A stretch of 64,000 bases of DNA from Geomonas oryzisoli (GTDB lineage Bacteria; Desulfobacterota; Desulfuromonadia; Geobacterales; Geobacteraceae): the NCBI RefSeq assembly GCF_018986915.1, contig NZ_CP076723.1, positions 3,597,001 through 3,661,000 on the forward strand, given 5' to 3'. Every line of letters starts with the position of its first letter. Position 1 is the stretch's first letter. The notes beneath the pieces were generated by a model. The model worked only from the letters and a program-made list of their open reading frames with translations, was not told where the DNA came from and did not search any database. This document shows, one piece after another, positions 1 to 64,000 of the stretch. Both the position numbers and the translations under genes were made by a program.

Positions 1-1370
1 CCTGTCTTCCCTTCGAGGAGATCAGGGTGCAGATCGAGCACGAGCTGGGGGTCCCCCTGGAACAACGCTTCCTGCACGTGGAACCGGAAGCGATCGCGGG
101 GGCCTCCATCGCCCAGGTGCACCGCGCTACGCTCATCACCGGCGAGGACGTGGTGGTCAAGGTGCGCCGTCCGGGGGTGGTCGAGGCGGTGGAAACGGAC
201 ATCGACATCCTCATGGGAGTGGCGCTCCTCCTGGAGCGCCACATGGCTCGTAGCGACATCTACGACCCGGTCGGGGTGGTGCGCGAGTTCTCCTACACCA
301 TCAGGCGCGAGATGGACCTGACCCGTGAGGGGCACGCCATCGAGAAGATCCGCGACAACTTCAAGGGGGACCCCAACCTCTACTTCCCACGGGTGTACTG
401 GGAGGCCACCGCCAAGGGGGTGCTCACCACCGAGTACGTCGAGGGGATCAAGGTAAGCGACATCTGCGCCATCGAGGCGGCGGGGCTGGACCGGCGCGAG
501 ATCGCCCGCCGCGGCGCCCGGGCCTTTCTGGAGATGGTACTGGAGCACGGCTTTTTCCACGGCGACCCCCACCCCGGCAACGTGCTGATCTTCAAGGACA
601 ACGTGATCTGCCTGCTCGACTTCGGCATGGTGGGACGGCTCGACCCGGCGGTGAAACGCTACCTGACCGACGTCCTGGTGGCGGTGATCAACCGCGATGT
701 GGAGGGGCTAGCCTACGTCATCGTGGAGGCCGGCGACGCCGGCGAAACGGTGAACATGCAGGCCCTGAAAAAGGCGCTCGCCGAGTTCATGGACAGCTAC
801 CTCGAGATCCCTCTCAAGGAGATCGAGGTGGGCCGCATGCTCATGGAGTTCATCGACCTGATCTCCACGCACCGCATCAAGGTGCACCCGGACCTGACCA
901 TGCTGGTCAAGGTGCTGGTGGTGGTCGAGGGGATGGGGCGCAAGCTCGACCCAGATTTCGACATGGTCGGGCACCTGCGCCCCTTCCTGGAGCGGGAGTT
1001 CCGCCGCCAGCGCTCCCCCGGGCGCCTGTTCCAGGAGATGGAGCAGGGGGTGGAGGGCTACCTCACCCTGGCGCGCAACCTGCCGCGCGACATCAAGGAG
1101 ATCCTGAACAAGATCAACCGCAACAAGTTCCGCATCGACCTGGAGCACCGCGGGCTGGACCGCTTCTCCAAGGAACTGGACCGCTCGGCGAACCGGCTCT
1201 GTCTCTCCCTGATCATCGCCGCGCTCCTGATCGGCTCGTCCATCGCCATGCAGGGCAACCGCGGCCCCATGCTCTGGGGCTTTCCCGCCTTCGCCTTTTT
1301 CGGCTTCAGCTGTGCCGGGATAGTCGGGGTGTGGTGGATGGTCGCCATCCTCCGCTCCGGCAGACTGTAG
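1..1370 (+). CDS. AarF/UbiB (ABC1) family atypical kinase, 5' end outside window
   Basis: The reading frame is open from the first bases of the window, so the gene begins upstream; about 456 residues are visible of a family that usually has about 550. The Ala-rich loop AGASIAQVHRA is followed by a candidate ATP-binding Lys in VVVKVRRPG, the catalytic loop HGDPHPGN and the metal-binding DFG. Two hydrophobic segments at the C-terminus (LIIAALLIGSSIAM and the last 30 residues) predict a membrane anchor. UbiB-family members are ATPases needed for isoprenoid-quinone synthesis or lipid handling; in a menaquinone-using organism the exact role is unknown. The GTG at 27 is internal, not a start. Confidence 0.9.
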   Translation, partial: CLPFEEIRVQIEHELGVPLEQRFLHVEPEAIAGASIAQVHRATLITGEDVVVKVRRPGVVEAVETDIDILMGVALLLERHMARSDIYDPVGVVREFSYTIRREMDLTREGHAIEKIRDNFKGDPNLYFPRVYWEATAKGVLTTEYVEGIKVSDICAIEAAGLDRREIARRGARAFLEMVLEHGFFHGDPHPGNVLIFKDNVICLLDFGMVGRLDPAVKRYLTDVLVAVINRDVEGLAYVIVEAGDAGETVNMQALKKALAEFMDSYLEIPLKEIEVGRMLMEFIDLISTHRIKVHPDLTMLVKVLVVVEGMGRKLDPDFDMVGHLRPFLEREFRRQRSPGRLFQEMEQGVEGYLTLARNLPRDIKEILNKINRNKFRIDLEHRGLDRFSKELDRSANRLCLSLIIAALLIGSSIAMQGNRGPMLWGFPAFAFFGFSCAGIVGVWWMVAILRSGRL

Positions 1371-1562
1371 CAAAAAAGCCACACTCCCCGTTGCACTGGC
1401 ACCACAGGCGCAAAATCACCACACCCTCCCCCCGCCCCTACCGCCGCCCCGCTACCGTCTACACACCCGAAGCTGCGACCTTTTTTCCAATGAGAAACAG
1501 CGCGCCCGATTTGGCTTATTATTTGCTAGATAGTAAGCATACTGATTATCGGGAGCAAGCAG

Positions 1563-2480
1563 ATGATATTCCAGCAGACATTGGGCAACAAGGTAACCTT
1601 CAGCGGCATCGGCCTGCACACCGGCAAGACGATCACCATCACGCTGCGTCCGGCTGAGCCCGGCACCGGCGTCGTCTTCCACAGGGTTGACCTCACCCCG
1701 GCTGTCTCCATCGAAGCGCACGCCAGCAACGTGGTCAACACCAGGCTCTCCACCACCATCGGCCGCGGCGAAGTAAGCGTCTCCACCATAGAGCACCTCA
1801 TGGCGGCCCTGTACGGCTGCGGCATCGACAACGCGCACGTCGACATCAACGGCCCCGAGGTCCCGATCATGGACGGCAGCGCCGCCCCCTTCGTGGCCGC
1901 CATCGTCAAGGCCGGCATCAAGGAATCCAAGAAGCCGCGCAAGTACCTGGTGATCAAGAAGCCGGTTTCCGTGACCGAAGGGGACAAGAAAGCCTCCATC
2001 ATCCCGTCGCGCCACTACAAGATCTCGTTCGACATGCAGTTCGCCCACCCGGCGGTGATGAAACAGCACCGCTCGCTGGAGTTCAGCCAGTCGAGCTTCA
2101 CCGACGAGTTTGCCGCCGCCCGCACCTTCTGCTTCCTCGCCGAGGTGGAGATGATGAAGGCCCACGGCCTGGCCCTGGGGGGCTCCCTGGAGAACGCCGT
2201 CGTCATCGGCGACCAGGGCGTGTTGAACCCGGAGGGGCTCAGGTTCCAGGACGAGTTCGTACGCCACAAGATCCTCGACTCGGTGGGCGACCTCTCCCTC
2301 GCCGGTCACCGCCTGATCGGGCACGTGAAGGCCACCAAGTCCGGCCACGACCTGAACCACAAGCTGGTCATGGAGCTCCTGAAGCGCCCGGACTGCTACA
2401 CCCTGATCGAGTTCACCCCGCAGGCGTTCAACGCCCCGTTCAACATCGCTCTGCCCGAGCTGGCCTGGCTGGAGGCTTAG
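1563..2480 (+). CDS. lpxC: UDP-3-O-acyl-N-acetylglucosamine deacetylase
   Basis: Catalyses the committed, zinc-dependent deacetylation of lipid A synthesis in the cytoplasm. At 305 residues it has normal family length. Visible motifs are EHLMAAL (first zinc His, residue 78), MDGSAAPF, RHKILD (second zinc His and Asp) and KSGHD (general acid/base His). ATG at 1563 follows a GGGAGC Shine-Dalgarno. It stands alone, about 60 kb from the lpxD-fabZ-lpxA-lpxB run in this window, and is closed by a strong terminator at 2535-2566, so it appears monocistronic or the last gene of its transcript. A hexamer array (2484-2510) starts three bases after the stop. Confidence 0.98.
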   Translation: MIFQQTLGNKVTFSGIGLHTGKTITITLRPAEPGTGVVFHRVDLTPAVSIEAHASNVVNTRLSTTIGRGEVSVSTIEHLMAALYGCGIDNAHVDINGPEVPIMDGSAAPFVAAIVKAGIKESKKPRKYLVIKKPVSVTEGDKKASIIPSRHYKISFDMQFAHPAVMKQHRSLEFSQSSFTDEFAAARTFCFLAEVEMMKAHGLALGGSLENAVVIGDQGVLNPEGLRFQDEFVRHKILDSVGDLSLAGHRLIGHVKATKSGHDLNHKLVMELLKRPDCYTLIEFTPQAFNAPFNIALPELAWLEA

Positions 2481-2483
2481 AGA

Positions 2484-2510
2484 CAGGTTAAGATTAAGGT
2501 TGAGTTTGAG
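2484..2510. repeat. Hexamer array A1 (AGGTTR type), single arm
   Basis: Imperfect tandem hexamers of the type AGGTTA/AGATTA/AGGTTG begin three bases after the lpxC stop. It is the same family as the arrays at 13634, 26813 and 61282, but no inverted partner is seen nearby. The lpxC terminator follows immediately. Confidence 0.7.
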
Positions 2511-2534
2511 AAAAACCGAAAGACGAAAAACCAC

Positions 2535-2566
2535 AAGCAGCTCCTCCGGGGGCTGCTTTTTTCGTT
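2535..2566 (+). terminator. Rho-independent terminator of lpxC
   Basis: The arms AGCAGCTCC and GGGGCTGCT form a stem with a short loop, followed by a run of six T. Its orientation fits the end of lpxC. Confidence 0.85.
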
Positions 2567-2621
2567 GCCGGGCAGCATGGAAGTGCTTGAAACTCCTCAC
2601 CCGTTCGTATAAAGTGGCGTG

Positions 2622-4883
2622 ATGCCGATGTCCGACCCAAAAGGGGGCCTTCCCCCGCACAGCCAGGGTGCCGAACTCCCCGCCGGAGAGATCCGAAAGC
2701 GCAAGCGCGAGGCGATCATCGTCTGCGTGTCGCTGCTCTCGATCGTGCTCCTCACCTACCTCGAGATCCACCTGTCGCGCCTCTCTTCCGAGGTGCCGAT
2801 GGGGAGCAACATCGTCATCTTCGCCATCATCAACGTCATCATCCTGCTCATCATCCTGCTGGTCTATCTGGTGTTCAGGAACATCACCAAGCTCTTCCTG
2901 GAACGGCGCAAGAACACGCCCGGGGCGAAGCTGCGCACCAAGCTGGTGCTCGCCTTCGTCACCCTGTCGCTGGTGCCGACCATGCTGCTGTTCTTCGTTT
3001 CCGCCGGGTTCATCACCAACAGCATCCAGAACTGGTTCAACAAGCAGGTGGAAACCTCCCTGAACGAATCGATGGAGGTGGCGCAGGTCTACTACAAGAC
3101 CTCGGCCGCCAACGCGCTCTACTACGGCGACCAGATCAGCGAGGCCATCAAGGAAAGAAAGCTCCTCAACGAGGAGAACCTCCCCCAGTTGAAGGCCCTG
3201 GTGCGCCAGAAGCAGAAGGAGTACAACCTCGGCGTGGTCGAGGTCTTCTCGGCCCAGCGCGAGGAACTATTCCGCGCCGGCAACCCGAAGCTCCCGCTGG
3301 GCGAGTTCACCAACCCCTCCTCCGAGGACATCAACGTGGGGCTCGCCGGCCAGAAGCTGACCCGGGTCAACGCCATCGGCAAGGCCGACCTGATCCGCGG
3401 CATCGTGCCGATCCGGAGCAACTTCAACAACAACGACGTGGTCGGGGTCATCGTGGTCAACTACTACGTCCCCTACTCCCTGGTTTCGAAGATGAGGGAG
3501 ATCTCGGCCTCCTACCACGAGTTCCGCCAGTTGAAGATCATGAAGCACCCGATCGCCACGGGGTACATCCTGACCCTGTTCCTGATCACCATGGTGATCG
3601 TCTTCCTCGCCGTCTGGTTCGGGGTCTACCTGGCCCGCAGCCTCACCATCCCGATCCAGGAACTGGCCGAGGCGACCCGCCAGGTGGCCGAGGGGAACCT
3701 GGACGTGCACCTGGGCGAGGGGGGCGGCGACGAGATCGGCATGCTGATCGCCTCGTTCAACCGGATGACGGAGGACCTGCGCGAAAACCAGCTCGCCCTG
3801 CAGCACACCAACGAGGAACTGCAGAAGAGCAACCTGGAACTGGAGCAACGGCGTCGCTACATGGAGGCGGTACTGGCCAACGTCACCGCCGGCATCATCT
3901 CGGTGGACAAGGACGGCCTGCTCACCACGGTGAACAAGTCCGCCGAGAAGCTCCTTTTGATCAACAGCGACAAGGTCACCGGGAAGAACTTCCGCGAGGT
4001 GCTGCAGGTCGAGCACCTGGACATCGTCAAGGGGCTTCTGCGCGACATGGTGCTCGACAAGCACGACGCCATCGTGCGCCAGGTAACCATCCCGATGCGC
4101 GACGGCGAGCTCACCCTGCTCACCAACCTGACCGTCCTCAAGGACGAGAACGACGCCTTCATGGGAATGGTGGTGGTGCTGGACGACCTCACCTCGCTGA
4201 TCAAGGCCCAGAGGATGGCGGCCTGGCGCGAGGTCGCCAGAAGGATCGCCCACGAAATCAAGAACCCGCTTACCCCGATCCAGCTCTCGGCGCAGCGACT
4301 GAGAAAGCGCTACCTCGCCCGCTTCGAGGGTGAGGAAGAGGTCTTCGACCAGTGCACCAACATGATCATCAAATCGGTGGATGAACTGAAAGGGCTGGTG
4401 AACGAGTTCTCCAACTTCGCCCGGATGCCCGCCTCGGTCCCCAAGCCCAACGACCTGAACGACATCCTCAAGGAGGCGCTCACCCTCTACGTCGAGGCGC
4501 ACCGCCATATCCGCTTCACCCTGAACACCGACGAGCAGATGCCACACATCATGCTGGACCGGGATCAGATCAAACGGGTGGTGATCAACCTTTTGGACAA
4601 CGCGGTGGCCGCCATCGAGGGGGAGGGAGAGATCGAGCTCGCCACCCGCTACGACAGCACCCTCAAGATGGCCACCTTCACCGTATCCGACACCGGCCAC
4701 GGCATCGCCGCAGAGGACCGCCCCCGGCTTTTCGAGCCGTACTTCTCCAGGAAGAAGAGCGGCACCGGCCTGGGCCTCGCCATCGTCAACACCATCATCT
4801 CCGACCACCACGGCTTCATCCGCGCCAAGGAGAACCACCCCAAGGGGAGCCGCTTCATCATCGAGCTACCCGCCGACGCCTGA
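2622..4883 (+). CDS. NtrY-type membrane sensor histidine kinase
   Basis: Roughly 753 residues. Predicted order: three hydrophobic segments near residues 30-50, 65-90 and 108-130, a periplasmic sensing region to about 315, a fourth membrane segment near 318-340, HAMP, a PAS domain (about 410-520), then HisKA with phospho-acceptor His near 544 (motif AHEIKNPLTP) and HATPase_c (NLLDNAVAAI, DTGHGIA, GTGLGLAIV). This layout is that of NtrY, which usually pairs with the sigma-54 activator NtrX, but no response regulator lies beside it, so it is an orphan here. The start is uncertain: GTG 2619, ATG 2622 and ATG 2628 are all possible and none has a clear ribosome site. AsmA follows after 27 bp. Confidence 0.88.
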   Translation: MPMSDPKGGLPPHSQGAELPAGEIRKRKREAIIVCVSLLSIVLLTYLEIHLSRLSSEVPMGSNIVIFAIINVIILLIILLVYLVFRNITKLFLERRKNTPGAKLRTKLVLAFVTLSLVPTMLLFFVSAGFITNSIQNWFNKQVETSLNESMEVAQVYYKTSAANALYYGDQISEAIKERKLLNEENLPQLKALVRQKQKEYNLGVVEVFSAQREELFRAGNPKLPLGEFTNPSSEDINVGLAGQKLTRVNAIGKADLIRGIVPIRSNFNNNDVVGVIVVNYYVPYSLVSKMREISASYHEFRQLKIMKHPIATGYILTLFLITMVIVFLAVWFGVYLARSLTIPIQELAEATRQVAEGNLDVHLGEGGGDEIGMLIASFNRMTEDLRENQLALQHTNEELQKSNLELEQRRRYMEAVLANVTAGIISVDKDGLLTTVNKSAEKLLLINSDKVTGKNFREVLQVEHLDIVKGLLRDMVLDKHDAIVRQVTIPMRDGELTLLTNLTVLKDENDAFMGMVVVLDDLTSLIKAQRMAAWREVARRIAHEIKNPLTPIQLSAQRLRKRYLARFEGEEEVFDQCTNMIIKSVDELKGLVNEFSNFARMPASVPKPNDLNDILKEALTLYVEAHRHIRFTLNTDEQMPHIMLDRDQIKRVVINLLDNAVAAIEGEGEIELATRYDSTLKMATFTVSDTGHGIAAEDRPRLFEPYFSRKKSGTGLGLAIVNTIISDHHGFIRAKENHPKGSRFIIELPADA

Positions 4884-4910
4884 ACTGCGGAATGAGTGCA
4901 GAGATAAGAT

Positions 4911-7900
4911 ATGCCGCTTAAGAAAATACGGGCCTGGCTTTTGCCGCTTTTGGCCACCATACTGACCGTCGTCATCCTGGGGGCGAGCCTGCTCCCCCGC
5001 CTGCTCGACCTCGACACCTACAAGGCCGACATCCTGGCGCAGGTGAAAAGTTCGCTGAAACGGGACCTGCAGTACCAGACCGGCGCATTCACCATGCGGC
5101 TCACCCCCGCCTTCACCTTCACCGGCGTGACCATCAAGGAGAAGGACGGCAGCACCGACTTCGCCACCGCCGACCGGCTCACGGTCAAAATCGCCATCCT
5201 CCCGCTCCTGCGTCGTGAAATCGTGCTCTCCCGGATCGAATTGGAGCGCCCCACGCTCAGGCTGTGGCGCGACCGCCAGGGTGTCTTCAACATCGCCGAC
5301 CTCCTCACCCCCAGCAGCGGCGAAGCCCCGGGGATTCACGGCGTCCAGCTCAAAAAGGCCCAGATCCGCTTCACCGACTACGCCTTCTCGGAACAGCCGG
5401 TGATCACCGAACTGTCCGACACCGACCTGTCGCTGAGCCGGATCACCCGCGGCAGGGATTGCGACTTCAAACTGAACGGCCAGCTTGCCTCGGGCAGGAG
5501 CAAGGTCCCCATCCACCTCTCCGGTGTGGCGGGGATCCCGGCGGCAGGGGTGTCCTTCGCCTCGATGCCGGTGCACGGCAAAATCAAGACCGGCCCCATA
5601 GACGTCGGTCATTTCTGGCCCTATTACAGCCGTTTTGTCCCGTTTAGAAGCCTCTCCGGGCAACTGGAACTGGAGGCGAGCCTCAAGGGACATCTGAACG
5701 CATTCAAGGGGAAGACCGAGTTCCACTTCACCAGGATGAACCTGGACTATCCCAAGGTGTTCCACGCGAGGCTCACGCCTAAGTCCTTCAAGGGCTCCTG
5801 CTCCCTCGAGCTTACCAACCGCGACCTCGAGATCGATCACGTCAAGGTCGACCTGGACGGCTTCAAGGTGAACGGCAAGGTGAAGCTGTCCGATCTGCAC
5901 TCCGGCGACCTGCGCATCACCGCCAGCGCCGGCAGCAACAGCTTCAACCTGCGCGACTACCGCCAGTACATCCCCTACGGCATCATCGTCGACGGCACCG
6001 CGCAGTTCATCGAGCAGAAGATCACCGGCGGCGTCTACCGCCTCGACCAGGGGCGCCTGGACGGGAGGGTAAGCCAGATCCTGCACATGGAGCGGGGGCA
6101 GAACTACAACGTGCTCTACATCAAGGCCAACGTCGAGGATGGTGTGGTCAACTACGGCTCCGGCATCCCCGTGTTCACCGGCGTGAAGGGGCAGCTCGAG
6201 CTCTCCGGCAAGGACTTCATCCTCAAGGGGATGACCGGCAGGTTCGGCTCCTCCCCGCTCTCCCTTGAGGGGCGCATCACCGATTACCCTCTGGACCACC
6301 CCTCGCAGTACCCGTTCACCGCCAAGGTACAGCCCAGGCAGCCCGAGGTGGTCTGGCTGCTGGGAAAAGGGATCGGCTCGTTCACCACCAACTCCATCCT
6401 CAACCTCAAGGGTGAGGGGGGGACCGCTCTCTACCGGCTCTCCGGCGACAGCGACCTCGCCACCGCAGCCTACAGCTTCAAGGATCTGGTGGCAAAGCCC
6501 GCCGGGCGCACCAACAGCGTCTCCTTCAGCATGGATTTCGACAAGGAGCAGTTCCGGATCACCTCGCTGCACTACCAGCTCCCTCCCGCGTCTCTTTCCG
6601 CCACCGCGGTGAGCCGGTACGACGGACCGGTCACCTTCGATATCAGGACCAACCAGTTTCAGAGCACGGAGGTCGGGCAGTTGGTCCCCATGGTGAAGAA
6701 GTACCACCCCACCGGACTGGTCCAGCTCCTGTTGCATGCCGCCGGCCCCGACATGGACCGACTCACCTGGAGCGGCAACGTCGGCCTCTCCGGGGTGACC
6801 CTGAACCCGGGGGATAAGATCAAGCCGTTGACCGGGGTGAACGGCACGGTCAAGGTGAACGGTGAGACCTTCGAGACCTCGCAGCTCCAGGTCCGACTCG
6901 GCAGCACCAGCATCAGCGGCCGGGGCGTTCTCACCGGCCTGCAGAATCCCAGCTGGCAGATGACCTTCAGCTCCCCCTCAGTCGATCCCGCCGACATAGG
7001 CTTTGCCACCGGCGGCGCGGCGGTGCGAGTGGAGCGCGTGACGGGGAACCTCACCTACCAGAAAGACAACCTGCAGATCGCCTCGCTCTCAGGTTCCCTG
7101 GGCAAGACCTCGCTCCAGGTGAAGGGGAGCGTCAAGGACCTGCAGCACCCGCTGGCGGAGCTGGTGGTGAGCGCGCCCTACCTGAACCCCGACGACCTGA
7201 TGCCCCTGTTCGGCGGGCCCGGCGGAGACGGTCACCTCACCGTGCGGGCTCACGTGACCGCGACCGAGGGGAAACTCAAGGACTTCCCCTTCCAGCACCT
7301 GAAAACCAGCGTCTTCTATGAAAACCGAGTGCTGCAGCTGCTCCCCTTCGAGTTCAGCTCCTTTGAAGGTGAGGTCACCGGGAGGCTCTACAGCGACCTC
7401 GTAGCGCCCGCGCGACACACGCTGTCATGCAGCGTGCAGAAGGTATCGGCCGCGGCACTCCTGCACTCACTGGGGGTCAAGAAACAGGAGGTGACCGGGG
7501 CCATGTCGCTGCAAGGCGATCTGAGTGTGCGGGGGGAGAGCGCGGCGGATTTCAGGCGCAGCCTCCAGGGGAACGTGAAGCTCAGGATCGAGCGCGGCAG
7601 CATCCGGAAGTTCTCCACGCTCTCCAAGATCTTTTCCATCCTAAACGTGTCCCAGCTCTTCAAGGGCCAGCTCCCCGACATGGTTTCGGGCGGCATGCCC
7701 TTCAACAAGATCACCGGGGACATCGCCTTCAGCAACGGGGTCGCCATGACCCAGAACCTGTTTGTGGACAGTAACGCCATGAACATCTCGGCGGTGGGCA
7801 AGGTGGACCTGGTCAAGAACGAGCTCGACCTGAACGTGGGGGTGCAGCCGCTGCAGACGGTGGATAAGGTAGTGAGCAAGATACCCATCTTCGGGTGGAT

Positions 7901-8084
7901 CCTGACCGGAAAGGACAAGTCGCTGATTACCACCTACTTCGAGGCGAAGGGGCGCATCGAGGATCCGCAGGTGACCGCGGTGCCCGTCAAGTCGCTGGCC
8001 AAGGGGGTTTTCAACATCTTCAAGCGGGTCTTCGAACTGCCCGCGCGCCTGATCACCGACACGGGCGAAGTTATTGGCCGTTAG
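4911..8084 (+). CDS. AsmA-family protein (large, membrane-anchored)
   Basis: 1057 residues with one N-terminal membrane segment (about residues 8-27, rich in L/V/I) and the rest predicted periplasmic. The N-terminal pattern (LPRLLDLDTYKADI, then RIELERPTLRL) and the C-terminal region with GDIAFSNGVA and MNISAVGKVDL are typical of AsmA/DUF3971-type proteins. These form long beta-rich grooves linked to lipid transfer to, or assembly of, the outer membrane; that role is inferred here. It lies 27 bp behind the sensor kinase, so the two are probably co-transcribed. A weak site (GAGATAAG) precedes ATG 4911. Confidence 0.85.
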   Translation: MPLKKIRAWLLPLLATILTVVILGASLLPRLLDLDTYKADILAQVKSSLKRDLQYQTGAFTMRLTPAFTFTGVTIKEKDGSTDFATADRLTVKIAILPLLRREIVLSRIELERPTLRLWRDRQGVFNIADLLTPSSGEAPGIHGVQLKKAQIRFTDYAFSEQPVITELSDTDLSLSRITRGRDCDFKLNGQLASGRSKVPIHLSGVAGIPAAGVSFASMPVHGKIKTGPIDVGHFWPYYSRFVPFRSLSGQLELEASLKGHLNAFKGKTEFHFTRMNLDYPKVFHARLTPKSFKGSCSLELTNRDLEIDHVKVDLDGFKVNGKVKLSDLHSGDLRITASAGSNSFNLRDYRQYIPYGIIVDGTAQFIEQKITGGVYRLDQGRLDGRVSQILHMERGQNYNVLYIKANVEDGVVNYGSGIPVFTGVKGQLELSGKDFILKGMTGRFGSSPLSLEGRITDYPLDHPSQYPFTAKVQPRQPEVVWLLGKGIGSFTTNSILNLKGEGGTALYRLSGDSDLATAAYSFKDLVAKPAGRTNSVSFSMDFDKEQFRITSLHYQLPPASLSATAVSRYDGPVTFDIRTNQFQSTEVGQLVPMVKKYHPTGLVQLLLHAAGPDMDRLTWSGNVGLSGVTLNPGDKIKPLTGVNGTVKVNGETFETSQLQVRLGSTSISGRGVLTGLQNPSWQMTFSSPSVDPADIGFATGGAAVRVERVTGNLTYQKDNLQIASLSGSLGKTSLQVKGSVKDLQHPLAELVVSAPYLNPDDLMPLFGGPGGDGHLTVRAHVTATEGKLKDFPFQHLKTSVFYENRVLQLLPFEFSSFEGEVTGRLYSDLVAPARHTLSCSVQKVSAAALLHSLGVKKQEVTGAMSLQGDLSVRGESAADFRRSLQGNVKLRIERGSIRKFSTLSKIFSILNVSQLFKGQLPDMVSGGMPFNKITGDIAFSNGVAMTQNLFVDSNAMNISAVGKVDLVKNELDLNVGVQPLQTVDKVVSKIPIFGWILTGKDKSLITTYFEAKGRIEDPQVTAVPVKSLAKGVFNIFKRVFELPARLITDTGEVIGR

Positions 8085-8121
8085 GGCTTTTCGTAGCTCG
8101 CGTATACCAGACTTTTTTTAG

Positions 8122-8150
8122 TTGTAAAGTCAGTTACTGTTGTGCTATTT
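8122..8150 (+). promoter_or_regulatory. Candidate sigma-70 promoter of the 8199 lipoprotein
   Basis: TTGTAA at 8122-8127, 17-bp spacer, CTATTT at 8145-8150, in an AT-rich stretch between the asmA stop and the lipoprotein start. Only moderate agreement with consensus. Confidence 0.35.
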
Positions 8151-8198
8151 TTTCTAACCGTTGTGAATTCCTTAATTTCATCCAACACGGAGGAAACT

Positions 8199-8618
8199 GT
8201 GAAGAAGACTTTGGTCGTATTGTTGGCAATCGTTGCCGTGGCAGCTGCCGGCTGCAAGAAGAAAGAAGAAGCTCCGCAGGCACCTACCCAGGAGGCACCG
8301 GCTGCAGCCCCTGCAACCCAGATGCCCGCAGCAGCTCCGGGCACCGATCCGCACGCTGGTCTGAAGCCGCAGGAAGTAAAGCCGGGCGCAGGCCATAAAG
8401 GTAAGGTCCTCGAGACCATGGACTCCGGCGGGTACACCTACGTCCTGATCGAGGAGAAAGGCGAGAAACTGTGGGTTGCAGCAATGCAGACCCCGGTGAA
8501 AGTCGGCGACACCGTTGAGTTCCCGGACTCCCCGCCGATGATCAACTTCCAGAGCAAGACTCTGAAGCGCACCTTCGACAAGATCATCTTCGCACCGGGT
8601 CTGGCTGTCAACAAGTAA
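8199..8618 (+). CDS. Small lipoprotein with Ala/Pro linker and NrfJ-like C-terminal domain
   Basis: 139 residues from GTG 8199, which sits 5 bp behind a strong GGAGG; an upstream in-frame ATG (8142) would overlap the promoter. The signal peptide ends at a lipobox with Cys19 (AAAGC), so the protein should be lipid-anchored, probably to the outer membrane. Residues 20-55 are Lys/Glu then Ala/Pro/Gln rich. Residues 65-139 (GKVLETMDSGGYTYV ... VGDTVEF ... RTFDKIIFA) resemble the small beta domain seen in NrfJ-like periplasmic proteins near respiratory genes; this match is from memory and tentative. Function unknown. Confidence 0.75.
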   Translation: MKKTLVVLLAIVAVAAAGCKKKEEAPQAPTQEAPAAAPATQMPAAAPGTDPHAGLKPQEVKPGAGHKGKVLETMDSGGYTYVLIEEKGEKLWVAAMQTPVKVGDTVEFPDSPPMINFQSKTLKRTFDKIIFAPGLAVNK

Positions 8619-8635
8619 GCCCTCCCCGCAGCAAG

Positions 8636-8680
8636 GATAAAAAAAGGCGCCCCCCGCAAGGGAGGCGCTTTTTTTTATTT
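8636..8680. terminator. Shared terminator between convergent genes
   Basis: AAGCGCCTCCC-type stem (GGCGCCCCCC / GGGAGGCGC) with loop GCAA, an A-run on the left and eight T on the right. It can act in both directions. The T-run holds the TAA stop of the leftward radical SAM gene. Confidence 0.85.
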
Positions 8681-10351
8681 GCCTCGACCGACTCCCGCCT
8701 GGGCGGCACCCTCCAGGGCGGCCTCGTCAGCGGGGTCCAGTTCCAGCGCCCTCTGGTAATGGCGCGCCGCCGCGGCACGATCCCCCTGCGCCAGGGTCAA
8801 CTCCCCCAACGCCACATACGCGGGCAGGTGGTTGGGAACGAGCTGCGCCAACTGCCGGTAGGATCGCGCGGCGCCAGCCAGGTCGTCGGCACGTTCCTGC
8901 AGCCCCGCCAACTGCAGCCATCCCCAGGGGTTGTCCGGTTCCTGCCGTGTCATGGCGCGGCAGATCCTTACCGCGCCCTCCCAATCCCCGTCCTGCTCCA
9001 GCGCTTCCGCCTGCAGCAGCTCGGTCACGAAGCTGTACCCCACCAGCTCCCGCTGCGCCGCGAAGTCGGCACGAGTGAACCGCGCCTTCTTGCCGGCCTT
9101 TTGCAGCGCTTTCATCATGGACTGGCGCGAGCATTCCACGAACGGGTCGCGGCGCACCAGAAACCCCTCCCCTTCTTTTTCCTCGAAGAGCTGGGCCGGA
9201 ACCTCGCGCCGCCGCACCGCGCCGTGCAGCAGTTCCGTTCCCGGGTAGTACACCAGGGGTGATACTTGCCCGTCCTGGGGCCTGATCCTATCGATCAGGC
9301 GCACGGTCTGCTGCAGGTCCTCGTCGGTTTCCCCGGGAATCCCGGTGATCAGATAGACGGAGAGGTTGATCCCCGCCTTGCGCGCGGCGGCCGCGGCACG
9401 CTCCACGTCGGCCGGCAGTATCTTCTTCCCCAGCGCCTTGAGCATCTCCGGCGAGCCAGACTCCACGCCGAACTGGATGCACTCGCATCCGGCGCGCTTC
9501 ATGGCCACCAGCATCTCCTGGTCCACGGCGTTGACGCGGGACTGGCAGTTCCAGAGGATGTGCAGCCGCTGCTCTTCGATCAGGCGGCAGATCTCCAGGA
9601 CGCGGGCGCGGTTGGCGGTAAAGGTGTCGTCCCGAAAGGAGAAATAGATCAGCCCGAAGCGCTCCTTCAACAGCCGCAGCTCCTGAACCACGGAGGCGGG
9701 GGAACGGAAACGGACGCCGCGCCCCCAGAACAGGGGAGACGAACAGAAGAGGCAGCTGGCCGGGCACCCCCGCGAGGTGATCACGAATTCGAGCTGGCGC
9801 CGCAGGTCGACCCCGATGGTCTCGCCCGGGTCCGCGCCCGGCAGGGGGAGCCGGTCCAGCTCGGCTACCGCAGCACGCGCAGGCCCCAGGGCCACATCGT
9901 TTCCCTCCCGGCAGGCAACGCCCGCGACCTGGGACAACGGCCGCCCTTCGCTACGTGCCTGCACCAGTTCCAGCAGGGTCTGCTCCCCTTCCCCCAGCAC
10001 GATGGCGTCCACCTCCCGGTGCCGTTCCAGTTGCTCACGCCAGGAATGGGTGGCGTGCGGTCCGCCGAAGACGACGCAGCAGGCGGGATCGACTTCCTTG
10101 GCGAGCGCGGCCAACCGGACGGATTCCGAGCGGTTATGGGTGAACTGGGAGACGCCGACCAACTCCGGGGAGAGCCGCTGCAGCAGGTGGCGCACCTCGC
10201 TCCAGGAAGTGCGGGAAAGGTTGGCCAGGATGACCCGGTGCCCGGCCTCCCTGAGCACCGCGCTCAGGGAAAGCAGGCCGACCGGCAAGAGCGAGGTGAA
10301 CGGGTCCTTCGCCCCTTGGGGATGACACTTGTACGCCAGTAGAATCTTCAT
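8675..10351 (-). CDS. B12-binding radical SAM protein with C-terminal TPR repeats
   Basis: 558 residues in three parts: a cobalamin-binding-like Rossmann domain (about 1-140, GVSQFTHNRSE, VFGGPHATH), a radical SAM core with CxxxCxxC at Cys196/200/203 (SRGCPASCLFC), and two or three tetratricopeptide repeats (about 445-550, e.g. AARHYQRALELDPADE). The architecture is that of class B/E radical SAM enzymes; the substrate cannot be told. The TPR tail is an unusual addition and suggests a protein partner or scaffold role. It is transcribed alone between a shared terminator and the terminator of the next gene. Confidence 0.88.
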   Translation of the reverse strand: MKILLAYKCHPQGAKDPFTSLLPVGLLSLSAVLREAGHRVILANLSRTSWSEVRHLLQRLSPELVGVSQFTHNRSESVRLAALAKEVDPACCVVFGGPHATHSWREQLERHREVDAIVLGEGEQTLLELVQARSEGRPLSQVAGVACREGNDVALGPARAAVAELDRLPLPGADPGETIGVDLRRQLEFVITSRGCPASCLFCSSPLFWGRGVRFRSPASVVQELRLLKERFGLIYFSFRDDTFTANRARVLEICRLIEEQRLHILWNCQSRVNAVDQEMLVAMKRAGCECIQFGVESGSPEMLKALGKKILPADVERAAAAARKAGINLSVYLITGIPGETDEDLQQTVRLIDRIRPQDGQVSPLVYYPGTELLHGAVRRREVPAQLFEEKEGEGFLVRRDPFVECSRQSMMKALQKAGKKARFTRADFAAQRELVGYSFVTELLQAEALEQDGDWEGAVRICRAMTRQEPDNPWGWLQLAGLQERADDLAGAARSYRQLAQLVPNHLPAYVALGELTLAQGDRAAAARHYQRALELDPADEAALEGAAQAGVGRGK

Positions 10352-10362
10352 GCGCAGCCCAT

Positions 10363-10390
10363 AAAAAAATCCGGCCCGAGGGCCGGATTC
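10363..10390 (-). terminator. Terminator of the LysM-NlpC/P60 gene
   Basis: Perfect arms AATCCGGCC / GGCCGGATT around a 4-base loop; on the minus strand the stem runs into seven T. It lies directly after the stop at 10416. Confidence 0.85.
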
Positions 10391-10415
10391 GTTGACGATT
10401 GGTGGGGAAGACCGG

Positions 10416-11438
10416 CTAGTTGCTGGTCAGGCCATCCTCTTCCATCGAGTTTTCGGAGTTGTCCTCCTCGACGCCGAGGATCAGGTCGTCGAGTTTGAAG
10501 ACGTCGGGGTTGACCTTGGCGATCCGCTTGGCACCCAGAAAACGCGAGCGGTAGTAGGAGGTGTTCAGGGAGGAGATCACCACCCTGCGGTCACGCGAGG
10601 AGGCGTGGATCATCTTGTTGTTGCCCAGGTATATGCCGACGTGGGAAGGGTAAGACGCGTAGGTTGCGAAGAAGATGAGATCGCCCCTCTGCAGGTCCCC
10701 CGGCGCAACGGCGTTGCCGACCTCGAACTGTTCGCGCGCGGTGCGCGGCAGCGAGACTTCCAGTTCCTTGAAGACGTGCTGCACGAAGCTGGAGCAGTCG
10801 ATGCCCGAGCGCGAGCTCCCGCCGAAGCGGTAGCGGGTCCCGAGGAAACCGTAGGCGGATTTCTTCAGTTCCTTGATGCTGTCGGCCTTGAGTTCGGTGT
10901 TCTTGGAAAGATCGACCTGACGTTCGGGCTCGAGCGAGGCGAGTTCCTGAATACTCTGTTCGTAGTCCTTCTCATTGAACAAATCGGGGTGACGCAACTG
11001 CAGCTTCTTGGTAACCTTGACCTTCGGCTCGTCCGCAGGCTCGCGTTCCTTGAGTACCAGCACCTTTCCCGCCTTGACCCTGCTGCTGGTGAGGCCGTTC
11101 AGCCTCTTCAGCTCGGCGACCGAAACACCGGTCTTCTTGGCGATACGGGACAGGCTCTCGCTCTTTTTAACCTTGTACACCTTCGTGTCGGCGGCGGCCG
11201 ATGCGCTCTTCCCCTCGGATACGGAGCGGGGCGGGATGACCAGGAGCACGCGCGGTTTGACGCTGTTGCCGACCAGGTTGTTGGCAGCCTTCAGCTCTTC
11301 GACGGTGACGTTATATTTTTTGGCGAGCGAGTATAAGGTTTCGTGCTTTTTTACGCGATGGGTCTTTGCGGCGAAGGCGAGCGAAGGTACGGAGAGCATG
11401 ACGATGCACAGGGTAAAGAGCTTCAGGCTTTTTATCAT
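10416..11438 (-). CDS. Secreted LysM-LysM-NlpC/P60 peptidoglycan endopeptidase
   Basis: 340 residues. A signal peptide (cleavage near LAFA-AKT) is followed by LysM 1 (about 24-68), LysM 2 (about 85-130), a charged linker, and an NlpC/P60 domain with catalytic Cys215 (GIDCSSF), His in PSHVGIYLG and the third residue in MIHASS. It should cut stem-peptide bonds of peptidoglycan in the periplasm. ATG 11438 has AAGGAGG at good spacing. It lies downstream of the cyclase-YbbR gene on the same strand and has its own near-consensus promoter inside a dyad (11471-11510). Confidence 0.93.
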   Translation of the reverse strand: MIKSLKLFTLCIVMLSVPSLAFAAKTHRVKKHETLYSLAKKYNVTVEELKAANNLVGNSVKPRVLLVIPPRSVSEGKSASAAADTKVYKVKKSESLSRIAKKTGVSVAELKRLNGLTSSRVKAGKVLVLKEREPADEPKVKVTKKLQLRHPDLFNEKDYEQSIQELASLEPERQVDLSKNTELKADSIKELKKSAYGFLGTRYRFGGSSRSGIDCSSFVQHVFKELEVSLPRTAREQFEVGNAVAPGDLQRGDLIFFATYASYPSHVGIYLGNNKMIHASSRDRRVVISSLNTSYYRSRFLGAKRIAKVNPDVFKLDDLILGVEEDNSENSMEEDGLTSN

Positions 11439-11470
11439 GAATCCTCCTTCATTGTTTTAGAAAAAAAAGC

Positions 11471-11510
11471 GGGTGCGTCAATTTATATAACAAAAGACGC
11501 ACCCTGTCAA
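11471..11510 (-). promoter_or_regulatory. Near-consensus sigma-70 promoter overlapping a perfect dyad / terminator
   Basis: On the minus strand TTGACA (11505-11510), 17-bp spacer and TATAAA (11482-11487). The 9-bp arms GGGTGCGTC (11471-11479) and GACGCACCC (11496-11504) fill the left of the spacer and the start-site region. Read as RNA from the upstream cyclase gene, the same dyad is followed by GC and eight T, like a terminator. So one element may end the cyclase transcript and start, or control, the NlpC/P60 transcript. Confidence 0.7.
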
Positions 11511-11566
11511 CTTTTATGACCTTTTACTGCCCGGCCTGGAAACAAAACCCCTATCCTTTCAACAGC

Positions 11567-12736
11567 TTATCGCTTACGCGCCGACGGCCTCGGTTGTTTC
11601 TTTTCGACGGTCACCCGTACCAAAGAGCGGTCCAGGTTCACCACCACTACGCCGGGGGGGAGGCGGATCAGGTCCTTGCTGATCTGGATGTTGTTATTCC
11701 CTTCCTTTGCCTTGGACAGGTCCAGGTCCACCACGATGTCGAGGTTCTTGGGCGAGGCGACCAGGTTGGAAAAGGACTTGAGCTGCAGGTCCACCTCGTC
11801 AGGATAGCTGCGGGTCAGGGTGAGGTTGTCCGGGAGGTTGTGGAAGGTGACCGGGGCGGTCACGGTGAGGATCTCCCCCTGGCGGTAGGTGATCAGGAGC
11901 CAGCTCACCATAACCACGCAGAAGATGGCGACCTTGGGCCAGAAATTGGAGAAGAGCCGCTTGAAGACGCCGACGCGCTGTTCCTCGCGGGACAGCGGCT
12001 GCAACAGGGAAGTGAGCCGCTCGTGCAGCTGGGCCTGGGACGTCATCACCGCCAGCTCCCCCTGCAGCGACAGGGAGACCTCGCCCCGCTCCTCGGAGAC
12101 CACCACGATGACCGCGTCGGAGCGCTCGGAGAGGCCGAGGGCGGCGCGGTGACGGGTTCCCAGGTGTTGCGGCACCTCGGCGCTGACCGACAGCGGCAGA
12201 TGACAGGACGCGAGGGCGACCCGGCCGTCCTTGACCAGCACCGCCCCGTCGTGCAGCGGTGAACCTGGCATGAAGATGCTGGTGACCAGGGAACCGCTCA
12301 CCAGGGAGTCCATGGGAACACCGTGCAGAATCAGGTCATCCAGGAGCTCCTCGCGCTGAAAGACCACCAGGGCGCCGATGCGCTGGGAGGCGAGCGAGAA
12401 GACGGTGGCGGAGAACTCCAGCAGGTCGAGCCGCACCACGCTCTCCTGGTGTTCGAACAGGTTGCGCAAAAGGCTCAGGCGGTACAGGGCCTGCCGGATC
12501 TCGGCCTGGAACACGACGATCAAGAGGACCAGGAGCACGGTCCCCAGCTCCTGCAAAATCCAGCTCGTCATGAAGAGCCCCAAGCTCTTGGTGACGAAGT
12601 AGATCACCCCGAGGAACAGCAGCCCCAGCACTACCTGGAGCGCCTTGGAGTTCTTGAACCAGCTGTAGAGCTGGTAGAGCAGGAAGGTCATGATCAGGAT
12701 ATCGGCGATATCCTGCGGCCTGATTTGCGGGAACAA
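11567..12736 (-). CDS. cdaA: Membrane diadenylate cyclase fused to a YbbR/CdaR domain
   Basis: 389 residues. Three membrane helices (about 12-27, 36-50, 60-76), then a DisA_N/DAC domain with DGA at 163-165 and RHR at 195-197, the two motifs that bind ATP and metal for c-di-AMP synthesis. A further membrane helix (about 267-284) leads to a YbbR-type domain (about 285-378), which would be outside the membrane. In Firmicutes these parts are the separate neighbours CdaA and CdaR; here they are one chain. TTG 12736 is the likely start, six bases after AAGGAGG. It is not next to glmM or folP, the usual partners, but is followed by a cell-wall hydrolase. Confidence 0.9.
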   Translation of the reverse strand: MFPQIRPQDIADILIMTFLLYQLYSWFKNSKALQVVLGLLFLGVIYFVTKSLGLFMTSWILQELGTVLLVLLIVVFQAEIRQALYRLSLLRNLFEHQESVVRLDLLEFSATVFSLASQRIGALVVFQREELLDDLILHGVPMDSLVSGSLVTSIFMPGSPLHDGAVLVKDGRVALASCHLPLSVSAEVPQHLGTRHRAALGLSERSDAVIVVVSEERGEVSLSLQGELAVMTSQAQLHERLTSLLQPLSREEQRVGVFKRLFSNFWPKVAIFCVVMVSWLLITYRQGEILTVTAPVTFHNLPDNLTLTRSYPDEVDLQLKSFSNLVASPKNLDIVVDLDLSKAKEGNNNIQISKDLIRLPPGVVVVNLDRSLVRVTVEKKQPRPSARKR

Positions 12737-12922
12737 CGGGGGCCTCCTTGCGGAACGGCGCGGGCGGGGAGCCTGAAGCGGACGGCGTTAAAACATGGCG
12801 GGCCGCTTTTTGCTGGCAAGCCGTGGCGCTTTGTGCTAAAAATCAAGCCTTGCAAAACGGCTCCCCACAACGGGAAGCGGTCAAAATTTATAGCATTTCA
12901 GGCGCCAAAAAGGTAGGAAAAT

Positions 12923-13630
12923 ATGTACGCATTGTCGGAAAAGGGTGAGCGCATCCGCGCCATGTTCGGGAGCATAGCTCCGCGCTACGATCTTTTGAAC
13001 AGGCTCCTGTCGCTCGGCATCGACCGCCGCTGGCGCCGCTTCGCCGTCGGCAAGATCGGCCTGCGCGGCCCGGGGATGGTGTTGGACGTGGCCACCGGTA
13101 CCGGCGACGTGGCACTCGAAATAGCGACTCAGACCCCTGCTTCCGTCAACATCGTCGGCATCGACTTCACACCGGAGATGATCGAGCTTGGGCGCGTCAA
13201 GGTACAGGAGTCCCGCCACGCCGGGCGCATCAAGCTCGAGGTGGCCCCCTGCGAAGACATCCCCTACCAGGACGGCAGCTTCGACGCCGCCACCATCTCC
13301 TTCGGCATCAGGAACGTGGTCGATCGCATCAAGGGGTTGACCGAGATGCGCCGGGTACTCAAGGACGGCGGCAAGATCGTGATCCTCGAGTTCTCCACGC
13401 CGACCATGCCGGTCTTCAAGGACATCTATCACTTCTACTTCCTGAAGGTGCTCCCCAAGATCGGCGGCGCCTTCTCCCGGTTCAGCGCCTATCAGTACCT
13501 GCCCGACTCAGTCCTCGAGTTTCCCTCCCGCGAGGTGTTCAAGGGGATGATGGAGCAGGTCGGTTTCAAGGACGTGCACCACTTCGACCTCACCGGCGGC
13601 ATCGCCACCGTCTACGTCGGGACGAAATAG
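12923..13630 (+). CDS. menG: Demethylmenaquinone methyltransferase
   Basis: 235 residues of the UbiE/MenG family. Signature regions seen: MFGSIAPRYDLLNRLLSLG, the SAM-binding VLDVATGTGD, and ISFGIRNVVD. It transfers the last methyl group to demethylmenaquinone at the membrane; MenG rather than UbiE is inferred because menaquinone is the quinone of this lineage. ATG 12923 follows GGTAGG. It is divergent from the diadenylate cyclase with 186 bp between them, and ends at a hexamer array plus terminator. Confidence 0.93.
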   Translation: MYALSEKGERIRAMFGSIAPRYDLLNRLLSLGIDRRWRRFAVGKIGLRGPGMVLDVATGTGDVALEIATQTPASVNIVGIDFTPEMIELGRVKVQESRHAGRIKLEVAPCEDIPYQDGSFDAATISFGIRNVVDRIKGLTEMRRVLKDGGKIVILEFSTPTMPVFKDIYHFYFLKVLPKIGGAFSRFSAYQYLPDSVLEFPSREVFKGMMEQVGFKDVHHFDLTGGIATVYVGTK

Positions 13631-13633
13631 AAG

Positions 13634-13870
13634 CAGGTCAAGGTTGAGGTTAAGGTTAAGAAAAAGGCTGTGGTCAATGACCGCAGCCTTTTCTTTTGCC
13701 CCGAATCCCGGCACGAGAGGTCACCCCACTTAGCGGAGGTTCATGCGGATATATCGGGATGAGCCGATACATTTGCCACGCAGCGCAACACCTGATGCCG
13801 CGGCCCCCCTTGTGAAAGGGTGGGCAGTGGGGATTTGCCGTACCCCCAAAGCTTTCTTAACCTTAACCTG
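13634..13870. repeat. Bracket A2/A3: inverted hexamer arrays between convergent genes
   Basis: The plus-sense arm of AGGTTR hexamers (13634-13660) starts three bases after the menG stop. The inverted arm (13856-13870) overlaps the stop of the leftward methyltransferase, whose last codon and TAA are part of the array. Between them lie the menG terminator and a C/G-rich palindrome fragment (about 13805-13842) related to the CCCCTTTGCGAAGGGG elements elsewhere. Confidence 0.75.
13664..13696 (+). terminator. Terminator of menG
   Basis: AAGGCTGTGGTCA pairs with TGACCGCAGCCTT (one G-U), followed by TTCTTTT. Confidence 0.85.
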
Positions 13871-14438
13871 CTTTCTGAAACATGACCCGCGCCACCGGCA
13901 TCTCCGGTGCGTCGACCTCCTCTTCCAGCAGCAGAATCCTCCCCGGATAGCCTCCGAAAACCCGCCCCAACTCCCCAGGTTGCAACAGGAAATCCTTGCG
14001 ATGCTCTCCCGGCATCCCCGGCGCGTCCAGTATGGTCTCCATGAGCAGTACCCCTCCCGGGGCCAACGCATCCACCAGCGCCGGGATCAGATCCCGCATC
14101 AGAAAGTTGAAGTTGAGGATCAGGTGGTACTCCCCTTCCGGGCGCCAGGACTCCAGGTCGGCCTCGACGAACTCGACGCCGACACCGACCTCGGCCGCGC
14201 GTCTCCTGGCGCGCTCCAGTCCCCGCGGAGAGATGTCCACCCCGGTCGCCTGAAAACCGTGCTGCGCCAGGTAAATGCTGTTACGCCCCTCGCCGCAGGC
14301 AAGATCAAGCGCACGCCGCCCGGGAACCAGTGAGATGATGCGCTCCAGGGAGTCGGCCAACAGTCGCGAAGGGGTCAACGAAAAGAAATGTTCCGGGCCG
14401 CTGTAACGCTGGTCCCATTTGATGCGATCGGATTCCAT
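13863..14438 (-). CDS. Class I SAM-dependent methyltransferase, TehB/UbiG-like
   Basis: 191 residues. The N-terminus has WDQRYSGPEHFF, common in small Rossmann methyltransferases; motif I is ALDLACGEGRNS (about 40-51), followed by ATGVDISPRGLERA and a motif IV-like FNFLMRDLIP. The substrate is unknown; TehB-like and thiopurine-like enzymes share this look. Its last two residues and stop are written in a hexamer repeat, so the C-terminus may have been altered by the repeat. It converges on menG. Confidence 0.85.
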   Translation of the reverse strand: MESDRIKWDQRYSGPEHFFSLTPSRLLADSLERIISLVPGRRALDLACGEGRNSIYLAQHGFQATGVDISPRGLERARRRAAEVGVGVEFVEADLESWRPEGEYHLILNFNFLMRDLIPALVDALAPGGVLLMETILDAPGMPGEHRKDFLLQPGELGRVFGGYPGRILLLEEEVDAPEMPVARVMFQKAG

Positions 14439-14523
14439 ACCGTCCCCTCCCTGCCTTTCTGCAAGCCGTGCCCAAAATCCGCATTTTCGTTCCCATTGTC
14501 AAGCCTTTCCGCTGCCCGAAGGA

Positions 14524-14630
14524 GGGGACTGGCTCCGCCAGGTGCCTGTCCCCTTAGTCGTTGGGGGAGCTGGCTGAGCCCAAAGGAGCGTTCCGCTAGA
14601 GGGACTGGCACCTAAAGGAGCCAGTCCCTT
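14524..14630. repeat. Pair of GGGACTGGCTCC hairpins
   Basis: The first copy runs 14524-14553 (GGGGACTGGCTCC ... GTGCCTGTCCCC). The second, at 14599-14630, is a nearly perfect stem (AGGGACTGGC / GCCAGTCCCT, loop with TAAA). The two share the AGGGACTGGC core and look like copies of one mobile palindrome. Confidence 0.65.
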
Positions 14631-14637
14631 CTGCCGC

Positions 14638-14765
14638 CGGGAGAACTGCTTTGCGCCCCCCCTCCCCTTGCGGGAGGGGGTTAGGGGGTGGGGGAACTTG
14701 CCATGTTTTCCGCAGCTTGCAGCTTCACCCTCCCCCCAGCCCCCTCCCGTCAAGGGAGGGGGAGG
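14638..14765. repeat. Double-palindrome element G1
   Basis: A left hairpin (CCCCTCCCCTTGCGGGAGGGG, with GTTAGGGGGTGGGGG) and a mirror-image right hairpin (CCCTCCCCCCAGCC, CCCCTCCCGTCAAGGGAGGGG) surround GCAGCTTGCAGCTT. A homologous copy lies at 53404-53532, including the flank GGGAGAACTGC. Confidence 0.75.
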
Positions 14766-14827
14766 TGAACTCGCGACATTTTCTGTCACACACCTATGGT
14801 TTCCTGTAGAAAAACAGGAGGTGCACC

Positions 14828-15148
14828 ATGATCTACCTAACCAACGATGCGCTGGACCAGGCAGTTTATTTCGAGATGCGGGGCAAGGAAGCACTGCGCA
14901 CCGGCAAATCTTTCCAGCAGGTCTACCACGGGCTCCTGGGCAACGGGGTGCACGAAGTCGAGGTCACCCTGAAACGGAAACGGGGCTCCGTCGAGGTCGC
15001 CTTCGGCGATAGCGCCCTTTTCTGCTTCGTGGAAGAGGACGCCCTGCGCCGGATGCTGGAAGGGATGATGAAGGAAAAGACCGTGCACTGCCCCCGGCTC
15101 CCCCTGCTTGACTTCGACCTCACGGGCGGTAGCATTAGCAGATGCTAA
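14828..15148 (+). CDS. Small protein of unknown function
   Basis: 106 residues, no signal peptide and no membrane segment. I do not recognise the family. ATG 14828 has a strong AGGAGGTG site; the left part of this site can pair in a small hairpin (CCTGT 14803-14807 with ACAGG 14814-14818), which might modulate initiation. The protein is mixed alpha/beta in feel, with a charged middle (VTLKRKRGSVEV) and Cys residues near the end (VHCPRL, SRC). It lies upstream of the FadL-type gene on the same strand with 152 bp between them. Confidence 0.6.
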   Translation: MIYLTNDALDQAVYFEMRGKEALRTGKSFQQVYHGLLGNGVHEVEVTLKRKRGSVEVAFGDSALFCFVEEDALRRMLEGMMKEKTVHCPRLPLLDFDLTGGSISRC

Positions 15149-15300
15149 TTATTGCCGACCCCACGGGGTTCACATGCGAGCGAGTGTTCCACGGCGCACT
15201 GCTCCCCTCGGGCCAAAATCCTCCGGCTGACGCGGCCTTGCCACCTGCGGCAACGACGGTGGCGGCCGGTTACCGGCAGGATCGGCAGGGGGGAAAACCA

Positions 15301-16662
15301 ATGAAAAAATGGCTGTCGTGTGTTTTGATGCTCTGCGCCCTTACGGGGCTGTCCGGCGTCTGTCACGGAGCGGGCTTCAAGGTCAGCGAGCAGGGAGCCA
15401 AGGCGATGGCGATGGGGAACGCCTTCGCCGCCCAGGCCGACGACCCCAGCGCCCTGTATTTCAACCCCGCCGGCATCGCCTTTCTCCCGGGGATCCAGGT
15501 GAATCTTGGGGCGCTGGGCATCATGGTGCCCCAGACCGAGTTCAAAGGAACCACCCCCCTGTCCGGCACGGCCCCGCTGGACACGGGGACCGCCACGGCT
15601 ATCGAGCATTCACGGCGCGACATAGTCATCGCCCCCACCCTGTACGCGAGCTATGCGCTCGACACCCTTCCCCTTTGCTTCGGCTTCGGCGTCAACGCGA
15701 TCTACCCGCTGTCCAAGTCCTGGAGCGACTCCAGCGTCTTCCGCAACCAGGTCCAGATCGCGTCGATCAAGCCGGTCAATTTCCAACCCACCGTCGCCTA
15801 CCGTTTCGACGACCTGAACCTCGGGGTCGCCGCCGGCATCGACGTCACCTACGCGCAGGTGACGCTGCAGAAGTCGCTCTACTCGCCGGTCATCGACCCT
15901 ACCGCGCCGGCGCCCCCCTTCGGGGCCTACGAGCTGGGCTCGCTCGGTGTGGACGGCACCGGCACCGACGTGGGGTACAATTTCGGGCTCCTGTGGAAGC
16001 CGCGCAGCGACTTGAACTTGGGCCTCGCCTACCGGAGCAAGATCACGCTCGGCATCGAGGGAGACGCCAACTACCTCGCCACCACCCCGACGGGCATGGG
16101 CGCCATAGGCCTCGCCGACTCTGCCGTCTTCCCCTATACCAGGGCCCGCGCCAGCAGCAGGGCCTCCACCAGCATCCCCCTCCCCGACACCCTGGATATC
16201 GCGGTCGCCTGGCGCCCGACCCGGAAACTCACCCTGGAATTCGACGCCACCCGCACCGGCTGGAGCAGCTTCAAAAAGCTCGAGCTCCACTTCGACTCCC
16301 CCGAGTTCGCCGCCTTCAACAATCAACTCGACCCCAAAAACTGGCGCGATGCCTGGAGCTACAAGTTCGGCGCCCAGTACCAGTTGAATCAGCGTCTGGC
16401 CCTGCGCGCCGGCTACTCCTTCGATGAATCTCCCGTCCCGGACCGGACCGTGGACCCGCTGCTCCCGGACGCCGACCGGCACAGTTTCGCGGTGGGCGCC
16501 GGCATCGGCAACGCCCTGGGCACAGTCGACCTCGCCTACATGTGGGTGCACTTCGTGGACCGCACGGTGCACAACCAGGACATGACCGCCTTGCGCGGCG
16601 CCAACGGCGTCTTCAAGAGCGACGCCTACCTGTTGGCCGCCAACCTGAACCTGAAGTTCTGA
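15301..16662 (+). CDS. OmpP1/FadL-family outer membrane transport protein
   Basis: 453 residues from ATG 15301, chosen because AGGGGGG lies seven bases upstream and a signal peptide starts there (LSCVLMLCALTGLSG...CHG-AGF); an in-frame ATG at 15142 would add an unlikely tail. The mature start FKVSEQGAKAMAMGNAF and DDPSALYFNPAGIAFL are hallmark FadL sequence, and the chain ends in an aromatic residue (NLKF) as expected for a beta-barrel. FadL proteins let hydrophobic compounds cross the outer membrane. The lipase-like lipoprotein follows after 25 bp, which suggests uptake of lipid or ester products. Confidence 0.93.
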   Translation: MKKWLSCVLMLCALTGLSGVCHGAGFKVSEQGAKAMAMGNAFAAQADDPSALYFNPAGIAFLPGIQVNLGALGIMVPQTEFKGTTPLSGTAPLDTGTATAIEHSRRDIVIAPTLYASYALDTLPLCFGFGVNAIYPLSKSWSDSSVFRNQVQIASIKPVNFQPTVAYRFDDLNLGVAAGIDVTYAQVTLQKSLYSPVIDPTAPAPPFGAYELGSLGVDGTGTDVGYNFGLLWKPRSDLNLGLAYRSKITLGIEGDANYLATTPTGMGAIGLADSAVFPYTRARASSRASTSIPLPDTLDIAVAWRPTRKLTLEFDATRTGWSSFKKLELHFDSPEFAAFNNQLDPKNWRDAWSYKFGAQYQLNQRLALRAGYSFDESPVPDRTVDPLLPDADRHSFAVGAGIGNALGTVDLAYMWVHFVDRTVHNQDMTALRGANGVFKSDAYLLAANLNLKF

Positions 16663-16687
16663 CGCCTGATCGTCTGCGGAGGAAACC

Positions 16688-19153
16688 ATGACCCAGCACC
16701 TGCTACGCCTGTTCGGCATCCTGCTGCTCCTCCTGACCCTGGCCGGGTGCGGCTCGGATTCCGGGATGAGCCAGTCGGTGAGCCCCAACACCGCCCTCTT
16801 CGACCCCGCGACCAGCGAGATACCCCTTCCCAACGTGCTGGCCACGGCCACGGCCCGGGACCCGCTCACCCAGTACACCGACCCGGCCACGGGAACAGTC
16901 GGAGTCAGGCCGGCCAACCGACCGATGAACCCGCTGGAAGCCCTCGCCTACGTGAACCGCTACGAGGTCGGAGGCACGAACGCGGTGGCCGGGGTCAATG
17001 CCCCGATCTACATCCGCTTCGCGCGTCCGCTGCAACCCGCCACGGTCAACGCCGACACCATCAGGGTGTTCCGCATCGGGGCCGACAGCGCGGCGCCCAA
17101 CGCCACCGAGAACAACACGCTCAGTTTCAGCGACGTGACCGGCAATTTCAGCTTCAGCTATACCCCCGGGCGCAGCGATGTTTCGCTCTTCCCGACCTTC
17201 CCGCTCCAGCCCGGCAGCCGCTACCTCTACCTGGTGACCAACCGTGTCAAGGACGCCGCCACCGGCGGCTCCGTGAGCAGTTCGGTCTACTTCTCGGCCC
17301 TGAAGTCCGAGCTCCCCCTGCTGGGCCCCTTCGCGCCGCTGGAACAGATCAGGGCCAACACCGTCGACGGCACCGGCAACGTGCTCTTCTCCGGCTACGC
17401 GAAGGTGATGAACGACCTGCTCGCGGCGTCCTCCGTGACCAGCGTGTCGAGCCGCAGCCAGATCGCGCTTTTGGGGCGCTTCAACACGACGGCGGCAGGC
17501 TTTATCACTACCGACCCGGCCGATCCGGTCGGGAGCCTGGTCCCGGTAGAGAGCGCGCTGCGCGCCTTCGCCGCCGGCAGCGACCTCCCCGGCGGCCTGC
17601 CCGGAAAGACCTGGCTCGGTACAGGCCTGAACGTCGCAACCGTTACCGCCACACTGCCGCCGGCAGCATACTGGAGCGCGGTCCTGGCCGGTACCGGCAT
17701 TCCTGCAGTAGCGCCGGCCAGCGTTGGGACGGTGGTGACAGGGACCATCGCCAGCGCCGACATCTCCATGAACCCCGTGGTCGCACGGGGCAACCCGGTG
17801 ATGAACCAGAACCTCGCCTTCGGCAGTTACAGCGCGGCCAGTGCCGCCCTGCTCCCCTTCCGCGATGCCGGCACCGGCAGGCTCACCGGTTTCTACTACA
17901 CCGATCGGCGCATCCCCTTCGTCTACTTCGCCCCTGCGGGAACCGCTCCCGCAGGTGGGTGGCCGCTGGCCATTTACCAGCACGCCATCAACGGCAGCAA
18001 GGAGCAGGCGATCGCGGTGGCCGGCACCCTCAACGCGGCGGGGTACGCGGTGGTCGCCATCGACCTCCCGTTGCACGGCGCCCTCGCCCTGCCGGGGCAC
18101 GTAACCGGCACCGTCTGGGGCGAGGACTTCATCGCGCTGGGAGCGCCGCTTGCCGCGCGGACCAACGTCCAGCAGGCCGCCTTCAACCTGGACCGGCTTG
18201 AGTTGGTAGCTGCGACGCAGGGATTCGCCGCACTGGGGGCCAACGCGCCCAACCCGACGCTCAAGCCCAAATACGTCGGCGTAAGCCTCGGCGCCATCGT
18301 CGGGACCTACTACCTGGCCGGCAACACCACCCTCTCCGTGGCTCCAGGCACCCCTCCCTACACCCAGGCCACCCTCGACGCCGACATGAAGGGGCTCCTG
18401 AGCGTCCCGGGGGCGCGCATCGCCTACCTGCTGCGTGACAGCGTCGATTTCGGCCCCAGCATCAATGCCGGGCTCGCCCGCGCCGGGATCACCGCCGGCA
18501 CGCCGACCTACGAGAAGTTCTTCCAGCTCACCCAGTCGGTGTTCGACCCGGTCGATCCCGCCACCATGACCACGCCGCTGCCCGACCTGCGTACCGGGAG
18601 CGCGCTCCCGTCGAGGCTTTCCGGCAGGGTGCTGATCCAAGAGGCGACCAGCACGGCCTTCGACGCCAACGGGCGCCCGACCAACGGCGACCTGGTCATT
18701 CCCAACTGGAGCACCCGTTACCTCGGCAACGCCCTGGGGGGACGAGGCGCACTGGGGACTCCTGAGGCTCGCGACGTAGCGCCCGGCTTCGACCAGTTGA
18801 GCTATCTCTCCGGCCGTGTCCCCGTTCCGTTCATGATGACGGTGTCCGGCGGCGCCGTGGTCCCCAAGATCGCGTCCGCCGCAGGAGACGCTAGCGCCAG
18901 TGGACCACGCGAAGGGTATTTCCAGTTCGACCAGCCCGACGTGAGCCACGGCTTCCTCATCGACCCGGTCACCTCACCGCAGAGCTTCCTGCTCGGCCAG
19001 CGGCAGATGTTCTACTTCGTAAAAACCGGGCTGGTGATCGACCCCAGCGTCGTCTCCGCCTCGCTTCCCAAGGCAAGCCGCGCCCTGCCGTCACTGCCCC
19101 CCTATCGGGTGATCCCGGCGCCGGTGTCGCGGCTCTTCGTCTCCCCATCCTGA
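16688..19153 (+). CDS. Lipase-like lipoprotein (bacterial lipase N-terminal type)
   Basis: 821 residues. Signal peptide with lipobox LAGC (Cys21). The region TSEIPLPNVLATATARDPLTQY and the Ig-like N-terminal half match what I know of the Lipase_bact_N family. The second half has an alpha/beta-hydrolase pattern: AIYQHAINGSKEQA (oxyanion/helix region), VVAIDLPLHG, then GVSLGAIVG with nucleophile Ser near residue 533. It probably cleaves esters at the outer membrane; substrate unknown. It is co-transcribed with the FadL-type porin. A GC-rich hairpin follows at 19163-19188. Confidence 0.85.
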   Translation: MTQHLLRLFGILLLLLTLAGCGSDSGMSQSVSPNTALFDPATSEIPLPNVLATATARDPLTQYTDPATGTVGVRPANRPMNPLEALAYVNRYEVGGTNAVAGVNAPIYIRFARPLQPATVNADTIRVFRIGADSAAPNATENNTLSFSDVTGNFSFSYTPGRSDVSLFPTFPLQPGSRYLYLVTNRVKDAATGGSVSSSVYFSALKSELPLLGPFAPLEQIRANTVDGTGNVLFSGYAKVMNDLLAASSVTSVSSRSQIALLGRFNTTAAGFITTDPADPVGSLVPVESALRAFAAGSDLPGGLPGKTWLGTGLNVATVTATLPPAAYWSAVLAGTGIPAVAPASVGTVVTGTIASADISMNPVVARGNPVMNQNLAFGSYSAASAALLPFRDAGTGRLTGFYYTDRRIPFVYFAPAGTAPAGGWPLAIYQHAINGSKEQAIAVAGTLNAAGYAVVAIDLPLHGALALPGHVTGTVWGEDFIALGAPLAARTNVQQAAFNLDRLELVAATQGFAALGANAPNPTLKPKYVGVSLGAIVGTYYLAGNTTLSVAPGTPPYTQATLDADMKGLLSVPGARIAYLLRDSVDFGPSINAGLARAGITAGTPTYEKFFQLTQSVFDPVDPATMTTPLPDLRTGSALPSRLSGRVLIQEATSTAFDANGRPTNGDLVIPNWSTRYLGNALGGRGALGTPEARDVAPGFDQLSYLSGRVPVPFMMTVSGGAVVPKIASAAGDASASGPREGYFQFDQPDVSHGFLIDPVTSPQSFLLGQRQMFYFVKTGLVIDPSVVSASLPKASRALPSLPPYRVIPAPVSRLFVSPS

Positions 19154-19162
19154 TCCACTTCG

Positions 19163-19188
19163 GGGCCCCGCCATCCCAGGCGGGGCCC
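19163..19188 (+). terminator. GC-rich hairpin after the lipase gene
   Basis: Perfect GGGCCCCGCC / GGCGGGGCCC stem with a 6-base loop, 9 bp past the stop. There is no T-run, so it is either a weak terminator or an RNA-stabilising stem. Confidence 0.45.
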
Positions 19189-19265
19189 GCCATCCTTCGG
19201 CACCACTCACACCACGTACCCCCTCCCCAATTCCTTTGCAGGCCCTCTCCACCTAAACTTAGCTC

Positions 19266-19312
19266 TCGACAAAATTGGCCTTTTGCAATATATTCCGCCA
19301 ATCGTGTATACA
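19266..19312 (+). promoter_or_regulatory. Candidate promoter(s) of the fumarase gene
   Basis: TCGACA (19266-19271), 17 bp, TATATT (19289-19294). A second overlapping pair, TTGCAA (19283-19288), 18 bp, TATACA (19307-19312), uses the same AT-rich island. Either places the start site 60-90 bp before the coding start. Confidence 0.5.
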
Positions 19313-19384
19313 TTTTTTGCCGTGCCGTCCGCACGGTTACGGATACCAGTCACCATCAATCCCACGCAAAGGAGAACAGAACCG

Positions 19385-21010
19385 ATGGCAACTCCAGAGT
19401 TCAAGTACCAGGAAGCTTTCCCGCTCGGGCCGGACACCACCAAATACCGCCTCATCCCGGACTCCCAGCAGTACGTTTCGGTCGCCAACTTCGAAGGGCA
19501 GGAAGTGCTCAAGGTAGCTCCGGAGGCCCTTACCGTGGTGGCCAACACCGCCATGAAGGACCTCTCTTTCCTGCTCCGCCCGGAGCACAACGAGATGGTC
19601 GCCAAGATCCTGACCGATCCGGAAGCCTCCCAGAACGACAAGGGTGTTGCCCTCGCCTTCCTGAGAAACGCCGAGGTTGCCGCCAACTTCGAGCTCCCCA
19701 TCTGCCAGGACACCGGCACCGCCATCGTCATGGGCAAAAAAGGCCAGCAGGTCTGGACCGGCGCCAACGACGAGGAGTACCTCTCCAAGGGGGTCTATAG
19801 GACCTACACCGAGGAGAACCTGCGCTACTCGCAAACCGTGGCCCTCGATATGTACAAGGAGACCAACACCGGCACCAACCTCCCGGCCCAGATCGACCTG
19901 TACGCCACCAAGGGCGCCGAGTACAAGTTCCTGTTCATGGCCAAAGGTGGCGGCTCCGCCAACAAGACCTACCTCTACCAGGAGACCAAGGCGCTCCTCA
20001 ACCCGGACAGCCTGATCAAGTTCCTGGTTGCCAAGATGAAGACCCTGGGCACCGCGGCCTGCCCGCCGTACCACCTCGCCTTCGCCATCGGCGGCACCAG
20101 CGCCGAAGCGTGCCTGAAGACCGTAAAGCTCGCCAGCGCCAAGTACCTCGACGCGCTCCCGACCAGCGGCAACGAGCACGGCCAGGCCTTCCGCGACCTC
20201 GCCCTCGAGGCTGAGCTCTTGAAGGCGGCCCAGGAGTCCGGCATCGGCGCCCAGTTCGGCGGGAAGTACTTCGCCCACGACGTGCGCATCATCCGCCTGC
20301 CGCGCCACGGCGCCTCCTGCCCGGTCGGCATGGGCGTGTCCTGCTCCGCGGACCGCAACATCAAGGCCAAGATCAACAAGGAAGGGATCTGGGTCGAGCA
20401 GATGGACGACAACCCGGGGCGCCTCATCCCCGAGCGTTTCCGCGGCAAGCACGAGCACGGCGTCAAAATCAACCTGAACCAGCCCATGAAGGACATCCTG
20501 GCCGAACTCTCCAAGCACCCGGTTTCGACCCCGCTGCTCCTCTCCGGCACCATCGTGGTCGGCCGCGACATCGCCCACGCCAAGTTCAAGGAGATCCTCG
20601 ACTCCGGCAAGCCGCTTCCGGAGTACCTGAAGAACCACCCGATCTACTACGCGGGCCCGGCCAAGACCCCGGCAGGCAAGCCCTCCGGCTCCTTCGGCCC
20701 CACCACCGCGGGCCGCATGGACTCCTACGTCGACCTCCTGCAGGCCAACGGCGGCTCCATGGTCATGATCGCCAAGGGCAACCGTTCGCAGCAGGTAACC
20801 GACGCCTGCAAGAAGCACGGCGGCTTCTACCTCGGCTCCATCGGCGGCCCGGCTGCGATCCTCGCCGAGGAGAACATCAAGAAGGTCGAGTGCATCGACT
20901 TCCCCGAGCTGGGGATGGAGGCGGTCTGGAAGATCGAGGTCGAGGACTTCCCGGCGTTCATCCTGGTGGACGACAAGGGGAACGACTTCTTCAAGCAGTT
21001 GGGGATTTAA
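19385..21010 (+). CDS. fum: Fumarate hydratase class I, [4Fe-4S] type, single chain
   Basis: Interconverts fumarate and malate in the TCA cycle. 541 residues from ATG 19385 (site AAAGGAGAAC); an upstream in-frame ATG at 19283 would read through the promoter region and is rejected. Cluster-ligand cysteines are expected at Cys107 (LPICQDTG), in AACPPYH and in GASCPVGMG. The C-terminal beta domain holds TTAGRMDSY and the catalytic region NRSQQV. It is monocistronic: own promoter candidate, terminator at 21069-21106. Confidence 0.95.
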
Positions 21011-21024
21011 TCGTGGCAGTGAGG

Positions 21025-21046
21025 GGGGCGAATGATTATTCGCCCC
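21025..21046. repeat. 22-bp palindrome GGGGCGAAT...ATTCGCCCC, copy 1
   Basis: Almost perfect palindrome, 15 bp after the fumarase stop. An identical 22-mer lies at 28093-28114. Confidence 0.8.
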
Positions 21047-21068
21047 TACAACATCTCGTTGGAATGAA

Positions 21069-21106
21069 AAAAGCCCCCGTTGCCGTCATGGCAGCGGGGG
21101 CTTTTC
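21069..21106 (+). terminator. Terminator of the fumarase gene
   Basis: Stem AAGCCCCCGTTGCC / GGCAGCGGGGGCTT with loop GTCAT, then TTTTCTTT. Confidence 0.88.
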
Positions 21107-21145
21107 TTTAGAATACGGCGTGGCGCGTGGTGCGGGAGGTTTTTC

Positions 21146-21177
21146 CAGCCCCTAGTCCCCAGCCCCTAGTCCCTGCC
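21146..21177. repeat. Direct repeat AGCCCCTAGTCCC x2
   Basis: Two tandem copies of a 14-base unit end two bases before the cheX stop codon on the other strand. They follow the same rule as other repeats here, which abut stop codons. Confidence 0.55.
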
Positions 21178-21178
21178 G

Positions 21179-21682
21179 TTACATATAGACCATGACCCGG
21201 AAGTGGAGCCTGCCATCCATGGTGGTGAAGGGGATGGTGACCCCCTTGCACTGCACGCTCATGCTCCCGTCCATGGTGGACTGCTCGGGAGGATCGGTCA
21301 TCGGCCGCAGCCGCCCGGAGAGGACCAGCGGGAGCCCCAGCGCCACGCTGCCGTACTGTTCGTGGTACTTGGTCTTGAAGACACCGGCGATGTTGTTGGC
21401 GACCTCGCCGACCGCGTCGTTGATCGCCTCGTCATCCGCCTCGTCCAGCATCAGGAGGTCCTTGGCTATCTGTTCGGCCGGCCCCTTCTCGGTGGCGAAG
21501 ATGATGTAGCCGACCCGGTCTCCGGCCACCCCGACGATCCCCACCACGTCGCTGTGCAGCGGGTTTATCTTTTTCTCGACCTTCCCTGCATAGATGTCGG
21601 TGTTCATGTAGCTCTTGAAGGTATCCTGCGTGGCGGACATGATGGTGAACATGATTTCTTCGAACGTTATGCTGTTGCTCAA
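21179..21682 (-). CDS. cheX: CheX-type CheY-P phosphatase
   Basis: 167 residues from TTG 21682, preceded by AGGGGG; the in-frame ATG at 21721 lies inside a heptamer repeat and is unlikely. The signature DAVGEVANNIAG carries the Glu and Asn that act in CheC/CheX/FliY phosphatases. The protein should dephosphorylate a CheY-like response regulator. It lies downstream of an HD-GYP gene on the same strand, with a CAATTGA bracket filling the gap, and could be read from that gene's sigma-28-like promoter. Confidence 0.85.
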   Translation of the reverse strand: MSNSITFEEIMFTIMSATQDTFKSYMNTDIYAGKVEKKINPLHSDVVGIVGVAGDRVGYIIFATEKGPAEQIAKDLLMLDEADDEAINDAVGEVANNIAGVFKTKYHEQYGSVALGLPLVLSGRLRPMTDPPEQSTMDGSMSVQCKGVTIPFTTMDGRLHFRVMVYM

Positions 21683-21698
21683 GGCAACCCCCTTTGGG

Positions 21699-21893
21699 CA
21701 ATTGCAATTGACAATTGGCAATTGACAACGAATTTCCTGCCTTCCCTATTTCTTCGTCACTTTCGTCGATAGCTTTAGAACACATTTCGATGTCGTTCTT
21801 GCCGACGCATTCACTTCCCCCGTTGACCGTTCAGCTAAAGCCTCAACAGGGATCCTGCAGTTACCCGTTGTCAATTGTCCATTGTCAATTGCC
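21699..21893. repeat. Bracket D: inverted CAATTGA heptamer arrays
   Basis: Arm 1 (21699-21728) consists of CAATTGA/CAATTGG-like 7-mers; arm 2 (21867-21893) is its inverted form. Arm 2 ends two bases from the HD-GYP stop codon and arm 1 begins 17 bp before the TTG of cheX, so the bracket fills the intergenic gap exactly. The 138-bp interior has no clear gene. Confidence 0.8.
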
Positions 21894-21894
21894 T

Positions 21895-22857
21895 CTAAAG
21901 GAACTGTGCCGGATTGTCAGTGCAGACGATTCCCTCCAGGGCATCCAGCAACCGTTCGTTGAAGGAGCCCTTCATCTCCTGCTTCATGATCAGCAGGGCT
22001 ATGGCCGAGGAGAGCGCTTTGCGACAGGAACGGTCTATGGTCAGGGTGCAGTACACATCGCAGATGGCGGCGACTTGGGCGCTGCGCGAGATCTCCGGCC
22101 CCTTCAGCCCCTGCGGATAGCCGTTGCCGTTGTTACGCTCGTGGTGGCAACGCACCACCCCCAGCGAGATGTCGGAGAGCTTGGTGTTTTTCTTCAGGTA
22201 CTGGTATCCCTCTTCGGGATGCCTGCGGTATTCCTCCAGCTCTTGCGGGGTAAGCTTCCCCTCCTTGCTGAGGATGGCAGGAGAGACGAAGACCTTGCCG
22301 AAGTCGTGCAGCAGGGTTCCGATGCCGACATCGAGCATCTCGTCGTGGGAAAGGAGGTAGGCCTCCGAATGCAGCAGCACGGACAGGGCGGTAACCTGCA
22401 AGCTGTGCACGAAGGTGTAGTAGTTGTGGGTCATAACGCTTTCCAGCGACTGGAAGGAGTCCCGGTCACTGGCCAGGTACTGCAGAAGGTTCTCGACCAT
22501 CCTTTGACTGCGGGAGAAGTCGGATACCTTCTCGGGGTGCTCGAAGATATCCCCCACAAAGTTGATGGAGGTCTGGTAGATGATCTTCCCCTTGGTTTTC
22601 GCCTGTAGCGTATCGTCCTTCAGCACGCGCTCGGCGTTGCTCTCCATGTAGGCCGTGATCACCTCGAGATCGGCGGGACTTACGAAGAGGAATTCGACCT
22701 TGTTCTCCATCAGGCGGGCGGCGTCCTGGCTGGAGAAATTCCTGCCATGGCTCTTGTAAAGGATGTATTTGCCGCCGCTTTGTATGTACAGGGCGACATC
22801 CGGGAAGATGTCCGCCTGGATGCTCTCTATGCTTACGGGTACGTAAAGTTCCCCCAT
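21895..22857 (-). CDS. HD-GYP domain cyclic dinucleotide phosphodiesterase
   Basis: 320 residues. An N-terminal DUF3391-like region (about 1-100, VPVSIESI) precedes an HD-GYP domain with HD at 184-185 (LLHDFGKV), RCHHER and GYP at 246-248 (GNGYPQGLKG). HD-GYP enzymes hydrolyse c-di-GMP or the related cGAMP, which Geobacter also makes. ATG 22857 has GGAGG at 7 bp. A sigma-28-like promoter (22912-22938) lies just upstream, and cheX downstream, so the setting suggests control with motility or chemotaxis. Confidence 0.9.
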   Translation of the reverse strand: MGELYVPVSIESIQADIFPDVALYIQSGGKYILYKSHGRNFSSQDAARLMENKVEFLFVSPADLEVITAYMESNAERVLKDDTLQAKTKGKIIYQTSINFVGDIFEHPEKVSDFSRSQRMVENLLQYLASDRDSFQSLESVMTHNYYTFVHSLQVTALSVLLHSEAYLLSHDEMLDVGIGTLLHDFGKVFVSPAILSKEGKLTPQELEEYRRHPEEGYQYLKKNTKLSDISLGVVRCHHERNNGNGYPQGLKGPEISRSAQVAAICDVYCTLTIDRSCRKALSSAIALLIMKQEMKGSFNERLLDALEGIVCTDNPAQFL

Positions 22858-22911
22858 GGCTACCTCCGTTTCGAGCTCATGCCGGCGCCGAAGCGCGCCG
22901 ACTTTGGGTCT

Positions 22912-22938
22912 TTATCGGCAGCAAAGGGGCGACCTTGA
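22912..22938 (-). promoter_or_regulatory. Sigma-28 (FliA)-like promoter of the HD-GYP gene
   Basis: On the minus strand TCAAGGTC (22931-22938), 11-bp spacer, GCCGATAA (22912-22919). The -10 octamer is a perfect match to the FliA consensus and the -35 matches TAAAGTTT at 5 of 8. The start site would be about 48 bp before the ATG. Confidence 0.6.
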
Positions 22939-22971
22939 GGCTCGTCAACGAAAATTCCGCCCAAAAAACGG

Positions 22972-23154
22972 CTAGATTCCCGTCAGCTCCTCGATCTTCA
23001 GTTCCAGATCGTCGCCGTTCACCCGTACCACCTGCCCGTTGTCCTCTTCGGTGCGGATGACCCCCTCGTCGATCCATACCTGCAGACGCTCCATCTCCAC
23101 ACCGAATTTCTCGCAGGCCTCGGCAAGGGTGTACCAGGTCTTGGATACCAGCAT
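22972..23154 (-). CDS. Small MerR/excisionase-like helix-turn-helix protein
   Basis: 60 residues. The sequence [28 protein letters not shown] is a MerR/HTH_17-type DNA-binding turn (broken here for length: [12 protein letters not shown] is helix 1-2, [11 protein letters not shown] the recognition part and wing). The acidic end ([11 protein letters not shown]) fits a small regulator. ATG 23154 has GGAGG. It lies between two HD-GYP genes that both show sigma-28-like promoters, so a role in their control is possible but not shown. Confidence 0.75.
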
Positions 23155-23336
23155 GATAGATCCTCCTTCGCTTCGGTCCCCCGGAGCTGAGCCGTTTCCT
23201 CTAAATAAAGAGCAGCGGCCTCGGTTTTAATTACAAGTCCACCGTTGGATGGTATCGCTTATGCCTGCCATGTCAAGAAAGCGCACGGCGTAGCACCGCA
23301 AAACCACTGACCTTTTCGGGACACGCGTTTTTTCCC

Positions 23337-23363
23337 TATTCTCTGCCGCACTTGTGCCGATAA
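23337..23363 (+). promoter_or_regulatory. Sigma-28-like promoter of the HD-GYP response regulator
   Basis: Perfect GCCGATAA at 23356-23363, 11-bp spacer, weak -35 TATTCTCT (23337-23344; 4 of 8). The predicted start is about 33 bp before ATG 23404. Confidence 0.5.
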
Positions 23364-23403
23364 GAATGCGGTGGTTACTTAATGAGTAGCCGAGAGAGGG
23401 AAC

Positions 23404-24381
23404 ATGCAAAACAAGGAACTACAACGCGAGACGGTCCTATTCGTGGACGATGAGAAAAGCTACCTGGCCTACACCAGCGGGCTCTTCGAGAACCGGGGGC
23501 TCACCGTTCTCACCGCGTCTTCCGCCATGGAGGCGCTGCAGATCGTCGAGCACCAGTCGGTGGCAGTGGTCATCTCGGACAACGAGATGCCGGGCATGCG
23601 GGGTATCGAGCTCCTCTCGCGCATCAAGGAGGTCTCGCCCCACACGGTGAAGATCATGATGACCGGCAGCGCCGACCTGTCCACGACGCTGGCCGCCATC
23701 AACAGCGGCGAGGTGTTCCGTTTCGTCCTGAAACCGTGGAAGAAGGCGGAGATGCTGCGTGCCGTCAAGGACGGCATCCGCCGCTACCGCGTGCTGCAGG
23801 CGATCAAGCGGGAGGACGAGTTCATCCTGCACTCGCTGGCGCAGACCATCGAATTGAAAGACGCCTGCACCAAGGGGCATTGCGACAGGGTGGCGACCCT
23901 GGCCCTCAAAATCGCGGCGAAGCTGAGGGTTCCCGAGGACATCCAGCAGGAGATCAGGTACGGGAGCTGGCTGCACGACTGCGGCAAGATCGGCGTCCCG
24001 GAAGCCATTCTCAACGCGGAGCGCGCACTGACGCCGGAAGAGTTCAAGATCGTCATGAAGCACCCGGAGTGGGGGTGCGAAGTGGTAAGAAAGGCGAACC
24101 TCTCGAAGACGGTCCAGGACATCGTGCTCTACCACCACGAGCGGTACGACGGCAAGGGGTACCCCTACGGGCTGGAAGGAAGCAAGGTTCCGATCGAGGC
24201 CCAGATCGTCGCGACCGCAGACATCTGCGACGCGCTCACCATGGACCGTCCCTATCGCAAGGGGTTCAACCGTGAAGAAGTGATGTGGACCATAAAGGGG
24301 ATGAGCGGCTCCAATCTTGATCCCAAGCTGGTGCAGATCCTGTTCTCCCTGCTGACAGAGGAGGAAGCGACCGAAATCTAG
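23404..24381 (+). CDS. Response regulator with HD-GYP output domain (RpfG-type)
   Basis: 325 residues. REC domain 8-125 with acidic pair Asp15/16, phospho-acceptor Asp59 (VISDNEMPG) and Lys110 (LKPW); HD-GYP domain about 140-320 with HD at 191-192 (WLHDCGKIG) and GYP at 252-254 (YDGKGYPYG). Phosphorylation should control degradation of a cyclic dinucleotide. No histidine kinase is adjacent. ATG 23404 follows GAGAGGG. A perfect sigma-28 -10 octamer lies 41 bp before the start codon. Confidence 0.93.
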   Translation: MQNKELQRETVLFVDDEKSYLAYTSGLFENRGLTVLTASSAMEALQIVEHQSVAVVISDNEMPGMRGIELLSRIKEVSPHTVKIMMTGSADLSTTLAAINSGEVFRFVLKPWKKAEMLRAVKDGIRRYRVLQAIKREDEFILHSLAQTIELKDACTKGHCDRVATLALKIAAKLRVPEDIQQEIRYGSWLHDCGKIGVPEAILNAERALTPEEFKIVMKHPEWGCEVVRKANLSKTVQDIVLYHHERYDGKGYPYGLEGSKVPIEAQIVATADICDALTMDRPYRKGFNREEVMWTIKGMSGSNLDPKLVQILFSLLTEEEATEI

Positions 24382-24420
24382 GTGCTCCTCTCCTCCCCGT
24401 GTCCGATCCCAAAATCCGGA

Positions 24421-24443
24421 GGCCGACCTTAAGAAGGTCGGCC
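24421..24443. terminator. Hairpin after the response regulator gene
   Basis: Perfect 23-base palindrome GGCCGACCTT-AAG-AAGGTCGGCC, 40 bp past the stop, with only a weak T content after it. Confidence 0.45.
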
Positions 24444-24528
24444 CTAAAAGTGCGTGTTCGCTTCCATCGTGATATGCAGGGGGTGGGAGTTAGAGAGAGA
24501 TGGCTGAGGAGGGATAAGTTGCTACGAT

Positions 24529-24561
24529 CCAAGGCCCTGATCCAGAGGATGAGGGCCTTGG
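24529..24561 (-). terminator. Hairpin after the thioredoxin-fold gene
   Basis: CCAAGGCCCT / AGGGCCTTGG stem, 5 bp past the stop at 24566 on the minus strand; no T-run. Confidence 0.4.
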
Positions 24562-24565
24562 CGAT

Positions 24566-24928
24566 TTACTTCTTCTTGCGTACCTCGTCGACCGCCTTCT
24601 CGAAGCGCGCCTGATCGAATCCCTTCAGCACCTTGGCATCTTCCCCTATCACGATAACCGGAACACCCTGGCTCTTGTACTTGCCCGTCACCAGTTCCAT
24701 CGCGGCACTGTCCAACTCGACATCCCTGTTGATGAAGGGGATGTTGTTCCTGGTGAAGTATTCCTTTGCGGCCCGGCAATGCGGGCACCAGGAGGTCGAG
24801 AAGAGGACGATCTTCGGATACTTGGTCTGCACGCTGTGGCTGCCAAGCGGGCTTTGCGGGAGTTGCTCGGCGCCGGCGGCCGGGGCCAGCAGGGATACGG
24901 CCAGGATTGCGGTTAACAGGATGCGCAT
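24566..24928 (-). CDS. Secreted thioredoxin/glutaredoxin-fold protein with CPHC motif
   Basis: 120 residues from ATG 24928, six bases after GGGGGA; a GTG two codons upstream would touch the site. Signal peptide (LTAILAVSLLAPAAGA), then a fold with VLFSTSWCPHCRAAKEYF: Cys48 and Cys51. The rest (FINRDVELD, GVPVIVIGEDAKVLKGF) is glutaredoxin-like with a cis-Pro (VPVIV). Probably a periplasmic thiol-disulfide oxidoreductase. The PDZ gene ends two bases upstream (TGA-AC-ATG), so they are co-translated. Confidence 0.85.
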   Translation of the reverse strand: MRILLTAILAVSLLAPAAGAEQLPQSPLGSHSVQTKYPKIVLFSTSWCPHCRAAKEYFTRNNIPFINRDVELDSAAMELVTGKYKSQGVPVIVIGEDAKVLKGFDQARFEKAVDEVRKKK

Positions 24929-24930
24929 GT

Positions 24931-25314
24931 TCACTCCCCCTTTGCTTCTTTTTTGGCGTTCGCGGCCACCTTGAGTTGCCGCCGGACCATCTTGAAACTC
25001 AGCGTCTTCGGGTTGCCCGGACGCCGCACCAGGATCAGCACCGGGGTCCCGGCGCGTCCCCTCAGGCGCCGTTCGACGATGAAATTGAAGTCGCTGCCGG
25101 CAGTCGGCGTGCCGTCGACCTGGGTGATAATGTCGCCGGCCTTGATCCCGGCCAGGTGCGCGGGTCCCCCGACTACCAGTTGGCGCACCACGATGGTGCC
25201 GTCGGCCCTGGGTACGCCGTCGATGCCTACTCCGCCGAAGACGGCGGCAGCGTGGCTGTAACCGGGCAAGCCCAGGAGGACGGTGAGCAGTATGGCGGAA
25301 AGGGTCTTGATCAT
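24931..25314 (-). CDS. Small periplasmic single-PDZ protein
   Basis: 127 residues from ATG 25314, chosen because it starts a signal peptide ([19 protein letters not shown]); the frame is open further upstream but without signal character. The mature part is a single PDZ domain ([39 protein letters not shown]). No protease domain is present, so it may act as an adaptor or sensor. It forms a two-gene operon with the CPHC protein and diverges from asnS. Confidence 0.75.
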
Positions 25315-25360
25315 GGCCAGTGAAGTTATACGAGAGCCGCCCCGGCTGTCAACTATGCTT

Positions 25361-25389
25361 TTGCCGAGCCCACCCCGGTATGCTATAAG
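25361..25389 (+). promoter_or_regulatory. Sigma-70 promoter of asnS
   Basis: TTGCCG (25361-25366), 17-bp spacer, TATAAG (25384-25389). The predicted start is about 28 bp before the coding start. Confidence 0.6.
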
Positions 25390-25423
25390 TGATGCATTAA
25401 AATCCACCAGTGGAGTCGTTCAC

Positions 25424-26809
25424 ATGACCGCTAGAACCAAGGTGAAACAGGCGCTGGACCAGGGCAAAGCCGGCAGCACCATCCTCGTCAAGGGGTGGAC
25501 GCGCACCATCAGAAACAGCAAGGGGGTAACCTTCATCTCCCTGAACGACGGGTCGTGCCTCTCCGGGATCCAGGTGGTCGCGGAACCCGACCTCGAAAAT
25601 TACGACGAGGTGACCGGCATCGGCACCGGCAGCGCCCTCGCCGTCACCGGACTGTTGCAGGAATCGCCGGCGGCCGGGCAGAAACTGGAGCTGAAGGCAC
25701 AGCAGATCGAGGTGGTCGGCGGCGCGGACCAGGAATACCCGATGCAGAAAAAGCGTCACACCTTCGAGTACCTGCGCACCATCGCCCATCTCAGGCTGCG
25801 CAGCAACACCTTCGGTGCCGTCTTCCGGGTTCGCTCGGCCCTGGCCCAGGAGATACACCGCTTCTTCGCGGAGCGCGGCTTTCTCTACGTGCACACCCCG
25901 ATCATCACCGCCAACGACTGCGAAGGCGCAGGCGAACTGTTCCGGGTCACCACGCTCGACCTCGCCAACCCGCCCCTGGTGAACGGAACCATCGACTTCT
26001 CCAGGGACTTCTTCGCTACCGGCACCGGGCTCACCGTGAGCGGTCAGCTCGAAGGCGAGCTGTTCGCCCAGGCCTTCTCCGACATCTACACCTTCGGGCC
26101 GACCTTCCGTGCCGAGAACTCCAACACGGCGCGCCATGCCGCCGAGTTCTGGATGATCGAGCCGGAGATGGCCTTTTCCGACCTCGCCGACGACGCCGAC
26201 CTCGCCGAAGCCTTCCTCAAGAGGCTGTGCCGCTTCGCGCTGGACCACTGCTGCGAAGACATGGACTTCTTCAACAGCCAGATAGACAAGGGGCTGATTG
26301 AGAGGATCGAGGCGGTGGCGCAGGCTTCTTTCGCGAGAATGGACTATGGGGAGGCGATCGAGCGGCTCAAGAAGGCCCCGGTGTCGTTCCAGTTCCCGGT
26401 GGAGTGGGGGCTCGACCTGCAATCCGAGCACGAACGATACCTTACCGAGCAGGTGGTGGGCGGCCCCGTCTTCATACTCAACTATCCCAAAGCCATCAAG
26501 GCCTTCTACATGAGGCAGAACGACGACGGCAGGACCGTCGCAGCCATGGACCTGCTGGTCCCCAAGGTGGGCGAGATCATCGGCGGGAGTCAGCGCGAGG
26601 AACGGCTGGAGCTTTTGGAACGGCGCATGCTGGAAACAGGTATCGCGCCGGAGTCCCTTTCCTGGTACCTCGACACCCGGCGCTGGGGCTCCACGCCGCA
26701 CGCGGGCTTCGGGCTCGGCTTCGAGAGGCTGATCATGTATCTCACCGGCATGGAGAACATCAGGGACGTGATCCCCTTCCCGAGGACGCCGAGGCACGCG
26801 GAGTTTTAG
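25424..26809 (+). CDS. asnS: Asparaginyl-tRNA synthetase
   Basis: 461 residues, usual length. An N-terminal OB-fold ([23 protein letters not shown]) is followed by the class II core with [21 protein letters not shown] (motif 2; quoted in two parts: [19 protein letters not shown]), GGSQREERL, and motif 3 [11 protein letters not shown]. The set of residues is that of AsnRS rather than AspRS. ATG 25424 has GGAG and a good promoter upstream, so the open frame reaching back to 25283 is not coding. Its stop is followed after three bases by hexamer array A4. Confidence 0.96.
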
Positions 26810-26903
26810 AGACAGATAAAGATGAAGATAAAGATTGAGATTAAGAAGAAGACTAAGGGAGGCCGCAGCAGATTTGCCACGTAGCACTGCCGGGACCCTC
26901 GCG

Positions 26904-27050
26904 CTCCCCCCTTTGCGAAGGGGGGACGGGGGGGATTTGCCTTAGTTCCTACAACCATCCGTAGAAGCAACCATTCCGCAAATTCCGCAAGCAGATGGCT
27001 TATTGTTCACAAAATCACCCCCCCCTGCCCCCCTTCGCAAAGGGGGGAAC
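26904..27050. repeat. Inverted pair of CCCCTTTGCGAAGGGG palindromes (G7)
   Basis: The left unit, ending in GGGGGGATTTGCC, lies at 26904-26940 and the right mirror unit at 27010-27050 (CCCCCCTTCGCAAAGGGGGG). Each unit is itself a hairpin and the two are inverted to each other. Confidence 0.7.
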
Positions 27051-27133
27051 GTCAGGCCTCGTGCAGCGCTTCGGTGGGACATAAACCTGGTTCCCCAGAA
27101 TTCCGAGATGAACCGTACCGGGAGCAGCAACGA

Positions 27134-27177
27134 AGAGAGGCAAGGGCCATGTGGCGCCTTGCCTCTCTCTTTTTCTT
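27134..27177 (+). terminator. Hairpin with T-rich tail, plus-strand sense
   Basis: AGAGAGGCAAGG / CCTTGCCTCTCT stem with loop GCCATGTGGCG, followed by CTTTTTC. The orientation suits transcripts running from asnS, although it lies 325 bp past that gene. Confidence 0.55.
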
Positions 27178-27193
27178 AATCTTAATCTTAGTC

Positions 27194-27949
27194 TTAATCT
27201 GCCTTTGTGGCCGCCTGGGGCCAGTAGCTGCCGCCGGTGAGCACGGCTTTTATCTTGCCGATCTTCACCTTGGTCGAGACCATCACCGGTATCTTCAGGG
27301 CATCGTCGGTAAGCCAGACTTTGACCTCACCGGTACGGGCGAAGAAACCATCCGCTTTCATCATGGGCTGCACCACGATGGTCTTGAAGTGTCCCACCGG
27401 GGTGTCGATCTCCTCCCGCTTGAGCACCTTCACCTCCGTGTTCCAGAGCTTCTTGCAGTCGTAGATGTCAACGAAGAGGGAGCGCCCGGGAACGAGATCG
27501 AGGGTACGGACATAGTAGACGATGGAGAGCGGATCGTAGGTGGTCGCGCTGATGTCGTCGACGCGCTGGGTCTTGTGCAGGAGATCCTTCGACTCGACCT
27601 TGAGCTTCTGCTGATCGAACCTGGCCTCCTTGAGACGCCGGTGGCTTCCCTCGCTGATCTTGTTGCGGAAGTACTTCGGGAAACCGAAGCGGTCGCCGCT
27701 GCCGCGCACGACTACCGACTCGGCACGGTCTTCCACCCGGAAGAAGGTGTCCAGCCATGGGGTGGAGCGGGTCGTGGTGACGATGTGGAGTTCGTTCCCC
27801 TTGGTGTTGAGCTCCTGGGTCGTGACCCCGGCCTTGATCCCGGTCCAACTGACGTCGTAGACCAGTTTCTCGTTGGGACTCATGGCGTGGGCCGGCAGGG
27901 CGGAGAGTATCAGAAGTGCGAAAAAGGACAATAAGGCTGAAATTTTCAT
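27194..27949 (-). CDS. Periplasmic DUF3108 protein
   Basis: 251 residues with a signal peptide (LLSFFALLILSALPAHA). The body matches the DUF3108 pattern: EKLVYDVSWTGIKAG, TTTRSTPWLDTFFRVEDRAES, and the end VWLTDDALKIPVMVSTKVKIG. The fold is expected to be a large beta structure; function unknown. ATG 27949 is preferred over the GTG two codons upstream, though neither has a clear ribosome site. The last residue and stop are written in hexamer array A5. Confidence 0.85.
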   Translation of the reverse strand: MKISALLSFFALLILSALPAHAMSPNEKLVYDVSWTGIKAGVTTQELNTKGNELHIVTTTRSTPWLDTFFRVEDRAESVVVRGSGDRFGFPKYFRNKISEGSHRRLKEARFDQQKLKVESKDLLHKTQRVDDISATTYDPLSIVYYVRTLDLVPGRSLFVDIYDCKKLWNTEVKVLKREEIDTPVGHFKTIVVQPMMKADGFFARTGEVKVWLTDDALKIPVMVSTKVKIGKIKAVLTGGSYWPQAATKAD

Positions 27950-28092
27950 GTCCACAGATTAGCCCCTCACGATATTTTTTTTCAAGAGAAAAAAGTTAGG
28001 GATTACCTAATGTTAGCCATTTCACACGCGATGTTGTCGGAGTCGGGGACGTTGACGGGGAAAGTTGTCGAGGGGCGCGGGGATGGGGGGAT

Positions 28093-28114
28093 GGGGCGAA
28101 TGATTATTCGCCCC
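28093..28114. repeat. 22-bp palindrome GGGGCGAAT...ATTCGCCCC, copy 2
   Basis: Identical to the copy at 21025-21046; it lies 23 bp after the stop of the EamA-type gene (minus strand). Confidence 0.8.
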
Positions 28115-28137
28115 TGCAGGGTTGACGCCGATAGGGG

Positions 28138-28518
28138 CTAGGCCCCGCTGCTCTTGGTAATCATGATCACCCCGATCGCGACCAGCACGGTCCCCGCCCA
28201 GCGTAGCGGACTCACCACCTCGTGCAGGAAGTACTGGGACAGGAAGGCGACCAGTATGTAGTTCAAGGCCTGCATCGGCAGGGCCACCGACAGGTCCTCC
28301 CAGGAGAGGACGGCGAGCCAGAGGAAGAAGAAGACGGCCAGCATGGCGGTGCCGAACACCAGCTTCGGGGTGGTAAGCGCCTGCACGGCGACCCTCAGGA
28401 TACCCCTCAGGTTCATGGTGGAGATGTCGCCCAGTTCCTTCATGCCGCTGGCCAGCAGCAGGTCACCGATGGTCCCTGCCGTGACCGCCGCGAGCATGAC
28501 CACTACGGTCTTAAACAT
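28138..28518 (-). CDS. EamA/DMT-family half-size transporter (four helices)
   Basis: 126 residues with four hydrophobic segments (about 1-22, 48-72, 74-95, 101-121). The motif NYILVAFLSQYFLHEVVSPLRW is typical of the second half of EamA repeats (shown split: NYILVAFLSQYF, LHEVVSPLRW). Such half-size proteins (ArnE/ArnF-like) act as dimers and can move lipid-linked sugars or small molecules. Its ATG overlaps the end of hpnK by 8 bp, so translation is probably coupled and a role in hopanoid or lipid-sugar transfer is possible. Confidence 0.8.
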   Translation of the reverse strand: MFKTVVVMLAAVTAGTIGDLLLASGMKELGDISTMNLRGILRVAVQALTTPKLVFGTAMLAVFFFLWLAVLSWEDLSVALPMQALNYILVAFLSQYFLHEVVSPLRWAGTVLVAIGVIMITKSSGA

Positions 28519-29377
28519 ACGTCTTTTCCTCTCCGCGGTAGTTTCTCAGTCTGATACCGGCTGCCGCCAGCTTCTCCCTCACACGGGGGCTGGTCAGTGC
28601 CGCCAGCTCCGCCTCGTGCTGGTAATCCGGCATGCGGCGCGTAAGGGTGGCACAGGGATGGCAGCCGGGATGGAAGTAGATCTCCGTGATCCCCTCCCCC
28701 AACCCGTCCAGCACCTGCAGGAGGTACCCCTCGGTCATGTGCCCGGAGCTCAGCAGCCCCTTCACTTCGCCGGCGTAGCGGATGCCGAGCCGCTCCAGCC
28801 TGGGACGGCAACGCTCTGCCAACCGCGCGAAGATGAAGGCATCGGCGCACTTGCCCACCAGCCGCGTCCGGTTCAGCGCCAGGTTCGCCGGGAGGTTTTC
28901 CCGGGTGAGACGAAAGCTCTTGATGCCGTACCCGGGCATCAGCTCGCAGAGGATGTCGAACACCACCGGATGCATGTGGATGTTGAGATGACCGTCGACA
29001 TGGGAGAGTTCGACACCGGCATCCCGGCACTTCGCCAGTTGCGCGTCGATCTCCTGACGCAGCTTTTTCCTGAGCCCCTTGAGGAAGAAGTAGCGCATGC
29101 CGGCCAGCACCGGGTCGTCGGTGAACTCCCCTGCCGCGTCGGTCAGCGCGGGCACCCCTCCCTGCGCCAGGACCGCGCTCCCCTGGACCAGGGTGAGGTG
29201 CAGCCCCACCTGCAGGGCGGGGTTCGCGCGAGCAAAGGCGGCCGCCTCCTCGAAGGCGTCTCCCCCCACCATGAGCGAGGTGCTGGTAAGAAGCCCTTCC
29301 TGCCAGGCCTTGATGATGCCGCGGTTCGCCCCGGCGCTCAGGCCGAAGTCGTCGGCGTTAAGGATTATCTCTTTCAT
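28511..29377 (-). CDS. hpnK: HpnK, YdjC-type deacetylase of hopanoid amino-sugar head group
   Basis: 288 residues from ATG 29377; the frame is open further upstream only through a palindromic repeat. The N-terminus ILNADDFGLSAGAN has the metal-binding Asp pair, and HVDGHLNIHMHP the His cluster of the YdjC/ChbG fold. In Burkholderia HpnK removes acetyl from N-acetylglucosaminyl-bacteriohopanetetrol made by HpnI, giving the substrate of HpnJ. Here it lies directly downstream of hpnJ with the double palindrome G3 between. hpnI is not in the window. Confidence 0.93.
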   Translation of the reverse strand: MKEIILNADDFGLSAGANRGIIKAWQEGLLTSTSLMVGGDAFEEAAAFARANPALQVGLHLTLVQGSAVLAQGGVPALTDAAGEFTDDPVLAGMRYFFLKGLRKKLRQEIDAQLAKCRDAGVELSHVDGHLNIHMHPVVFDILCELMPGYGIKSFRLTRENLPANLALNRTRLVGKCADAFIFARLAERCRPRLERLGIRYAGEVKGLLSSGHMTEGYLLQVLDGLGEGITEIYFHPGCHPCATLTRRMPDYQHEAELAALTSPRVREKLAAAGIRLRNYRGEEKTYV

Positions 29378-29391
29378 ACGGAACCCGGGTA

Positions 29392-29488
29392 CCTCCTCCC
29401 CCCGGAGGGGGGAGGGAGGAAGGGGGGAAAATTCATGCAGCAGCACCGCATCCCCCTCCCCGCCCCTCCCCCTCCGGGGGAGGGAGGA
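29392..29488. repeat. Double-palindrome element G3
   Basis: Hairpin CTCCCCCCGGAGGGGGGAGGG and its mirror CCCCTCCCCCTCCGGGGGAGGG, 40 bp apart. It ends two bases from the hpnJ stop and begins 15 bp before the hpnK ATG, so it fills the gap. Confidence 0.75.
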
Positions 29489-29490
29489 CA

Positions 29491-30912
<1,422 letters not shown>

Positions 30913-30957
30913 ATCACCCCTCCAGATTAATAGCGTCACACCAAAAAAAGAACCCTG

Positions 30958-30986
30958 ACTATAAGACGGCGGCCACCTTTTGTCAA
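30958..30986 (-). promoter_or_regulatory. Sigma-70 promoter of hpnJ-hpnK
   Basis: On the minus strand TTGACA (30981-30986), 17-bp spacer, TATAGT (30958-30963): 11 of 12 consensus positions. It lies in the divergent gap with hpnG. Confidence 0.8.
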
Positions 30987-31068
30987 GGCGAACCGGGTCC
31001 AGGTACGGGAAAGCGTTGCGGCGACGGCTCCCCTCTGATAAAGTGGCCGGTCGAAAGGGAGAACCCAA

Positions 31069-31848
31069 ATGGCCAAGGAAAACAAAAGCCTGGGCGTCGT
31101 GGCCGCCATGCCCCAGGAGATCGCGCCGGTTCTGGCGCGCATAAAAGGATTCGCCCGGGGCAACATCGACGGGCGCAACCTGTACCGTTTCCCCGTGAAC
31201 GGCTGCCTGGTCTACCTGATAGAGTCGGGAATGGGACCGGCGCAGGCCGCGGCGGCGACCAAGGCGCTGATCCGGCACGCCGCTCCGGATGCCATCCTCA
31301 ACTTCGGCTTCGGCGGCGCGGTCCTCGCCGGTCTGGAGGTCGGCGAACTGGTGCTGGCGGACCGCGTCTTCCGCCTGGACCAGGGTAACCTCGCTGAATC
31401 CCCCCCGCCCGACGCCGCCCTTGCGGCCCTGGTCCAGGACTACTGCGCCAGGGTCGGGCTGCCGTTGCGGCGCGGAGGCTTCATCACCGCCTGCGGCATC
31501 AGAAACAAGGTCGAAATGGCCGGCCGACTCGGGGGGAGTACCGCTTTGCCCCTCCTCGAAATGGAGACGGCGGCGGTACTGGAACAGGCGCAGTCTGCGG
31601 GGATACCGCTGGTGGCGATCCGGGGGGTAAGCGACGCGGCCGACGAAGAGCTCGGTTTCGCCATCGAGGAATTCTGCGACACCAACCTGAAGCTGAACCC
31701 GTGGCGGATCGCCTGGACCATCGCCAAGAGGCCGTTGTTGATTCCGCAACTGATCAGACTGGCGGGAAATTCGCGCAGGGCGGGGAAGCGGCTGGCTCTG
31801 GCCGTCGAGCTCGCGCTGCAGGCGCTCACGCGGCAGAATGCCTTCTAG
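31069..31848 (+). CDS. hpnG: HpnG, adenosylhopane nucleosidase/phosphorylase
   Basis: 259 residues of the purine nucleoside phosphorylase-like fold: LGVVAAMPQEIAPVL at the start, FGFGGAVLAGLEVGELVLAD in two parts (FGFGGAVLAG, LEVGELVLAD), LEMETAAVLEQA and IRGVSDAADEE near the end. HpnG removes adenine from adenosylhopane (made by the radical SAM enzyme HpnH) to give ribosylhopane. It is divergent from hpnJ. ATG 31069 has GGGAG. Its stop overlaps the ptsI stop: the four bases CTAG at 31845-31848 serve both strands. Confidence 0.93.
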   Translation: MAKENKSLGVVAAMPQEIAPVLARIKGFARGNIDGRNLYRFPVNGCLVYLIESGMGPAQAAAATKALIRHAAPDAILNFGFGGAVLAGLEVGELVLADRVFRLDQGNLAESPPPDAALAALVQDYCARVGLPLRRGGFITACGIRNKVEMAGRLGGSTALPLLEMETAAVLEQAQSAGIPLVAIRGVSDAADEELGFAIEEFCDTNLKLNPWRIAWTIAKRPLLIPQLIRLAGNSRRAGKRLALAVELALQALTRQNAF

Positions 31849-33605
31849 TCGAAGCTCTCGGAGAAACGGGCGGCGATCTCCCCCTTCAGGTAGGCGTCCG
31901 CCTCGGCCGCTGTGCAAAAGCTCAACGCCTTCAGGGCCACCTCGCGCGCTTCCTGCACGGTGCAGCGGCGCAGGATCTTCTTGACGCGCGGGATGGAGAC
32001 CGCGTTCATGGACAGCTCGTCGTAACCAAGCCCCAGGAGGATGGGAAGGTATTCGGGGTCGCCGGCCATCTCGCCGCAGATGCAGGCGTCGATCCCCGCC
32101 GCGTGGGCGGCATCGGCGATGGCCTTCAGTGACCTGAGCACCGCCGGGTGCAGCGGCTGGAACAGTGCGGAGAGGTGTTCGTTGGTGCGGTCGATGGCCA
32201 GCGTGTACTGGATCAGGTCGTTGGTGCCGACGCTGAAGAAGTCGACCTCCGCCGCCAAAAGGTCGGCGATGACCACGGCGGACGGTATCTCGATCATGAT
32301 GCCGACCTGCACCTTCTCGTCGAAGGGGTGTCTGCCGCGCAGTTCCTCCTTCACCTGCTCCAGAAGCGCCTTGGCGGCACGCACTTCGGCCACGCCGGAA
32401 ACCATGGGGAAGAAGAGCTTCACCTCGCCGAAGGCGCTCGCCCTCAGGATGGCACGCAGCTGGGCCTTGAAGGCCTCGGGCTGGCGCAGCGACAGGCGGA
32501 TGGCCCGCACCCCCAGCGCCGGGTTCATCTCGTCGGAGAGGTCGAGGTCGGTGAGGCACTTGTCCCCGCCGATGTCGAGCGTCCTGATGGTCACCGGCTG
32601 GGGCGCCATCTTCTTCACCAGCGCCGAGTACGCCTCGAACTGCTCCTCTTCGGTCGGCAGCTTGCTGCGGTTGAAAAAGAGCATCTCGGTGCGGTACAGC
32701 CCGATCCCCTCGCCGCCGTGCTTGTGCACCGAGGCGACCTCCTCGATGAACTCAACGTTCCCCTTGAGGCGCATGCGGTGTCCGTCCAGGGTCTGGGCCG
32801 GCAGGTCACGCAGCTTCAGCAGTTCCCGCTCCACGTACTCGTAGCGCTGCTTCTTCTGCAGGTACTCCCTGAACTCCTCCGCCCCCGGGTTGATAATGAC
32901 CACGCCGCTGGAACCGTCGATGATCAGGGTGTCCCCTTCGCGGACCTCCGTGGTCACCCGCTCCAGCCCCACCACGGCAGGGATCTCGAAGGCGCGGGCC
33001 AGGATGGAGGAGTGGGAGGTCTTCCCCCCCAGGTCGGTGATGAAACCGATCACCTTGCTCTTGTCGATCTGCAGGATGTCGGCCGGGGAGAGGTCGTGGG
33101 CCACCACGATCACCTTCCCCTCGATGTTGTCGATGGGCTCCTGCTTCTGCCCCACCATGTGCCTGAGCACGCGCTCGATCACGGTCTCCACGTCGCCGCC
33201 GCGCTCGCGCAGGTACTCGTCGTCCACCCCGTCGAAGAAGGCCTTGAAGCGCCCGAGGGTCCGTTTCAGGGCCCCCTCGGCGTTGATGCCGAGCCGCTCG
33301 ATGTACTGGGTGGTCTCGCCGACCAGCATGGTATCGTCCAGGAGCATCAGATGGGCGTCGATGACGCAGAGGTGCTCGGGGCCGTGGGTGCTGGAGAGCT
33401 GCTCGCGCAGGGCAAAGAGCTCCCCCTTGGCCCGCTCGATGGCCCCGCTGAAACGCTCCAGCTCCCCCGGGATCTCCTCGTTGGCCACCAGCACCTCGGT
33501 AACCGCGACGCGGCGCCGGTCGGTGATGCGCACCTGGCCGATGGCGATCCCCGAGGAGGCGCCGATCCCCTTCAGCTGTCTCGACTCACTCTTCTCCGAA
33601 TCCAT
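31845..33605 (-). CDS. ptsI: PTS enzyme I
   Basis: 586 residues. It autophosphorylates from PEP and passes phosphate to HPr. The swivel-domain His198 is in GGKTSHSSILARA; the PEP-binding signature is seen in EMNPALGVRAIRLSLR, FFSVGTNDLIQYTLA and ICGEMAGDP. No GAF domain is fused, so it is the sugar-type EI rather than EI-Ntr. The start overlaps the ptsH end by 20 bp. It is the last gene of the minus-strand run from the rpoN region, and converges on hpnG with overlapping stops. Confidence 0.97.
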   Translation of the reverse strand: MDSEKSESRQLKGIGASSGIAIGQVRITDRRRVAVTEVLVANEEIPGELERFSGAIERAKGELFALREQLSSTHGPEHLCVIDAHLMLLDDTMLVGETTQYIERLGINAEGALKRTLGRFKAFFDGVDDEYLRERGGDVETVIERVLRHMVGQKQEPIDNIEGKVIVVAHDLSPADILQIDKSKVIGFITDLGGKTSHSSILARAFEIPAVVGLERVTTEVREGDTLIIDGSSGVVIINPGAEEFREYLQKKQRYEYVERELLKLRDLPAQTLDGHRMRLKGNVEFIEEVASVHKHGGEGIGLYRTEMLFFNRSKLPTEEEQFEAYSALVKKMAPQPVTIRTLDIGGDKCLTDLDLSDEMNPALGVRAIRLSLRQPEAFKAQLRAILRASAFGEVKLFFPMVSGVAEVRAAKALLEQVKEELRGRHPFDEKVQVGIMIEIPSAVVIADLLAAEVDFFSVGTNDLIQYTLAIDRTNEHLSALFQPLHPAVLRSLKAIADAAHAAGIDACICGEMAGDPEYLPILLGLGYDELSMNAVSIPRVKKILRRCTVQEAREVALKALSFCTAAEADAYLKGEIAARFSESFD

Positions 33606-33852
33606 TCCGGATCAGCTCCCCGATCGCGGCGTAGGCCTCGACCTCGTCCGCCCCCTCGACCTTGAGGGTGACGGTGCTCCCCTTGGCGGCCGCCAGCATC
33701 ATGATCCCCATGATGCTCTTGCCGTTCACCTCGACCCCCTCCCGCTCGATCCTGATCTCGGAGGAGAAACCGCTGGAGGTCTTCACCAGGAGCGCGGAGG
33801 CCCTGGCATGCAGACCCAACTTGTTCGGTATTACGAATTGGCCTTCGATCAT
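33586..33852 (-). CDS. ptsH: HPr phosphocarrier
   Basis: 88 residues from ATG 33852. His15 (KLGLHARAS) takes phosphate from EI, and Ser46 (NGKSIMGIMML) is the HprK target site; both are intact, which fits the hprK gene 1.4 kb upstream. Weak ribosome site (GGCGAG), so translation may be low. It overlaps ptsI and is separated from the EIIA gene by the MITE-like element E1. Confidence 0.95.
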   Translation of the reverse strand: MIEGQFVIPNKLGLHARASALLVKTSSGFSSEIRIEREGVEVNGKSIMGIMMLAAAKGSTVTLKVEGADEVEAYAAIGELIRNGFGEE

Positions 33853-33883
33853 ATGTGCACTCGCCCGCCTTTTATTGCTTTTC

Positions 33884-34033
33884 CCGATTGGCGACGATCT
33901 TCCACTACCTCCCACTCCCCCCTTTGCGAAGGGGGGGCGGGGGGGGATTTGCCTTTCCGAACCTTAAGCAAATCCCCCTAAATCCCCCTTCGGAAAGGGG
34001 GACTTTTACCAGCGGAAGATTGTCACTAATCGG
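33884..34033. repeat. MITE-like element E1 with 26-bp terminal inverted repeats
   Basis: Terminal arms CCGATTGGCGACGATCTTCC... (33884-33909) and the inverted match (34008-34033) agree at about 20 of 26 positions. Inside lie two mirror CCCCTTTGCGAAGGGG hairpins. The right end is one base from the stop codon of the EIIA gene. A second copy lies at 58096-58326. Confidence 0.7.
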
Positions 34034-34034
34034 A

Positions 34035-34430
34035 TTACTTTTTGAGGAAATCCCCGGCTACCGTGATCCCTTCCTGGGCGCTCTCCTTGAGCTTCAGAGC
34101 CAGTTCGCCGACGCTGCAGCGGTTGCGCTCCTGGGTGAAGCGGATCAGCATCGGGAGGTTCACGCCGGTAAGCACCTCGACCTTGCCTTCCTGCAAAAAC
34201 GAGATGCTCATGTTGGAGGGAGTGCCGCCGAACATGTCGGTCATGATGATGGCGCCGTCTCCGGAGACGCGGGACACCGCGTCCTTGATGGCGGCCATGA
34301 CGTCCGCAGCCGACGCGTCGTGGGCGATGCCCACCGCCTCGGCCAGTTCCAACTTTCCTACTATCATCTCCGCCGCGGTCAGAAGCTCACTGGCCACGCC
34401 GGCATGTGCTACCAAAAGCAGTCCTATCAT
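34035..34430 (-). CDS. PTS EIIA component, mannose family
   Basis: 131 residues of the EIIA-Man fold: LLVAHAGVASELL with active His9, IIMTDMFGGTPSN and VLTGVNLPML. In permease systems it phosphorylates EIIB; here no EIIB/C/D gene is present, so it probably has a regulatory partner. Its ATG overlaps the rapZ stop (ATGA), so it is co-translated with rapZ. Confidence 0.93.
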   Translation of the reverse strand: MIGLLLVAHAGVASELLTAAEMIVGKLELAEAVGIAHDASAADVMAAIKDAVSRVSGDGAIIMTDMFGGTPSNMSISFLQEGKVEVLTGVNLPMLIRFTQERNRCSVGELALKLKESAQEGITVAGDFLKK

Positions 34431-35290
34431 CCCAGCCCCTTCTCTATATCCCTGTGAGAGATTTTTATGTTCACGTTCCGCTGCCGGAAGTAGTGGTACA
34501 GCTCTTCTGCGATGGCCACCGAGCGGTGCCTGCCGCCGGTGCAGCCGATGGAAACCGACAGGTAGGACTTCCCTTCCCTGCGGTACCCGGGCAGCAGGAA
34601 TTCCAGCATGTCCCGGAAACGCTCCAGGAACACCACGGTCTCCTTCTGCTTCAGTACGTAGTCGCGCACCCCCGGCTCCAGGCCGGAATAGGGGCGCAGT
34701 TCCGCCACGAAGTACGGGTTGGGGAGAAAGCGCACGTCCATGACCAGGTCGCTCTCCAGGGGGAGTCCGTAGCGAAAGCCGAAGGACTGCAGGTTCACCT
34801 GCATCTCCAGTGCTCCCTCGCCCCCCTTCACCAAGCCGATCACCACCTCTTTCAGGCGGTGTACGTTCATCTCGGAGGTGTCGATGATCGCGGTGGCGAT
34901 GCGCCGCAGCCCCGCCAGCTGGTCGCGCTCGAAGCGGATGCCGTCGGGGACGCTCGCCCCTTCCAGGGCGGGATGGCGGCGCCTGGTCTCGGAGAAGCGT
35001 CGGATCAGCACCTCGTCGGTGGCGTCGAAATAGAAGATCTTGACGCTGTGCCCGGCCGAGGAGATGGCCTGAAACACCTGGTCGTACCCCTTGATGAAGT
35101 CGCGGCTCCTGATGTCCATCACCAGCGCCACGTCCTTGATGTCCTCGCGGGAGTGCTCCACCAGTTCGATGAAGGTGCTCACCAGGGAGACCGGCAGGTT
35201 GTCCAGGCAGAAGAACCCTTCGTCCTCCAGCGCCTTCACCGCCGTCGATTTTCCCGAGCCTGACAGGCCGGTTATGATGACGATGCGCAT
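34427..35290 (-). CDS. rapZ: RapZ/YvcJ-type nucleotide-binding protein
   Basis: 287 residues from ATG 35290. P-loop GLSGSGKS at 8-15; FFCLDNLPVSLV, EFRP-like FSETRRRHPALEG and the C-terminal GCTGGRHRSVAIAE are family marks. In E. coli it controls GlmS through small RNA decay; outside enterobacteria the role is less clear but the gene is often next to hprK and ptsH, as here. It starts one base after the hprK stop. Confidence 0.95.
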   Translation of the reverse strand: MRIVIITGLSGSGKSTAVKALEDEGFFCLDNLPVSLVSTFIELVEHSREDIKDVALVMDIRSRDFIKGYDQVFQAISSAGHSVKIFYFDATDEVLIRRFSETRRRHPALEGASVPDGIRFERDQLAGLRRIATAIIDTSEMNVHRLKEVVIGLVKGGEGALEMQVNLQSFGFRYGLPLESDLVMDVRFLPNPYFVAELRPYSGLEPGVRDYVLKQKETVVFLERFRDMLEFLLPGYRREGKSYLSVSIGCTGGRHRSVAIAEELYHYFRQRNVNIKISHRDIEKGLG

Positions 35291-35291
35291 G

Positions 35292-36242
35292 CTATTCCAC
35301 CTCGTTGCCCAGGGGACGGAACTCAAGGCGGGCCAGGAGCTTTTCGTGGAACTCCCGGGCGGAATGGTATCCCATCCCCTTCAAAAGGAAGTTCCTGGCC
35401 GCGACCTCGATGATCGAGGTCAGGTTCCGCCCCGGGCGGACCGGTATCTTCACGTGCGGCAGGTCCACGCCCAGGATGGTCTTCACCGGCTCGTCGATCC
35501 CCAGCCGCTCGTACTCCTGGTTCGCGTCCCACTCCATGAGCTCCAGCACCATGTCGATGATCTTCTTCTCGCGGATGGAGGAGACCCCGTACAGGTCCTT
35601 GATGTTGATGATCCCCAGGCCGCGGATCTCCATGTGGTACTGGATGGTCTCCCCCGCCTGACCCACCAGCGCCGCCGGCATCTTCTTCTTGATGTGGATC
35701 ACGTCGTCGGCCACCAGGCGATGCCCACGGATAACGAGGTCCAGGGCGCACTCGCTCTTGCCGATGCCGCTCTTGCCCAACAGGAGCACGCCGACCCCAA
35801 GGACGTCGACCAGCACGCCGTGGATGTGGGTCGAGGGGAGCAGGCTCTCTTCGAGGAACTTGGTGATCAGGCTGATGAAGGTGGAGGACTGGTGGTGGGT
35901 CACCAGCAGCGGGATCCCGGCGGCCTCTGCTGAACGCTTCAGGAACTCCGGGGGGTCCAGCCCCTTGGTGACGATGAAGCACGCGATGGGGTAGCTGCAG
36001 AGCTTCTCGATGTGCCGTGCGCCGACCTCCTCGGGGATCTGGCTTAAGTAGGAGATCTCGGTGTTGCCCAGTACCTGGACCCGGTCCGGATGCAGGTGCT
36101 CCGTGTAGCCGGTAAGGGCCAGGCCGGGTTTTTGGATGCGGGAGCTGTAGAGCCGGTTAGAGAGGCCCTCTTCACCGCACAGAAGCTGCAGGTCCAGGCC
36201 GTAAGCCTTGTCTTCCAACAGGTCCTTGATGCTGAGGCTCAT
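35292..36242 (-). CDS. hprK: HPr kinase/phosphorylase
   Basis: 316 residues from ATG 36242. HGVLVDVLGVGVLL contains His141; the P-loop GKSGIGKS is at 156-163; the later ELRGLG-like MEIRGLGIINI and the C-terminal region are typical. It adds or removes phosphate at Ser46 of HPr, whose target serine is intact here. No strong ribosome site precedes the start; two hairpins lie in its leader (36306-36377). HprK in a Gram-negative beside rpoN and PTS genes points to metabolic signalling rather than catabolite repression of the Bacillus kind. Confidence 0.95.
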   Translation of the reverse strand: MSLSIKDLLEDKAYGLDLQLLCGEEGLSNRLYSSRIQKPGLALTGYTEHLHPDRVQVLGNTEISYLSQIPEEVGARHIEKLCSYPIACFIVTKGLDPPEFLKRSAEAAGIPLLVTHHQSSTFISLITKFLEESLLPSTHIHGVLVDVLGVGVLLLGKSGIGKSECALDLVIRGHRLVADDVIHIKKKMPAALVGQAGETIQYHMEIRGLGIINIKDLYGVSSIREKKIIDMVLELMEWDANQEYERLGIDEPVKTILGVDLPHVKIPVRPGRNLTSIIEVAARNFLLKGMGYHSAREFHEKLLARLEFRPLGNEVE

Positions 36243-36305
36243 GCTTGTCAATGCTGCGACCTTTCCCCCGTGCACGCGAACAGCCCCAGAAGGGGCCGTT
36301 ATCAC

Positions 36306-36377
36306 GATGGGAGGCGCCACGGGGACGCCTCCCATCCGCTTTTTCAACCCGGGACTGGGGCTCCGGGTCCTTTTTTC
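36306..36377 (+). terminator. Two tandem plus-sense terminator-like hairpins in the hpf-hprK gap
   Basis: Hairpin 1 GATGGGAGGCG / CGCCTCCCATC (36306-36336) then CGCTTTTTC. Hairpin 2 ACCCGG / CCGGGT (36347-36368) then CCTTTTTTC. Both have their T-runs on the plus strand, opposite to the flanking minus-strand genes. Confidence 0.6.
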
Positions 36378-36391
36378 AGCTCAAAAGAGCG

Positions 36392-36940
36392 TTACGGGTT
36401 CTCCGGGGAGATCAGGCCGTAGTTGCCGTCCTTCCTGCGGTACACCACGTTGATGGTCTCGGTGGAGGACTCGGTGTAGACCAGGAAGTCCTTGTGCAGA
36501 AGTTCCATCTGCATCACCGCCTCTTCGACGGACATCGGTTTCATGGTGAAGCTCTTGGTCTTGATGATGACCGGGGCCTGGGTCCCTTCCTCGATCCCCT
36601 GGGCCTGGACGATCGCCTTCTGCACCTGGCGCTCGCGTGCGTCGGAGGCCGGCTTGTGGGCCTTGATGCGCTCCTTGAAGCGGCGCAGCTGACGCTCGAT
36701 CTTGTCCGATACGGCGTCGATGGAGGCGTACATGTCGTTGGTCTCTTCCGCGGCCTTGATGGTGATCCCCTTGGCGTTGATGGTCACCTCGGCCATGTGG
36801 CGGATCTTCTCAACGGTCAAAAATACCTGGACGACAATCGGCTCGTCTATATATTTCTTAACCCGGTCCAGCTTCTCCTCTGCGTAGCTCTTAAGTGCTT
36901 CGCTCGGTTCCATGTGCCTGAAAGTCGTGGTTATCTGCAT
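36392..36940 (-). CDS. hpf: Long-form ribosome hibernation promoting factor
   Basis: 182 residues. The N-terminal RaiA domain (MQITTTFRHMEPSEAL, residues 1-105) binds the 30S decoding region; the C-terminal dimerisation domain (about 125-182, KSFTMKPMSVEEAVMQMELL, ending in RRKDGNYGLI) makes it the long form that drives 100S dimers. It lies directly downstream of rpoN (61 bp), a common pairing. Confidence 0.95.
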   Translation of the reverse strand: MQITTTFRHMEPSEALKSYAEEKLDRVKKYIDEPIVVQVFLTVEKIRHMAEVTINAKGITIKAAEETNDMYASIDAVSDKIERQLRRFKERIKAHKPASDARERQVQKAIVQAQGIEEGTQAPVIIKTKSFTMKPMSVEEAVMQMELLHKDFLVYTESSTETINVVYRRKDGNYGLISPENP

Positions 36941-37001
36941 ACGAAGTACCTCCCTTTATTGTCAATACACGCGAAGCGCCCGCCGCAGGCGGTGTCCGCG
37001 T

Positions 37002-38549
37002 TTAGAAATGCTTCTTGCGCTCCGAGGACGAGCCGATGCGGAGCATCTCGCGGTACTTGGTGACGGTGCGCCGGGCGATCACGATGTTGTGGTCGGACAG
37101 GAGCTCCGCCAGGCGCTGGTCCGAGTAGGGGCGCTTGGGGTCCTCGTTGTCGACCAGCTCCTTGATCTTGCTCTTGACGCTCTCGGAAGCGATGAAATCC
37201 CCCTCGCCGGTGGAGATGCCCGAGTTGAAGAAGTACTTCAGCTCGAAGAGCCCCTGGGGGGTCTGCATGTACTTGTTGGTGGTGACGCGGCTGATGGTGG
37301 ACTCGTGCATGCCGATGTCCTCGGCGATGTCGCGCAACACCAGCGGGCGCAGGTGCTCGATGCCGCGGTCCAGGAAGTCGCGCTGGAACTTCACGATGCT
37401 TTTCGCCACCTTGAAGATGGTGCGCTGGCGCTGCTGGATGCTCTTGATGAGCCAGATGGCGGAGCGCATCTTCTCGCCGATGTAGTCCTCGGCCACCTTG
37501 TCCACCTGGCGGGTGCTCTTGGTATCGGGGGCGTAGATCGGGTTGATCCTGAGGTTGGGCATTCCCTCGTCGTTCAACATCACCACGTACTCGTCCCCCA
37601 CCTTGTGCACGAAGATGTCGGCGGAGATGTACTGCACGTCGTCGCTGCCAAAGACCCGCCCCGGCTTGGGATCGAGCTCGGCGATGATCCGGGTCGCCGC
37701 CAGGATGTCGTTCACGTCCACGCCGAGCACCTTGGCCGCCTGCTTGTACTTGTGGCTCTCCAGGTCCTTCAGGTGGTCGCGCAAAAGCGCCTCGACCAGG
37801 CTCCCGGACATCCCCAGGCTCGCCACCTGGATCAGCAGGCACTCGCGCAGGTCGCGCGCGCCCACGCCTACCGGGTCGAACTCCTGGATCCGCTTCAGAA
37901 CCCCCTCGACCAGCGGGGACAGCACGCTTGCGGCGAAGCCGTCGGCCGCTTCGGTCAACTGCTCCTCGGGTGCGTCGGCGGAAAGGCCGGACCACTCCAG
38001 GACCTCTTCGCTGAAGGGGCTCGCCTGGACGCAGGCCGAGGCGATGTCCTCCATGCTGGCACGCAGGTAGCCGTCCTCGTCGATATTGCCGATGATCTCG
38101 GCCCCGACCGCCATCTCCCGGTCGGTGAGACGGGTCAGGCTCAACTGCCAGAGCAGGTGGTCGAACAGGGTGGATTTCTTGGTGAGGAGGTTTTCAAAGG
38201 AGGGACGGTCCTCGTCGTCGTAGTACTGCTCGCCGGAACTGTAGTTGTAGCCGTCGATGTAGGAGTCCCAGTCGGCTTCGCGGGTCTCTTCGCCGGCACG
38301 GACTTCCTGGAAGTCGCTGGCGGAACTTTCCGGCTCCGCCTCCTTCTCGCGCAGTTCGAGCTGCTCGGGCTCGCGGATCTCCTCCTGTTCGATCACCTCG
38401 TCCAGGATGGGGTTTTCCTCGAGTTCCTGCCGCACTACGTCCTGCAGCTCCAGCCGGGAGAGCTGAAGCAGCTTGATGGCCTGCTGCAACTGGGGGGTCA
38501 TCACCAGTTGCTGACTCATTTTCATCTGCTGGCGCATCTCAATTGCCAT
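37002..38549 (-). CDS. rpoN: RNA polymerase sigma-54 factor
   Basis: 515 residues. Region I is Gln/Leu rich (QQLVMTPQLQQAIKLLQLSR), region II acidic (about 55-125), then the core-binding and HTH domains; the RpoN box is ARRTVTKYRE at 492-501. It directs transcription from -24/-12 promoters with NtrC-type activators. ATG 38549 follows GAGGACTT. A candidate promoter with a perfect TATAAT lies inside the heptamer bracket upstream. Confidence 0.97.
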   Translation of the reverse strand: MAIEMRQQMKMSQQLVMTPQLQQAIKLLQLSRLELQDVVRQELEENPILDEVIEQEEIREPEQLELREKEAEPESSASDFQEVRAGEETREADWDSYIDGYNYSSGEQYYDDEDRPSFENLLTKKSTLFDHLLWQLSLTRLTDREMAVGAEIIGNIDEDGYLRASMEDIASACVQASPFSEEVLEWSGLSADAPEEQLTEAADGFAASVLSPLVEGVLKRIQEFDPVGVGARDLRECLLIQVASLGMSGSLVEALLRDHLKDLESHKYKQAAKVLGVDVNDILAATRIIAELDPKPGRVFGSDDVQYISADIFVHKVGDEYVVMLNDEGMPNLRINPIYAPDTKSTRQVDKVAEDYIGEKMRSAIWLIKSIQQRQRTIFKVAKSIVKFQRDFLDRGIEHLRPLVLRDIAEDIGMHESTISRVTTNKYMQTPQGLFELKYFFNSGISTGEGDFIASESVKSKIKELVDNEDPKRPYSDQRLAELLSDHNIVIARRTVTKYREMLRIGSSSERKKHF

Positions 38550-38601
38550 AAGTCCTCACAAACCCTTGAAAACCGCTTAAAAACCTAAAACCTTGAAACC
38601 T

Positions 38602-38812
38602 GTTCTACGTTCTACGTTCTATGTTCTACGTTAAAAGCCGGAAACCTGCTGACAGACCGTGTAATTGGTGCTTGTACGAGCTGTGTGAGAATGGAACGTT
38701 CTGATGTTCATGGAGCTGCTGTTCTCTTTGTTCTCATTATAGCGCAAGCCACGAACTTTGGCGACTGTGCTTTGCATTTTAACGTAGAACGTAGAACCTA
38801 GAACGTAGAACG
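38602..38812. repeat. Bracket C: inverted GTTCTAC heptamer arrays around the rpoN promoter
   Basis: Arm 1 (38602-38634) is four to five GTTCTAC units; arm 2 (38779-38812) is the inverted form (TTAACGTAGAACGTAGAAC...). Arm 2 ends 10 bp from the lptB stop. The interior holds the only promoter-like sequence for rpoN. Confidence 0.8.
38736..38764 (-). promoter_or_regulatory. Candidate sigma-70 promoter of rpoN
   Basis: On the minus strand TCGCCA (38759-38764), 17-bp spacer, perfect TATAAT (38736-38741). The leader to the rpoN ATG would be about 180 nt and would contain arm C1. Confidence 0.6.
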
Positions 38813-38822
38813 TCTTTTTTCT

Positions 38823-39560
38823 TTACAGCCTGAACTTGTCCCCCAGATAGATTTCCCGGGCCTTCTTGCTCTGGGAAATCTGGACCGGGTCGCCGAATTC
38901 GAGGACCTCGCCGGCGTTCATGATGTACGCCTTGTCGCACACGCCCAGGGTCTCGCGCACGTTGTGGTCCGAGATCAGCACCCCGAGCCCCTTCCCCTTC
39001 AGCGCCGTGATGATGTTCTGGATATCGATCACCGCGATGGGGTCGATGCCGGCGAAGGGCTCGTCGAGCAGTATGAAGCTGGGATCGGTGGCCAGCGCCC
39101 GGGCGATCTCGACCCGGCGCCGTTCCCCGCCGGAAAGCGCGTAACCGCGGCTGCCGGCGATGTGCTCGATGCGGAACTCAGCCAGCAGTTCCTCCACCCG
39201 CTCCCGGCGCCGCACCGGCTCGAGCTCCATGGTTTCCAGCACGGCGAGGAGGTTGTCCTTCACGGTGAGACGCCGGAACACCGACGGCTCCTGCGGCAGG
39301 TAGCTGATGCCCCGGCGCGCCCTCTGGTACATGGGAAGTCCCGTGATCGGTTCGCCGTCCAGGAAGACCTGCCCCTGGTCGGGACGGGTCAGCCCCACCA
39401 CCATGTAGAAGGTGGTGGTCTTGCCGGCGCCGTTGGGGCCCAGGAGCCCGATCACCTCTCCCGAGGAGATCTCGAGGTCCACCCCCTTCACCACCATGCG
39501 CTTGTTGAAACCCTTCTGAAGCCCCTTGGTGTAGAGGGTGCTACGGTTTGGCACCGACAT
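38823..39560 (-). CDS. lptB: LPS export ABC transporter ATPase
   Basis: 245 residues. Walker [10 protein letters not shown] at 41-49, signature [15 protein letters not shown], Walker [14 protein letters not shown] and the switch His in LISDHNVRE. It powers extraction of LPS by LptFG. The start overlaps the lptA end by 20 bp, showing tight coupling. rpoN follows on the same strand. Confidence 0.97.
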
Positions 39561-40032
39561 TCTTCCCTCCCGGATGGATGACCGCTTCCACCCGCTCCTT
39601 GGGGCCGCTGGTAACCACGCTCTTCTGCTCGTTGACGTAGTAGGTGATGATCCTGCCGGTCACCACGTCCTCGCCCGAAACCACCTTGGGGTTGCCGTCC
39701 AGGATGATGCGCGCCTGCTTGGGATCGTAGATCCCGTGGGCGCCGGTAGCCTGGCGCTCTTCCTGTACGATGCGCACGTTGCCGAACGCCTCGACCTGCG
39801 ACACCTCGTTGTTGGGGCCGCTGTAGGTGACCACCAGGCGGTCCGTGTACAGGGTCATGTCTCCCTGACGGGCGACCACCTTCCCCTCGAAGGTCGCGGT
39901 CTTCTTCTCGTTATCGGTATTGAGCGTGTCCGACTTTATCTTTAAAGGCTCTTTGTTGTTGCCGCCCTGCGCGGCGTAGCCCGCAGTGGCCAAGGCAAGC
40001 AGCAGCGCGAGACAGGAGACGATACGGCGCAT
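39541..40032 (-). CDS. lptA: LPS transport periplasmic protein LptA
   Basis: 163 residues with a signal peptide ([19 protein letters not shown]). The body is an OstA/LptA beta-jellyroll: [36 protein letters not shown] and ATGAHGIYD. It forms the bridge that carries LPS across the periplasm. ATG 40032 is chosen over GTG 40035 because GGGGGG lies six bases upstream; it overlaps the lptC stop in TGATG. Confidence 0.94.
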
Positions 40033-40604
40033 CACTTTCCCCCCTGCCGGTACACGGCGCTTACGTCCTTCAACAACCTGAACTTCCGAGTCTGCGTGTA
40101 GTACTCCATACCTGTCCCTTCCAGTTCGCTTCCGATGTCCGTCAATCTGGCCCGCTCCGAGGTCTGCAGCATGCTGCGCGCCGCGACGTAGTTGACGCGA
40201 GGAGCCGAGAAACCGTACCCCTTATTGCTTTTCCCCCGCACGTTGCCGATGAGGGCGATGTCCCGGGTCCCGTTATTATATTCACCCCGGTCCGCCGTGA
40301 TCAGCAGTTCGCCGAGCCCACCGGCCCCGTGCACCACCATCTGCACGCCGGAGAGGTAGGAGATGTCGGCCTGCTTGTTATAGTCGGCACGATCGGCCGT
40401 CAACTCCCAACGCTTGATCCCCTGTTTGGTTTCCGTGTAATGGAACTTGTGCAGGGAAACATCCACCTGGAGAGGAAGCTTGCGCACCGACAGTTTCGGG
40501 GCCACTTCCTGCTGCATACGGAAGACTATGGTGGCAATCACTAACAGGGAGGCTACTACTGCCAGGACGCCGAGGAATCGCTTGAAATTATTGAAGTTAT
40601 GCAT
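40032..40604 (-). CDS. lptC: LPS export system protein LptC
   Basis: 190 residues with an N-terminal membrane anchor (about 11-29, FLGVLAVVASLLVIATIVF) and a periplasmic LptC domain (LHKFHYTETKQGIKRWEL, TADRGEYNNGTRD). It hands LPS from LptFG to LptA. There is no ribosome site, and the promoter -10 ends only 12 bp before the ATG, so the mRNA may be leaderless. kdsC/kdsD, often upstream of lptC, are not here. Confidence 0.92.
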   Translation of the reverse strand: MHNFNNFKRFLGVLAVVASLLVIATIVFRMQQEVAPKLSVRKLPLQVDVSLHKFHYTETKQGIKRWELTADRADYNKQADISYLSGVQMVVHGAGGLGELLITADRGEYNNGTRDIALIGNVRGKSNKGYGFSAPRVNYVAARSMLQTSERARLTDIGSELEGTGMEYYTQTRKFRLLKDVSAVYRQGGK

Positions 40605-40616
40605 GATTTCGCAGGA

Positions 40617-40663
40617 AGTATAGCATCTAAAAAATTCACTGTAAAGCGCATTTTAGTGCGCTT
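40617..40663 (-). promoter_or_regulatory. Promoter of lptC-lptA-lptB with overlapping inverted repeat
   Basis: On the minus strand TTTACA (40640-40645), 17 bp, TATACT (40617-40622). A perfect 7-bp dyad AAGCGCA / TGCGCTT (40644-40650 and 40657-40663) touches the -35 and may be an operator. There is no T-run, so it is unlikely to be a terminator. Confidence 0.7.
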
Positions 40664-40741
40664 CTAAAATTTTGGCACAAAGATTGAAGAAGGCGCAGAA
40701 TGTCGGTTGGCGGAGTTATTCATGAGAATCCGGGGGCTTAA

Positions 40742-40783
40742 ATGCGCCGCCTGCCCCGAGCTGAAAAACGGGCCGGCGGCGCT
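40742..40783 (-). terminator. GC-rich hairpin after fcl
   Basis: Imperfect GCGCCGCC / GGCGGCGC stem with a long inner loop, 27 bp past the fcl stop; the tail ATTTAA is weak. Confidence 0.35.
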
Positions 40784-40809
40784 TGGACCTGTCGGAAGAA
40801 GATACAGTG

Positions 40810-41739
40810 TCAGCAGCGGTTGGCGAGGTACCAGGCGTAGGTGTCGGCGAGCCCCTGGTCGAGCTCGATTTTATGCCGCCACCCCAGCTCGTGAATGCGA
40901 CTCACATCGCAGAGCTTTCTGGGGGTGCCGTCGGGCTTGGATTTGTCGTAGAGGATCTCGCCGACAAATCCGACCACCGCGGCGATCCTGTGGGCCAAGT
41001 CGGCGATGGTGAGCTCTTGGCCGCTGCCGACGTTCACCGGGTCCCCCCCCTCGTACTGCTGCATCAGGAACAAGGAGGCGCCGGCGACGTCGTCAACGTG
41101 GACGAACTCGCGGTAGGGGGTGCCGGTCCCCCAGATGGTGACGGTCGTCGCCCCGGCCACCTTGGCCTCGTGGAACCTGCGGATGAGGGCGGGGAGCACA
41201 TGGGAGGTGGTGAGGTCGAAGTTGTCGTTGGGGCCGTAGAGATTGGTGGGCATGGCGCAGATGAACCGGGTCCCGTACTGGCGATTGTAGGACTGGCACA
41301 TCTTGATGCCGGCGATCTTGGCGATGGCGTAGGGCTCGTTGGTCGGCTCGAGCGGCCCGGTGAGCAGGGCCTCCTCCTTGATCGGCTGCGGGGCGAGCCT
41401 GGGATAGATGCAGGTGGAGCCCAACAGCAGCAGTTTCTTGACCCCGGCCAGGTAGCTTGAGTGCAGCACGTTGTTCTGGATCATCAGGTTGTCGTAGATG
41501 AAGTCGGCGGGGAAGCTGTTGTTGGCGACGATGCCGCCCACCTTGGCCGCCGCCAGGAACACGTACTCCGGACGCTCCGACTCGAAAAAGGCTCGCGTCG
41601 CCGCCTGGTCACGCAGGTCGAGCTCGGAGCTCTTGCGCAGGACCAGGTTGTTGTACCCCCGGCGCTCCAGCTCCCGCACCAGGGCGGAGCCGACCAGGCC
41701 GCGGTGTCCGGCTACGAAGATCTTGGCGTCATTTTCCAT
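40810..41739 (-). CDS. fcl: GDP-L-fucose synthase
   Basis: 309 residues of the extended SDR family. NADP-binding GHRGLVG at 11-17, and the catalytic Tyr-x3-Lys in [21 protein letters not shown] carries the catalytic Ser/Cys region. It epimerises and reduces the 4-keto sugar made by GMD to GDP-L-fucose. It overlaps gmd by 11 bp, so the pair is translationally coupled. GDP-fucose would feed O-antigen or capsule. Confidence 0.95.
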
Positions 41740-42781
41740 CGGCTCTGAGCTCCCGTTCCGCGATGGCGAGGTCGGAGTCGGTCATCATCTTGACCAGCTG
41801 CCTAAAGCTCGTCTTCGGCTCCCAGCCGAGCTCGCGCCTGGCCTTGGTGGCGTCCCCCAAAAGCAGGTCGACCTCGGCCGGGCGGAAGTAGCGCGGGTCG
41901 ATCTCGATCAGCACCTTGCCGGTCTTGACGTCGACCCCCTGCTCCCGTTCCCCCTCCCCCTTCCACGCGAGCTCCATGCCGAGACTGCCGAAGACCTGCT
42001 CGGCGAATTCCCTGACGCTGTGGGTCTCGCCGGTGGCCACCACGTAGTCGTCGGGGCGGTCCGCCTGGAGCATGCGCCACATCGCCTCGACGTAGTCGCC
42101 CGCGAAGCCCCAGTCCCTCTTCGCCTCCAGGTTGCCCAGGTAGAGCCGGTCCTGCAGCCCGAGCTTCATGCGTGCGGCCGCCCGGGTGATCTTCCTGGTC
42201 ACGAAGGTCTCGCCGCGGCGCGGGGACTCGTGGTTGAACAGGATGCCGTTGCAGGCGAACATGTTGTAGCTTTCACGGTAGTTCACCGTGATGTAGAAGG
42301 CGTAGGCCTTGGCGCAGGCGTAGGGGGAGCGCGGGTAGAAGGGAGTGGTCTCCCTCTGCGGCGTCTCCAGCACCTTGCCGTAGAGCTCGGAAGAGGAGGC
42401 CTGGTAGAAGCGGGTCGTGATCCCCGCTTCCTGGATCCCCTCCAGGAGGCGCACCGCCCCGAGGGCATCCACCTCGCCGGTGTACTCCGGAACGTCGAAG
42501 GAGACGCGCACGTGGCTCTGGGCACCCAGGTTGTAGATCTCGTGGGGATGGATCTCGCGCAGCAGGCGGTTGATCGAGCTGGCATCGTTGAGGTCGCCGT
42601 AATGGAGGAACAGCCGCGTGTCCGCTTCGTGGGGGTCACGGTAGATGTGATCGATGCGGCCGGTATTGAAGGAGGAGGAGCGGCGGATCATGCCGTGCAC
42701 CTCGTACCCCTTGGAAAGCAGAAGTTCGGCGAGGTAGGAACCATCCTGACCGGTGATTCCGGTGATAAATGCCTTCTTCAT
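41729..42781 (-). CDS. gmd: GDP-mannose 4,6-dehydratase
   Basis: 350 residues. NAD(P)-binding GITGQDG at 8-14, active-site Tyr-x3-Lys in YACAKAYAF, and the GMD-type [10 protein letters not shown] and [13 protein letters not shown]. It converts GDP-mannose to GDP-4-keto-6-deoxymannose. It lies 69 bp downstream of hldE and is followed by fcl. Confidence 0.96.
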
Positions 42782-42850
42782 GAGGCCTCCGTTAGATTTG
42801 ATCCAATATGAATAGCACGCGGCGGTGGGATGACAACCAGCGCCGAAATT

Positions 42851-44314
42851 TTATTTGGAGGAGAGGATCTTGTCGATGATGCGACTGGTGGAACGTCCGT
42901 CGACGAACTCGATCAGCGCGACCCGTCCTCCCATGGATTCCACCAGTTCGCGCCCGACCACCTGGTCCACGCTGTAGTCCCCCCCCTTGACCAGGATGGC
43001 CGGGCGGAGCGCTTCGATCAACGCGAGCGGGGTGTCCTCGTCGAAGAGCACCACGTAGTCGACGCACCCCAGGGCCGCCAGGATGTGGGCCCGCTCCTTC
43101 TCCTCGATGAGCGGCCTCCCCTCCCCCTTGAGCCGGCGCACCGAGTTGTCGGTATTGAGCCCCACCACCAGGATGTCGCCCAGCTCCCGGGCCTTTTGCA
43201 GGTACTTCACGTGCCCCACGTGCAACAGGTCGAAGCAGCCGTTGGTGAAGACGACCTTTTTGCCGCGTGCGCGCTCCCGGGCCACGAGGTGGACGAGGAC
43301 GTCGGGGTTCTTGATCTTGGAGTCGCTGTCGCCGAGCGAGTGGCCGACCTCCGCGATGATCTCGCGCGGGGAAACTGTCGAAGTCCCCAGCTTGCCGACC
43401 ACGATGCCGGCGGCCACGTTGGCCACCCAGGCCGCGTCCGCGAGCGTCAGCCCGCAGGCAAGCCCGAGCGAGAGAACCGAGATCACCGTGTCGCCGGCGC
43501 CCGTCACGTCGTACACCTCGCGGGCCACGGTCGGGATGTGCACCGCCTCCCCCCGGGCCGGGAAGAGCGACATCCCGGCCTCGCTGCGGGTGATGAGGAG
43601 GGCGTCGAGCTCCAGATTGGCGAGAATCTTGGCAGCGGAGAGTTCCAGCGAGGCCTGGTCCGTGATGGCGATCCCCGAGGCGACCTCGGCCTCCTTGCGG
43701 TTGGGGGTGAGCACGGTGGCGCCGCAGTACTTGGCGAAGTCGTCCCCCTTGGGATCGACCACCACCGGCACACCGAGCTCCCGTCCCTTGCGGCAGAGCG
43801 CGGCGAGGAGCGTCGGCGTCAGTACCCCCTTCAGGTAGTCCGAGACCACCACCACGTCGAATTCGCGGAGGTGGGTGAGGAGGTAATCGAGCAGCGCCTT
43901 CTCGCTGGCGGCGCCGATCGACGAGCGCATCTCCCGGTCGATGCGGACGATCTGCTGGTTGGCGGCGATGACGCGGGTTTTCTTGCTGGTGGTCCGCTCG
44001 GGGTCCTCGACCAGCCCGTCCACATCCGTCCCTTTTTCCTCCAGGGCGTGGCGCAGGAGTTGGCCGTTTTCGTCCGTGCCGATCACCGAGCCGACCGCGA
44101 CCCGGCAGCCAAGGGCCGCGAGGTTGTTGACCACGTTACCCGCGCCACCCAGGCGCAGGTCCTCGCGCGCCACCTCGACCACCTGCACCGGCGCCTCCGG
44201 CGAGATCCGTTCCGCGCGTCCCCAGAGGTATTCGTCCAGCATCAGGTCGCCGACGACCAGGGCGCGCACGGTCGCGGCGCGTTCGAAAAAGGATTCTACT
44301 TCACGTCTATCCAT
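42851..44314 (-). CDS. hldE: Bifunctional heptose 7-phosphate kinase / 1-phosphate adenylyltransferase
   Basis: 487 residues. N-terminal ribokinase-like domain (about 1-320: [33 protein letters not shown] with the catalytic Asp) and C-terminal cytidylyltransferase-like domain (about 345-487: [14 protein letters not shown]). It makes ADP-heptose for the LPS inner core, used by heptosyltransferases such as the gene at 53538. ATG 44314 lies 17 bp from heptamer arm B1. Confidence 0.96.
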
Positions 44315-44330
44315 GCAGTCTCCTAAAGCC

Positions 44331-44852
44331 GTTCAACGTTCAACGTTCAATGTTCAATCGGCATCTTTGGCTAAAGTTTTACTGCAAAAATACGTTGTAC
44401 CAGTAAAAAAAGGGCTAAGCCAAGTCTAGGCCTTACGCTGGCTGCTTTTCAGGAACCTGATAAACCCGTTTAAAATATTGCTTATTCTGTTGCACCGCTT
44501 CATCACCGTTTCGAAATTCTTTTGATCAAGATGACCGATATCGAGTCCCGCATACGCGAGGCTTTTGACTTCCGAGAGAGACCCACGAGAGATTATGAGA
44601 TACTGGATGAACTCTTTGTTACTCCTCGATCAAATCCTTCTGCAATGTTGGACATCACCGAAACGGCAGCTCTTTGGATCTGGTCACGAAATCCGTAGTC
44701 CCTACACCCGCCAAGGTGTTGGTAGACTTCGCTCACCAACAGCCGTGCTTCTTTCCACGAATCAACATCTTCGAACCGCTGTATTCTCACGTCGCCACCT
44801 CCGGTACAGGTAAAGCAGTGTAGAAGTTAACGTCGAACGTTGAACGTTGAAC
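44331..44852. repeat. Bracket B1/B2: inverted GTTCAAC heptamer arrays
   Basis: Arm B1 (44331-44357) is four GTTCAAC/GTTCAAT units; arm B2 (44827-44852) is inverted. B1 starts 17 bp before the hldE ATG and B2 ends four bases from the stop of the gene at 44857. The 470-bp interior holds a broken four-helix-bundle gene. B2 is identical over 26 bases to the arm at 63973-63998. Confidence 0.85.
44426..44790 (-). pseudogene. Frameshifted four-helix-bundle protein (S23 / 23S rRNA intervening-sequence type)
   Basis: The start is GTG 44788-44790 with GGAGGT six bases upstream. Residues RFEDVDSWKEARLL, QIQRAAVSVMSNIAEGFDRG are family marks. The frame then ends early, but shifting by one base at about 44613-44617 (in the run CTCTTTG, plus strand) restores FIQYLIISRGSLSEVKSL, then AYAGLDIGHL, to a stop at 44426. 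Rebuilt length is about 121 residues, normal for the family. So a single one-base deletion inactivates it, unless frameshifting or a sequencing error is involved. It sits alone inside bracket B. Confidence 0.85.
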
Positions 44853-44856
44853 GGCC

Positions 44857-45801
44857 TTAGATTCTGTCGAGTATTGCTGCTGCCAACAGCGGCAGCATGA
44901 TCTCGTGATGCCCGGTGACGGTGTAGCCGCGGCTGGCGCCGGAGGTGGGACGCTTGACCACGTTGGTGAGCGGCCGGTAGTGCTGCTGCATGTCGAAATT
45001 GGCGGTGGTGAACCGGTCGACGTGGTGCCCCAAGTTCTGCGCGATGGAGAGGGCCTTCAGGAACACTTCGGGCAACAAGACGGCACTGCCGATGTTGAGA
45101 TAGACGCCGCCGTCTCCCAGCTCGGAAACGACGGAGGTGAAAATCCGGAAATCTGTGAAGCTCGCGGCGCCCAAAACGGCGCCGTCGGCGGAGGGATGCT
45201 GATGGGTAATGTCGGTACCGATGGCAACGTGCACGGTGACCGGAATCCCTTTCTGAACGCACGCGGCCATCAGGCTCTGCTCTCGATAGGGCAGGCCACG
45301 CTCGAGGATCATCCGCCCCAGCGATTCGCCGTGCCCGAGCCCCTTTGCTACGCCCTGCTTCAGGGCCTCGTTGATCTGGGCGCCGGTCTCCTCGGCCATA
45401 CCGAAATTCCCGGCATGCAGGACGGCGCCGACGTCCTCGCTGGTGGCGCCAATCAGGGCGATCTCGAAGTCGTGGATGGAACCGGAGCCGTTCAAGGCCA
45501 CGGCGGTGATCACGTCGGCGTCGATGAGAGACTTGAGCACGGGCTGGAGGCCGCACTTGATGACGTGCCCGCCCATGGCCAACACCACGGGTTTCCCCTT
45601 GGCGCGGGCGGCGACGACGGCGTCGATGACGCCGTTCAACGCCTGGGAACCAAGCTGATCGGGCATGGCGGCCAAAAGCTCTGCGACGGTCATGCCGGGC
45701 TTGACCGGCTTGGCGAAGTGCTCCTGCACGTTCATCTTGTTCTTACGGGACGCTATCGGGTAGGTGCTGACACCAGAAAAATCGAGTGGCCGGTATTTCA
45801 C
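44857..45801 (-). CDS. Uncharacterised protein, distantly deoxyhypusine-synthase-like
   Basis: 314 residues from GTG 45801 (AAAGGA upstream). No signal or membrane segment. Features: AMGGHVIKCGLQPVLKSLI, a Gly-rich ALNGSGSIHDFEIALIG, GNFGMAEETG, VAIGTDITHQHP and a C-terminal TVTGHHEIMLPLL. The pattern 'loss-of-label loop, then NGSGSIHDFE' recalls the NAD-dependent deoxyhypusine synthase fold, but the catalytic Lys motif of true DHS is not evident and bacteria lack its eIF5A target. It sits inside an LPS/surface sugar cluster between two repeat elements. Function unknown; the relation is tentative. Confidence 0.6.
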   Translation of the reverse strand: MKYRPLDFSGVSTYPIASRKNKMNVQEHFAKPVKPGMTVAELLAAMPDQLGSQALNGVIDAVVAARAKGKPVVLAMGGHVIKCGLQPVLKSLIDADVITAVALNGSGSIHDFEIALIGATSEDVGAVLHAGNFGMAEETGAQINEALKQGVAKGLGHGESLGRMILERGLPYREQSLMAACVQKGIPVTVHVAIGTDITHQHPSADGAVLGAASFTDFRIFTSVVSELGDGGVYLNIGSAVLLPEVFLKALSIAQNLGHHVDRFTTANFDMQQHYRPLTNVVKRPTSGASRGYTVTGHHEIMLPLLAAAILDRI

Positions 45802-45859
45802 AGCGATCCTTTCTGCAGCTTTGATGAGATTGGCTCTTGATGATGCTGAGGCAGCGTCG

Positions 45860-45947
45860 TCCCCTCCCCTGGAGGGGGAGGGACAGGGAGGGGGAAATCA
45901 GAGCACCCCCCTCCCAACCTCCCCCCGCTGGGGGGAGGAGCGGGAGG
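45860..45947. repeat. Double-palindrome element G4
   Basis: CCCCTCCCCTGGAGGGGGAGGG and its mirror CCTCCCCCCGCTGGGGGGAGG, ending two bases from the stop of the epimerase gene. Confidence 0.7.
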
Positions 45948-45949
45948 TA

Positions 45950-46960
45950 TTAAAGCCCGTAGAACTCGCGGTACCAGGCGACGAAGCGGTTGATGCCGTC
46001 CTCGATGGAGGTGGCGGGGCGGAAACCGACGTCCCGCATCAGGTCGTCCACGTCGGCATAGGTGGCCGGAACGTCGCCGGCCTGGATCGGAAGCAGGTTC
46101 TTCTGCGCTTCCTTGCCCAGCGCCTTTTCCAGCACCTCGATGAACCTCAAAAGCTCGACCGGGTTGTTGTTGCCGATGTTGTAGATCTTGTACGGCGCGT
46201 AGCTGGTGCCCGGGTCGGGATGGGCGCCGCTCCAGGTGGAGTCCTTGGCCGGCACGTTGTCGATGACGCGGGTGACACCCTCGACGATGTCGTCGACAAA
46301 GGTGAAGTCGCGCTGCATCTTCCCGTAGTTGAAGACGTCGATGGGACGTCCCTCGAGTATCGCTTTGGTGAACAAAAAGAGCGCCATGTCCGGCCGCCCC
46401 CAGGGTCCGTACACGGTGAAGAAGCGCAGGCCGGTGGTGGGGATACCGTACAAGCTCGAGTAGGTATGGGCCATCAGCTCGTTGGCCTTCTTGGTGGCGG
46501 CGTAGAGCGAGACCGGGTGATCCACGTTGTGGTGCACGGAGAAGGGCATGACGGTGTTGGCGCCGTACACGGAGCTGGAGGAGGCGTAGACCAGGTGCTT
46601 GACGCCGTTATGGCGGCACCCTTCCAGGATGTTCATGAAGCCGGAGAGGTTGCTGTCCACGTAAGCGTAGGGATTGATCAGGGAGTAGCGCACCCCGGCC
46701 TGGGCGGCGAGGTTCACCACCACGTCGAACTGCTCGCGCTTGAAGAGATCCGCCATCCCGTCGCGGTCGGAGAGCTCCATCTTGACGAAGCGGAAACCGG
46801 GGGTCTCTTCCAGCTGCTTCAAGCGTCCGTATTTGAGGTTGACGTCGTAGTAGTCGTTCAGGTTGTCGAGACCGACCACTTCGACGCCGGCGGCCAAAAG
46901 TCTCTTGCTCAGGTGAAAGCCGATGAAACCGGCGGCACCGGTAACCAGCATCTTCCTCAT
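45950..46960 (-). CDS. NAD-dependent epimerase, UDP-glucuronate 4-epimerase-like
   Basis: 336 residues from ATG 46960 (GGAGG at 5 bp). Rossmann GAAGFIG at 8-14, [13 protein letters not shown] (strongly typical of UDP-glucuronate/galacturonate epimerases), YASSSSVYG, the Tyr-x3-Lys in YAATKKANE and [13 protein letters not shown]. It probably makes UDP-galacturonate for surface polysaccharide. It is downstream of the capsule-type glycosyltransferase candidate and the pse genes, same strand. Confidence 0.9.
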
Positions 46961-47099
46961 GATTCCTCCTATGCCGCGGGGGGCGGCCAGATTTCTGGAA
47001 TGGCACATATGTACTGGCTGCAACAGGAGGCCGGCATCCGGCGCCGGCTTTGGGCATCCAAGCGCCCGCGCTCACGGAGCGGCGGCGCCTGTTTCCGCC

Positions 47100-48578
47100 C
47101 TACCCGAGGCGGGGGGTGAAGGTGAACTCGCCCTTGCCCCTCAGGAGGTCCATCAGGAGCGGGCAGACCCCTTCGTCGTTCTTCTCGGCGTTGTAATCGG
47201 GGACCAGCTTGGTGTAGTGCCGGTCCACCACGCCGTCGTGGCACTTGGAGAGCAACGCGCCGAAGGCCTGCTCCAGTTCGGCATGGTCTATCTTGTAATT
47301 GACGATCTCGTCATAGCTGGTGGCGTCCCCGTACTTGAACACGCCGGGGAAGGACTGGTACCAGGTGTTGCCGAAGATGAGGGCCTTCTTCCCCTTGATG
47401 AGCGCCTCCCAGCCCACGGTCCCGGTGATGGTGCAGACGAAGAGGGAACGGTCGGTCAGGGTGTGGGTGTTGGCGAACGAGGGGAGAATCACCACGTTCT
47501 TGATGCGGCGCAGGCGGTGGTAGAAGAGCGGTCCCCTGTTGTAGGCTCCCTGCTTCGGGTTCTCCTTGACGTAGATCTTCACGTTCTCCGGCAGGATGCT
47601 GGCCAGGCATTCGATGGCGAGCGCCTGGTCCCTGAAGTAGCCGCCCAGCGCCGAGGTGGTCATCTCCGGCTGCAGTTGCAGCGGGAAGTAGACGAAGGGG
47701 ACGTCCAGGTCGTACTCCGCCTTCTCGTACTGGATGATGTGCTCGAAATACTCCAGCTCGTTGACATGGAAAAACCGTGCGAACGGGTCGCGCCACTTGG
47801 GGAGCCGCCGGTAGATGTCGTTGGTGCGCTTCAGGATGTCGTACAGCTTGACGGGGTTCAACAGGTACGACGGTTTCTTGATGGCCAGGAAGGAGAGGAT
47901 GTGGCCGATGGCCTTGGTCGTGATCTTCCCGGTCTGCCCCTGCTCCTGCTTCACGTTCTTCATGTAGAAGAGATCGATTTCCTTGTTCTTCTCGATGTGC
48001 GCCGGCGGCGCCTGGTGCTGCTTCGGTTCGAAGCCGCCGTAGGCGTCCATGGAGGGCATGGAGAAGTACTTGTTCGGGAACAGCGACTGGGTCACGATCA
48101 CGATCTTCAGGCCGAGGCTCTTGCCGATCTGATACAGGATCGTGTCGTAGGCCAGGTGCGGCACGTTGAAGAACAGCATGTGGGTGATGTTGTTCTCGAT
48201 CACCTTCTCGGCCATGACGTCGAACAGGATGTAGTAGTAGTCAAGGTAATCCTGCATGCAGGCAAGATTATGAGATTTATAGCAGAACTTTTCGTCCCTG
48301 CGATGCAGGTGGTCGATGAAGATGGAGATGTCCTTCTCGAAGTCGTCCCGGGTGATCACCGAGTGCAAGAGGCCGTTGAACTTCTGCCCGTCCATGACAT
48401 GGGTCTTGCCGACCGCCTTGGTCCTCGTCATCCTGGTCATGGACGAGGCCTTGAGATCGGAGTCCTTGTCGCCGACATGCAGCAGGAACTCGATCTCGTC
48501 CTTGTACTGGTCCATGATCTTCTGCAAGATCACGCTAGTGTTCTTAGATGTGGAGACGCACAGGAGCCTCATTGCCAT
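47100..48578 (-). CDS. Capsule-polysaccharide-synthesis-like protein, candidate glycosyltransferase
   Basis: 492 residues, cytosolic. The C-terminal half resembles KpsC/KpsS-type capsule proteins: FVYFPLQLQPEMTTS, KIYVKENPKQ, FVCTITGTVGWEALIKGKKA (parts: CTITGTVGWEAL, IKGKKALIFG). The N-terminal half (HMLFFNVPHLAYDTI, IVIVTQSLFPNKYF) is less familiar. The stretch near 48230-48290 is more AT-rich than its neighbours. Being right behind pseI, it could transfer pseudaminic acid or build a capsule; this is inference. ATG 48578 lies 69 bp after the pseI stop. Confidence 0.7.
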   Translation of the reverse strand: MAMRLLCVSTSKNTSVILQKIMDQYKDEIEFLLHVGDKDSDLKASSMTRMTRTKAVGKTHVMDGQKFNGLLHSVITRDDFEKDISIFIDHLHRRDEKFCYKSHNLACMQDYLDYYYILFDVMAEKVIENNITHMLFFNVPHLAYDTILYQIGKSLGLKIVIVTQSLFPNKYFSMPSMDAYGGFEPKQHQAPPAHIEKNKEIDLFYMKNVKQEQGQTGKITTKAIGHILSFLAIKKPSYLLNPVKLYDILKRTNDIYRRLPKWRDPFARFFHVNELEYFEHIIQYEKAEYDLDVPFVYFPLQLQPEMTTSALGGYFRDQALAIECLASILPENVKIYVKENPKQGAYNRGPLFYHRLRRIKNVVILPSFANTHTLTDRSLFVCTITGTVGWEALIKGKKALIFGNTWYQSFPGVFKYGDATSYDEIVNYKIDHAELEQAFGALLSKCHDGVVDRHYTKLVPDYNAEKNDEGVCPLLMDLLRGKGEFTFTPRLG

Positions 48579-48647
48579 AATCTCAAAACCCTTTCTGAAA
48601 GTTGCATCGTCCGCGACGCCATGCCGCAGAGGGAAAAATGACCGGTG

Positions 48648-49706
48648 CTAGAGCCCGCCCAGGAGGTCGAAGGAGAGTGGCGTCCCCCTGCGGATATCGA
48701 CCGCCGCGCGCTTGCCTAGGAAGGTCTCCAGGTACTTGGTGGGGAGACCGTTGCCCGGCCTGATGGCGCGGACGTTCTTTTCCGTGAACGGCTCGCCCGC
48801 CTTGACGTCCTCGACCACGTAGAGCGAGCGCCGGAACACCAGCGACTTCTTCTCCTTCTCGGTCGGCCCGTAGCTGATGGTCCCCAGCGACTGCCAGGCG
48901 CGCTCGGTCTCGACCACCAGGCTCTTCAGTTCCTCCGGCTCCAGCGAGAAGGTGGAATCGACCCCGCCGTCAGCACGGCGCAGGGTGAAGTGCTTCTCGA
49001 TCACCGTGGCGCCGAGGGCCACCGCCGCCACGGAGACGCCGACACCCATGGAGTGGTCGGAAAGCCCGATTTCGCAGTCGAAGAGGTCTCTCAGGTGCGG
49101 GATGGTGCGCGCGTTGGTGTTTTCCGGGGTGCTCGGATAGGTGCTGGTGCACTTCAAAAGCACGAGGTCGCGGCAGCCGGCCTCGCGCGCCGCGCGCACG
49201 GTTTCGTCCAGCTCGGCCAGGCTCGCCATGCCGGTGGAGATGATCACCGGCTTCCCGGTCGCCGCCACCTTGCGGATCAGCGGCAGGTCGGTGTTCTCGA
49301 AGGAAGCGATCTTGTAGCAGGGCGCGTCCAGCTCCTCCAGGAACTCGACGGAACTCGCGTCGAAGGGGGTGCTGAAGCAGATGAGGCCCAGCTCGCGGCA
49401 GCGGTCGAAGATCGGCTTATGCCACTCCCAGGGAGTGTGCGCCTCCTGGTACAGGTCGTAGAGGGAGCGCCCTTTCCAGAGGCTCTTGGGGTCCTCGATG
49501 AAGAACTCCCCTTCCTTGATGTCGAGCGTCATGGTGTCGGCGGTGTAGGTCTGCAGCTTCAGGGCGTGCGCGCCGGAAGCTGCCGCGGCCTCGACGATCT
49601 CCAGGGCCCGCTCCAGGGACTGGTTGTGGTTGCCCGACATCTCCGCGATGATGAACGGCGCGTGGTCGGGACCGATGAACCTGCCGCCGATCTGGATAGA
49701 ACTCAT
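48648..49706 (-). CDS. pseI: Pseudaminic acid synthase
   Basis: 352 residues of the NeuB family: IIAEMSGNHNQSLERA, ALKLQTYTADTMTL, FSTPFDASSVEFLE, and a C-terminal SAF (antifreeze-like) domain (about 290-350, NVRAIRPGNGLPTKYL). It condenses the 6-deoxy sugar from PseG with PEP. TADTMTLD and the C-terminal details favour PseI over sialic or legionaminic synthase. The ATG overlaps the pseH stop (4 bp). Confidence 0.93.
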   Translation of the reverse strand: MSSIQIGGRFIGPDHAPFIIAEMSGNHNQSLERALEIVEAAAASGAHALKLQTYTADTMTLDIKEGEFFIEDPKSLWKGRSLYDLYQEAHTPWEWHKPIFDRCRELGLICFSTPFDASSVEFLEELDAPCYKIASFENTDLPLIRKVAATGKPVIISTGMASLAELDETVRAAREAGCRDLVLLKCTSTYPSTPENTNARTIPHLRDLFDCEIGLSDHSMGVGVSVAAVALGATVIEKHFTLRRADGGVDSTFSLEPEELKSLVVETERAWQSLGTISYGPTEKEKKSLVFRRSLYVVEDVKAGEPFTEKNVRAIRPGNGLPTKYLETFLGKRAAVDIRRGTPLSFDLLGGL

Positions 49707-50263
49707 TGTGCTGCGCCCTCCCGGAATATCTTTGCCGCCAACGCTTCCTTGTTGGCCAGCCAGTTCTCTTTGAAAGTGCCGAAAACGACCACGTCCTCGT
49801 AGCGGCCGTTCTTCAGCACGTGCTGCACCAGGCGGCCTTCCTGCGCAAAGCCCAGGCGGGTGTGGTACTTGATGCTCCCGTCATTGAAGGCGAAGGCCTC
49901 GGCGCAGAGCTTCCTGAAGCCCTGCTTCTCGAAGATGTACTCCTGCGCGAGAAAGCCCATCACCGTGCCGCAGCCGCGCGGCAGCTCCACGTCACCCAGG
50001 TAGAAGCCCCAGTGGCAGCGGTTGGAGTGGCGGTCGATCTGGTTGAAGCTCTTCAGCCCGACCGGCCGGCCCTGGTACTCGAAGATGAGGGTGGCGGGGA
50101 ATTCCGCGTCGCGGGTCCGGGCGAACCAGGCCCGGTGCTCTTCGGGAGCGATCAGATGGTCGGTGTACATGTAGGAGCGCACGCGCTCGGAGTTGCGCCA
50201 GGAGAGGACCAGGTCCAGGTCACGCTCTTCGATGGGGCGCAGGTTGAACTCTTCAGGGCGCAT
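49703..50263 (-). CDS. pseH: PseH-type GNAT N-acetyltransferase
   Basis: 186 residues, single GNAT domain: LRPIEERDLDLVLSWRNSERV, WFARTRDAEFPATLIFEYQG (split), GCGTVMGFLAQEYIF and AFNDGSIKYHTRLGF. It acetylates the 4-amino group of UDP-4-amino-4,6-dideoxy-AltNAc. Length excludes a PseG-PseH fusion. It lies 19 bp after pseF and overlaps pseI. Confidence 0.92.
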   Translation of the reverse strand: MRPEEFNLRPIEERDLDLVLSWRNSERVRSYMYTDHLIAPEEHRAWFARTRDAEFPATLIFEYQGRPVGLKSFNQIDRHSNRCHWGFYLGDVELPRGCGTVMGFLAQEYIFEKQGFRKLCAEAFAFNDGSIKYHTRLGFAQEGRLVQHVLKNGRYEDVVVFGTFKENWLANKEALAAKIFREGAAQ

Positions 50264-50282
50264 CTGTCACCTCGATGATTTT

Positions 50283-50978
50283 TTACTGTGCCTGCCCGCG
50301 CCAGGCCCGGAACATCAGCTCCGCCCGGTGCCAGTCTTCCAGGGTGTCGATGTCCTGCACCTGGTGGCGCGGCAAAAGGACGGAGACCGCCTTTTCGGAA
50401 AAGATCTTCTCCTCGGCGATCCAGGCATCGGCGCTCCCCCAGTAGAACTGCCCCGCGTCGTGGAAGGCCTCTTCGAGGTCCTGGGAGCGGGTCCCGAACT
50501 GGGCGGGGTCGAACATGCCGACCCGGCCGTTGCCGTCGATACGGATGGCGCGCTGGATCGGAAAGGGATAGCTGGTGACCGAGAAGGCGTAGGAGCAGCC
50601 TGCCTCCCGGATCAGGTCGAGGCCGCGCTTTAAATCGGCCGGGGTCACGAAGGGGGCGGTGGCGTAGATGCAACAGGCGTACTCGGGGCGCTCCCCTTCG
50701 TTCGCCACCCACTCGACGGCGTGCCGGATCACGGGAATAGTGCCGGTGTGGTCGTCGCTAAGCTCGGCAGGACGCAGGAAGGGAACCTCCGCCCCGAACT
50801 TCCGCGCCACCTCGGCGATCTCGGCGTCGTCGGTGGAAACCAGCACCCGGCTGAAGCAGCCGCTGGCAAGCGCCGCCTCGATGGACCAGGCGATCATCGG
50901 CTTGCCGCAGAACTCCTTGATGTTCTTGCGGGGGATGCGCTTGCTGCCGCCCCGGGCGGGGATGATGGCTACGTTCAC
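50283..50978 (-). CDS. pseF: Pseudaminic acid cytidylyltransferase
   Basis: 231 residues. N-terminal IPARGGSKRIPRKNIKEF binds CTP; LVSTDDAEIAEVARKFGA and FYWGSADAWIAEE are typical of CMP-nonulosonate synthetases of the PseF branch. It activates pseudaminic acid as CMP-Pse. It overlaps pseC by 4 bp. Confidence 0.93.
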   Translation of the reverse strand: MNVAIIPARGGSKRIPRKNIKEFCGKPMIAWSIEAALASGCFSRVLVSTDDAEIAEVARKFGAEVPFLRPAELSDDHTGTIPVIRHAVEWVANEGERPEYACCIYATAPFVTPADLKRGLDLIREAGCSYAFSVTSYPFPIQRAIRIDGNGRVGMFDPAQFGTRSQDLEEAFHDAGQFYWGSADAWIAEEKIFSEKAVSVLLPRHQVQDIDTLEDWHRAELMFRAWRGQAQ

Positions 50979-52144
50979 GACAGCGCCTCTTTGAGCGCGG
51001 CGACCACCCGGTCCTGCTGCTCGTCGGAGAGGCTGGAGAACATGGGGAGGCTGATCGCCTCGGCGTAGTAGCGCTCGGACTCGGGGAAGTCGCCGGGCTT
51101 AAAGCCCAGGCGCCGGTAGTAAGGCTGGGTGTGCACCGGGATGTAGTGCAGGTTGACCAGGATCCCCTGCGCACGCAGCGACTCGAACACCTCGCGGTGG
51201 CTCTTGCCGATCTGATCCAGTTTGAGCCGGATCACGTACAGGTGAAGGCCCGAGTAGCTGTCGGCGTGTTGGTAGGGGGTGACCACCGGGAACCGGGCCA
51301 GCAGTTCGTCGTAGCGCGCCGCCAGGCGGTGCCGCGCCGCCACGAACTCGTCCAGGCGGGTCATCTGGGACAGGCCGAGTGCGGCCTGCAGGTCGGTGAT
51401 GCGGTAGTTGAAGCCGAGCTCGATCTGCTGGTAATACCAGGGGCCGTCGCTCTCCCACTCCATGAAGGCGGGGTCGCGGGTGATGCCGTGGCTTCTCAGG
51501 CGGATCAGGCGATCGTAGAGGTCCTTGCGGTTGGTGAGCACCATGCCCCCTTCCGCCGTGGTGATGATCTTCACCGGGTGGAAGCTGAACACGGTCATGT
51601 CGGAGAAGCGGCAGCCGCCGATCGCCTCCCCTTGGTACTTGCCGCCGATGGCGTGGGAGGCGTCCTCGATGACCGAGAAGCCGTACTCGCGGGAGAGCGC
51701 GGCGATCCGTTCCATCTCGCAGGGCTGCCCCGAGAAGTGCACCGGGATCACCACCTTGGGGAGTTTAGCGGCCGCCTTGGCCTGGACCAGCTTCTTTTCC
51801 AACTCGGCCGCGGACAGGTTGTAGGTGCGCGGGTCGATATCCACGAAGTCCACGCCCGCGCCGCAGTACAGGCCACAGTTGGCCGAGGCGACGAAGGTGT
51901 TGGGGGTGGTCCAGAGGGTGTCCCCCTCGCCGAGGTCGGCGGCGAGGCAGGCGATGTGCAGCGCGGAGGTGGCGCTGTTCACTGCCACCGCGTACTTCGC
52001 GCCGCAATACTGCGCCACCGCCTGCTCGAAGCGCTCGATGGACGGCCCTTGCGTGAGCCAGTCGGAGCGAAGGACGTCAACAACCGCCTGGATGTCGGCC
52101 TCGGAGATGGACTGCCGGCCGTAGGGGATCGGTGCCTGTTTCAC
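50975..52144 (-). CDS. pseC: PseC aminotransferase
   Basis: 389 residues, DegT/AryC1/StrS fold, PLP-dependent: IPYGRQSISEADIQAV, VAVNSATSALHIACLA, IEDASHAIGGKY, and the PLP Lys in FSFHPVKIITTAEGG. It aminates the 4-keto sugar from PseB. Ten base pairs separate it from pseB. Confidence 0.95.
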   Translation of the reverse strand: MKQAPIPYGRQSISEADIQAVVDVLRSDWLTQGPSIERFEQAVAQYCGAKYAVAVNSATSALHIACLAADLGEGDTLWTTPNTFVASANCGLYCGAGVDFVDIDPRTYNLSAAELEKKLVQAKAAAKLPKVVIPVHFSGQPCEMERIAALSREYGFSVIEDASHAIGGKYQGEAIGGCRFSDMTVFSFHPVKIITTAEGGMVLTNRKDLYDRLIRLRSHGITRDPAFMEWESDGPWYYQQIELGFNYRITDLQAALGLSQMTRLDEFVAARHRLAARYDELLARFPVVTPYQHADSYSGLHLYVIRLKLDQIGKSHREVFESLRAQGILVNLHYIPVHTQPYYRRLGFKPGDFPESERYYAEAISLPMFSSLSDEQQDRVVAALKEALS

Positions 52145-52154
52145 GCCCTGCCTC

Positions 52155-53165
52155 CTAGTAGGTGAAGTTCGGATCGACGTGGGCCTTGATCAGCTCGCGC
52201 AGTTCCTCGACGTTGAGCCACTCGCTGTTGGTGCCGGAGTTGTAGCAGAAGCCGTCCTGGCACAGCTTGCCGTTGAAGGCCGCGGCGAACTTGTCCACGT
52301 CCCAAAGCGGGATCGAGGGGAGGATGACGAAGTACTTCTCGAACTCGACCGTGGAGATGGCGTCGGTCATGGTGATCATCTCTTCGTGCAGCTTCTCGCC
52401 AGGGCGGATGCCGACGACCTCACGCTTGCAGTTGGGACCGATCGCCTCGGCGATGTCGTTGATGCGGTAGCTCGGGATCTTGGGCACGAAGATCTCGCCC
52501 CCCCACATGTTCTCCAGCGCGTAGAGCACGAGCTTCACGCCGTCCTCGAGGGTGATGTTGAAGCGGGTCATGCGCTCGTCGGTGATGGGGAGGACGCCGG
52601 AGCTCCTCTTGTTCATGAAGAACGGGATGACCGAACCGCGGCTCCCCATGACGTTGCCGTAACGCACCACGGAGAACTTGATGTCGTGCTTCCCTTTGAA
52701 GTTGTTGGCGGCGACGAAGAGCTTGTCGGAGCAGAGCTTGGTGGCGCCGTAGAGGTTGATCGGGGCGGCGGCCTTGTCCGTGGAGAGGGCGACCACCTGC
52801 TTCACGCCGCGCTCGATGGCCGACTCGATCACGTTCTGGGCCCCGTGGATGTTGGTCTTGATCGCCTCGAACGGGTTGTACTCGCAGGCCGGGACCTGCT
52901 TCAGGGCCGCGGCGTGGATCACGATGTCGATCCCTTCCATGGCCTTGGAGAGGCGCTCGCGGTCACGCACGTCGCCGATGAAGTAGCGGATCTGCTTGTA
53001 CTTGTCGTGGGAAAACTGCTGCGACATCTCGAACTGCTTCAGTTCGTCGCGCGAGTAGACCACCACCCGCTCGATCTCCGGACATGCCGTGAGAATGGTT
53101 TCCACGAATTTCTTGCCAAACGACCCGGTGCCACCGGTGACCAGAATGCTGCGATTTTTTAACAC
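52155..53165 (-). CDS. pseB: PseB, UDP-GlcNAc-inverting 4,6-dehydratase
   Basis: 336 residues from GTG 53165 (GAGGGA upstream). GGTGSFG at 11-17, AAALKQVPACEYNPFEA, STDKAAAPINLYGATKL with the active-site Lys/Tyr, and RYGNVMGSRGSVIPFF are marks of the inverting dehydratase family. It starts the pathway to CMP-pseudaminic acid and is the first gene of the pseB-C-F-H-I run, just after the terminator of the LPS core run. Confidence 0.96.
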   Translation of the reverse strand: MLKNRSILVTGGTGSFGKKFVETILTACPEIERVVVYSRDELKQFEMSQQFSHDKYKQIRYFIGDVRDRERLSKAMEGIDIVIHAAALKQVPACEYNPFEAIKTNIHGAQNVIESAIERGVKQVVALSTDKAAAPINLYGATKLCSDKLFVAANNFKGKHDIKFSVVRYGNVMGSRGSVIPFFMNKRSSGVLPITDERMTRFNITLEDGVKLVLYALENMWGGEIFVPKIPSYRINDIAEAIGPNCKREVVGIRPGEKLHEEMITMTDAISTVEFEKYFVILPSIPLWDVDKFAAAFNGKLCQDGFCYNSGTNSEWLNVEELRELIKAHVDPNFTY

Positions 53166-53303
53166 GTTCGTCCCTCGCTTGATGATTTATATGAATATCT
53201 TTTCAGTGGCACGATCACTGCCGCGCCCCTCGTTGCCTGAATCGCTCCCTCACCCTTAGACGGGCTCCGGGCAAAACAACGCACAACATAGCAGAAACGC
53301 CAC

Positions 53304-53344
53304 AAAAAAGCGAGCAAGGACAGCGTCTGCCGCCATCCTTGCCC
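53304..53344 (-). terminator. Terminator of the lipid A / core run
   Basis: On the minus strand GCAAGGA / TCCTTGC stem followed by TCGC and six T. It separates the heptosyltransferase gene from pseB. Confidence 0.8.
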
Positions 53345-53403
53345 GAATTAACCTCTTTGCCTATTTCTCCCTCCCCCCTTGCGGGGGCCATCAGAGGATT
53401 CCG

Positions 53404-53532
53404 GGGAGAACTGCGTTGGATCCCCCCTCCCCTTGCGGGAGGGGGTGAGGGGGTGGGGGAACTGGCCATGTCTTCCACTGCTTGCAGCTTCACCCACCCC
53501 CTTGCCCCCTCCCGTCAAGGGAGGGGGTGGGG
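53404..53532. repeat. Double-palindrome element G2 (homologue of G1)
   Basis: About 128 bp that align from end to end with 14638-14765: same flank GGGAGAACTGC, same hairpin CCCCTCCCCTTGCGGGAGGGG, same centre GCTTGCAGCTTCACCC and same right hairpin. It ends six bases from the stop codon of the heptosyltransferase. Confidence 0.8.
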
Positions 53533-53537
53533 TAGTT

Positions 53538-54590
53538 TTACCCGCACGACGGCGCCAGCAGGCGCAGCACGGCGGAGAGCATTGCCTCCACCTTGATGCT
53601 CTCGCGGCACTTGGCGTCCTTGTCGCAATGTTCCCTCAGGCAGCCCGCGCAGTGCATCGGGGACTGCAGGGCGACGTGCCCCTCGCCGCGCGGCGCGCTC
53701 CTCTTGGCGAGGGTGCCGCGGTAGAAGGAAACGGTCGGGGTTCCCAGGGCCGCGGCCATTTGCACCAACCCGGCGTCCCCACCCACAACGAGATCGACCT
53801 TCTTCAAGAGGGCGACCAGCCCCTTCAGGGAAAGGCGGTCCAGCACCCGGCAGCCGGGGCCGACGGCGGCGGAGATGGAACACGCGGCCTCGCGCTCCGC
53901 TTCCGTGCTCCACGGGAGCAGGATGGAGGCGTCGTGAAAGCGGTCCAGCACTTCCTTGCCCAGCTCGGTCCACCCCTTTTCGCTCCACGCTCCGGTCGGC
54001 TGCGCGGCACCGTGGTGGAACAGGAAAACCAGCCCGTCCGCCAGCGTGGCGAGCAGCGCCTCCGCGTTGGCTTCGTCCTCCGGCGAGCTCTCGAGATGGC
54101 TCGCCAGCTCCATGGAGCGGAAGTCCTTGGCGAGGGGGATGCTGACCATGCGCAGGGCGCGGTCGACGTCGTGGAATTCCTGCCTGCGCACCGGGATCAG
54201 GCGGGTGTTGCACAGCGTGTTGAGAGGTTCCCTGACCGCCTCGCGCTCGAACCCGAGCCGGTCCGTACAGCCGGAGCAGCGGGAGATCACCCCGCTCACC
54301 TGGTCTCCCTGGAGGTCGAATACCAGGTCGTAGGAGCGCTCGGCAAGGATCTTCTGCAGCGCGGAGATGCCGCGCCAGGTTTTCACGGCGAAGCGGTGCC
54401 TGCGCCACCGGGCCGCGGGGACCGGGTGCAGTTGGCTTACCAGCGGGTGTCCCGCCAGCAGTTCCTGCAGGCTTTCCTCGATCACCCAGTCGACCTCGAT
54501 GCCCGGAGCCGCCTGATGCAGGTAGTCGAGCACCGGCAAGGTCTGAATGACCTCCCCCAGGGAGGATGGTTTGATGATCAGTACGCGCAT
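53538..54590 (-). CDS. LPS heptosyltransferase (GT9)
   Basis: 350 residues. N-terminal LIIKPSSLGEVIQTLPVLDYL (split: IIKPSSLGEVIQ, TLPVLDYL) and the GT9 donor-binding FHHGAAQPTGAWSEKGW and VGGDAGLVQMAAALGTP. It transfers heptose from ADP-heptose to the Kdo inner core; heptosyltransferase I (WaaC-like) is more likely than II. The C-terminus has a Cys cluster (CAGC, HC, KC). It is the last gene of the lpxD-to-core run, closed by the terminator at 53304-53344. Confidence 0.9.
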   Translation of the reverse strand: MRVLIIKPSSLGEVIQTLPVLDYLHQAAPGIEVDWVIEESLQELLAGHPLVSQLHPVPAARWRRHRFAVKTWRGISALQKILAERSYDLVFDLQGDQVSGVISRCSGCTDRLGFEREAVREPLNTLCNTRLIPVRRQEFHDVDRALRMVSIPLAKDFRSMELASHLESSPEDEANAEALLATLADGLVFLFHHGAAQPTGAWSEKGWTELGKEVLDRFHDASILLPWSTEAEREAACSISAAVGPGCRVLDRLSLKGLVALLKKVDLVVGGDAGLVQMAAALGTPTVSFYRGTLAKRSAPRGEGHVALQSPMHCAGCLREHCDKDAKCRESIKVEAMLSAVLRLLAPSCG

Positions 54591-54614
54591 GAGAATAGTT
54601 CGCTAAAGGTTAAA

Positions 54615-55703
54615 TTACCGGGAGCCGAGGCCGGGCAATGCAGCCAGGGCATCCTCCAGGGGACGCGAGTCCCGGAACTCCAGTTCCAGCACCACGGCGA
54701 AGCAGCCGGGGAGCTTGTCCGCGTGGGGCAGCAGTTTCACGGCATCCTTCTGGGTGGTGAGCAGCACCGTGGAGCGCGAAGCGGTCTTCAGCCGGAGAAT
54801 GGCGGCGATCTCGGGCTCAGCGTAGCTCACGTGATCCGGGAAGGAGAGCGTGGTGACCGGCCGCACCCCGACCGCTTCCAGGCCGTCGAAGAAGGCGCCG
54901 GGGTTCGCGATCCCGGAAAAGGCCATGACGCGCGGGCCCTGGGCCGCGTCGAAGCCGGAGACGGGGCCGCCGCCGAGCGGGATCATGCCAGAAAGGCGAT
55001 GCTTTGTCCAGCAGGTCGGCTTGCCGGGAACGGGGGGCGAGGCCCCCTCTCCTTCCGGCGTCCTGGTGCAGACCACGAGGTCCGCGCGCCCGGCCGCCGC
55101 CGGCGCCTCGCGCAGGAAGCCCCCCGGCAGGGTGAGGCCGTTGTCGAAGGGTTGCGTCGCGTCCAGCAGCAGGAGGTTCAGGTCCCGCTTCAGCTTCAGG
55201 TGCTGGTAGCCGTCGTCCAGGATGAAGACGTCCGGGTTGAGCTTTTCCAGGGCGTGGAGCCCCGCGCGATAGCGGTTGGAACCGATTACCACCATGAGGC
55301 CCGGCAGCATACCGGCCAACTGGCACGGCTCGTCGCCCGCCTCTTCGGGAGTGAGCAGCAGCTTCTCGCCGTCGGAAACGATGCGGATCTCCCCCTCGGC
55401 GCTGCCGCCGTAGCCGCGGGAGAGCACGCAGACCCGCTTGCCCTGGCTCATAAGCCGTGCCGCCAGCCAGGCGACGGTCGGGGTCTTGCCGGTGCCGCCC
55501 AGGACCAGGTTGCCGACCGAGACCACCGGGCGCGGCAGCCGGTGCGAGGGGATGAGTCCGAGCCGGTACCCGAGCGCCCTCAGCCGTAGGACGCCCGCGT
55601 AGGGGCGGGAGGAGAGCCGCAGCAGGCCGAGCAGCAACTTGTCGCCCAAGCCGCTGCGCTTACCCGCCATCAGGTCGCGGTAATAGGTTTCCAGGTCAGC
55701 CAC
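54615..55703 (-). CDS. lpxK: Tetraacyldisaccharide 4'-kinase
   Basis: 362 residues. N-terminal membrane-associated part, then the P-loop-like [15 protein letters not shown] and VLSRGYGG; later [13 protein letters not shown]. It phosphorylates lipid IVA precursor at the 4' position. The ATG overlaps the waaA end by 8 bp. Confidence 0.95.
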
Positions 55704-57003
55704 GTTTTCCTCCTTGCCCCAGCAGGGAGGCCATCACGTCCAGGTGGCGGCCAGTGGCACCGGCGCTCTCAAGGAGGATGCCGGCGCCCCGGCGGCCAAG
55801 ATCTTCCCGAAGCGAGCCGTCGGCGGAGAGCCGCAGCAGCTCAGTCTTGAGCGCGGCCAGGTCGGCGGACTGCACCTCCGCGCCGCAATGCTTGACGAAC
55901 AGTGCGGCGATCTCGCGGAAGTTCTCCATGTGCGGTCCGAACAGCACCGGCACCTGGCAGGCGGCCGGCTCCAGCGGGTTATGACCACCGGTCGGCACCA
56001 GGCTTCCACCGACGAAGACGAGGTCGGAGGCGCGGTAGAGACCGGCCAGTTCGCCCACCGTGTCCAGCAGCAGGATTCCTCCCTCCGGCAGCGGCCCGGA
56101 GCCGTCCAGGGCGGAACGGGACTGGAAGGGGAAGCCCTCTTTCTTGATCAGCTCGGCAACGCCGGGGGCGCGCTCCGGGTGGCGCGGCGCCAGGATCAGG
56201 AAGCTCTGGGGATCGCGTGCCAGCAGGTCGCGGTAGGCCGACAGGACCTGCGCTTCCTCCCCCTCGTGCGTGCTCGCCGCCGCGAAGACGAAGCAATCCT
56301 TGGGGACCTGGTATTTCGCCTTGATCTCGGCCACCTGCTCAGGCGACGCCTTGACCACCGGGATGTCGTACTTCAGGTTGCCGCCCACGTGCACCGCCGC
56401 GGCCGGAGCCCCGATCGCCGCGATGCGCTCGGCGTCCACCGGCGTCTGCATGCAGAGCGCAGAGATGCGCTGCAGCACCGGGCGGAAGAACCAGGACAGA
56501 CGCAGGTATCGCCCGAAAGAGCGGTCCGAGATGCGGCCGTTGGCCAAAAGCACCGGGATCCCCATCTCGCGCGCGACTCCGATGAAGTTCGGCCAGATCT
56601 CGGTTTCCATGATGACCACGACCTCCGGGCGGATCAGTTCCAGCACGGAGCGGACGGCGAAGGGATAGTCGAAGGGGAAGTAGATGCAGAGATCGGCGGC
56701 CTTGCTCTTTTGGGCGACGCTGCGGCCGGTCTCGGTGACGTTGGAGATGACGATCTTCTTGCCGGGGAAGCGGGTCCGGATCCCTTTCAGGAGCGGCAGC
56801 GCGGCGTTGGTTTCGCCGACCGAAACGGCATGAACGAAGACCACGCCCCCGTCGCCGATCAGTTGGAGCTCATCGGCCGGGATGCGGCCGAAGCGTTCCA
56901 TGAAGGCGGTCCGGCGCCCGCGGGACAGCGAGCGGTAAGCGTGGTAGGGAACAAGCAGCGGCAGGATGAGCCACAAAAGCAGGTTGTAGATGATGTTGAT
57001 CAT
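55696..57003 (-). CDS. waaA: Kdo transferase
   Basis: 435 residues from ATG 57003; the in-frame ATG at 57024 sits against repeat G5. An N-terminal membrane anchor ([18 protein letters not shown]) is followed by a GT30 domain: [55 protein letters not shown], and [10 protein letters not shown]. It adds Kdo to lipid IVA at the inner membrane. Confidence 0.95.
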
Positions 57004-57026
57004 TGCAGAAACATCCTTGGTCAAAA

Positions 57027-57120
57027 CTCCTCCCCCCGGAGGGGGGAGGCTGGGAGGGGGGAAGCTGTTTGTAAATGCCGCTGCGCGCCCCCTCCCTGAC
57101 CCTCCCCCTCCGGGGGAGGG
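57027..57120. repeat. Double-palindrome element G5
   Basis: CTCCCCCCGGAGGGGGGAGG and mirror CCCTCCCCCTCCGGGGGAGGG around a 35-bp centre, between the waaA start and the stop of the acyltransferase. Confidence 0.75.
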
Positions 57121-57139
57121 AATGTTGCCCCAAAGGTGG

Positions 57140-58066
57140 CTACTTGGTCTGGCTGGAGGCGGCCGGCGGCGCGTTCTTCCAGCGCTTGTGCACCCAGTAC
57201 CACTGTTCGGGATGCTGCACCACGTAATCCTCGATGTAGCGGTTCAATCCCTTGGCATCTTCTGCGGCGGCGACCTCAGGGTCCTCTGCCGTCGAAAGCA
57301 AGTACTCGGGATGCAGGGTGATTACACTCTTGCTCCCCTCCCGGTGGATGAAAGCGGGGACCAGCGGCGCTCCGCTCTTCCTGGCGATCAGGGACGGCAT
57401 GCGCATGGTCCAGGCGGGACGGCCCAGGAAATCGGCAAGAATGCCCCACTCGGACTGCACCGCCTGGTCGATGAGCAGCCCCACCACCTCGCGTTTCTTG
57501 AGCGCAGAGAACATCGCCCTCAGCGCACCGTCCTTATAGATGAGCCCGTTACCGTAGCTTTTACGGATCCGCTCGATCATCCGGTTCAGGTAGGGGTTGT
57601 CCTGGCGTCGGGCCACCACCGAGAGATCATGCTTGCGCACCCCGAAGGCGAGCGCCAAGAGTTCCCAGTTGCCGCTGTGGGCCGTGATGAAGATGAGCCC
57701 CTTCCCCTTGGCGAAGGCCGCGTCAAAATTCTCCGTGCCGCGGATCTCGACGTTGTCGATCAACTCCTGGCCCCGCCCCCCGTAGATCTTGCAGACCTCG
57801 ACGATGCAGCAGCCCAGGTTCTCGAACACGCCGCGGGCGATGTCCCTGGCTGAGCCTCCTTGCCACCCCGGCTGGCTCTCCAGGAAAGGAAGGCTCGCTT
57901 CCAGGTTGGTGATGGCGACCCGGCGCCTCCGCCCCAGGAAAAGGAAAGCGGTCCGTCCCAACCAGCGTCCTACCGACAAAGCGATGCTGTTGGGGAGCAG
58001 CGCGATTGTGAAGGAGATGACCAGGAAGAATGCGGTTTCAAGATACCAGCGCAACTGCTTCAGCAT
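57140..58066 (-). CDS. lpxL: Lipid A late acyltransferase (LpxL/HtrB family)
   Basis: 308 residues. Membrane anchor (about 11-28), acyltransferase HX4E motif HSGNWE with His130 and Glu135, VVARRQDNPYLNRMIERI (FKRP-like region), and the later PAWTMRMPSLIARKSGAPL. It adds a secondary acyl chain to Kdo-lipid IVA. The gap to msbA holds MITE-like element E2. Confidence 0.92.
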   Translation of the reverse strand: MLKQLRWYLETAFFLVISFTIALLPNSIALSVGRWLGRTAFLFLGRRRRVAITNLEASLPFLESQPGWQGGSARDIARGVFENLGCCIVEVCKIYGGRGQELIDNVEIRGTENFDAAFAKGKGLIFITAHSGNWELLALAFGVRKHDLSVVARRQDNPYLNRMIERIRKSYGNGLIYKDGALRAMFSALKKREVVGLLIDQAVQSEWGILADFLGRPAWTMRMPSLIARKSGAPLVPAFIHREGSKSVITLHPEYLLSTAEDPEVAAAEDAKGLNRYIEDYVVQHPEQWYWVHKRWKNAPPAASSQTK

Positions 58067-58383
58067 CGATATTCCTCAAACGCCCAACGGGAAAGTGATT
58101 GGTGACGATCTTCCGCTACCGGCCACTCCCCCCTTTGCGAAGGTTCATCCGGAAATTCTGGGGAAGCTTTGCCGTAGCTGGCCACAAGGTTGCACAAGGC
58201 ATCACGTCCCCCCCTTTGCGAAGGGGGGACAGGGGGGATTTGCCTCTCCCGAACCAAAAGCAAAATCCCCCTAAATCCCCCTTCGCAAAGGGGGACTTGT
58301 ACCAGCGGACGATTGTCACTGATCGGGACAGGAAAATGAATTCTTACGTTTCCCCCTCCCGTCGAGGAGGGGAGGAGACCCAA
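58067..58383. other. Gene-free gap holding element E2
   Basis: 317 bp between msbA and the acyltransferase. It holds the inverted-repeat element 58096-58326 and a further small hairpin (CCCCTCCCGTCGAGGAGGGG, near 58352-58373). No gene seen. Confidence 0.6.
58096..58326. repeat. MITE-like element E2, copy of E1 with an inner insertion
   Basis: The outer arms TGATTGGTGACGATCTTCCG... (58096-58120) and inverted (58301-58326) match those of E1. The inner right part (58206-58297) is the paired CCCCTTTGCGAAGGGG hairpins. About 80 bp not found in E1 (58140-58205, with GGTTCATCCGGAAATTCTGGGG) is inserted; fragments of the same insert appear near 27090-27115. Confidence 0.7.
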
Positions 58384-60126
58384 TTACGCCCTGAACTGCA
58401 TGCCGTGCAGGCGGCTGTAGATCCCTTCGGCCTGGAGCAGGTCTTCGTGGCTCCCCATCTCGGCCACCGCCCCCTTCTCGAGCACCACGATGCGGTCGGC
58501 ATGGGTGATGGTGGAGAGCCGGTGCGCAATGACGAAGGTGGTCCGGTTCTGCATCAGGTTGTTGAGGGCCTGCTGCACCATCTGCTCGCTCTCGGTGTCC
58601 AGCGCGCTGGTGGCCTCGTCCAGGATCAGGATGGGCGCGTCCTTGAGTATCGCGCGGGCGATGCAGAGCCTCTGGCGCTGGCCGCCGGAGAGGCGCACGC
58701 CGCGATCCCCGATGTTGGTCAGGTACCCCTCGGGCAGTTCCTGGATGAAGTCGTGGGCGAAGGCGGCCCGGGCCGCGGCCTCGACCTCGGCGTCGGTCGC
58801 GGTCATCCTGCCGTAGCGGATGTTGTTGGCGATGGTGTCGTTGAACAGGATGGTTTCCTGGTCGACCAGCGCGATCTGCTCCAGCAGGCTCTTCATGGTG
58901 CGCTCGCGGATGTCCACGCCGTCCATGAGGACCTGGCCGCCGGTCGGATCGTAGAAGCGGGTGATCAACGAGACCAGCGTGGTCTTGCCGCCACCGGAGG
59001 GACCGACGAGGGCGATCACCTCGCCCCGCTTGGCGGTGAGGTTCACCCCCTGCAGCACGTAGTCGTCCTCGTACTTGAAGCGGACGTCGCGGAACTCGAC
59101 CTCGCCGCGCGCCTTGCCGAGGTCGCGGGCGTTCGGCGCGTCCACGATCTCCGGCTTCTCGTCCATGACCTCGAAGACCCGCTCGGCGGCGCCCATGGAG
59201 CGCTGCAGGTTGTTGAACGCGGTCAGGAGCCTTTTGATCGGGTTGAACACCAGCACCATGGCGGTGATGAAGGAGAAGAACTCCGAGGCGCTCTTGGTGC
59301 CGTGCATGACGTTGCTGCCGCCGACCCAGATCACCGCGGCGATGCCGAAGGAGGTGATGAACTCCATGATCGGGGTGGAAAGCCCCTCGTACTTGATGTT
59401 CTTCCGGGTGAAGTGGTAGAAGTCGCGGTTGCGCGCCCGGAAGCGCTCGATCTCACGATCCTCCAGGCCGAACGCCTTGACCACCTTGATGCCGGAATAG
59501 GTCTCCTGCAGGATGCTGGCGAGATCCCCCATCTTCTCCTGTCCCTGGCGCGCCACGCGCTTGATCCTCTTGCCGATCTTCCTGGCCGGCACCACGGTGA
59601 GCGGGATGACCACGAACGAGATCAGCGCGAGCTGCCAGTCACGGTAGAAGATGACGCCCAGAAGCGCCACGGCGGAGAGGCCGTCGCGGAACAGGCCGGT
59701 GATCACCTGCCCCACCCCTTCCTGCATCATGCTGACGTCGGAGAGGACGCGCGACATCAGCGTGCCGGTCTCGTGGCGGTGGAAGTAGCCGATGCTGAGG
59801 CTCATGTTCTTCGCGTAGAGGTCGTTGCGGACGTCCTGGACGGCGAGCTGACCGGCACTGCGGATGAAGTAGTCGTTGGTATAGCGGCACAGGCCGCGCA
59901 GGGCGTAGAGGAAGACGATCCCCAGCGGGAGCAAAACGAAGATGGCCGTCTCCTTGCCGGAGAAGATCCTTCTCAGGACCGGCTCCACCAGGTAGGCCAT
60001 GGCGCCGTCCATGCCGCCCACGCCGACCGAGCCGAGCGCGGCGAGCGCGATGCGCCAGCCATAGGGACGACTGTAGCCTAACAGTCGTTGAAATACGTTG
60101 GTTTTTACGGGTGCTGCACTGCTCAT
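58384..60126 (-). CDS. msbA: Lipid A flippase ABC transporter
   Basis: 580 residues: six-helix membrane domain (N-terminal half) fused to an ATPase with VGPSGGGKTTLVSL (Walker A), LSGGQRQRLCIARA (signature), ILDEATSALD (Walker B) and FVIAHRLSTI (switch His). It flips core-lipid A to the periplasmic face. The ATG overlaps the lpxB stop by 4 bp. Confidence 0.95.
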   Translation of the reverse strand: MSSAAPVKTNVFQRLLGYSRPYGWRIALAALGSVGVGGMDGAMAYLVEPVLRRIFSGKETAIFVLLPLGIVFLYALRGLCRYTNDYFIRSAGQLAVQDVRNDLYAKNMSLSIGYFHRHETGTLMSRVLSDVSMMQEGVGQVITGLFRDGLSAVALLGVIFYRDWQLALISFVVIPLTVVPARKIGKRIKRVARQGQEKMGDLASILQETYSGIKVVKAFGLEDREIERFRARNRDFYHFTRKNIKYEGLSTPIMEFITSFGIAAVIWVGGSNVMHGTKSASEFFSFITAMVLVFNPIKRLLTAFNNLQRSMGAAERVFEVMDEKPEIVDAPNARDLGKARGEVEFRDVRFKYEDDYVLQGVNLTAKRGEVIALVGPSGGGKTTLVSLITRFYDPTGGQVLMDGVDIRERTMKSLLEQIALVDQETILFNDTIANNIRYGRMTATDAEVEAAARAAFAHDFIQELPEGYLTNIGDRGVRLSGGQRQRLCIARAILKDAPILILDEATSALDTESEQMVQQALNNLMQNRTTFVIAHRLSTITHADRIVVLEKGAVAEMGSHEDLLQAEGIYSRLHGMQFRA

Positions 60127-61265
60127 TTCATCATCTCCAAGGCGAGTCGGGCCACCCGGCCCAGGGCCCCGCCGTTACCAAGCTTTACTCTCATCGCCGC
60201 GAAATCCTCGCGCATCTGAGCGGCGTATCCCGGCCGGTTCAGCAGTGCGTCGATCTCGTCGGCGATCGGCGCCGGCTCCGCCTCGTGCTGGAGCAGTTCC
60301 TGGACCATGCGCTTTTCCGCGACGATGTTGCTGATGCCGATGTGCGGCACGTTGATGACCCGCTTCCCGATCTCGTAGGTCAGCGTGGACATCTTATAGA
60401 TGATCACATGGGGAACCCCCACCAGGGCGAGTTCCATCACCACGGTCCCCGAGGCGGCGATGACCGCGTCGCAGCCGCTCATCACGTCGTGGTTGCGCCC
60501 GGCGACCACCTTCACCTCGAGCCGCGAGCCGGAGAGGTAGGGGGCCAGGTCCTCGTCCTTGAGGGACGTGGCGCGCGGCAGCACGAACTGCAGGTCCGGC
60601 ATGCGCTCCTTCAGAATCCGCGCCGATTCCAGGATGATGGGGAGGAGTTTCTGGAGCTCCGAGCGGCGGCTTCCCGGGAAGAGTCCGACGCAGCGGCGCT
60701 GCGGGTCGAGCCCCAGCGAGGCGAGCGCTTCGTCCCGCTTCATGGTCGGCTTGACCAGGTCCAGGAGGGGGTGCCCGACGAAGGTGACCGGGACGCCGGC
60801 CTTCTGGTAGAAGGGGACCTCGAACGGGAAGAGCACCGCCATCATGTCCACCACCCGGCCGATGCCGTGCACGCGGTGGCTCCTCCAGGCCCAGACCTGC
60901 GGCGAGATGAAGTAGAGCACCTTGATGCCCGCCTTCTTGGCCACCTTGGCGAGCCGCAGGTTGAAGTCCGGGTAGTCGATCAGGATCAACAGGTCGGGGG
61001 GATCGGTGAGGAGTTTTTTCTTCAGGGTGGTGAAGCCGCTCACGATGGTCGGCAGATGCGCCACCACCTCGACCAGCCCCATCACGGCCATCACGTTGGC
61101 GTCGACCAGGGTCTCGACACCGGCCTCGCGCATGCAGTTGCCCCCCATGCCGAAGAAGCGGGTCTCGGGGGACAGCGCGCGGATGGCGCTCGCGATCTGC
61201 GCGCCGTACATCTCGCCGGAAGCCTCACCGGCGACGATCATCACTGATTGTTTCTTCTCTTGCAA
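60123..61265 (-). CDS. lpxB: Lipid A disaccharide synthase
   Basis: 380 residues of GT19: IVAGEASGEMYGA, FFGMGGNCMREAG, YFISPQVWAWRSHRV, and FVGHPLLD. It joins 2,3-diacyl-GlcN-1-P to UDP-diacyl-GlcN. It lies directly behind lpxA with 87 bp between; the usual intervening lpxI is missing and a hexamer hairpin fills the gap. Confidence 0.96.
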   Translation of the reverse strand: MQEKKQSVMIVAGEASGEMYGAQIASAIRALSPETRFFGMGGNCMREAGVETLVDANVMAVMGLVEVVAHLPTIVSGFTTLKKKLLTDPPDLLILIDYPDFNLRLAKVAKKAGIKVLYFISPQVWAWRSHRVHGIGRVVDMMAVLFPFEVPFYQKAGVPVTFVGHPLLDLVKPTMKRDEALASLGLDPQRRCVGLFPGSRRSELQKLLPIILESARILKERMPDLQFVLPRATSLKDEDLAPYLSGSRLEVKVVAGRNHDVMSGCDAVIAASGTVVMELALVGVPHVIIYKMSTLTYEIGKRVINVPHIGISNIVAEKRMVQELLQHEAEPAPIADEIDALLNRPGYAAQMREDFAAMRVKLGNGGALGRVARLALEMMK

Positions 61266-61281
61266 AAGAACCTCTTAAAGA

Positions 61282-61348
61282 CAGGTTGAGGTTGAGGTTA
61301 AGGTTGAGAAAAAGCATCTTCCTTGACCTCAACCTTAACCTTAACCTG
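61282..61348. repeat. Hairpin of inverted hexamer arrays A6 between lpxA and lpxB
   Basis: Arm 1 (61282-61308) and inverted arm 2 (61322-61348), each four to five AGGTTR hexamers, leave a 13-base loop. The pairing over about 27 bp (with some G-U) would make a stable RNA stem. It ends four bases from the lpxA stop and starts 17 bp before the lpxB ATG. Confidence 0.85.
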
Positions 61349-61352
61349 CCTT

Positions 61353-62129
61353 TTACCGTGCGACCCCGCGCTTGGAGCTCTCGATGAACTCGATGAAGTG
61401 GTCCACCTCGGGGCATTTCGGCACGTCGCTCTTCATCTTCTCGACAGCCTCGGTAAGCTTCAGCCCGGACATCGCAAGCAGCTTGTAGGCCTTCTTCAGG
61501 CTGGAGATGGTCTCGTCGGAGAACCCGCGACGCTTCAGCCCGATCAGGTTCAGGCCGCGCAGCCGGCTTTCGGAACGGTCGCCGGTGATGATGGTGTAAG
61601 GGGGGACGTCCATCGGAACGGAGGTCATGCCGCCCACCATCACGTGCGCGCCGATGCGCATGAACTGGAGCACTGCGCAGAGCCCGCCCAGGATGGCGTA
61701 GTCCTCGACGGTCACGTGGCCGGCGAGGGTCGCGGAATTGGCCATGATCACGTTGTTGCCGATGTGACAATCGTGCGCCACGTGCGAGTACGCCATGAAG
61801 AGGTTGCCGTCCCCGACGGTGGTCTCGCCGTCGCCGGTGACGGTGCCCAGGTGCAGGCTCGCGAACTCGCGGATGGTGTTGCCGTTGCCGATCTTAAGCC
61901 AGGTCTTCTCGCCGCGGTACTTGAGGTCCTGCGGAATTGCTCCGACGGACGCCATGTGGAAGATGGTGTTCGCCTCGCCTATCTCGGTCCAGCCGTCGAT
62001 GACCGCGTGCGGACCGATCTTGGTCCCCTTGCCGATGCTGACGTTTTCGCCGATCACGGCGTACGGGCCGATTTCGACACCCTCGGCGATCTTGGCGCCC
62101 GGGTGGATTATTGCGGTGCTGTGGATCAT
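61353..62129 (-). CDS. lpxA: UDP-GlcNAc acyltransferase
   Basis: 258 residues with left-handed beta-helix hexapeptide repeats (IHPGAKIAEGVEIGPYAVIG region), catalytic His in AYSHVAHDCHIGNN, and the C-terminal helix bundle (LKRRGFSDETISSLKKAY split). It starts lipid A synthesis by 3-O-acylation of UDP-GlcNAc. It lies 15 bp after fabZ. Confidence 0.96.
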   Translation of the reverse strand: MIHSTAIIHPGAKIAEGVEIGPYAVIGENVSIGKGTKIGPHAVIDGWTEIGEANTIFHMASVGAIPQDLKYRGEKTWLKIGNGNTIREFASLHLGTVTGDGETTVGDGNLFMAYSHVAHDCHIGNNVIMANSATLAGHVTVEDYAILGGLCAVLQFMRIGAHVMVGGMTSVPMDVPPYTIITGDRSESRLRGLNLIGLKRRGFSDETISSLKKAYKLLAMSGLKLTEAVEKMKSDVPKCPEVDHFIEFIESSKRGVAR

Positions 62130-62144
62130 AAAATTCTCCGTGTA

Positions 62145-62579
62145 CTACTTGTCGCCCAGCGTTGCCTTCAGTTCCGCCTCGGTCATCAGGGTTTCGCCGA
62201 CGTAGGCCTTGGCGCCGCAGCTCCAGATGCCGCGCTTGCTGAACAGGGTCTCCACCTCTATCCTCAGGGTGTCGCCCGGCTTCACCGGCTTTCTAAAACG
62301 TGCGTTGTCGATGGCCATGAAGTAGCTCACCTTCTCCTTGGCTTCCGCGCCCATGGCGGTGTAGGCCAGGATGGCGGCGGACTGCGCCATGGCTTCGATG
62401 ATGAGGACGCCCGGCATGACCGGGAAGCCCGGGAAGTGCCCCTGGAAGAAGGGCTCGTTCATGGTGACGTTCTTGATTGCGACCACGCGCTTGCCCGGCT
62501 CGAGTTCGAGGACCTTGTCGATCAGGAGGAACGGGTAACGGTGGGGCAGGATTTCCATAATCTGGACTATGTCGAGCAT
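62145..62579 (-). CDS. fabZ: 3-hydroxyacyl-ACP dehydratase
   Basis: 144 residues from ATG 62579 (AAGGAG upstream). Hot-dog fold with catalytic His13 (ILPHRYPFLLID) and Glu in GVLIIEAMAQ; GHFPGFPVMPG loop present. It dehydrates the 3-hydroxyacyl-ACP used also by LpxA/LpxD, so it sets the balance between lipid A and phospholipid. Placement between lpxD and lpxA is standard. Confidence 0.96.
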   Translation of the reverse strand: MLDIVQIMEILPHRYPFLLIDKVLELEPGKRVVAIKNVTMNEPFFQGHFPGFPVMPGVLIIEAMAQSAAILAYTAMGAEAKEKVSYFMAIDNARFRKPVKPGDTLRIEVETLFSKRGIWSCGAKAYVGETLMTEAELKATLGDK

Positions 62580-62646
62580 GCTGATTTCTCTCCTTGCATC
62601 GGCGCGAAGCCCGTCGGGCTTGAGCCGAAGTAATTGCATTCTAGTG

Positions 62647-62726
62647 CTCCTCCCCCTGGAGGGGGGAGATTGGGTGGGGGGACGCGCAAAGCCCCCTCCC
62701 TAGCCCTCCCCCTCCGGGGGAGGGGA
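62647..62726. repeat. Double-palindrome element G6
   Basis: CTCCCCCTGGAGGGGGGAG and mirror CCCTCCCCCTCCGGGGGAGGGG, about 20 bp from the lpxD stop. Confidence 0.75.
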
Positions 62727-62744
62727 CAAATATCGTGTTTAGTG

Positions 62745-63785
62745 TTACGCGCCTTTTTGCGCCAGCTTTTCCTCCAGCTCGGCGACCCGTTTCTCCAGGG
62801 CGGAGAGGGTCTTCCTGAACTCGGGGAGCTTGGGGACCAGGGTGGAGCTCTTCAACCACTCGCGGTGCGGCATGACCGGGGTTCCGGAAAGGACCTGGTT
62901 CGGCTCGACGTTACCCGGGACGCCCGACTGGGCGCCGATCATCACGTTGTCGCCGATCTTGAGATGCCCCGCGACGCCGACCTGGCCGCCCAGGATGACG
63001 TGCTTGCCGAGCTGGGTGCTGCCCGATATGCCCACCTGGGACACGATCATGCAGTCCTCGCCGATGACGCAGTTGTGAGCGATCTGGACCAGGTTGTCGA
63101 TCTTGGTGCCGCGCTTGATGCGGGTCACTTCCAGCGCCGCGCGGTCGATAACCGCGTTGGAGCCGATCTCGACATCATCCTCGATCACCACGATGCCTAT
63201 CTGCGGGATCTTGTACCAGGAGCTGCCGTCGGGGGCGTAGCCGAAGCCGTCCGAGCCGACCACGGTGCCGTCGTGGATGGTGACCCGGTTGCCGATACGG
63301 CAGCGCTCGCGGATGCTGACGTTGGCGTAGAGGGTCACGTCGTCGCCCACGCTGGAGCCGGGGTAGAGGACCACGCCCGGATAGAGGGTGACGCGGTCGC
63401 CCACGGTCACGCCGGGGCCGACGCTGGCGCCGGGATAGATGGTGACGTCCGCCCCGATCTTGGCGCCGGGAGCCACGAAGGCGCCGGGAAGCACCCCCAG
63501 CCGCGGCGGCGGGGCCGTGTAGAACAGGGTCAGGAGTTTCGCGAAGGCCAGGTAGGGGTTGGTGTGGAAGATGGCGTTCTTGCCGTGGGTGTTGCCCCCC
63601 ATCCCCATCAGCACGGCCGAAGCGTTGGTGGTGGCAACCTTGCCGGCGTACTTGGGGTTGGCAAGGAAGGTGAGCTGCCCTTCCCCTGCGTCATCCAGGG
63701 TGGCCAGCCCGTCGATCAGTATCTCGCCGTCCCCGGCGACGGTGCCGCCAAGGTGTTCTGCTATCTCACGAAGGGTCTTTTTCAT
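62745..63785 (-). CDS. lpxD: UDP-3-O-(3-hydroxyacyl)glucosamine N-acyltransferase
   Basis: 346 residues. N-terminal uridine-binding domain (about 1-100, [29 protein letters not shown]), hexapeptide beta-helix with catalytic His in [11 protein letters not shown], and a C-terminal helical tail ([17 protein letters not shown]) that forms a trimer. It adds the second acyl chain to the lipid A precursor. It heads the visible lipid A run. Confidence 0.96.
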
Positions 63786-63800
63786 GCAAACCTCAAAAAA

Positions 63801-63998
63801 CGTTCAACGTTCAATGTTCAACGTTCGAAAAAGTGGGTGCCGTCAGACAACGTCCAGCGTGACTTGTCGCCTCTCAAAACGACAATTCCCCCGAGCTCGT
63901 AAGGGCAGGAAGACTGCGCCGCGTCACTGTGCGGTTGCAGCCCCTGCCCCCCTTCGGCAAGGGGGGAGGGTCTTAACGTCGAACGTTGAACGTTGAAC
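63801..63998. repeat. Bracket B3/B4: inverted GTTCAAC heptamer arrays
   Basis: Arm B3 (63801-63827) begins 16 bp before the lpxD ATG; the inverted arm B4 (63973-63998) ends at the window edge and is identical to arm B2 over 26 bases. The interior holds a CCCCCTTCGGCAAGGGGGG palindrome and no gene. The next gene lies beyond the window. Confidence 0.8.
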
Positions 63999-64000
63999 GG

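What the first reader, a model, noticed from the sequence alone, without database searches (positions are those of the whole stretch)
21699..63998. Tandem-oligomer brackets that fill the gap from stop codon to ribosome site
Inverted pairs of short tandem oligomers occupy whole intergenic gaps. In same-strand gaps the outer arm ends 2-5 bp from the upstream gene's stop (D: 2, B1/B2: 4, A6: 4) and the inner arm starts 16-17 bp from the next start codon (D 17, B1 17, B3 16, A6 17). In convergent gaps arms begin 3 bp after, or overlap, the stop. Different sequence families obey the same rule, so position seems set by a mechanism or by selection, not by sequence homology. Short tandem repeats are known in cyanobacteria and others, but I know of no report of this bracket rule. 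It could be an insertion process that targets non-coding gaps, or an RNA fold that insulates neighbouring genes.
Basis: seen in the sequence. Interest (0 to 1): 0.8.

Follow-up and report, generated by a model that had tools for sequence, protein, structure and literature searches.

The report
IVS-like hairpin elements between genes
The paired short repeats that fill gaps between genes look like the ends of small selfish elements whose full-length form carries the gene of a four-helix-bundle protein known mainly from insertions in ribosomal RNA genes, and such bracketed genes turn up in many bacterial phyla.

Summary
In this genome three heptamer families form inverted pairs: of 52 gaps holding both orientations all 52 start with '>' and 51 end with '<'. 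Arms lie a median 5 bp from a stop (null 80) and pile up about 15 bp above starts. A family-blind test finds edge-to-edge inverted repeats in 18 of 341 gaps against 1 of 1021 swapped pairs. Paired tandem arrays were already noted in Geobacter (2009).

New is what they belong to. [quoted passage not shown] In the genus 23 of 24 IVP loci first examined lie between inverted tandem-oligomer arms, of five families. Among 79 relatives from many phyla 54 are bracketed, against 4 of 311 swapped and 0 of 266 displaced controls; 71 of 108 arms have period 7. One species shows a deletion derivative: arms plus the first 19 IVP codons.

Best reading: IVS-like selfish elements in transcribed spacers, tolerated only between stop and ribosome site. 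RNase III processing and mobility are inferred. The insulator idea is not supported.

The parts
44330..44357 (.). left ('>') arm, family A, (GTTCAAC)n, of the IVP-bearing bracket; 15 bp from the start codon of the gene at 42851-44314 (-)
44829..44853 (.). right ('<') arm, family A, (GTTGAAC)n; 3 bp from the stop of the gene ending at 44857 (-)
44465..44772 (-). [quoted passage not shown] the same site holds an unbroken gene in G004
63799..63826 (.). left arm, family A, 13 bp from the start of the gene at 62745-63785 (-)
63975..63999 (.). right arm, family A; the window ends here
38602..38632 (.). left arm, family B, (GTTCTAC)n; 52 bp from the called start at 38549
38781..38813 (.). right arm, family B, (GTAGAAC)n; 9 bp from the stop at 38823
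21699..21730 (.). left arm, family C, (CAATTGA)n
21866..21892 (.). right arm, family C, (TCAATTG)n; 2-3 bp from the stop at 21895
26814..26852 (.). left arm, family D (AGATAAAGATGA, period 6/12), 4 bp after the stop at 26809
27168..27200 (.). right arm, family D (TCTTAA), overlapping the stop of the (-) gene ending at 27194
61277..61308 (.). left arm, family D-like (AGGTTG)n
61321..61353 (.). right arm, family D-like (CCTTAA)n, reaching the stop at 61353
13853..13869 (.). right arm TTTCTTAACCTTAACCT, partner of 13647-13663, overlapping the stop at 13863

Best explanation
Each bracket is one small element: two inverted arms of short tandem oligomers (mostly heptamers) around a variable middle. 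Full-length elements carry in the middle one gene, for the four-helix-bundle protein IVP (PF05635, TIGR02436), known from intervening sequences (IVS) of 23S rRNA; most copies are short and lack it. Shown: the arms and their fixed > ... < order; their place between stop and ribosome site; bracketing of IVP genes in the genus and in many phyla; one derivative with arms and only the first IVP codons; empty and differently occupied orthologous gaps. Inferred: elements enter transcribed spacers and survive there because a hairpin between stop and ribosome site leaves both neighbours translatable; the RNA stem (about 24 pairs) is cut by RNase III as in rRNA IVS; IVP, a pentamer in the solved relative, binds the repeat units (perhaps one heptamer per subunit) and helps the family multiply, short copies using it in trans. 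The placement rule is then mainly selection on insertions into what were short spacers.
For: IVP link: 23 of 24 genus loci first examined have inverted tandem arms, families A 10, B 2, D 5, E 5, J 1; with fixed 250-bp windows 20 of 24 against 1 of 136 other small genes. These 24 are 22 of the 25 hits over 80 bits, the broken window copy and one hit under the cut-off. Wider: 54 of 79 loci bracketed at score 14, 4 of 311 swapped, 0 of 266 displaced. Arm period 7 in 71 of 108 arms. Arm and protein similarity go together (Mantel r 0.22, 0 of 2000 permutations, 62 elements) and the left-arm unit reads GTT/GTC on its own strand only in 34, on the other only in 7, both 4, neither 17. Copies elsewhere: in the genomes of L205 and L239 the arm heptamer of their own IVP element occurs 153 and 69 times (control 2 and 3), in the second listed as + then - pairs about 50 bp apart. 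A-arm count is higher in 10 genomes with an A-type IVP (25-178) than in 9 without (0-122, median 9), p 0.001 without correction for kinship. Derivative in G006. Turnover: six paired gaps in six relatives, read by eye: same family 18, other family 14, empty 4. Stem: 46 of 52 brackets have at least 18 arm-arm pairs in the predicted fold. Published IVS of Coxiella: 28-bp terminal stem cut by RNase III, three tandem heptamers before the S23p gene, gene in sense (PMC4990558, abstract, passages and discussion read).
Against: Middles of the 52 brackets are mostly unrelated and only one holds IVP remains, so descent of the short copies from IVP elements is shown once. Families C, F and H have no IVP found. 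G012 and G013 have 129 and 127 B-arm matches with neither A- nor B-type IVP, and G018 has 122 A-arm matches with a B-type IVP only (G018 is 85% complete). The 24 genus loci are only 7 insertion sites, so IVP elements look mostly inherited; new insertion was not caught. In 6 of 8 wide genomes the GAGTTGC pattern was not clearly multi-copy, though only 4 of the 8 carry that heptamer in their own IVP arms. 25 of 79 wide loci lack arms at score 14. No known catalytic activity in IVP. Co-direction with the upstream gene is 24 of 24 in the genus but 46 same, 6 opposite, 2 unknown in the wide set against a background of 419 of 542 (p 0.04). Inner windows of long gaps also give 4 of 139 inverted repeats at score 14.
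Confidence: 0.7

Rival explanations
1. The arms are made by a replication or recombination process acting on any non-coding gap (slippage plus fold-back templating), and the IVP gene is a passenger that survives well inside such hairpins.
For: Families with no IVP obey the same placement rule; mixed A/B arms occur; middles are unrelated.
Against: Arms flank IVP genes far more often than other small genes (20 of 24 against 1 of 136; 54 of 79 against 0 of 266 displaced windows); arm sequence follows protein sequence; shared polarity GTT/GTC is not expected from slippage.
Confidence: 0.15
2. Host-serving RNA elements: a long stem in the spacer that insulates cistrons or processes mRNA, kept by selection on the fold.
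For: Arms are transcribed, next to stop and ribosome site; 46 of 52 form at least 18 arm-arm pairs; the bracket at 38602-38813 is kept in nine species.
Against: Stem absent from the predicted fold in 3 of those 9 species; orthologous gaps are empty or hold unrelated families; convergent gaps are bracketed too, 5 of 47 at score 14.
Confidence: 0.08
3. Paired binding sites for nucleoid proteins (IHF/HU) or another regulator, as the 2009 authors guessed for similar pairs in G. metallireducens.
For: Paired, oriented, multi-copy sites of fixed unit length; proposed in print (PMC2700814, passages).
Against: Placement follows stop and ribosome site, not promoters; 0 of 74 divergent gaps have edge-to-edge pairs and 6 of 92 armed gaps are divergent; the enclosed IVP gene is unexplained.
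Confidence: 0.04
4. Elements moved by a REP-type tyrosine transposase (RAYT) or another transposase of the genome, with IVP as an accessory.
For: In G012 and, by sequence similarity read by eye, G006 the same gap as window 44315-44856 holds a different element with an IS200-like Y1_Tnp gene (22.6 bits, cut-off 23); REPIN/RAYT pairs are a known model (listings only).
Against: That gene has its own, different repeats; I saw no transposase inside any A, B, C, D or E bracket examined, but did not search the genome for transposases.
Confidence: 0.06

Closest known systems
Intervening sequences (IVS) of bacterial 23S rRNA genes (Salmonella, Leptospira, Coxiella)
   Same: Terminal inverted repeats forming a stem of about 28 bp, tandem heptamers at one end in Coxiella, S23/IVP gene in sense to the host transcript, sporadic spread (PMC4990558, abstract, passages, discussion).
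   Different: Here the elements lie between protein genes, not in rRNA; they form families of tens of short copies without the gene; both arms are tandem repeats; RNase III cutting is not shown.
Paired tandem octa-/heptanucleotide sites of Geobacter metallireducens (classes 1-3)
   Same: Tandem units of 7-8 nt, paired on opposite strands at variable distance, multi-copy, mostly intergenic (PMC2700814, passages).
   Different: Read there as regulator (IHF/HU) sites; no placement rule, no IVP link in the passages seen; unit sequences differ. Its supplements were not open to me.
REPIN / REP elements with RAYT transposases
   Same: Short paired inverted repeats in extragenic space, many copies, cognate protein gene flanked by the same repeats (recalled; listings seen).
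   Different: Arms are tandem oligomers, the middle is unrelated between copies, and the protein is a four-helix bundle with no known catalytic site.
Avd accessory protein of diversity-generating retroelements
   Same: Same fold family: E-type IVP matches bAvd weakly (25.8 bits, cut-off 40); DivGenRetAVD hits 3 of 12; PF05635-Avd homology stated in PMC10053308 (passages).
   Different: No reverse transcriptase or variable/template repeat was seen or searched for beside the brackets.
Intergenic TAACTGA heptamer repeats of Beggiatoaceae and cyanobacterial heptamer repeats
   Same: Tandem heptamers in gaps near start codons (PMC4679880, passages).
   Different: There mostly one forward-oriented array before a start; one inverted case of 170 sets in the passages seen; not bracketing.

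Membership tests
23S rRNA intervening sequence (IVS) | lies inside a 23S rRNA gene | tested here: not met
   No Rfam match at gathering score in the window or in 14 of the 54 bracketed wide loci; genus elements lie between protein genes
23S rRNA intervening sequence (IVS) | terminal inverted repeats that form one long stem | tested here: met
   46 of 52 G000 brackets with at least 18 arm-arm pairs in the predicted fold
23S rRNA intervening sequence (IVS) | full-length form encodes S23p/IVP | tested here: met
   PF05635 in brackets: 23 of 24 genus loci, 54 of 79 wide loci; profile finds solved IVP 2gsc, E 5e-29; TIGR02436 in 12 of 12
23S rRNA intervening sequence (IVS) | gene in sense with the host transcript | tested here: met
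   upstream neighbour on the IVP strand in 24 of 24 genus loci, 7 sites; 46 same, 6 opposite, 2 unknown in the wide set
23S rRNA intervening sequence (IVS) | excised from RNA by RNase III | not testable with these tools
   needs RNA work
MITE (non-autonomous DNA transposon) | copies share their interior as well as their ends | tested here: not met
   52 interiors compared: few short matches, mostly nested arms or 14-40 bp pieces
MITE (non-autonomous DNA transposon) | target-site duplication at an empty/filled pair | tested here: inconclusive
   gap 1592973: four relatives have a 26-27 bp gap with one CAACTG where G000 has the C bracket; arms are palindromic, so a duplication cannot be told from the arm itself
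REP/REPIN | flanks or serves a RAYT (Y1) transposase | not tested
   no genome-wide transposase search was made; the one Y1-like gene met has other repeats
DGR accessory locus | reverse transcriptase with template/variable repeats | not tested
   only protein family similarity was seen

The most novel reading that the evidence does not exclude
A widespread, unnamed class of bacterial selfish elements whose only protein is an IVP pentamer that reads tandem heptamers, one unit per subunit, on the element's own RNA (or the single-stranded DNA under it) and drives its copying into transcribed spacers; the IVS of rRNA genes are the special case that landed in rRNA, and many unexplained intergenic heptamer pairs are its short copies.
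Probability: 0.35. Interest if true: 0.95.

Novelty: new variant of a known kind. Interest (0 to 1): 0.85.

Why it matters
IVP/S23 genes are common, conserved, structurally solved and without a function; the origin and movement of rRNA intervening sequences have been open since 1990 (stated in PMC4990558). If IVP genes typically sit between inverted tandem heptamers in mRNA spacers, with short copies spread over the genome, the protein's ligand and the element's life cycle become directly testable in a culturable Geobacteraceae host, and a class of unexplained intergenic repeats gets a parent.

Tried and rejected
Rejected: classical MITE with a shared interior. Host insulator kept by selection on the stem (stem absent from the fold in 3 of 9 orthologues; no compensation seen by eye). 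Slippage alone (orientation and IVP link). Rfam gave nothing in the window or in 14 wide loci. IVP remains in short brackets: a profile search of six-frame translations of 52 brackets found only the window copy. An rRNA motif scan of the wide loci with motifs typed from recall gave nothing and is weak. Exact repeat strings in papers: only unrelated papers. The TAACTGA system was considered and set aside. Weak PF05635 hits: of six fetched and looked at late, two also show inverted tandem arms near the match (L177, score 32.5, period about 11; L188, score 15), four do not; the other weak rows and three hits over 80 bits (G008, G014, G005) were not examined. Two single-arm gaps were left out of the 36-comparison tally, which was made by eye. 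No structure prediction was run; the fold rests on sequence matches to solved chains.
Full report
What was given. The window lies at G000:C1:3597001-3661000 of a 4.85-Mb single-contig genome; genus names are withheld. The closest named relatives of its IVP protein are Geobacter and Geomesophilobacter records; my guess of Geomonas is recalled knowledge, not a result.

The observation. Arrays at 21699-21730/21866-21892, 26814-26852/27168-27200, 38602-38632/38781-38813, 44330-44357/44829-44853, 61277-61308/61321-61353 and 63799-63826/63975-63999 are inverted pairs; a further pair lies at 13647-13663/13853-13869. In a systematic 800-kb sample 25 of 31 tandem arrays of period 5-9 are intergenic, 1 expected from shuffled gaps. 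Over all G000 sequence used (partly targeted) there are 160 arms of families A (GTTCAAC), B (GTTCTAC) and C (CAATTGA), 3 in called genes. Order is fixed: of 52 gaps with both orientations 52 start '>' and 51 end '<'; 40 gaps have one orientation. Stop-side distances have median 5 bp (n=86), start-side mode 15 and median 23 (n=69), far from a uniform null. G009 repeats the pattern in stretches chosen around hits.

Family-blind test. Comparing the two edges of 341 gaps of 70-800 bp in the systematic sample gives an inverted repeat of score 14 or more in 18, against 1 of 1021 swapped pairs and 4 of 139 inner-window controls; at score 18 it is 13 of 341, 1 of 1021 and 0 of 139. By gap type at score 14: co-directional 13 of 220, convergent 5 of 47, divergent 0 of 74. 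Further families appear there, some not tandem (for example CCGTTAGCCACGGAGAAA and a REP-like GGGACTGGCTCCGCCAGGTGCC).

Not a shared interior. The 52 middles are mostly unrelated.

Orthologous gaps. The bracket at 38602-38813 is kept in nine species. In six relatives of six paired G000 gaps, read by eye, 18 of 36 comparisons show the same family (some nested with others), 14 another family and 4 an empty gap. At gap 1592973 the C bracket of G000, G008 and G014 is absent in G002, G004, G006 and G017, which have 26-27 bp with a single CAACTG. The window gap 44315-44856 holds the A bracket in G000 and G004, a different element in G006 and G012 (in G012 with an IS200-like gene, 22.6 bits, just under the cut-off) and 91 bp without arms in G017.

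The enclosed gene. The middle of the window's largest bracket matches PF05635, 23S_rRNA_IVP, in two pieces: a broken gene. Of 25 genus hits over 80 bits I examined 22, plus the broken copy and one hit under the cut-off: 23 of these 24 lie between inverted tandem arms. With fixed 250-bp windows the score passes 14 in 20 of 24, against 1 of 136 other genes of 80-180 aa; the four misses are two D-type loci whose arms touch the reading frame, the broken copy and the sub-threshold hit. Of six weak hits examined late, two are bracketed and four are not. The loci fall into seven insertion sites; at one site nine species have A arms and two have B arms with a correspondingly different protein.

A derivative. 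At the E-type site four species hold the E bracket with the gene, and G006 holds the E arms with only the first 19 codons of the gene. Five species hold an H bracket, four an F bracket, G003 and (by eye) G016 other inverted pairs, G009 is nearly empty, and G007 and G015 could not be resolved.

Other phyla. From 80 loci (best of 555, capped list) 79 had both flanks: 54 pass score 14 against 4 of 311 swapped partners and 0 of 266 displaced windows. 71 of 108 arms have period 7, 13 period 9, 11 period 8, 1 period 10, 12 none; 27 of 46 left arms begin within 20 bp of the end of a same-strand upstream frame (rough frame calls). Arm and protein similarity correlate (r 0.22, 0 of 2000 permutations) and the left-arm unit prefers GTT/GTC on its own strand (34 against 7; 4 both, 17 neither); these elements are not independent samples.

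Copies and cognate protein. The heptamer of the L205 and L239 elements is multi-copy in their genomes (153 and 69 matches, controls 2 and 3), with + then - pairs visible in the second; six other genomes in that search were not clearly above control or had only a few matches. In the genus, A-arm matches are 25-178 in ten genomes with an A-type IVP and 0, 0, 0, 7, 9, 10, 10, 20, 122 in nine without (p 0.001, kinship not corrected). B arms are 153 and 164 in the two genomes with a B-type IVP, but 1-190 in the other 17, with G012 and G013 high and no A/B-type IVP.

Stem. 46 of 52 brackets have at least 18 arm-arm pairs in the predicted fold, median 24; three have fewer than 10. At 38602-38813 the stem is absent from the fold in G017, G013 and G010, which speaks against a stem kept for the host.

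Prior work. Paired tandem sites in G. metallireducens (PMC2700814, passages) and gap-filling direct repeats in G. bemidjiensis (PMC2996986, one section and passages) are the same kind of thing, read there as regulator sites or left open. The IVS of Coxiella has a 28-bp terminal stem cut by RNase III and tandem heptamers before the S23p gene (PMC4990558, abstract, passages, discussion). IVP in rRNA insertions of CPR bacteria is noted in PMC11270868 and PF05635-Avd homology in PMC10053308 (passages). Ten searches of one open-access library gave no report of IVP genes bracketed between protein genes; absence there is not absence in print.

Conclusion. I read the brackets as IVS-like selfish elements with IVP-bearing parents and mostly IVP-less short copies. 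Identity of the element rests on results; RNase III cutting, binding of heptamers by the IVP ring and movement are inference. Membership in IVS proper fails on location, so I file it as a new variant that works like IVS.

Noticed in passing
window 57019-57060 / 57088-57130: G-rich inverted pair that fills another gap in the same manner, not tandem heptamers.
   Followed up: no
window 33853-34034: Weaker inverted pair (score 13) next to a stop, not tandem.
   Followed up: no
window 26900-27060, 63940-63970, 33970-33989, 58263-58282: AAATCCCCCT repeats and CCCCCCTTTGCGAAGGGGGG palindromes inside or near brackets.
   Followed up: no
L031, L032:13320-14210: In G006 and G012 the gap orthologous to window 44315-44856 holds another element with GGGCGAATNATTATTCGCCC repeats; in G012 with an IS200-like Y1 transposase gene (22.6 bits, just under the cut-off).
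   Followed up: partly
G000:C1:366683-367390 (L085): An A bracket lies between a stop and what looks like an RNase P RNA gene (recalled, no Rfam call on it).
   Followed up: no
L177 and L188: Weak PF05635 hits in G003 and G016 also lie near inverted tandem arrays, of period about 11 and 8.
   Followed up: partly
L204 and L194: Bracketed IVP genes with long arms that are not simple heptamer arrays.
   Followed up: no
G012:C12:150126-150201 and G000:C1:4077556-4077658: Very long single arrays of the B and A heptamers, ten or more units, suggesting expansion by slippage.
   Followed up: no
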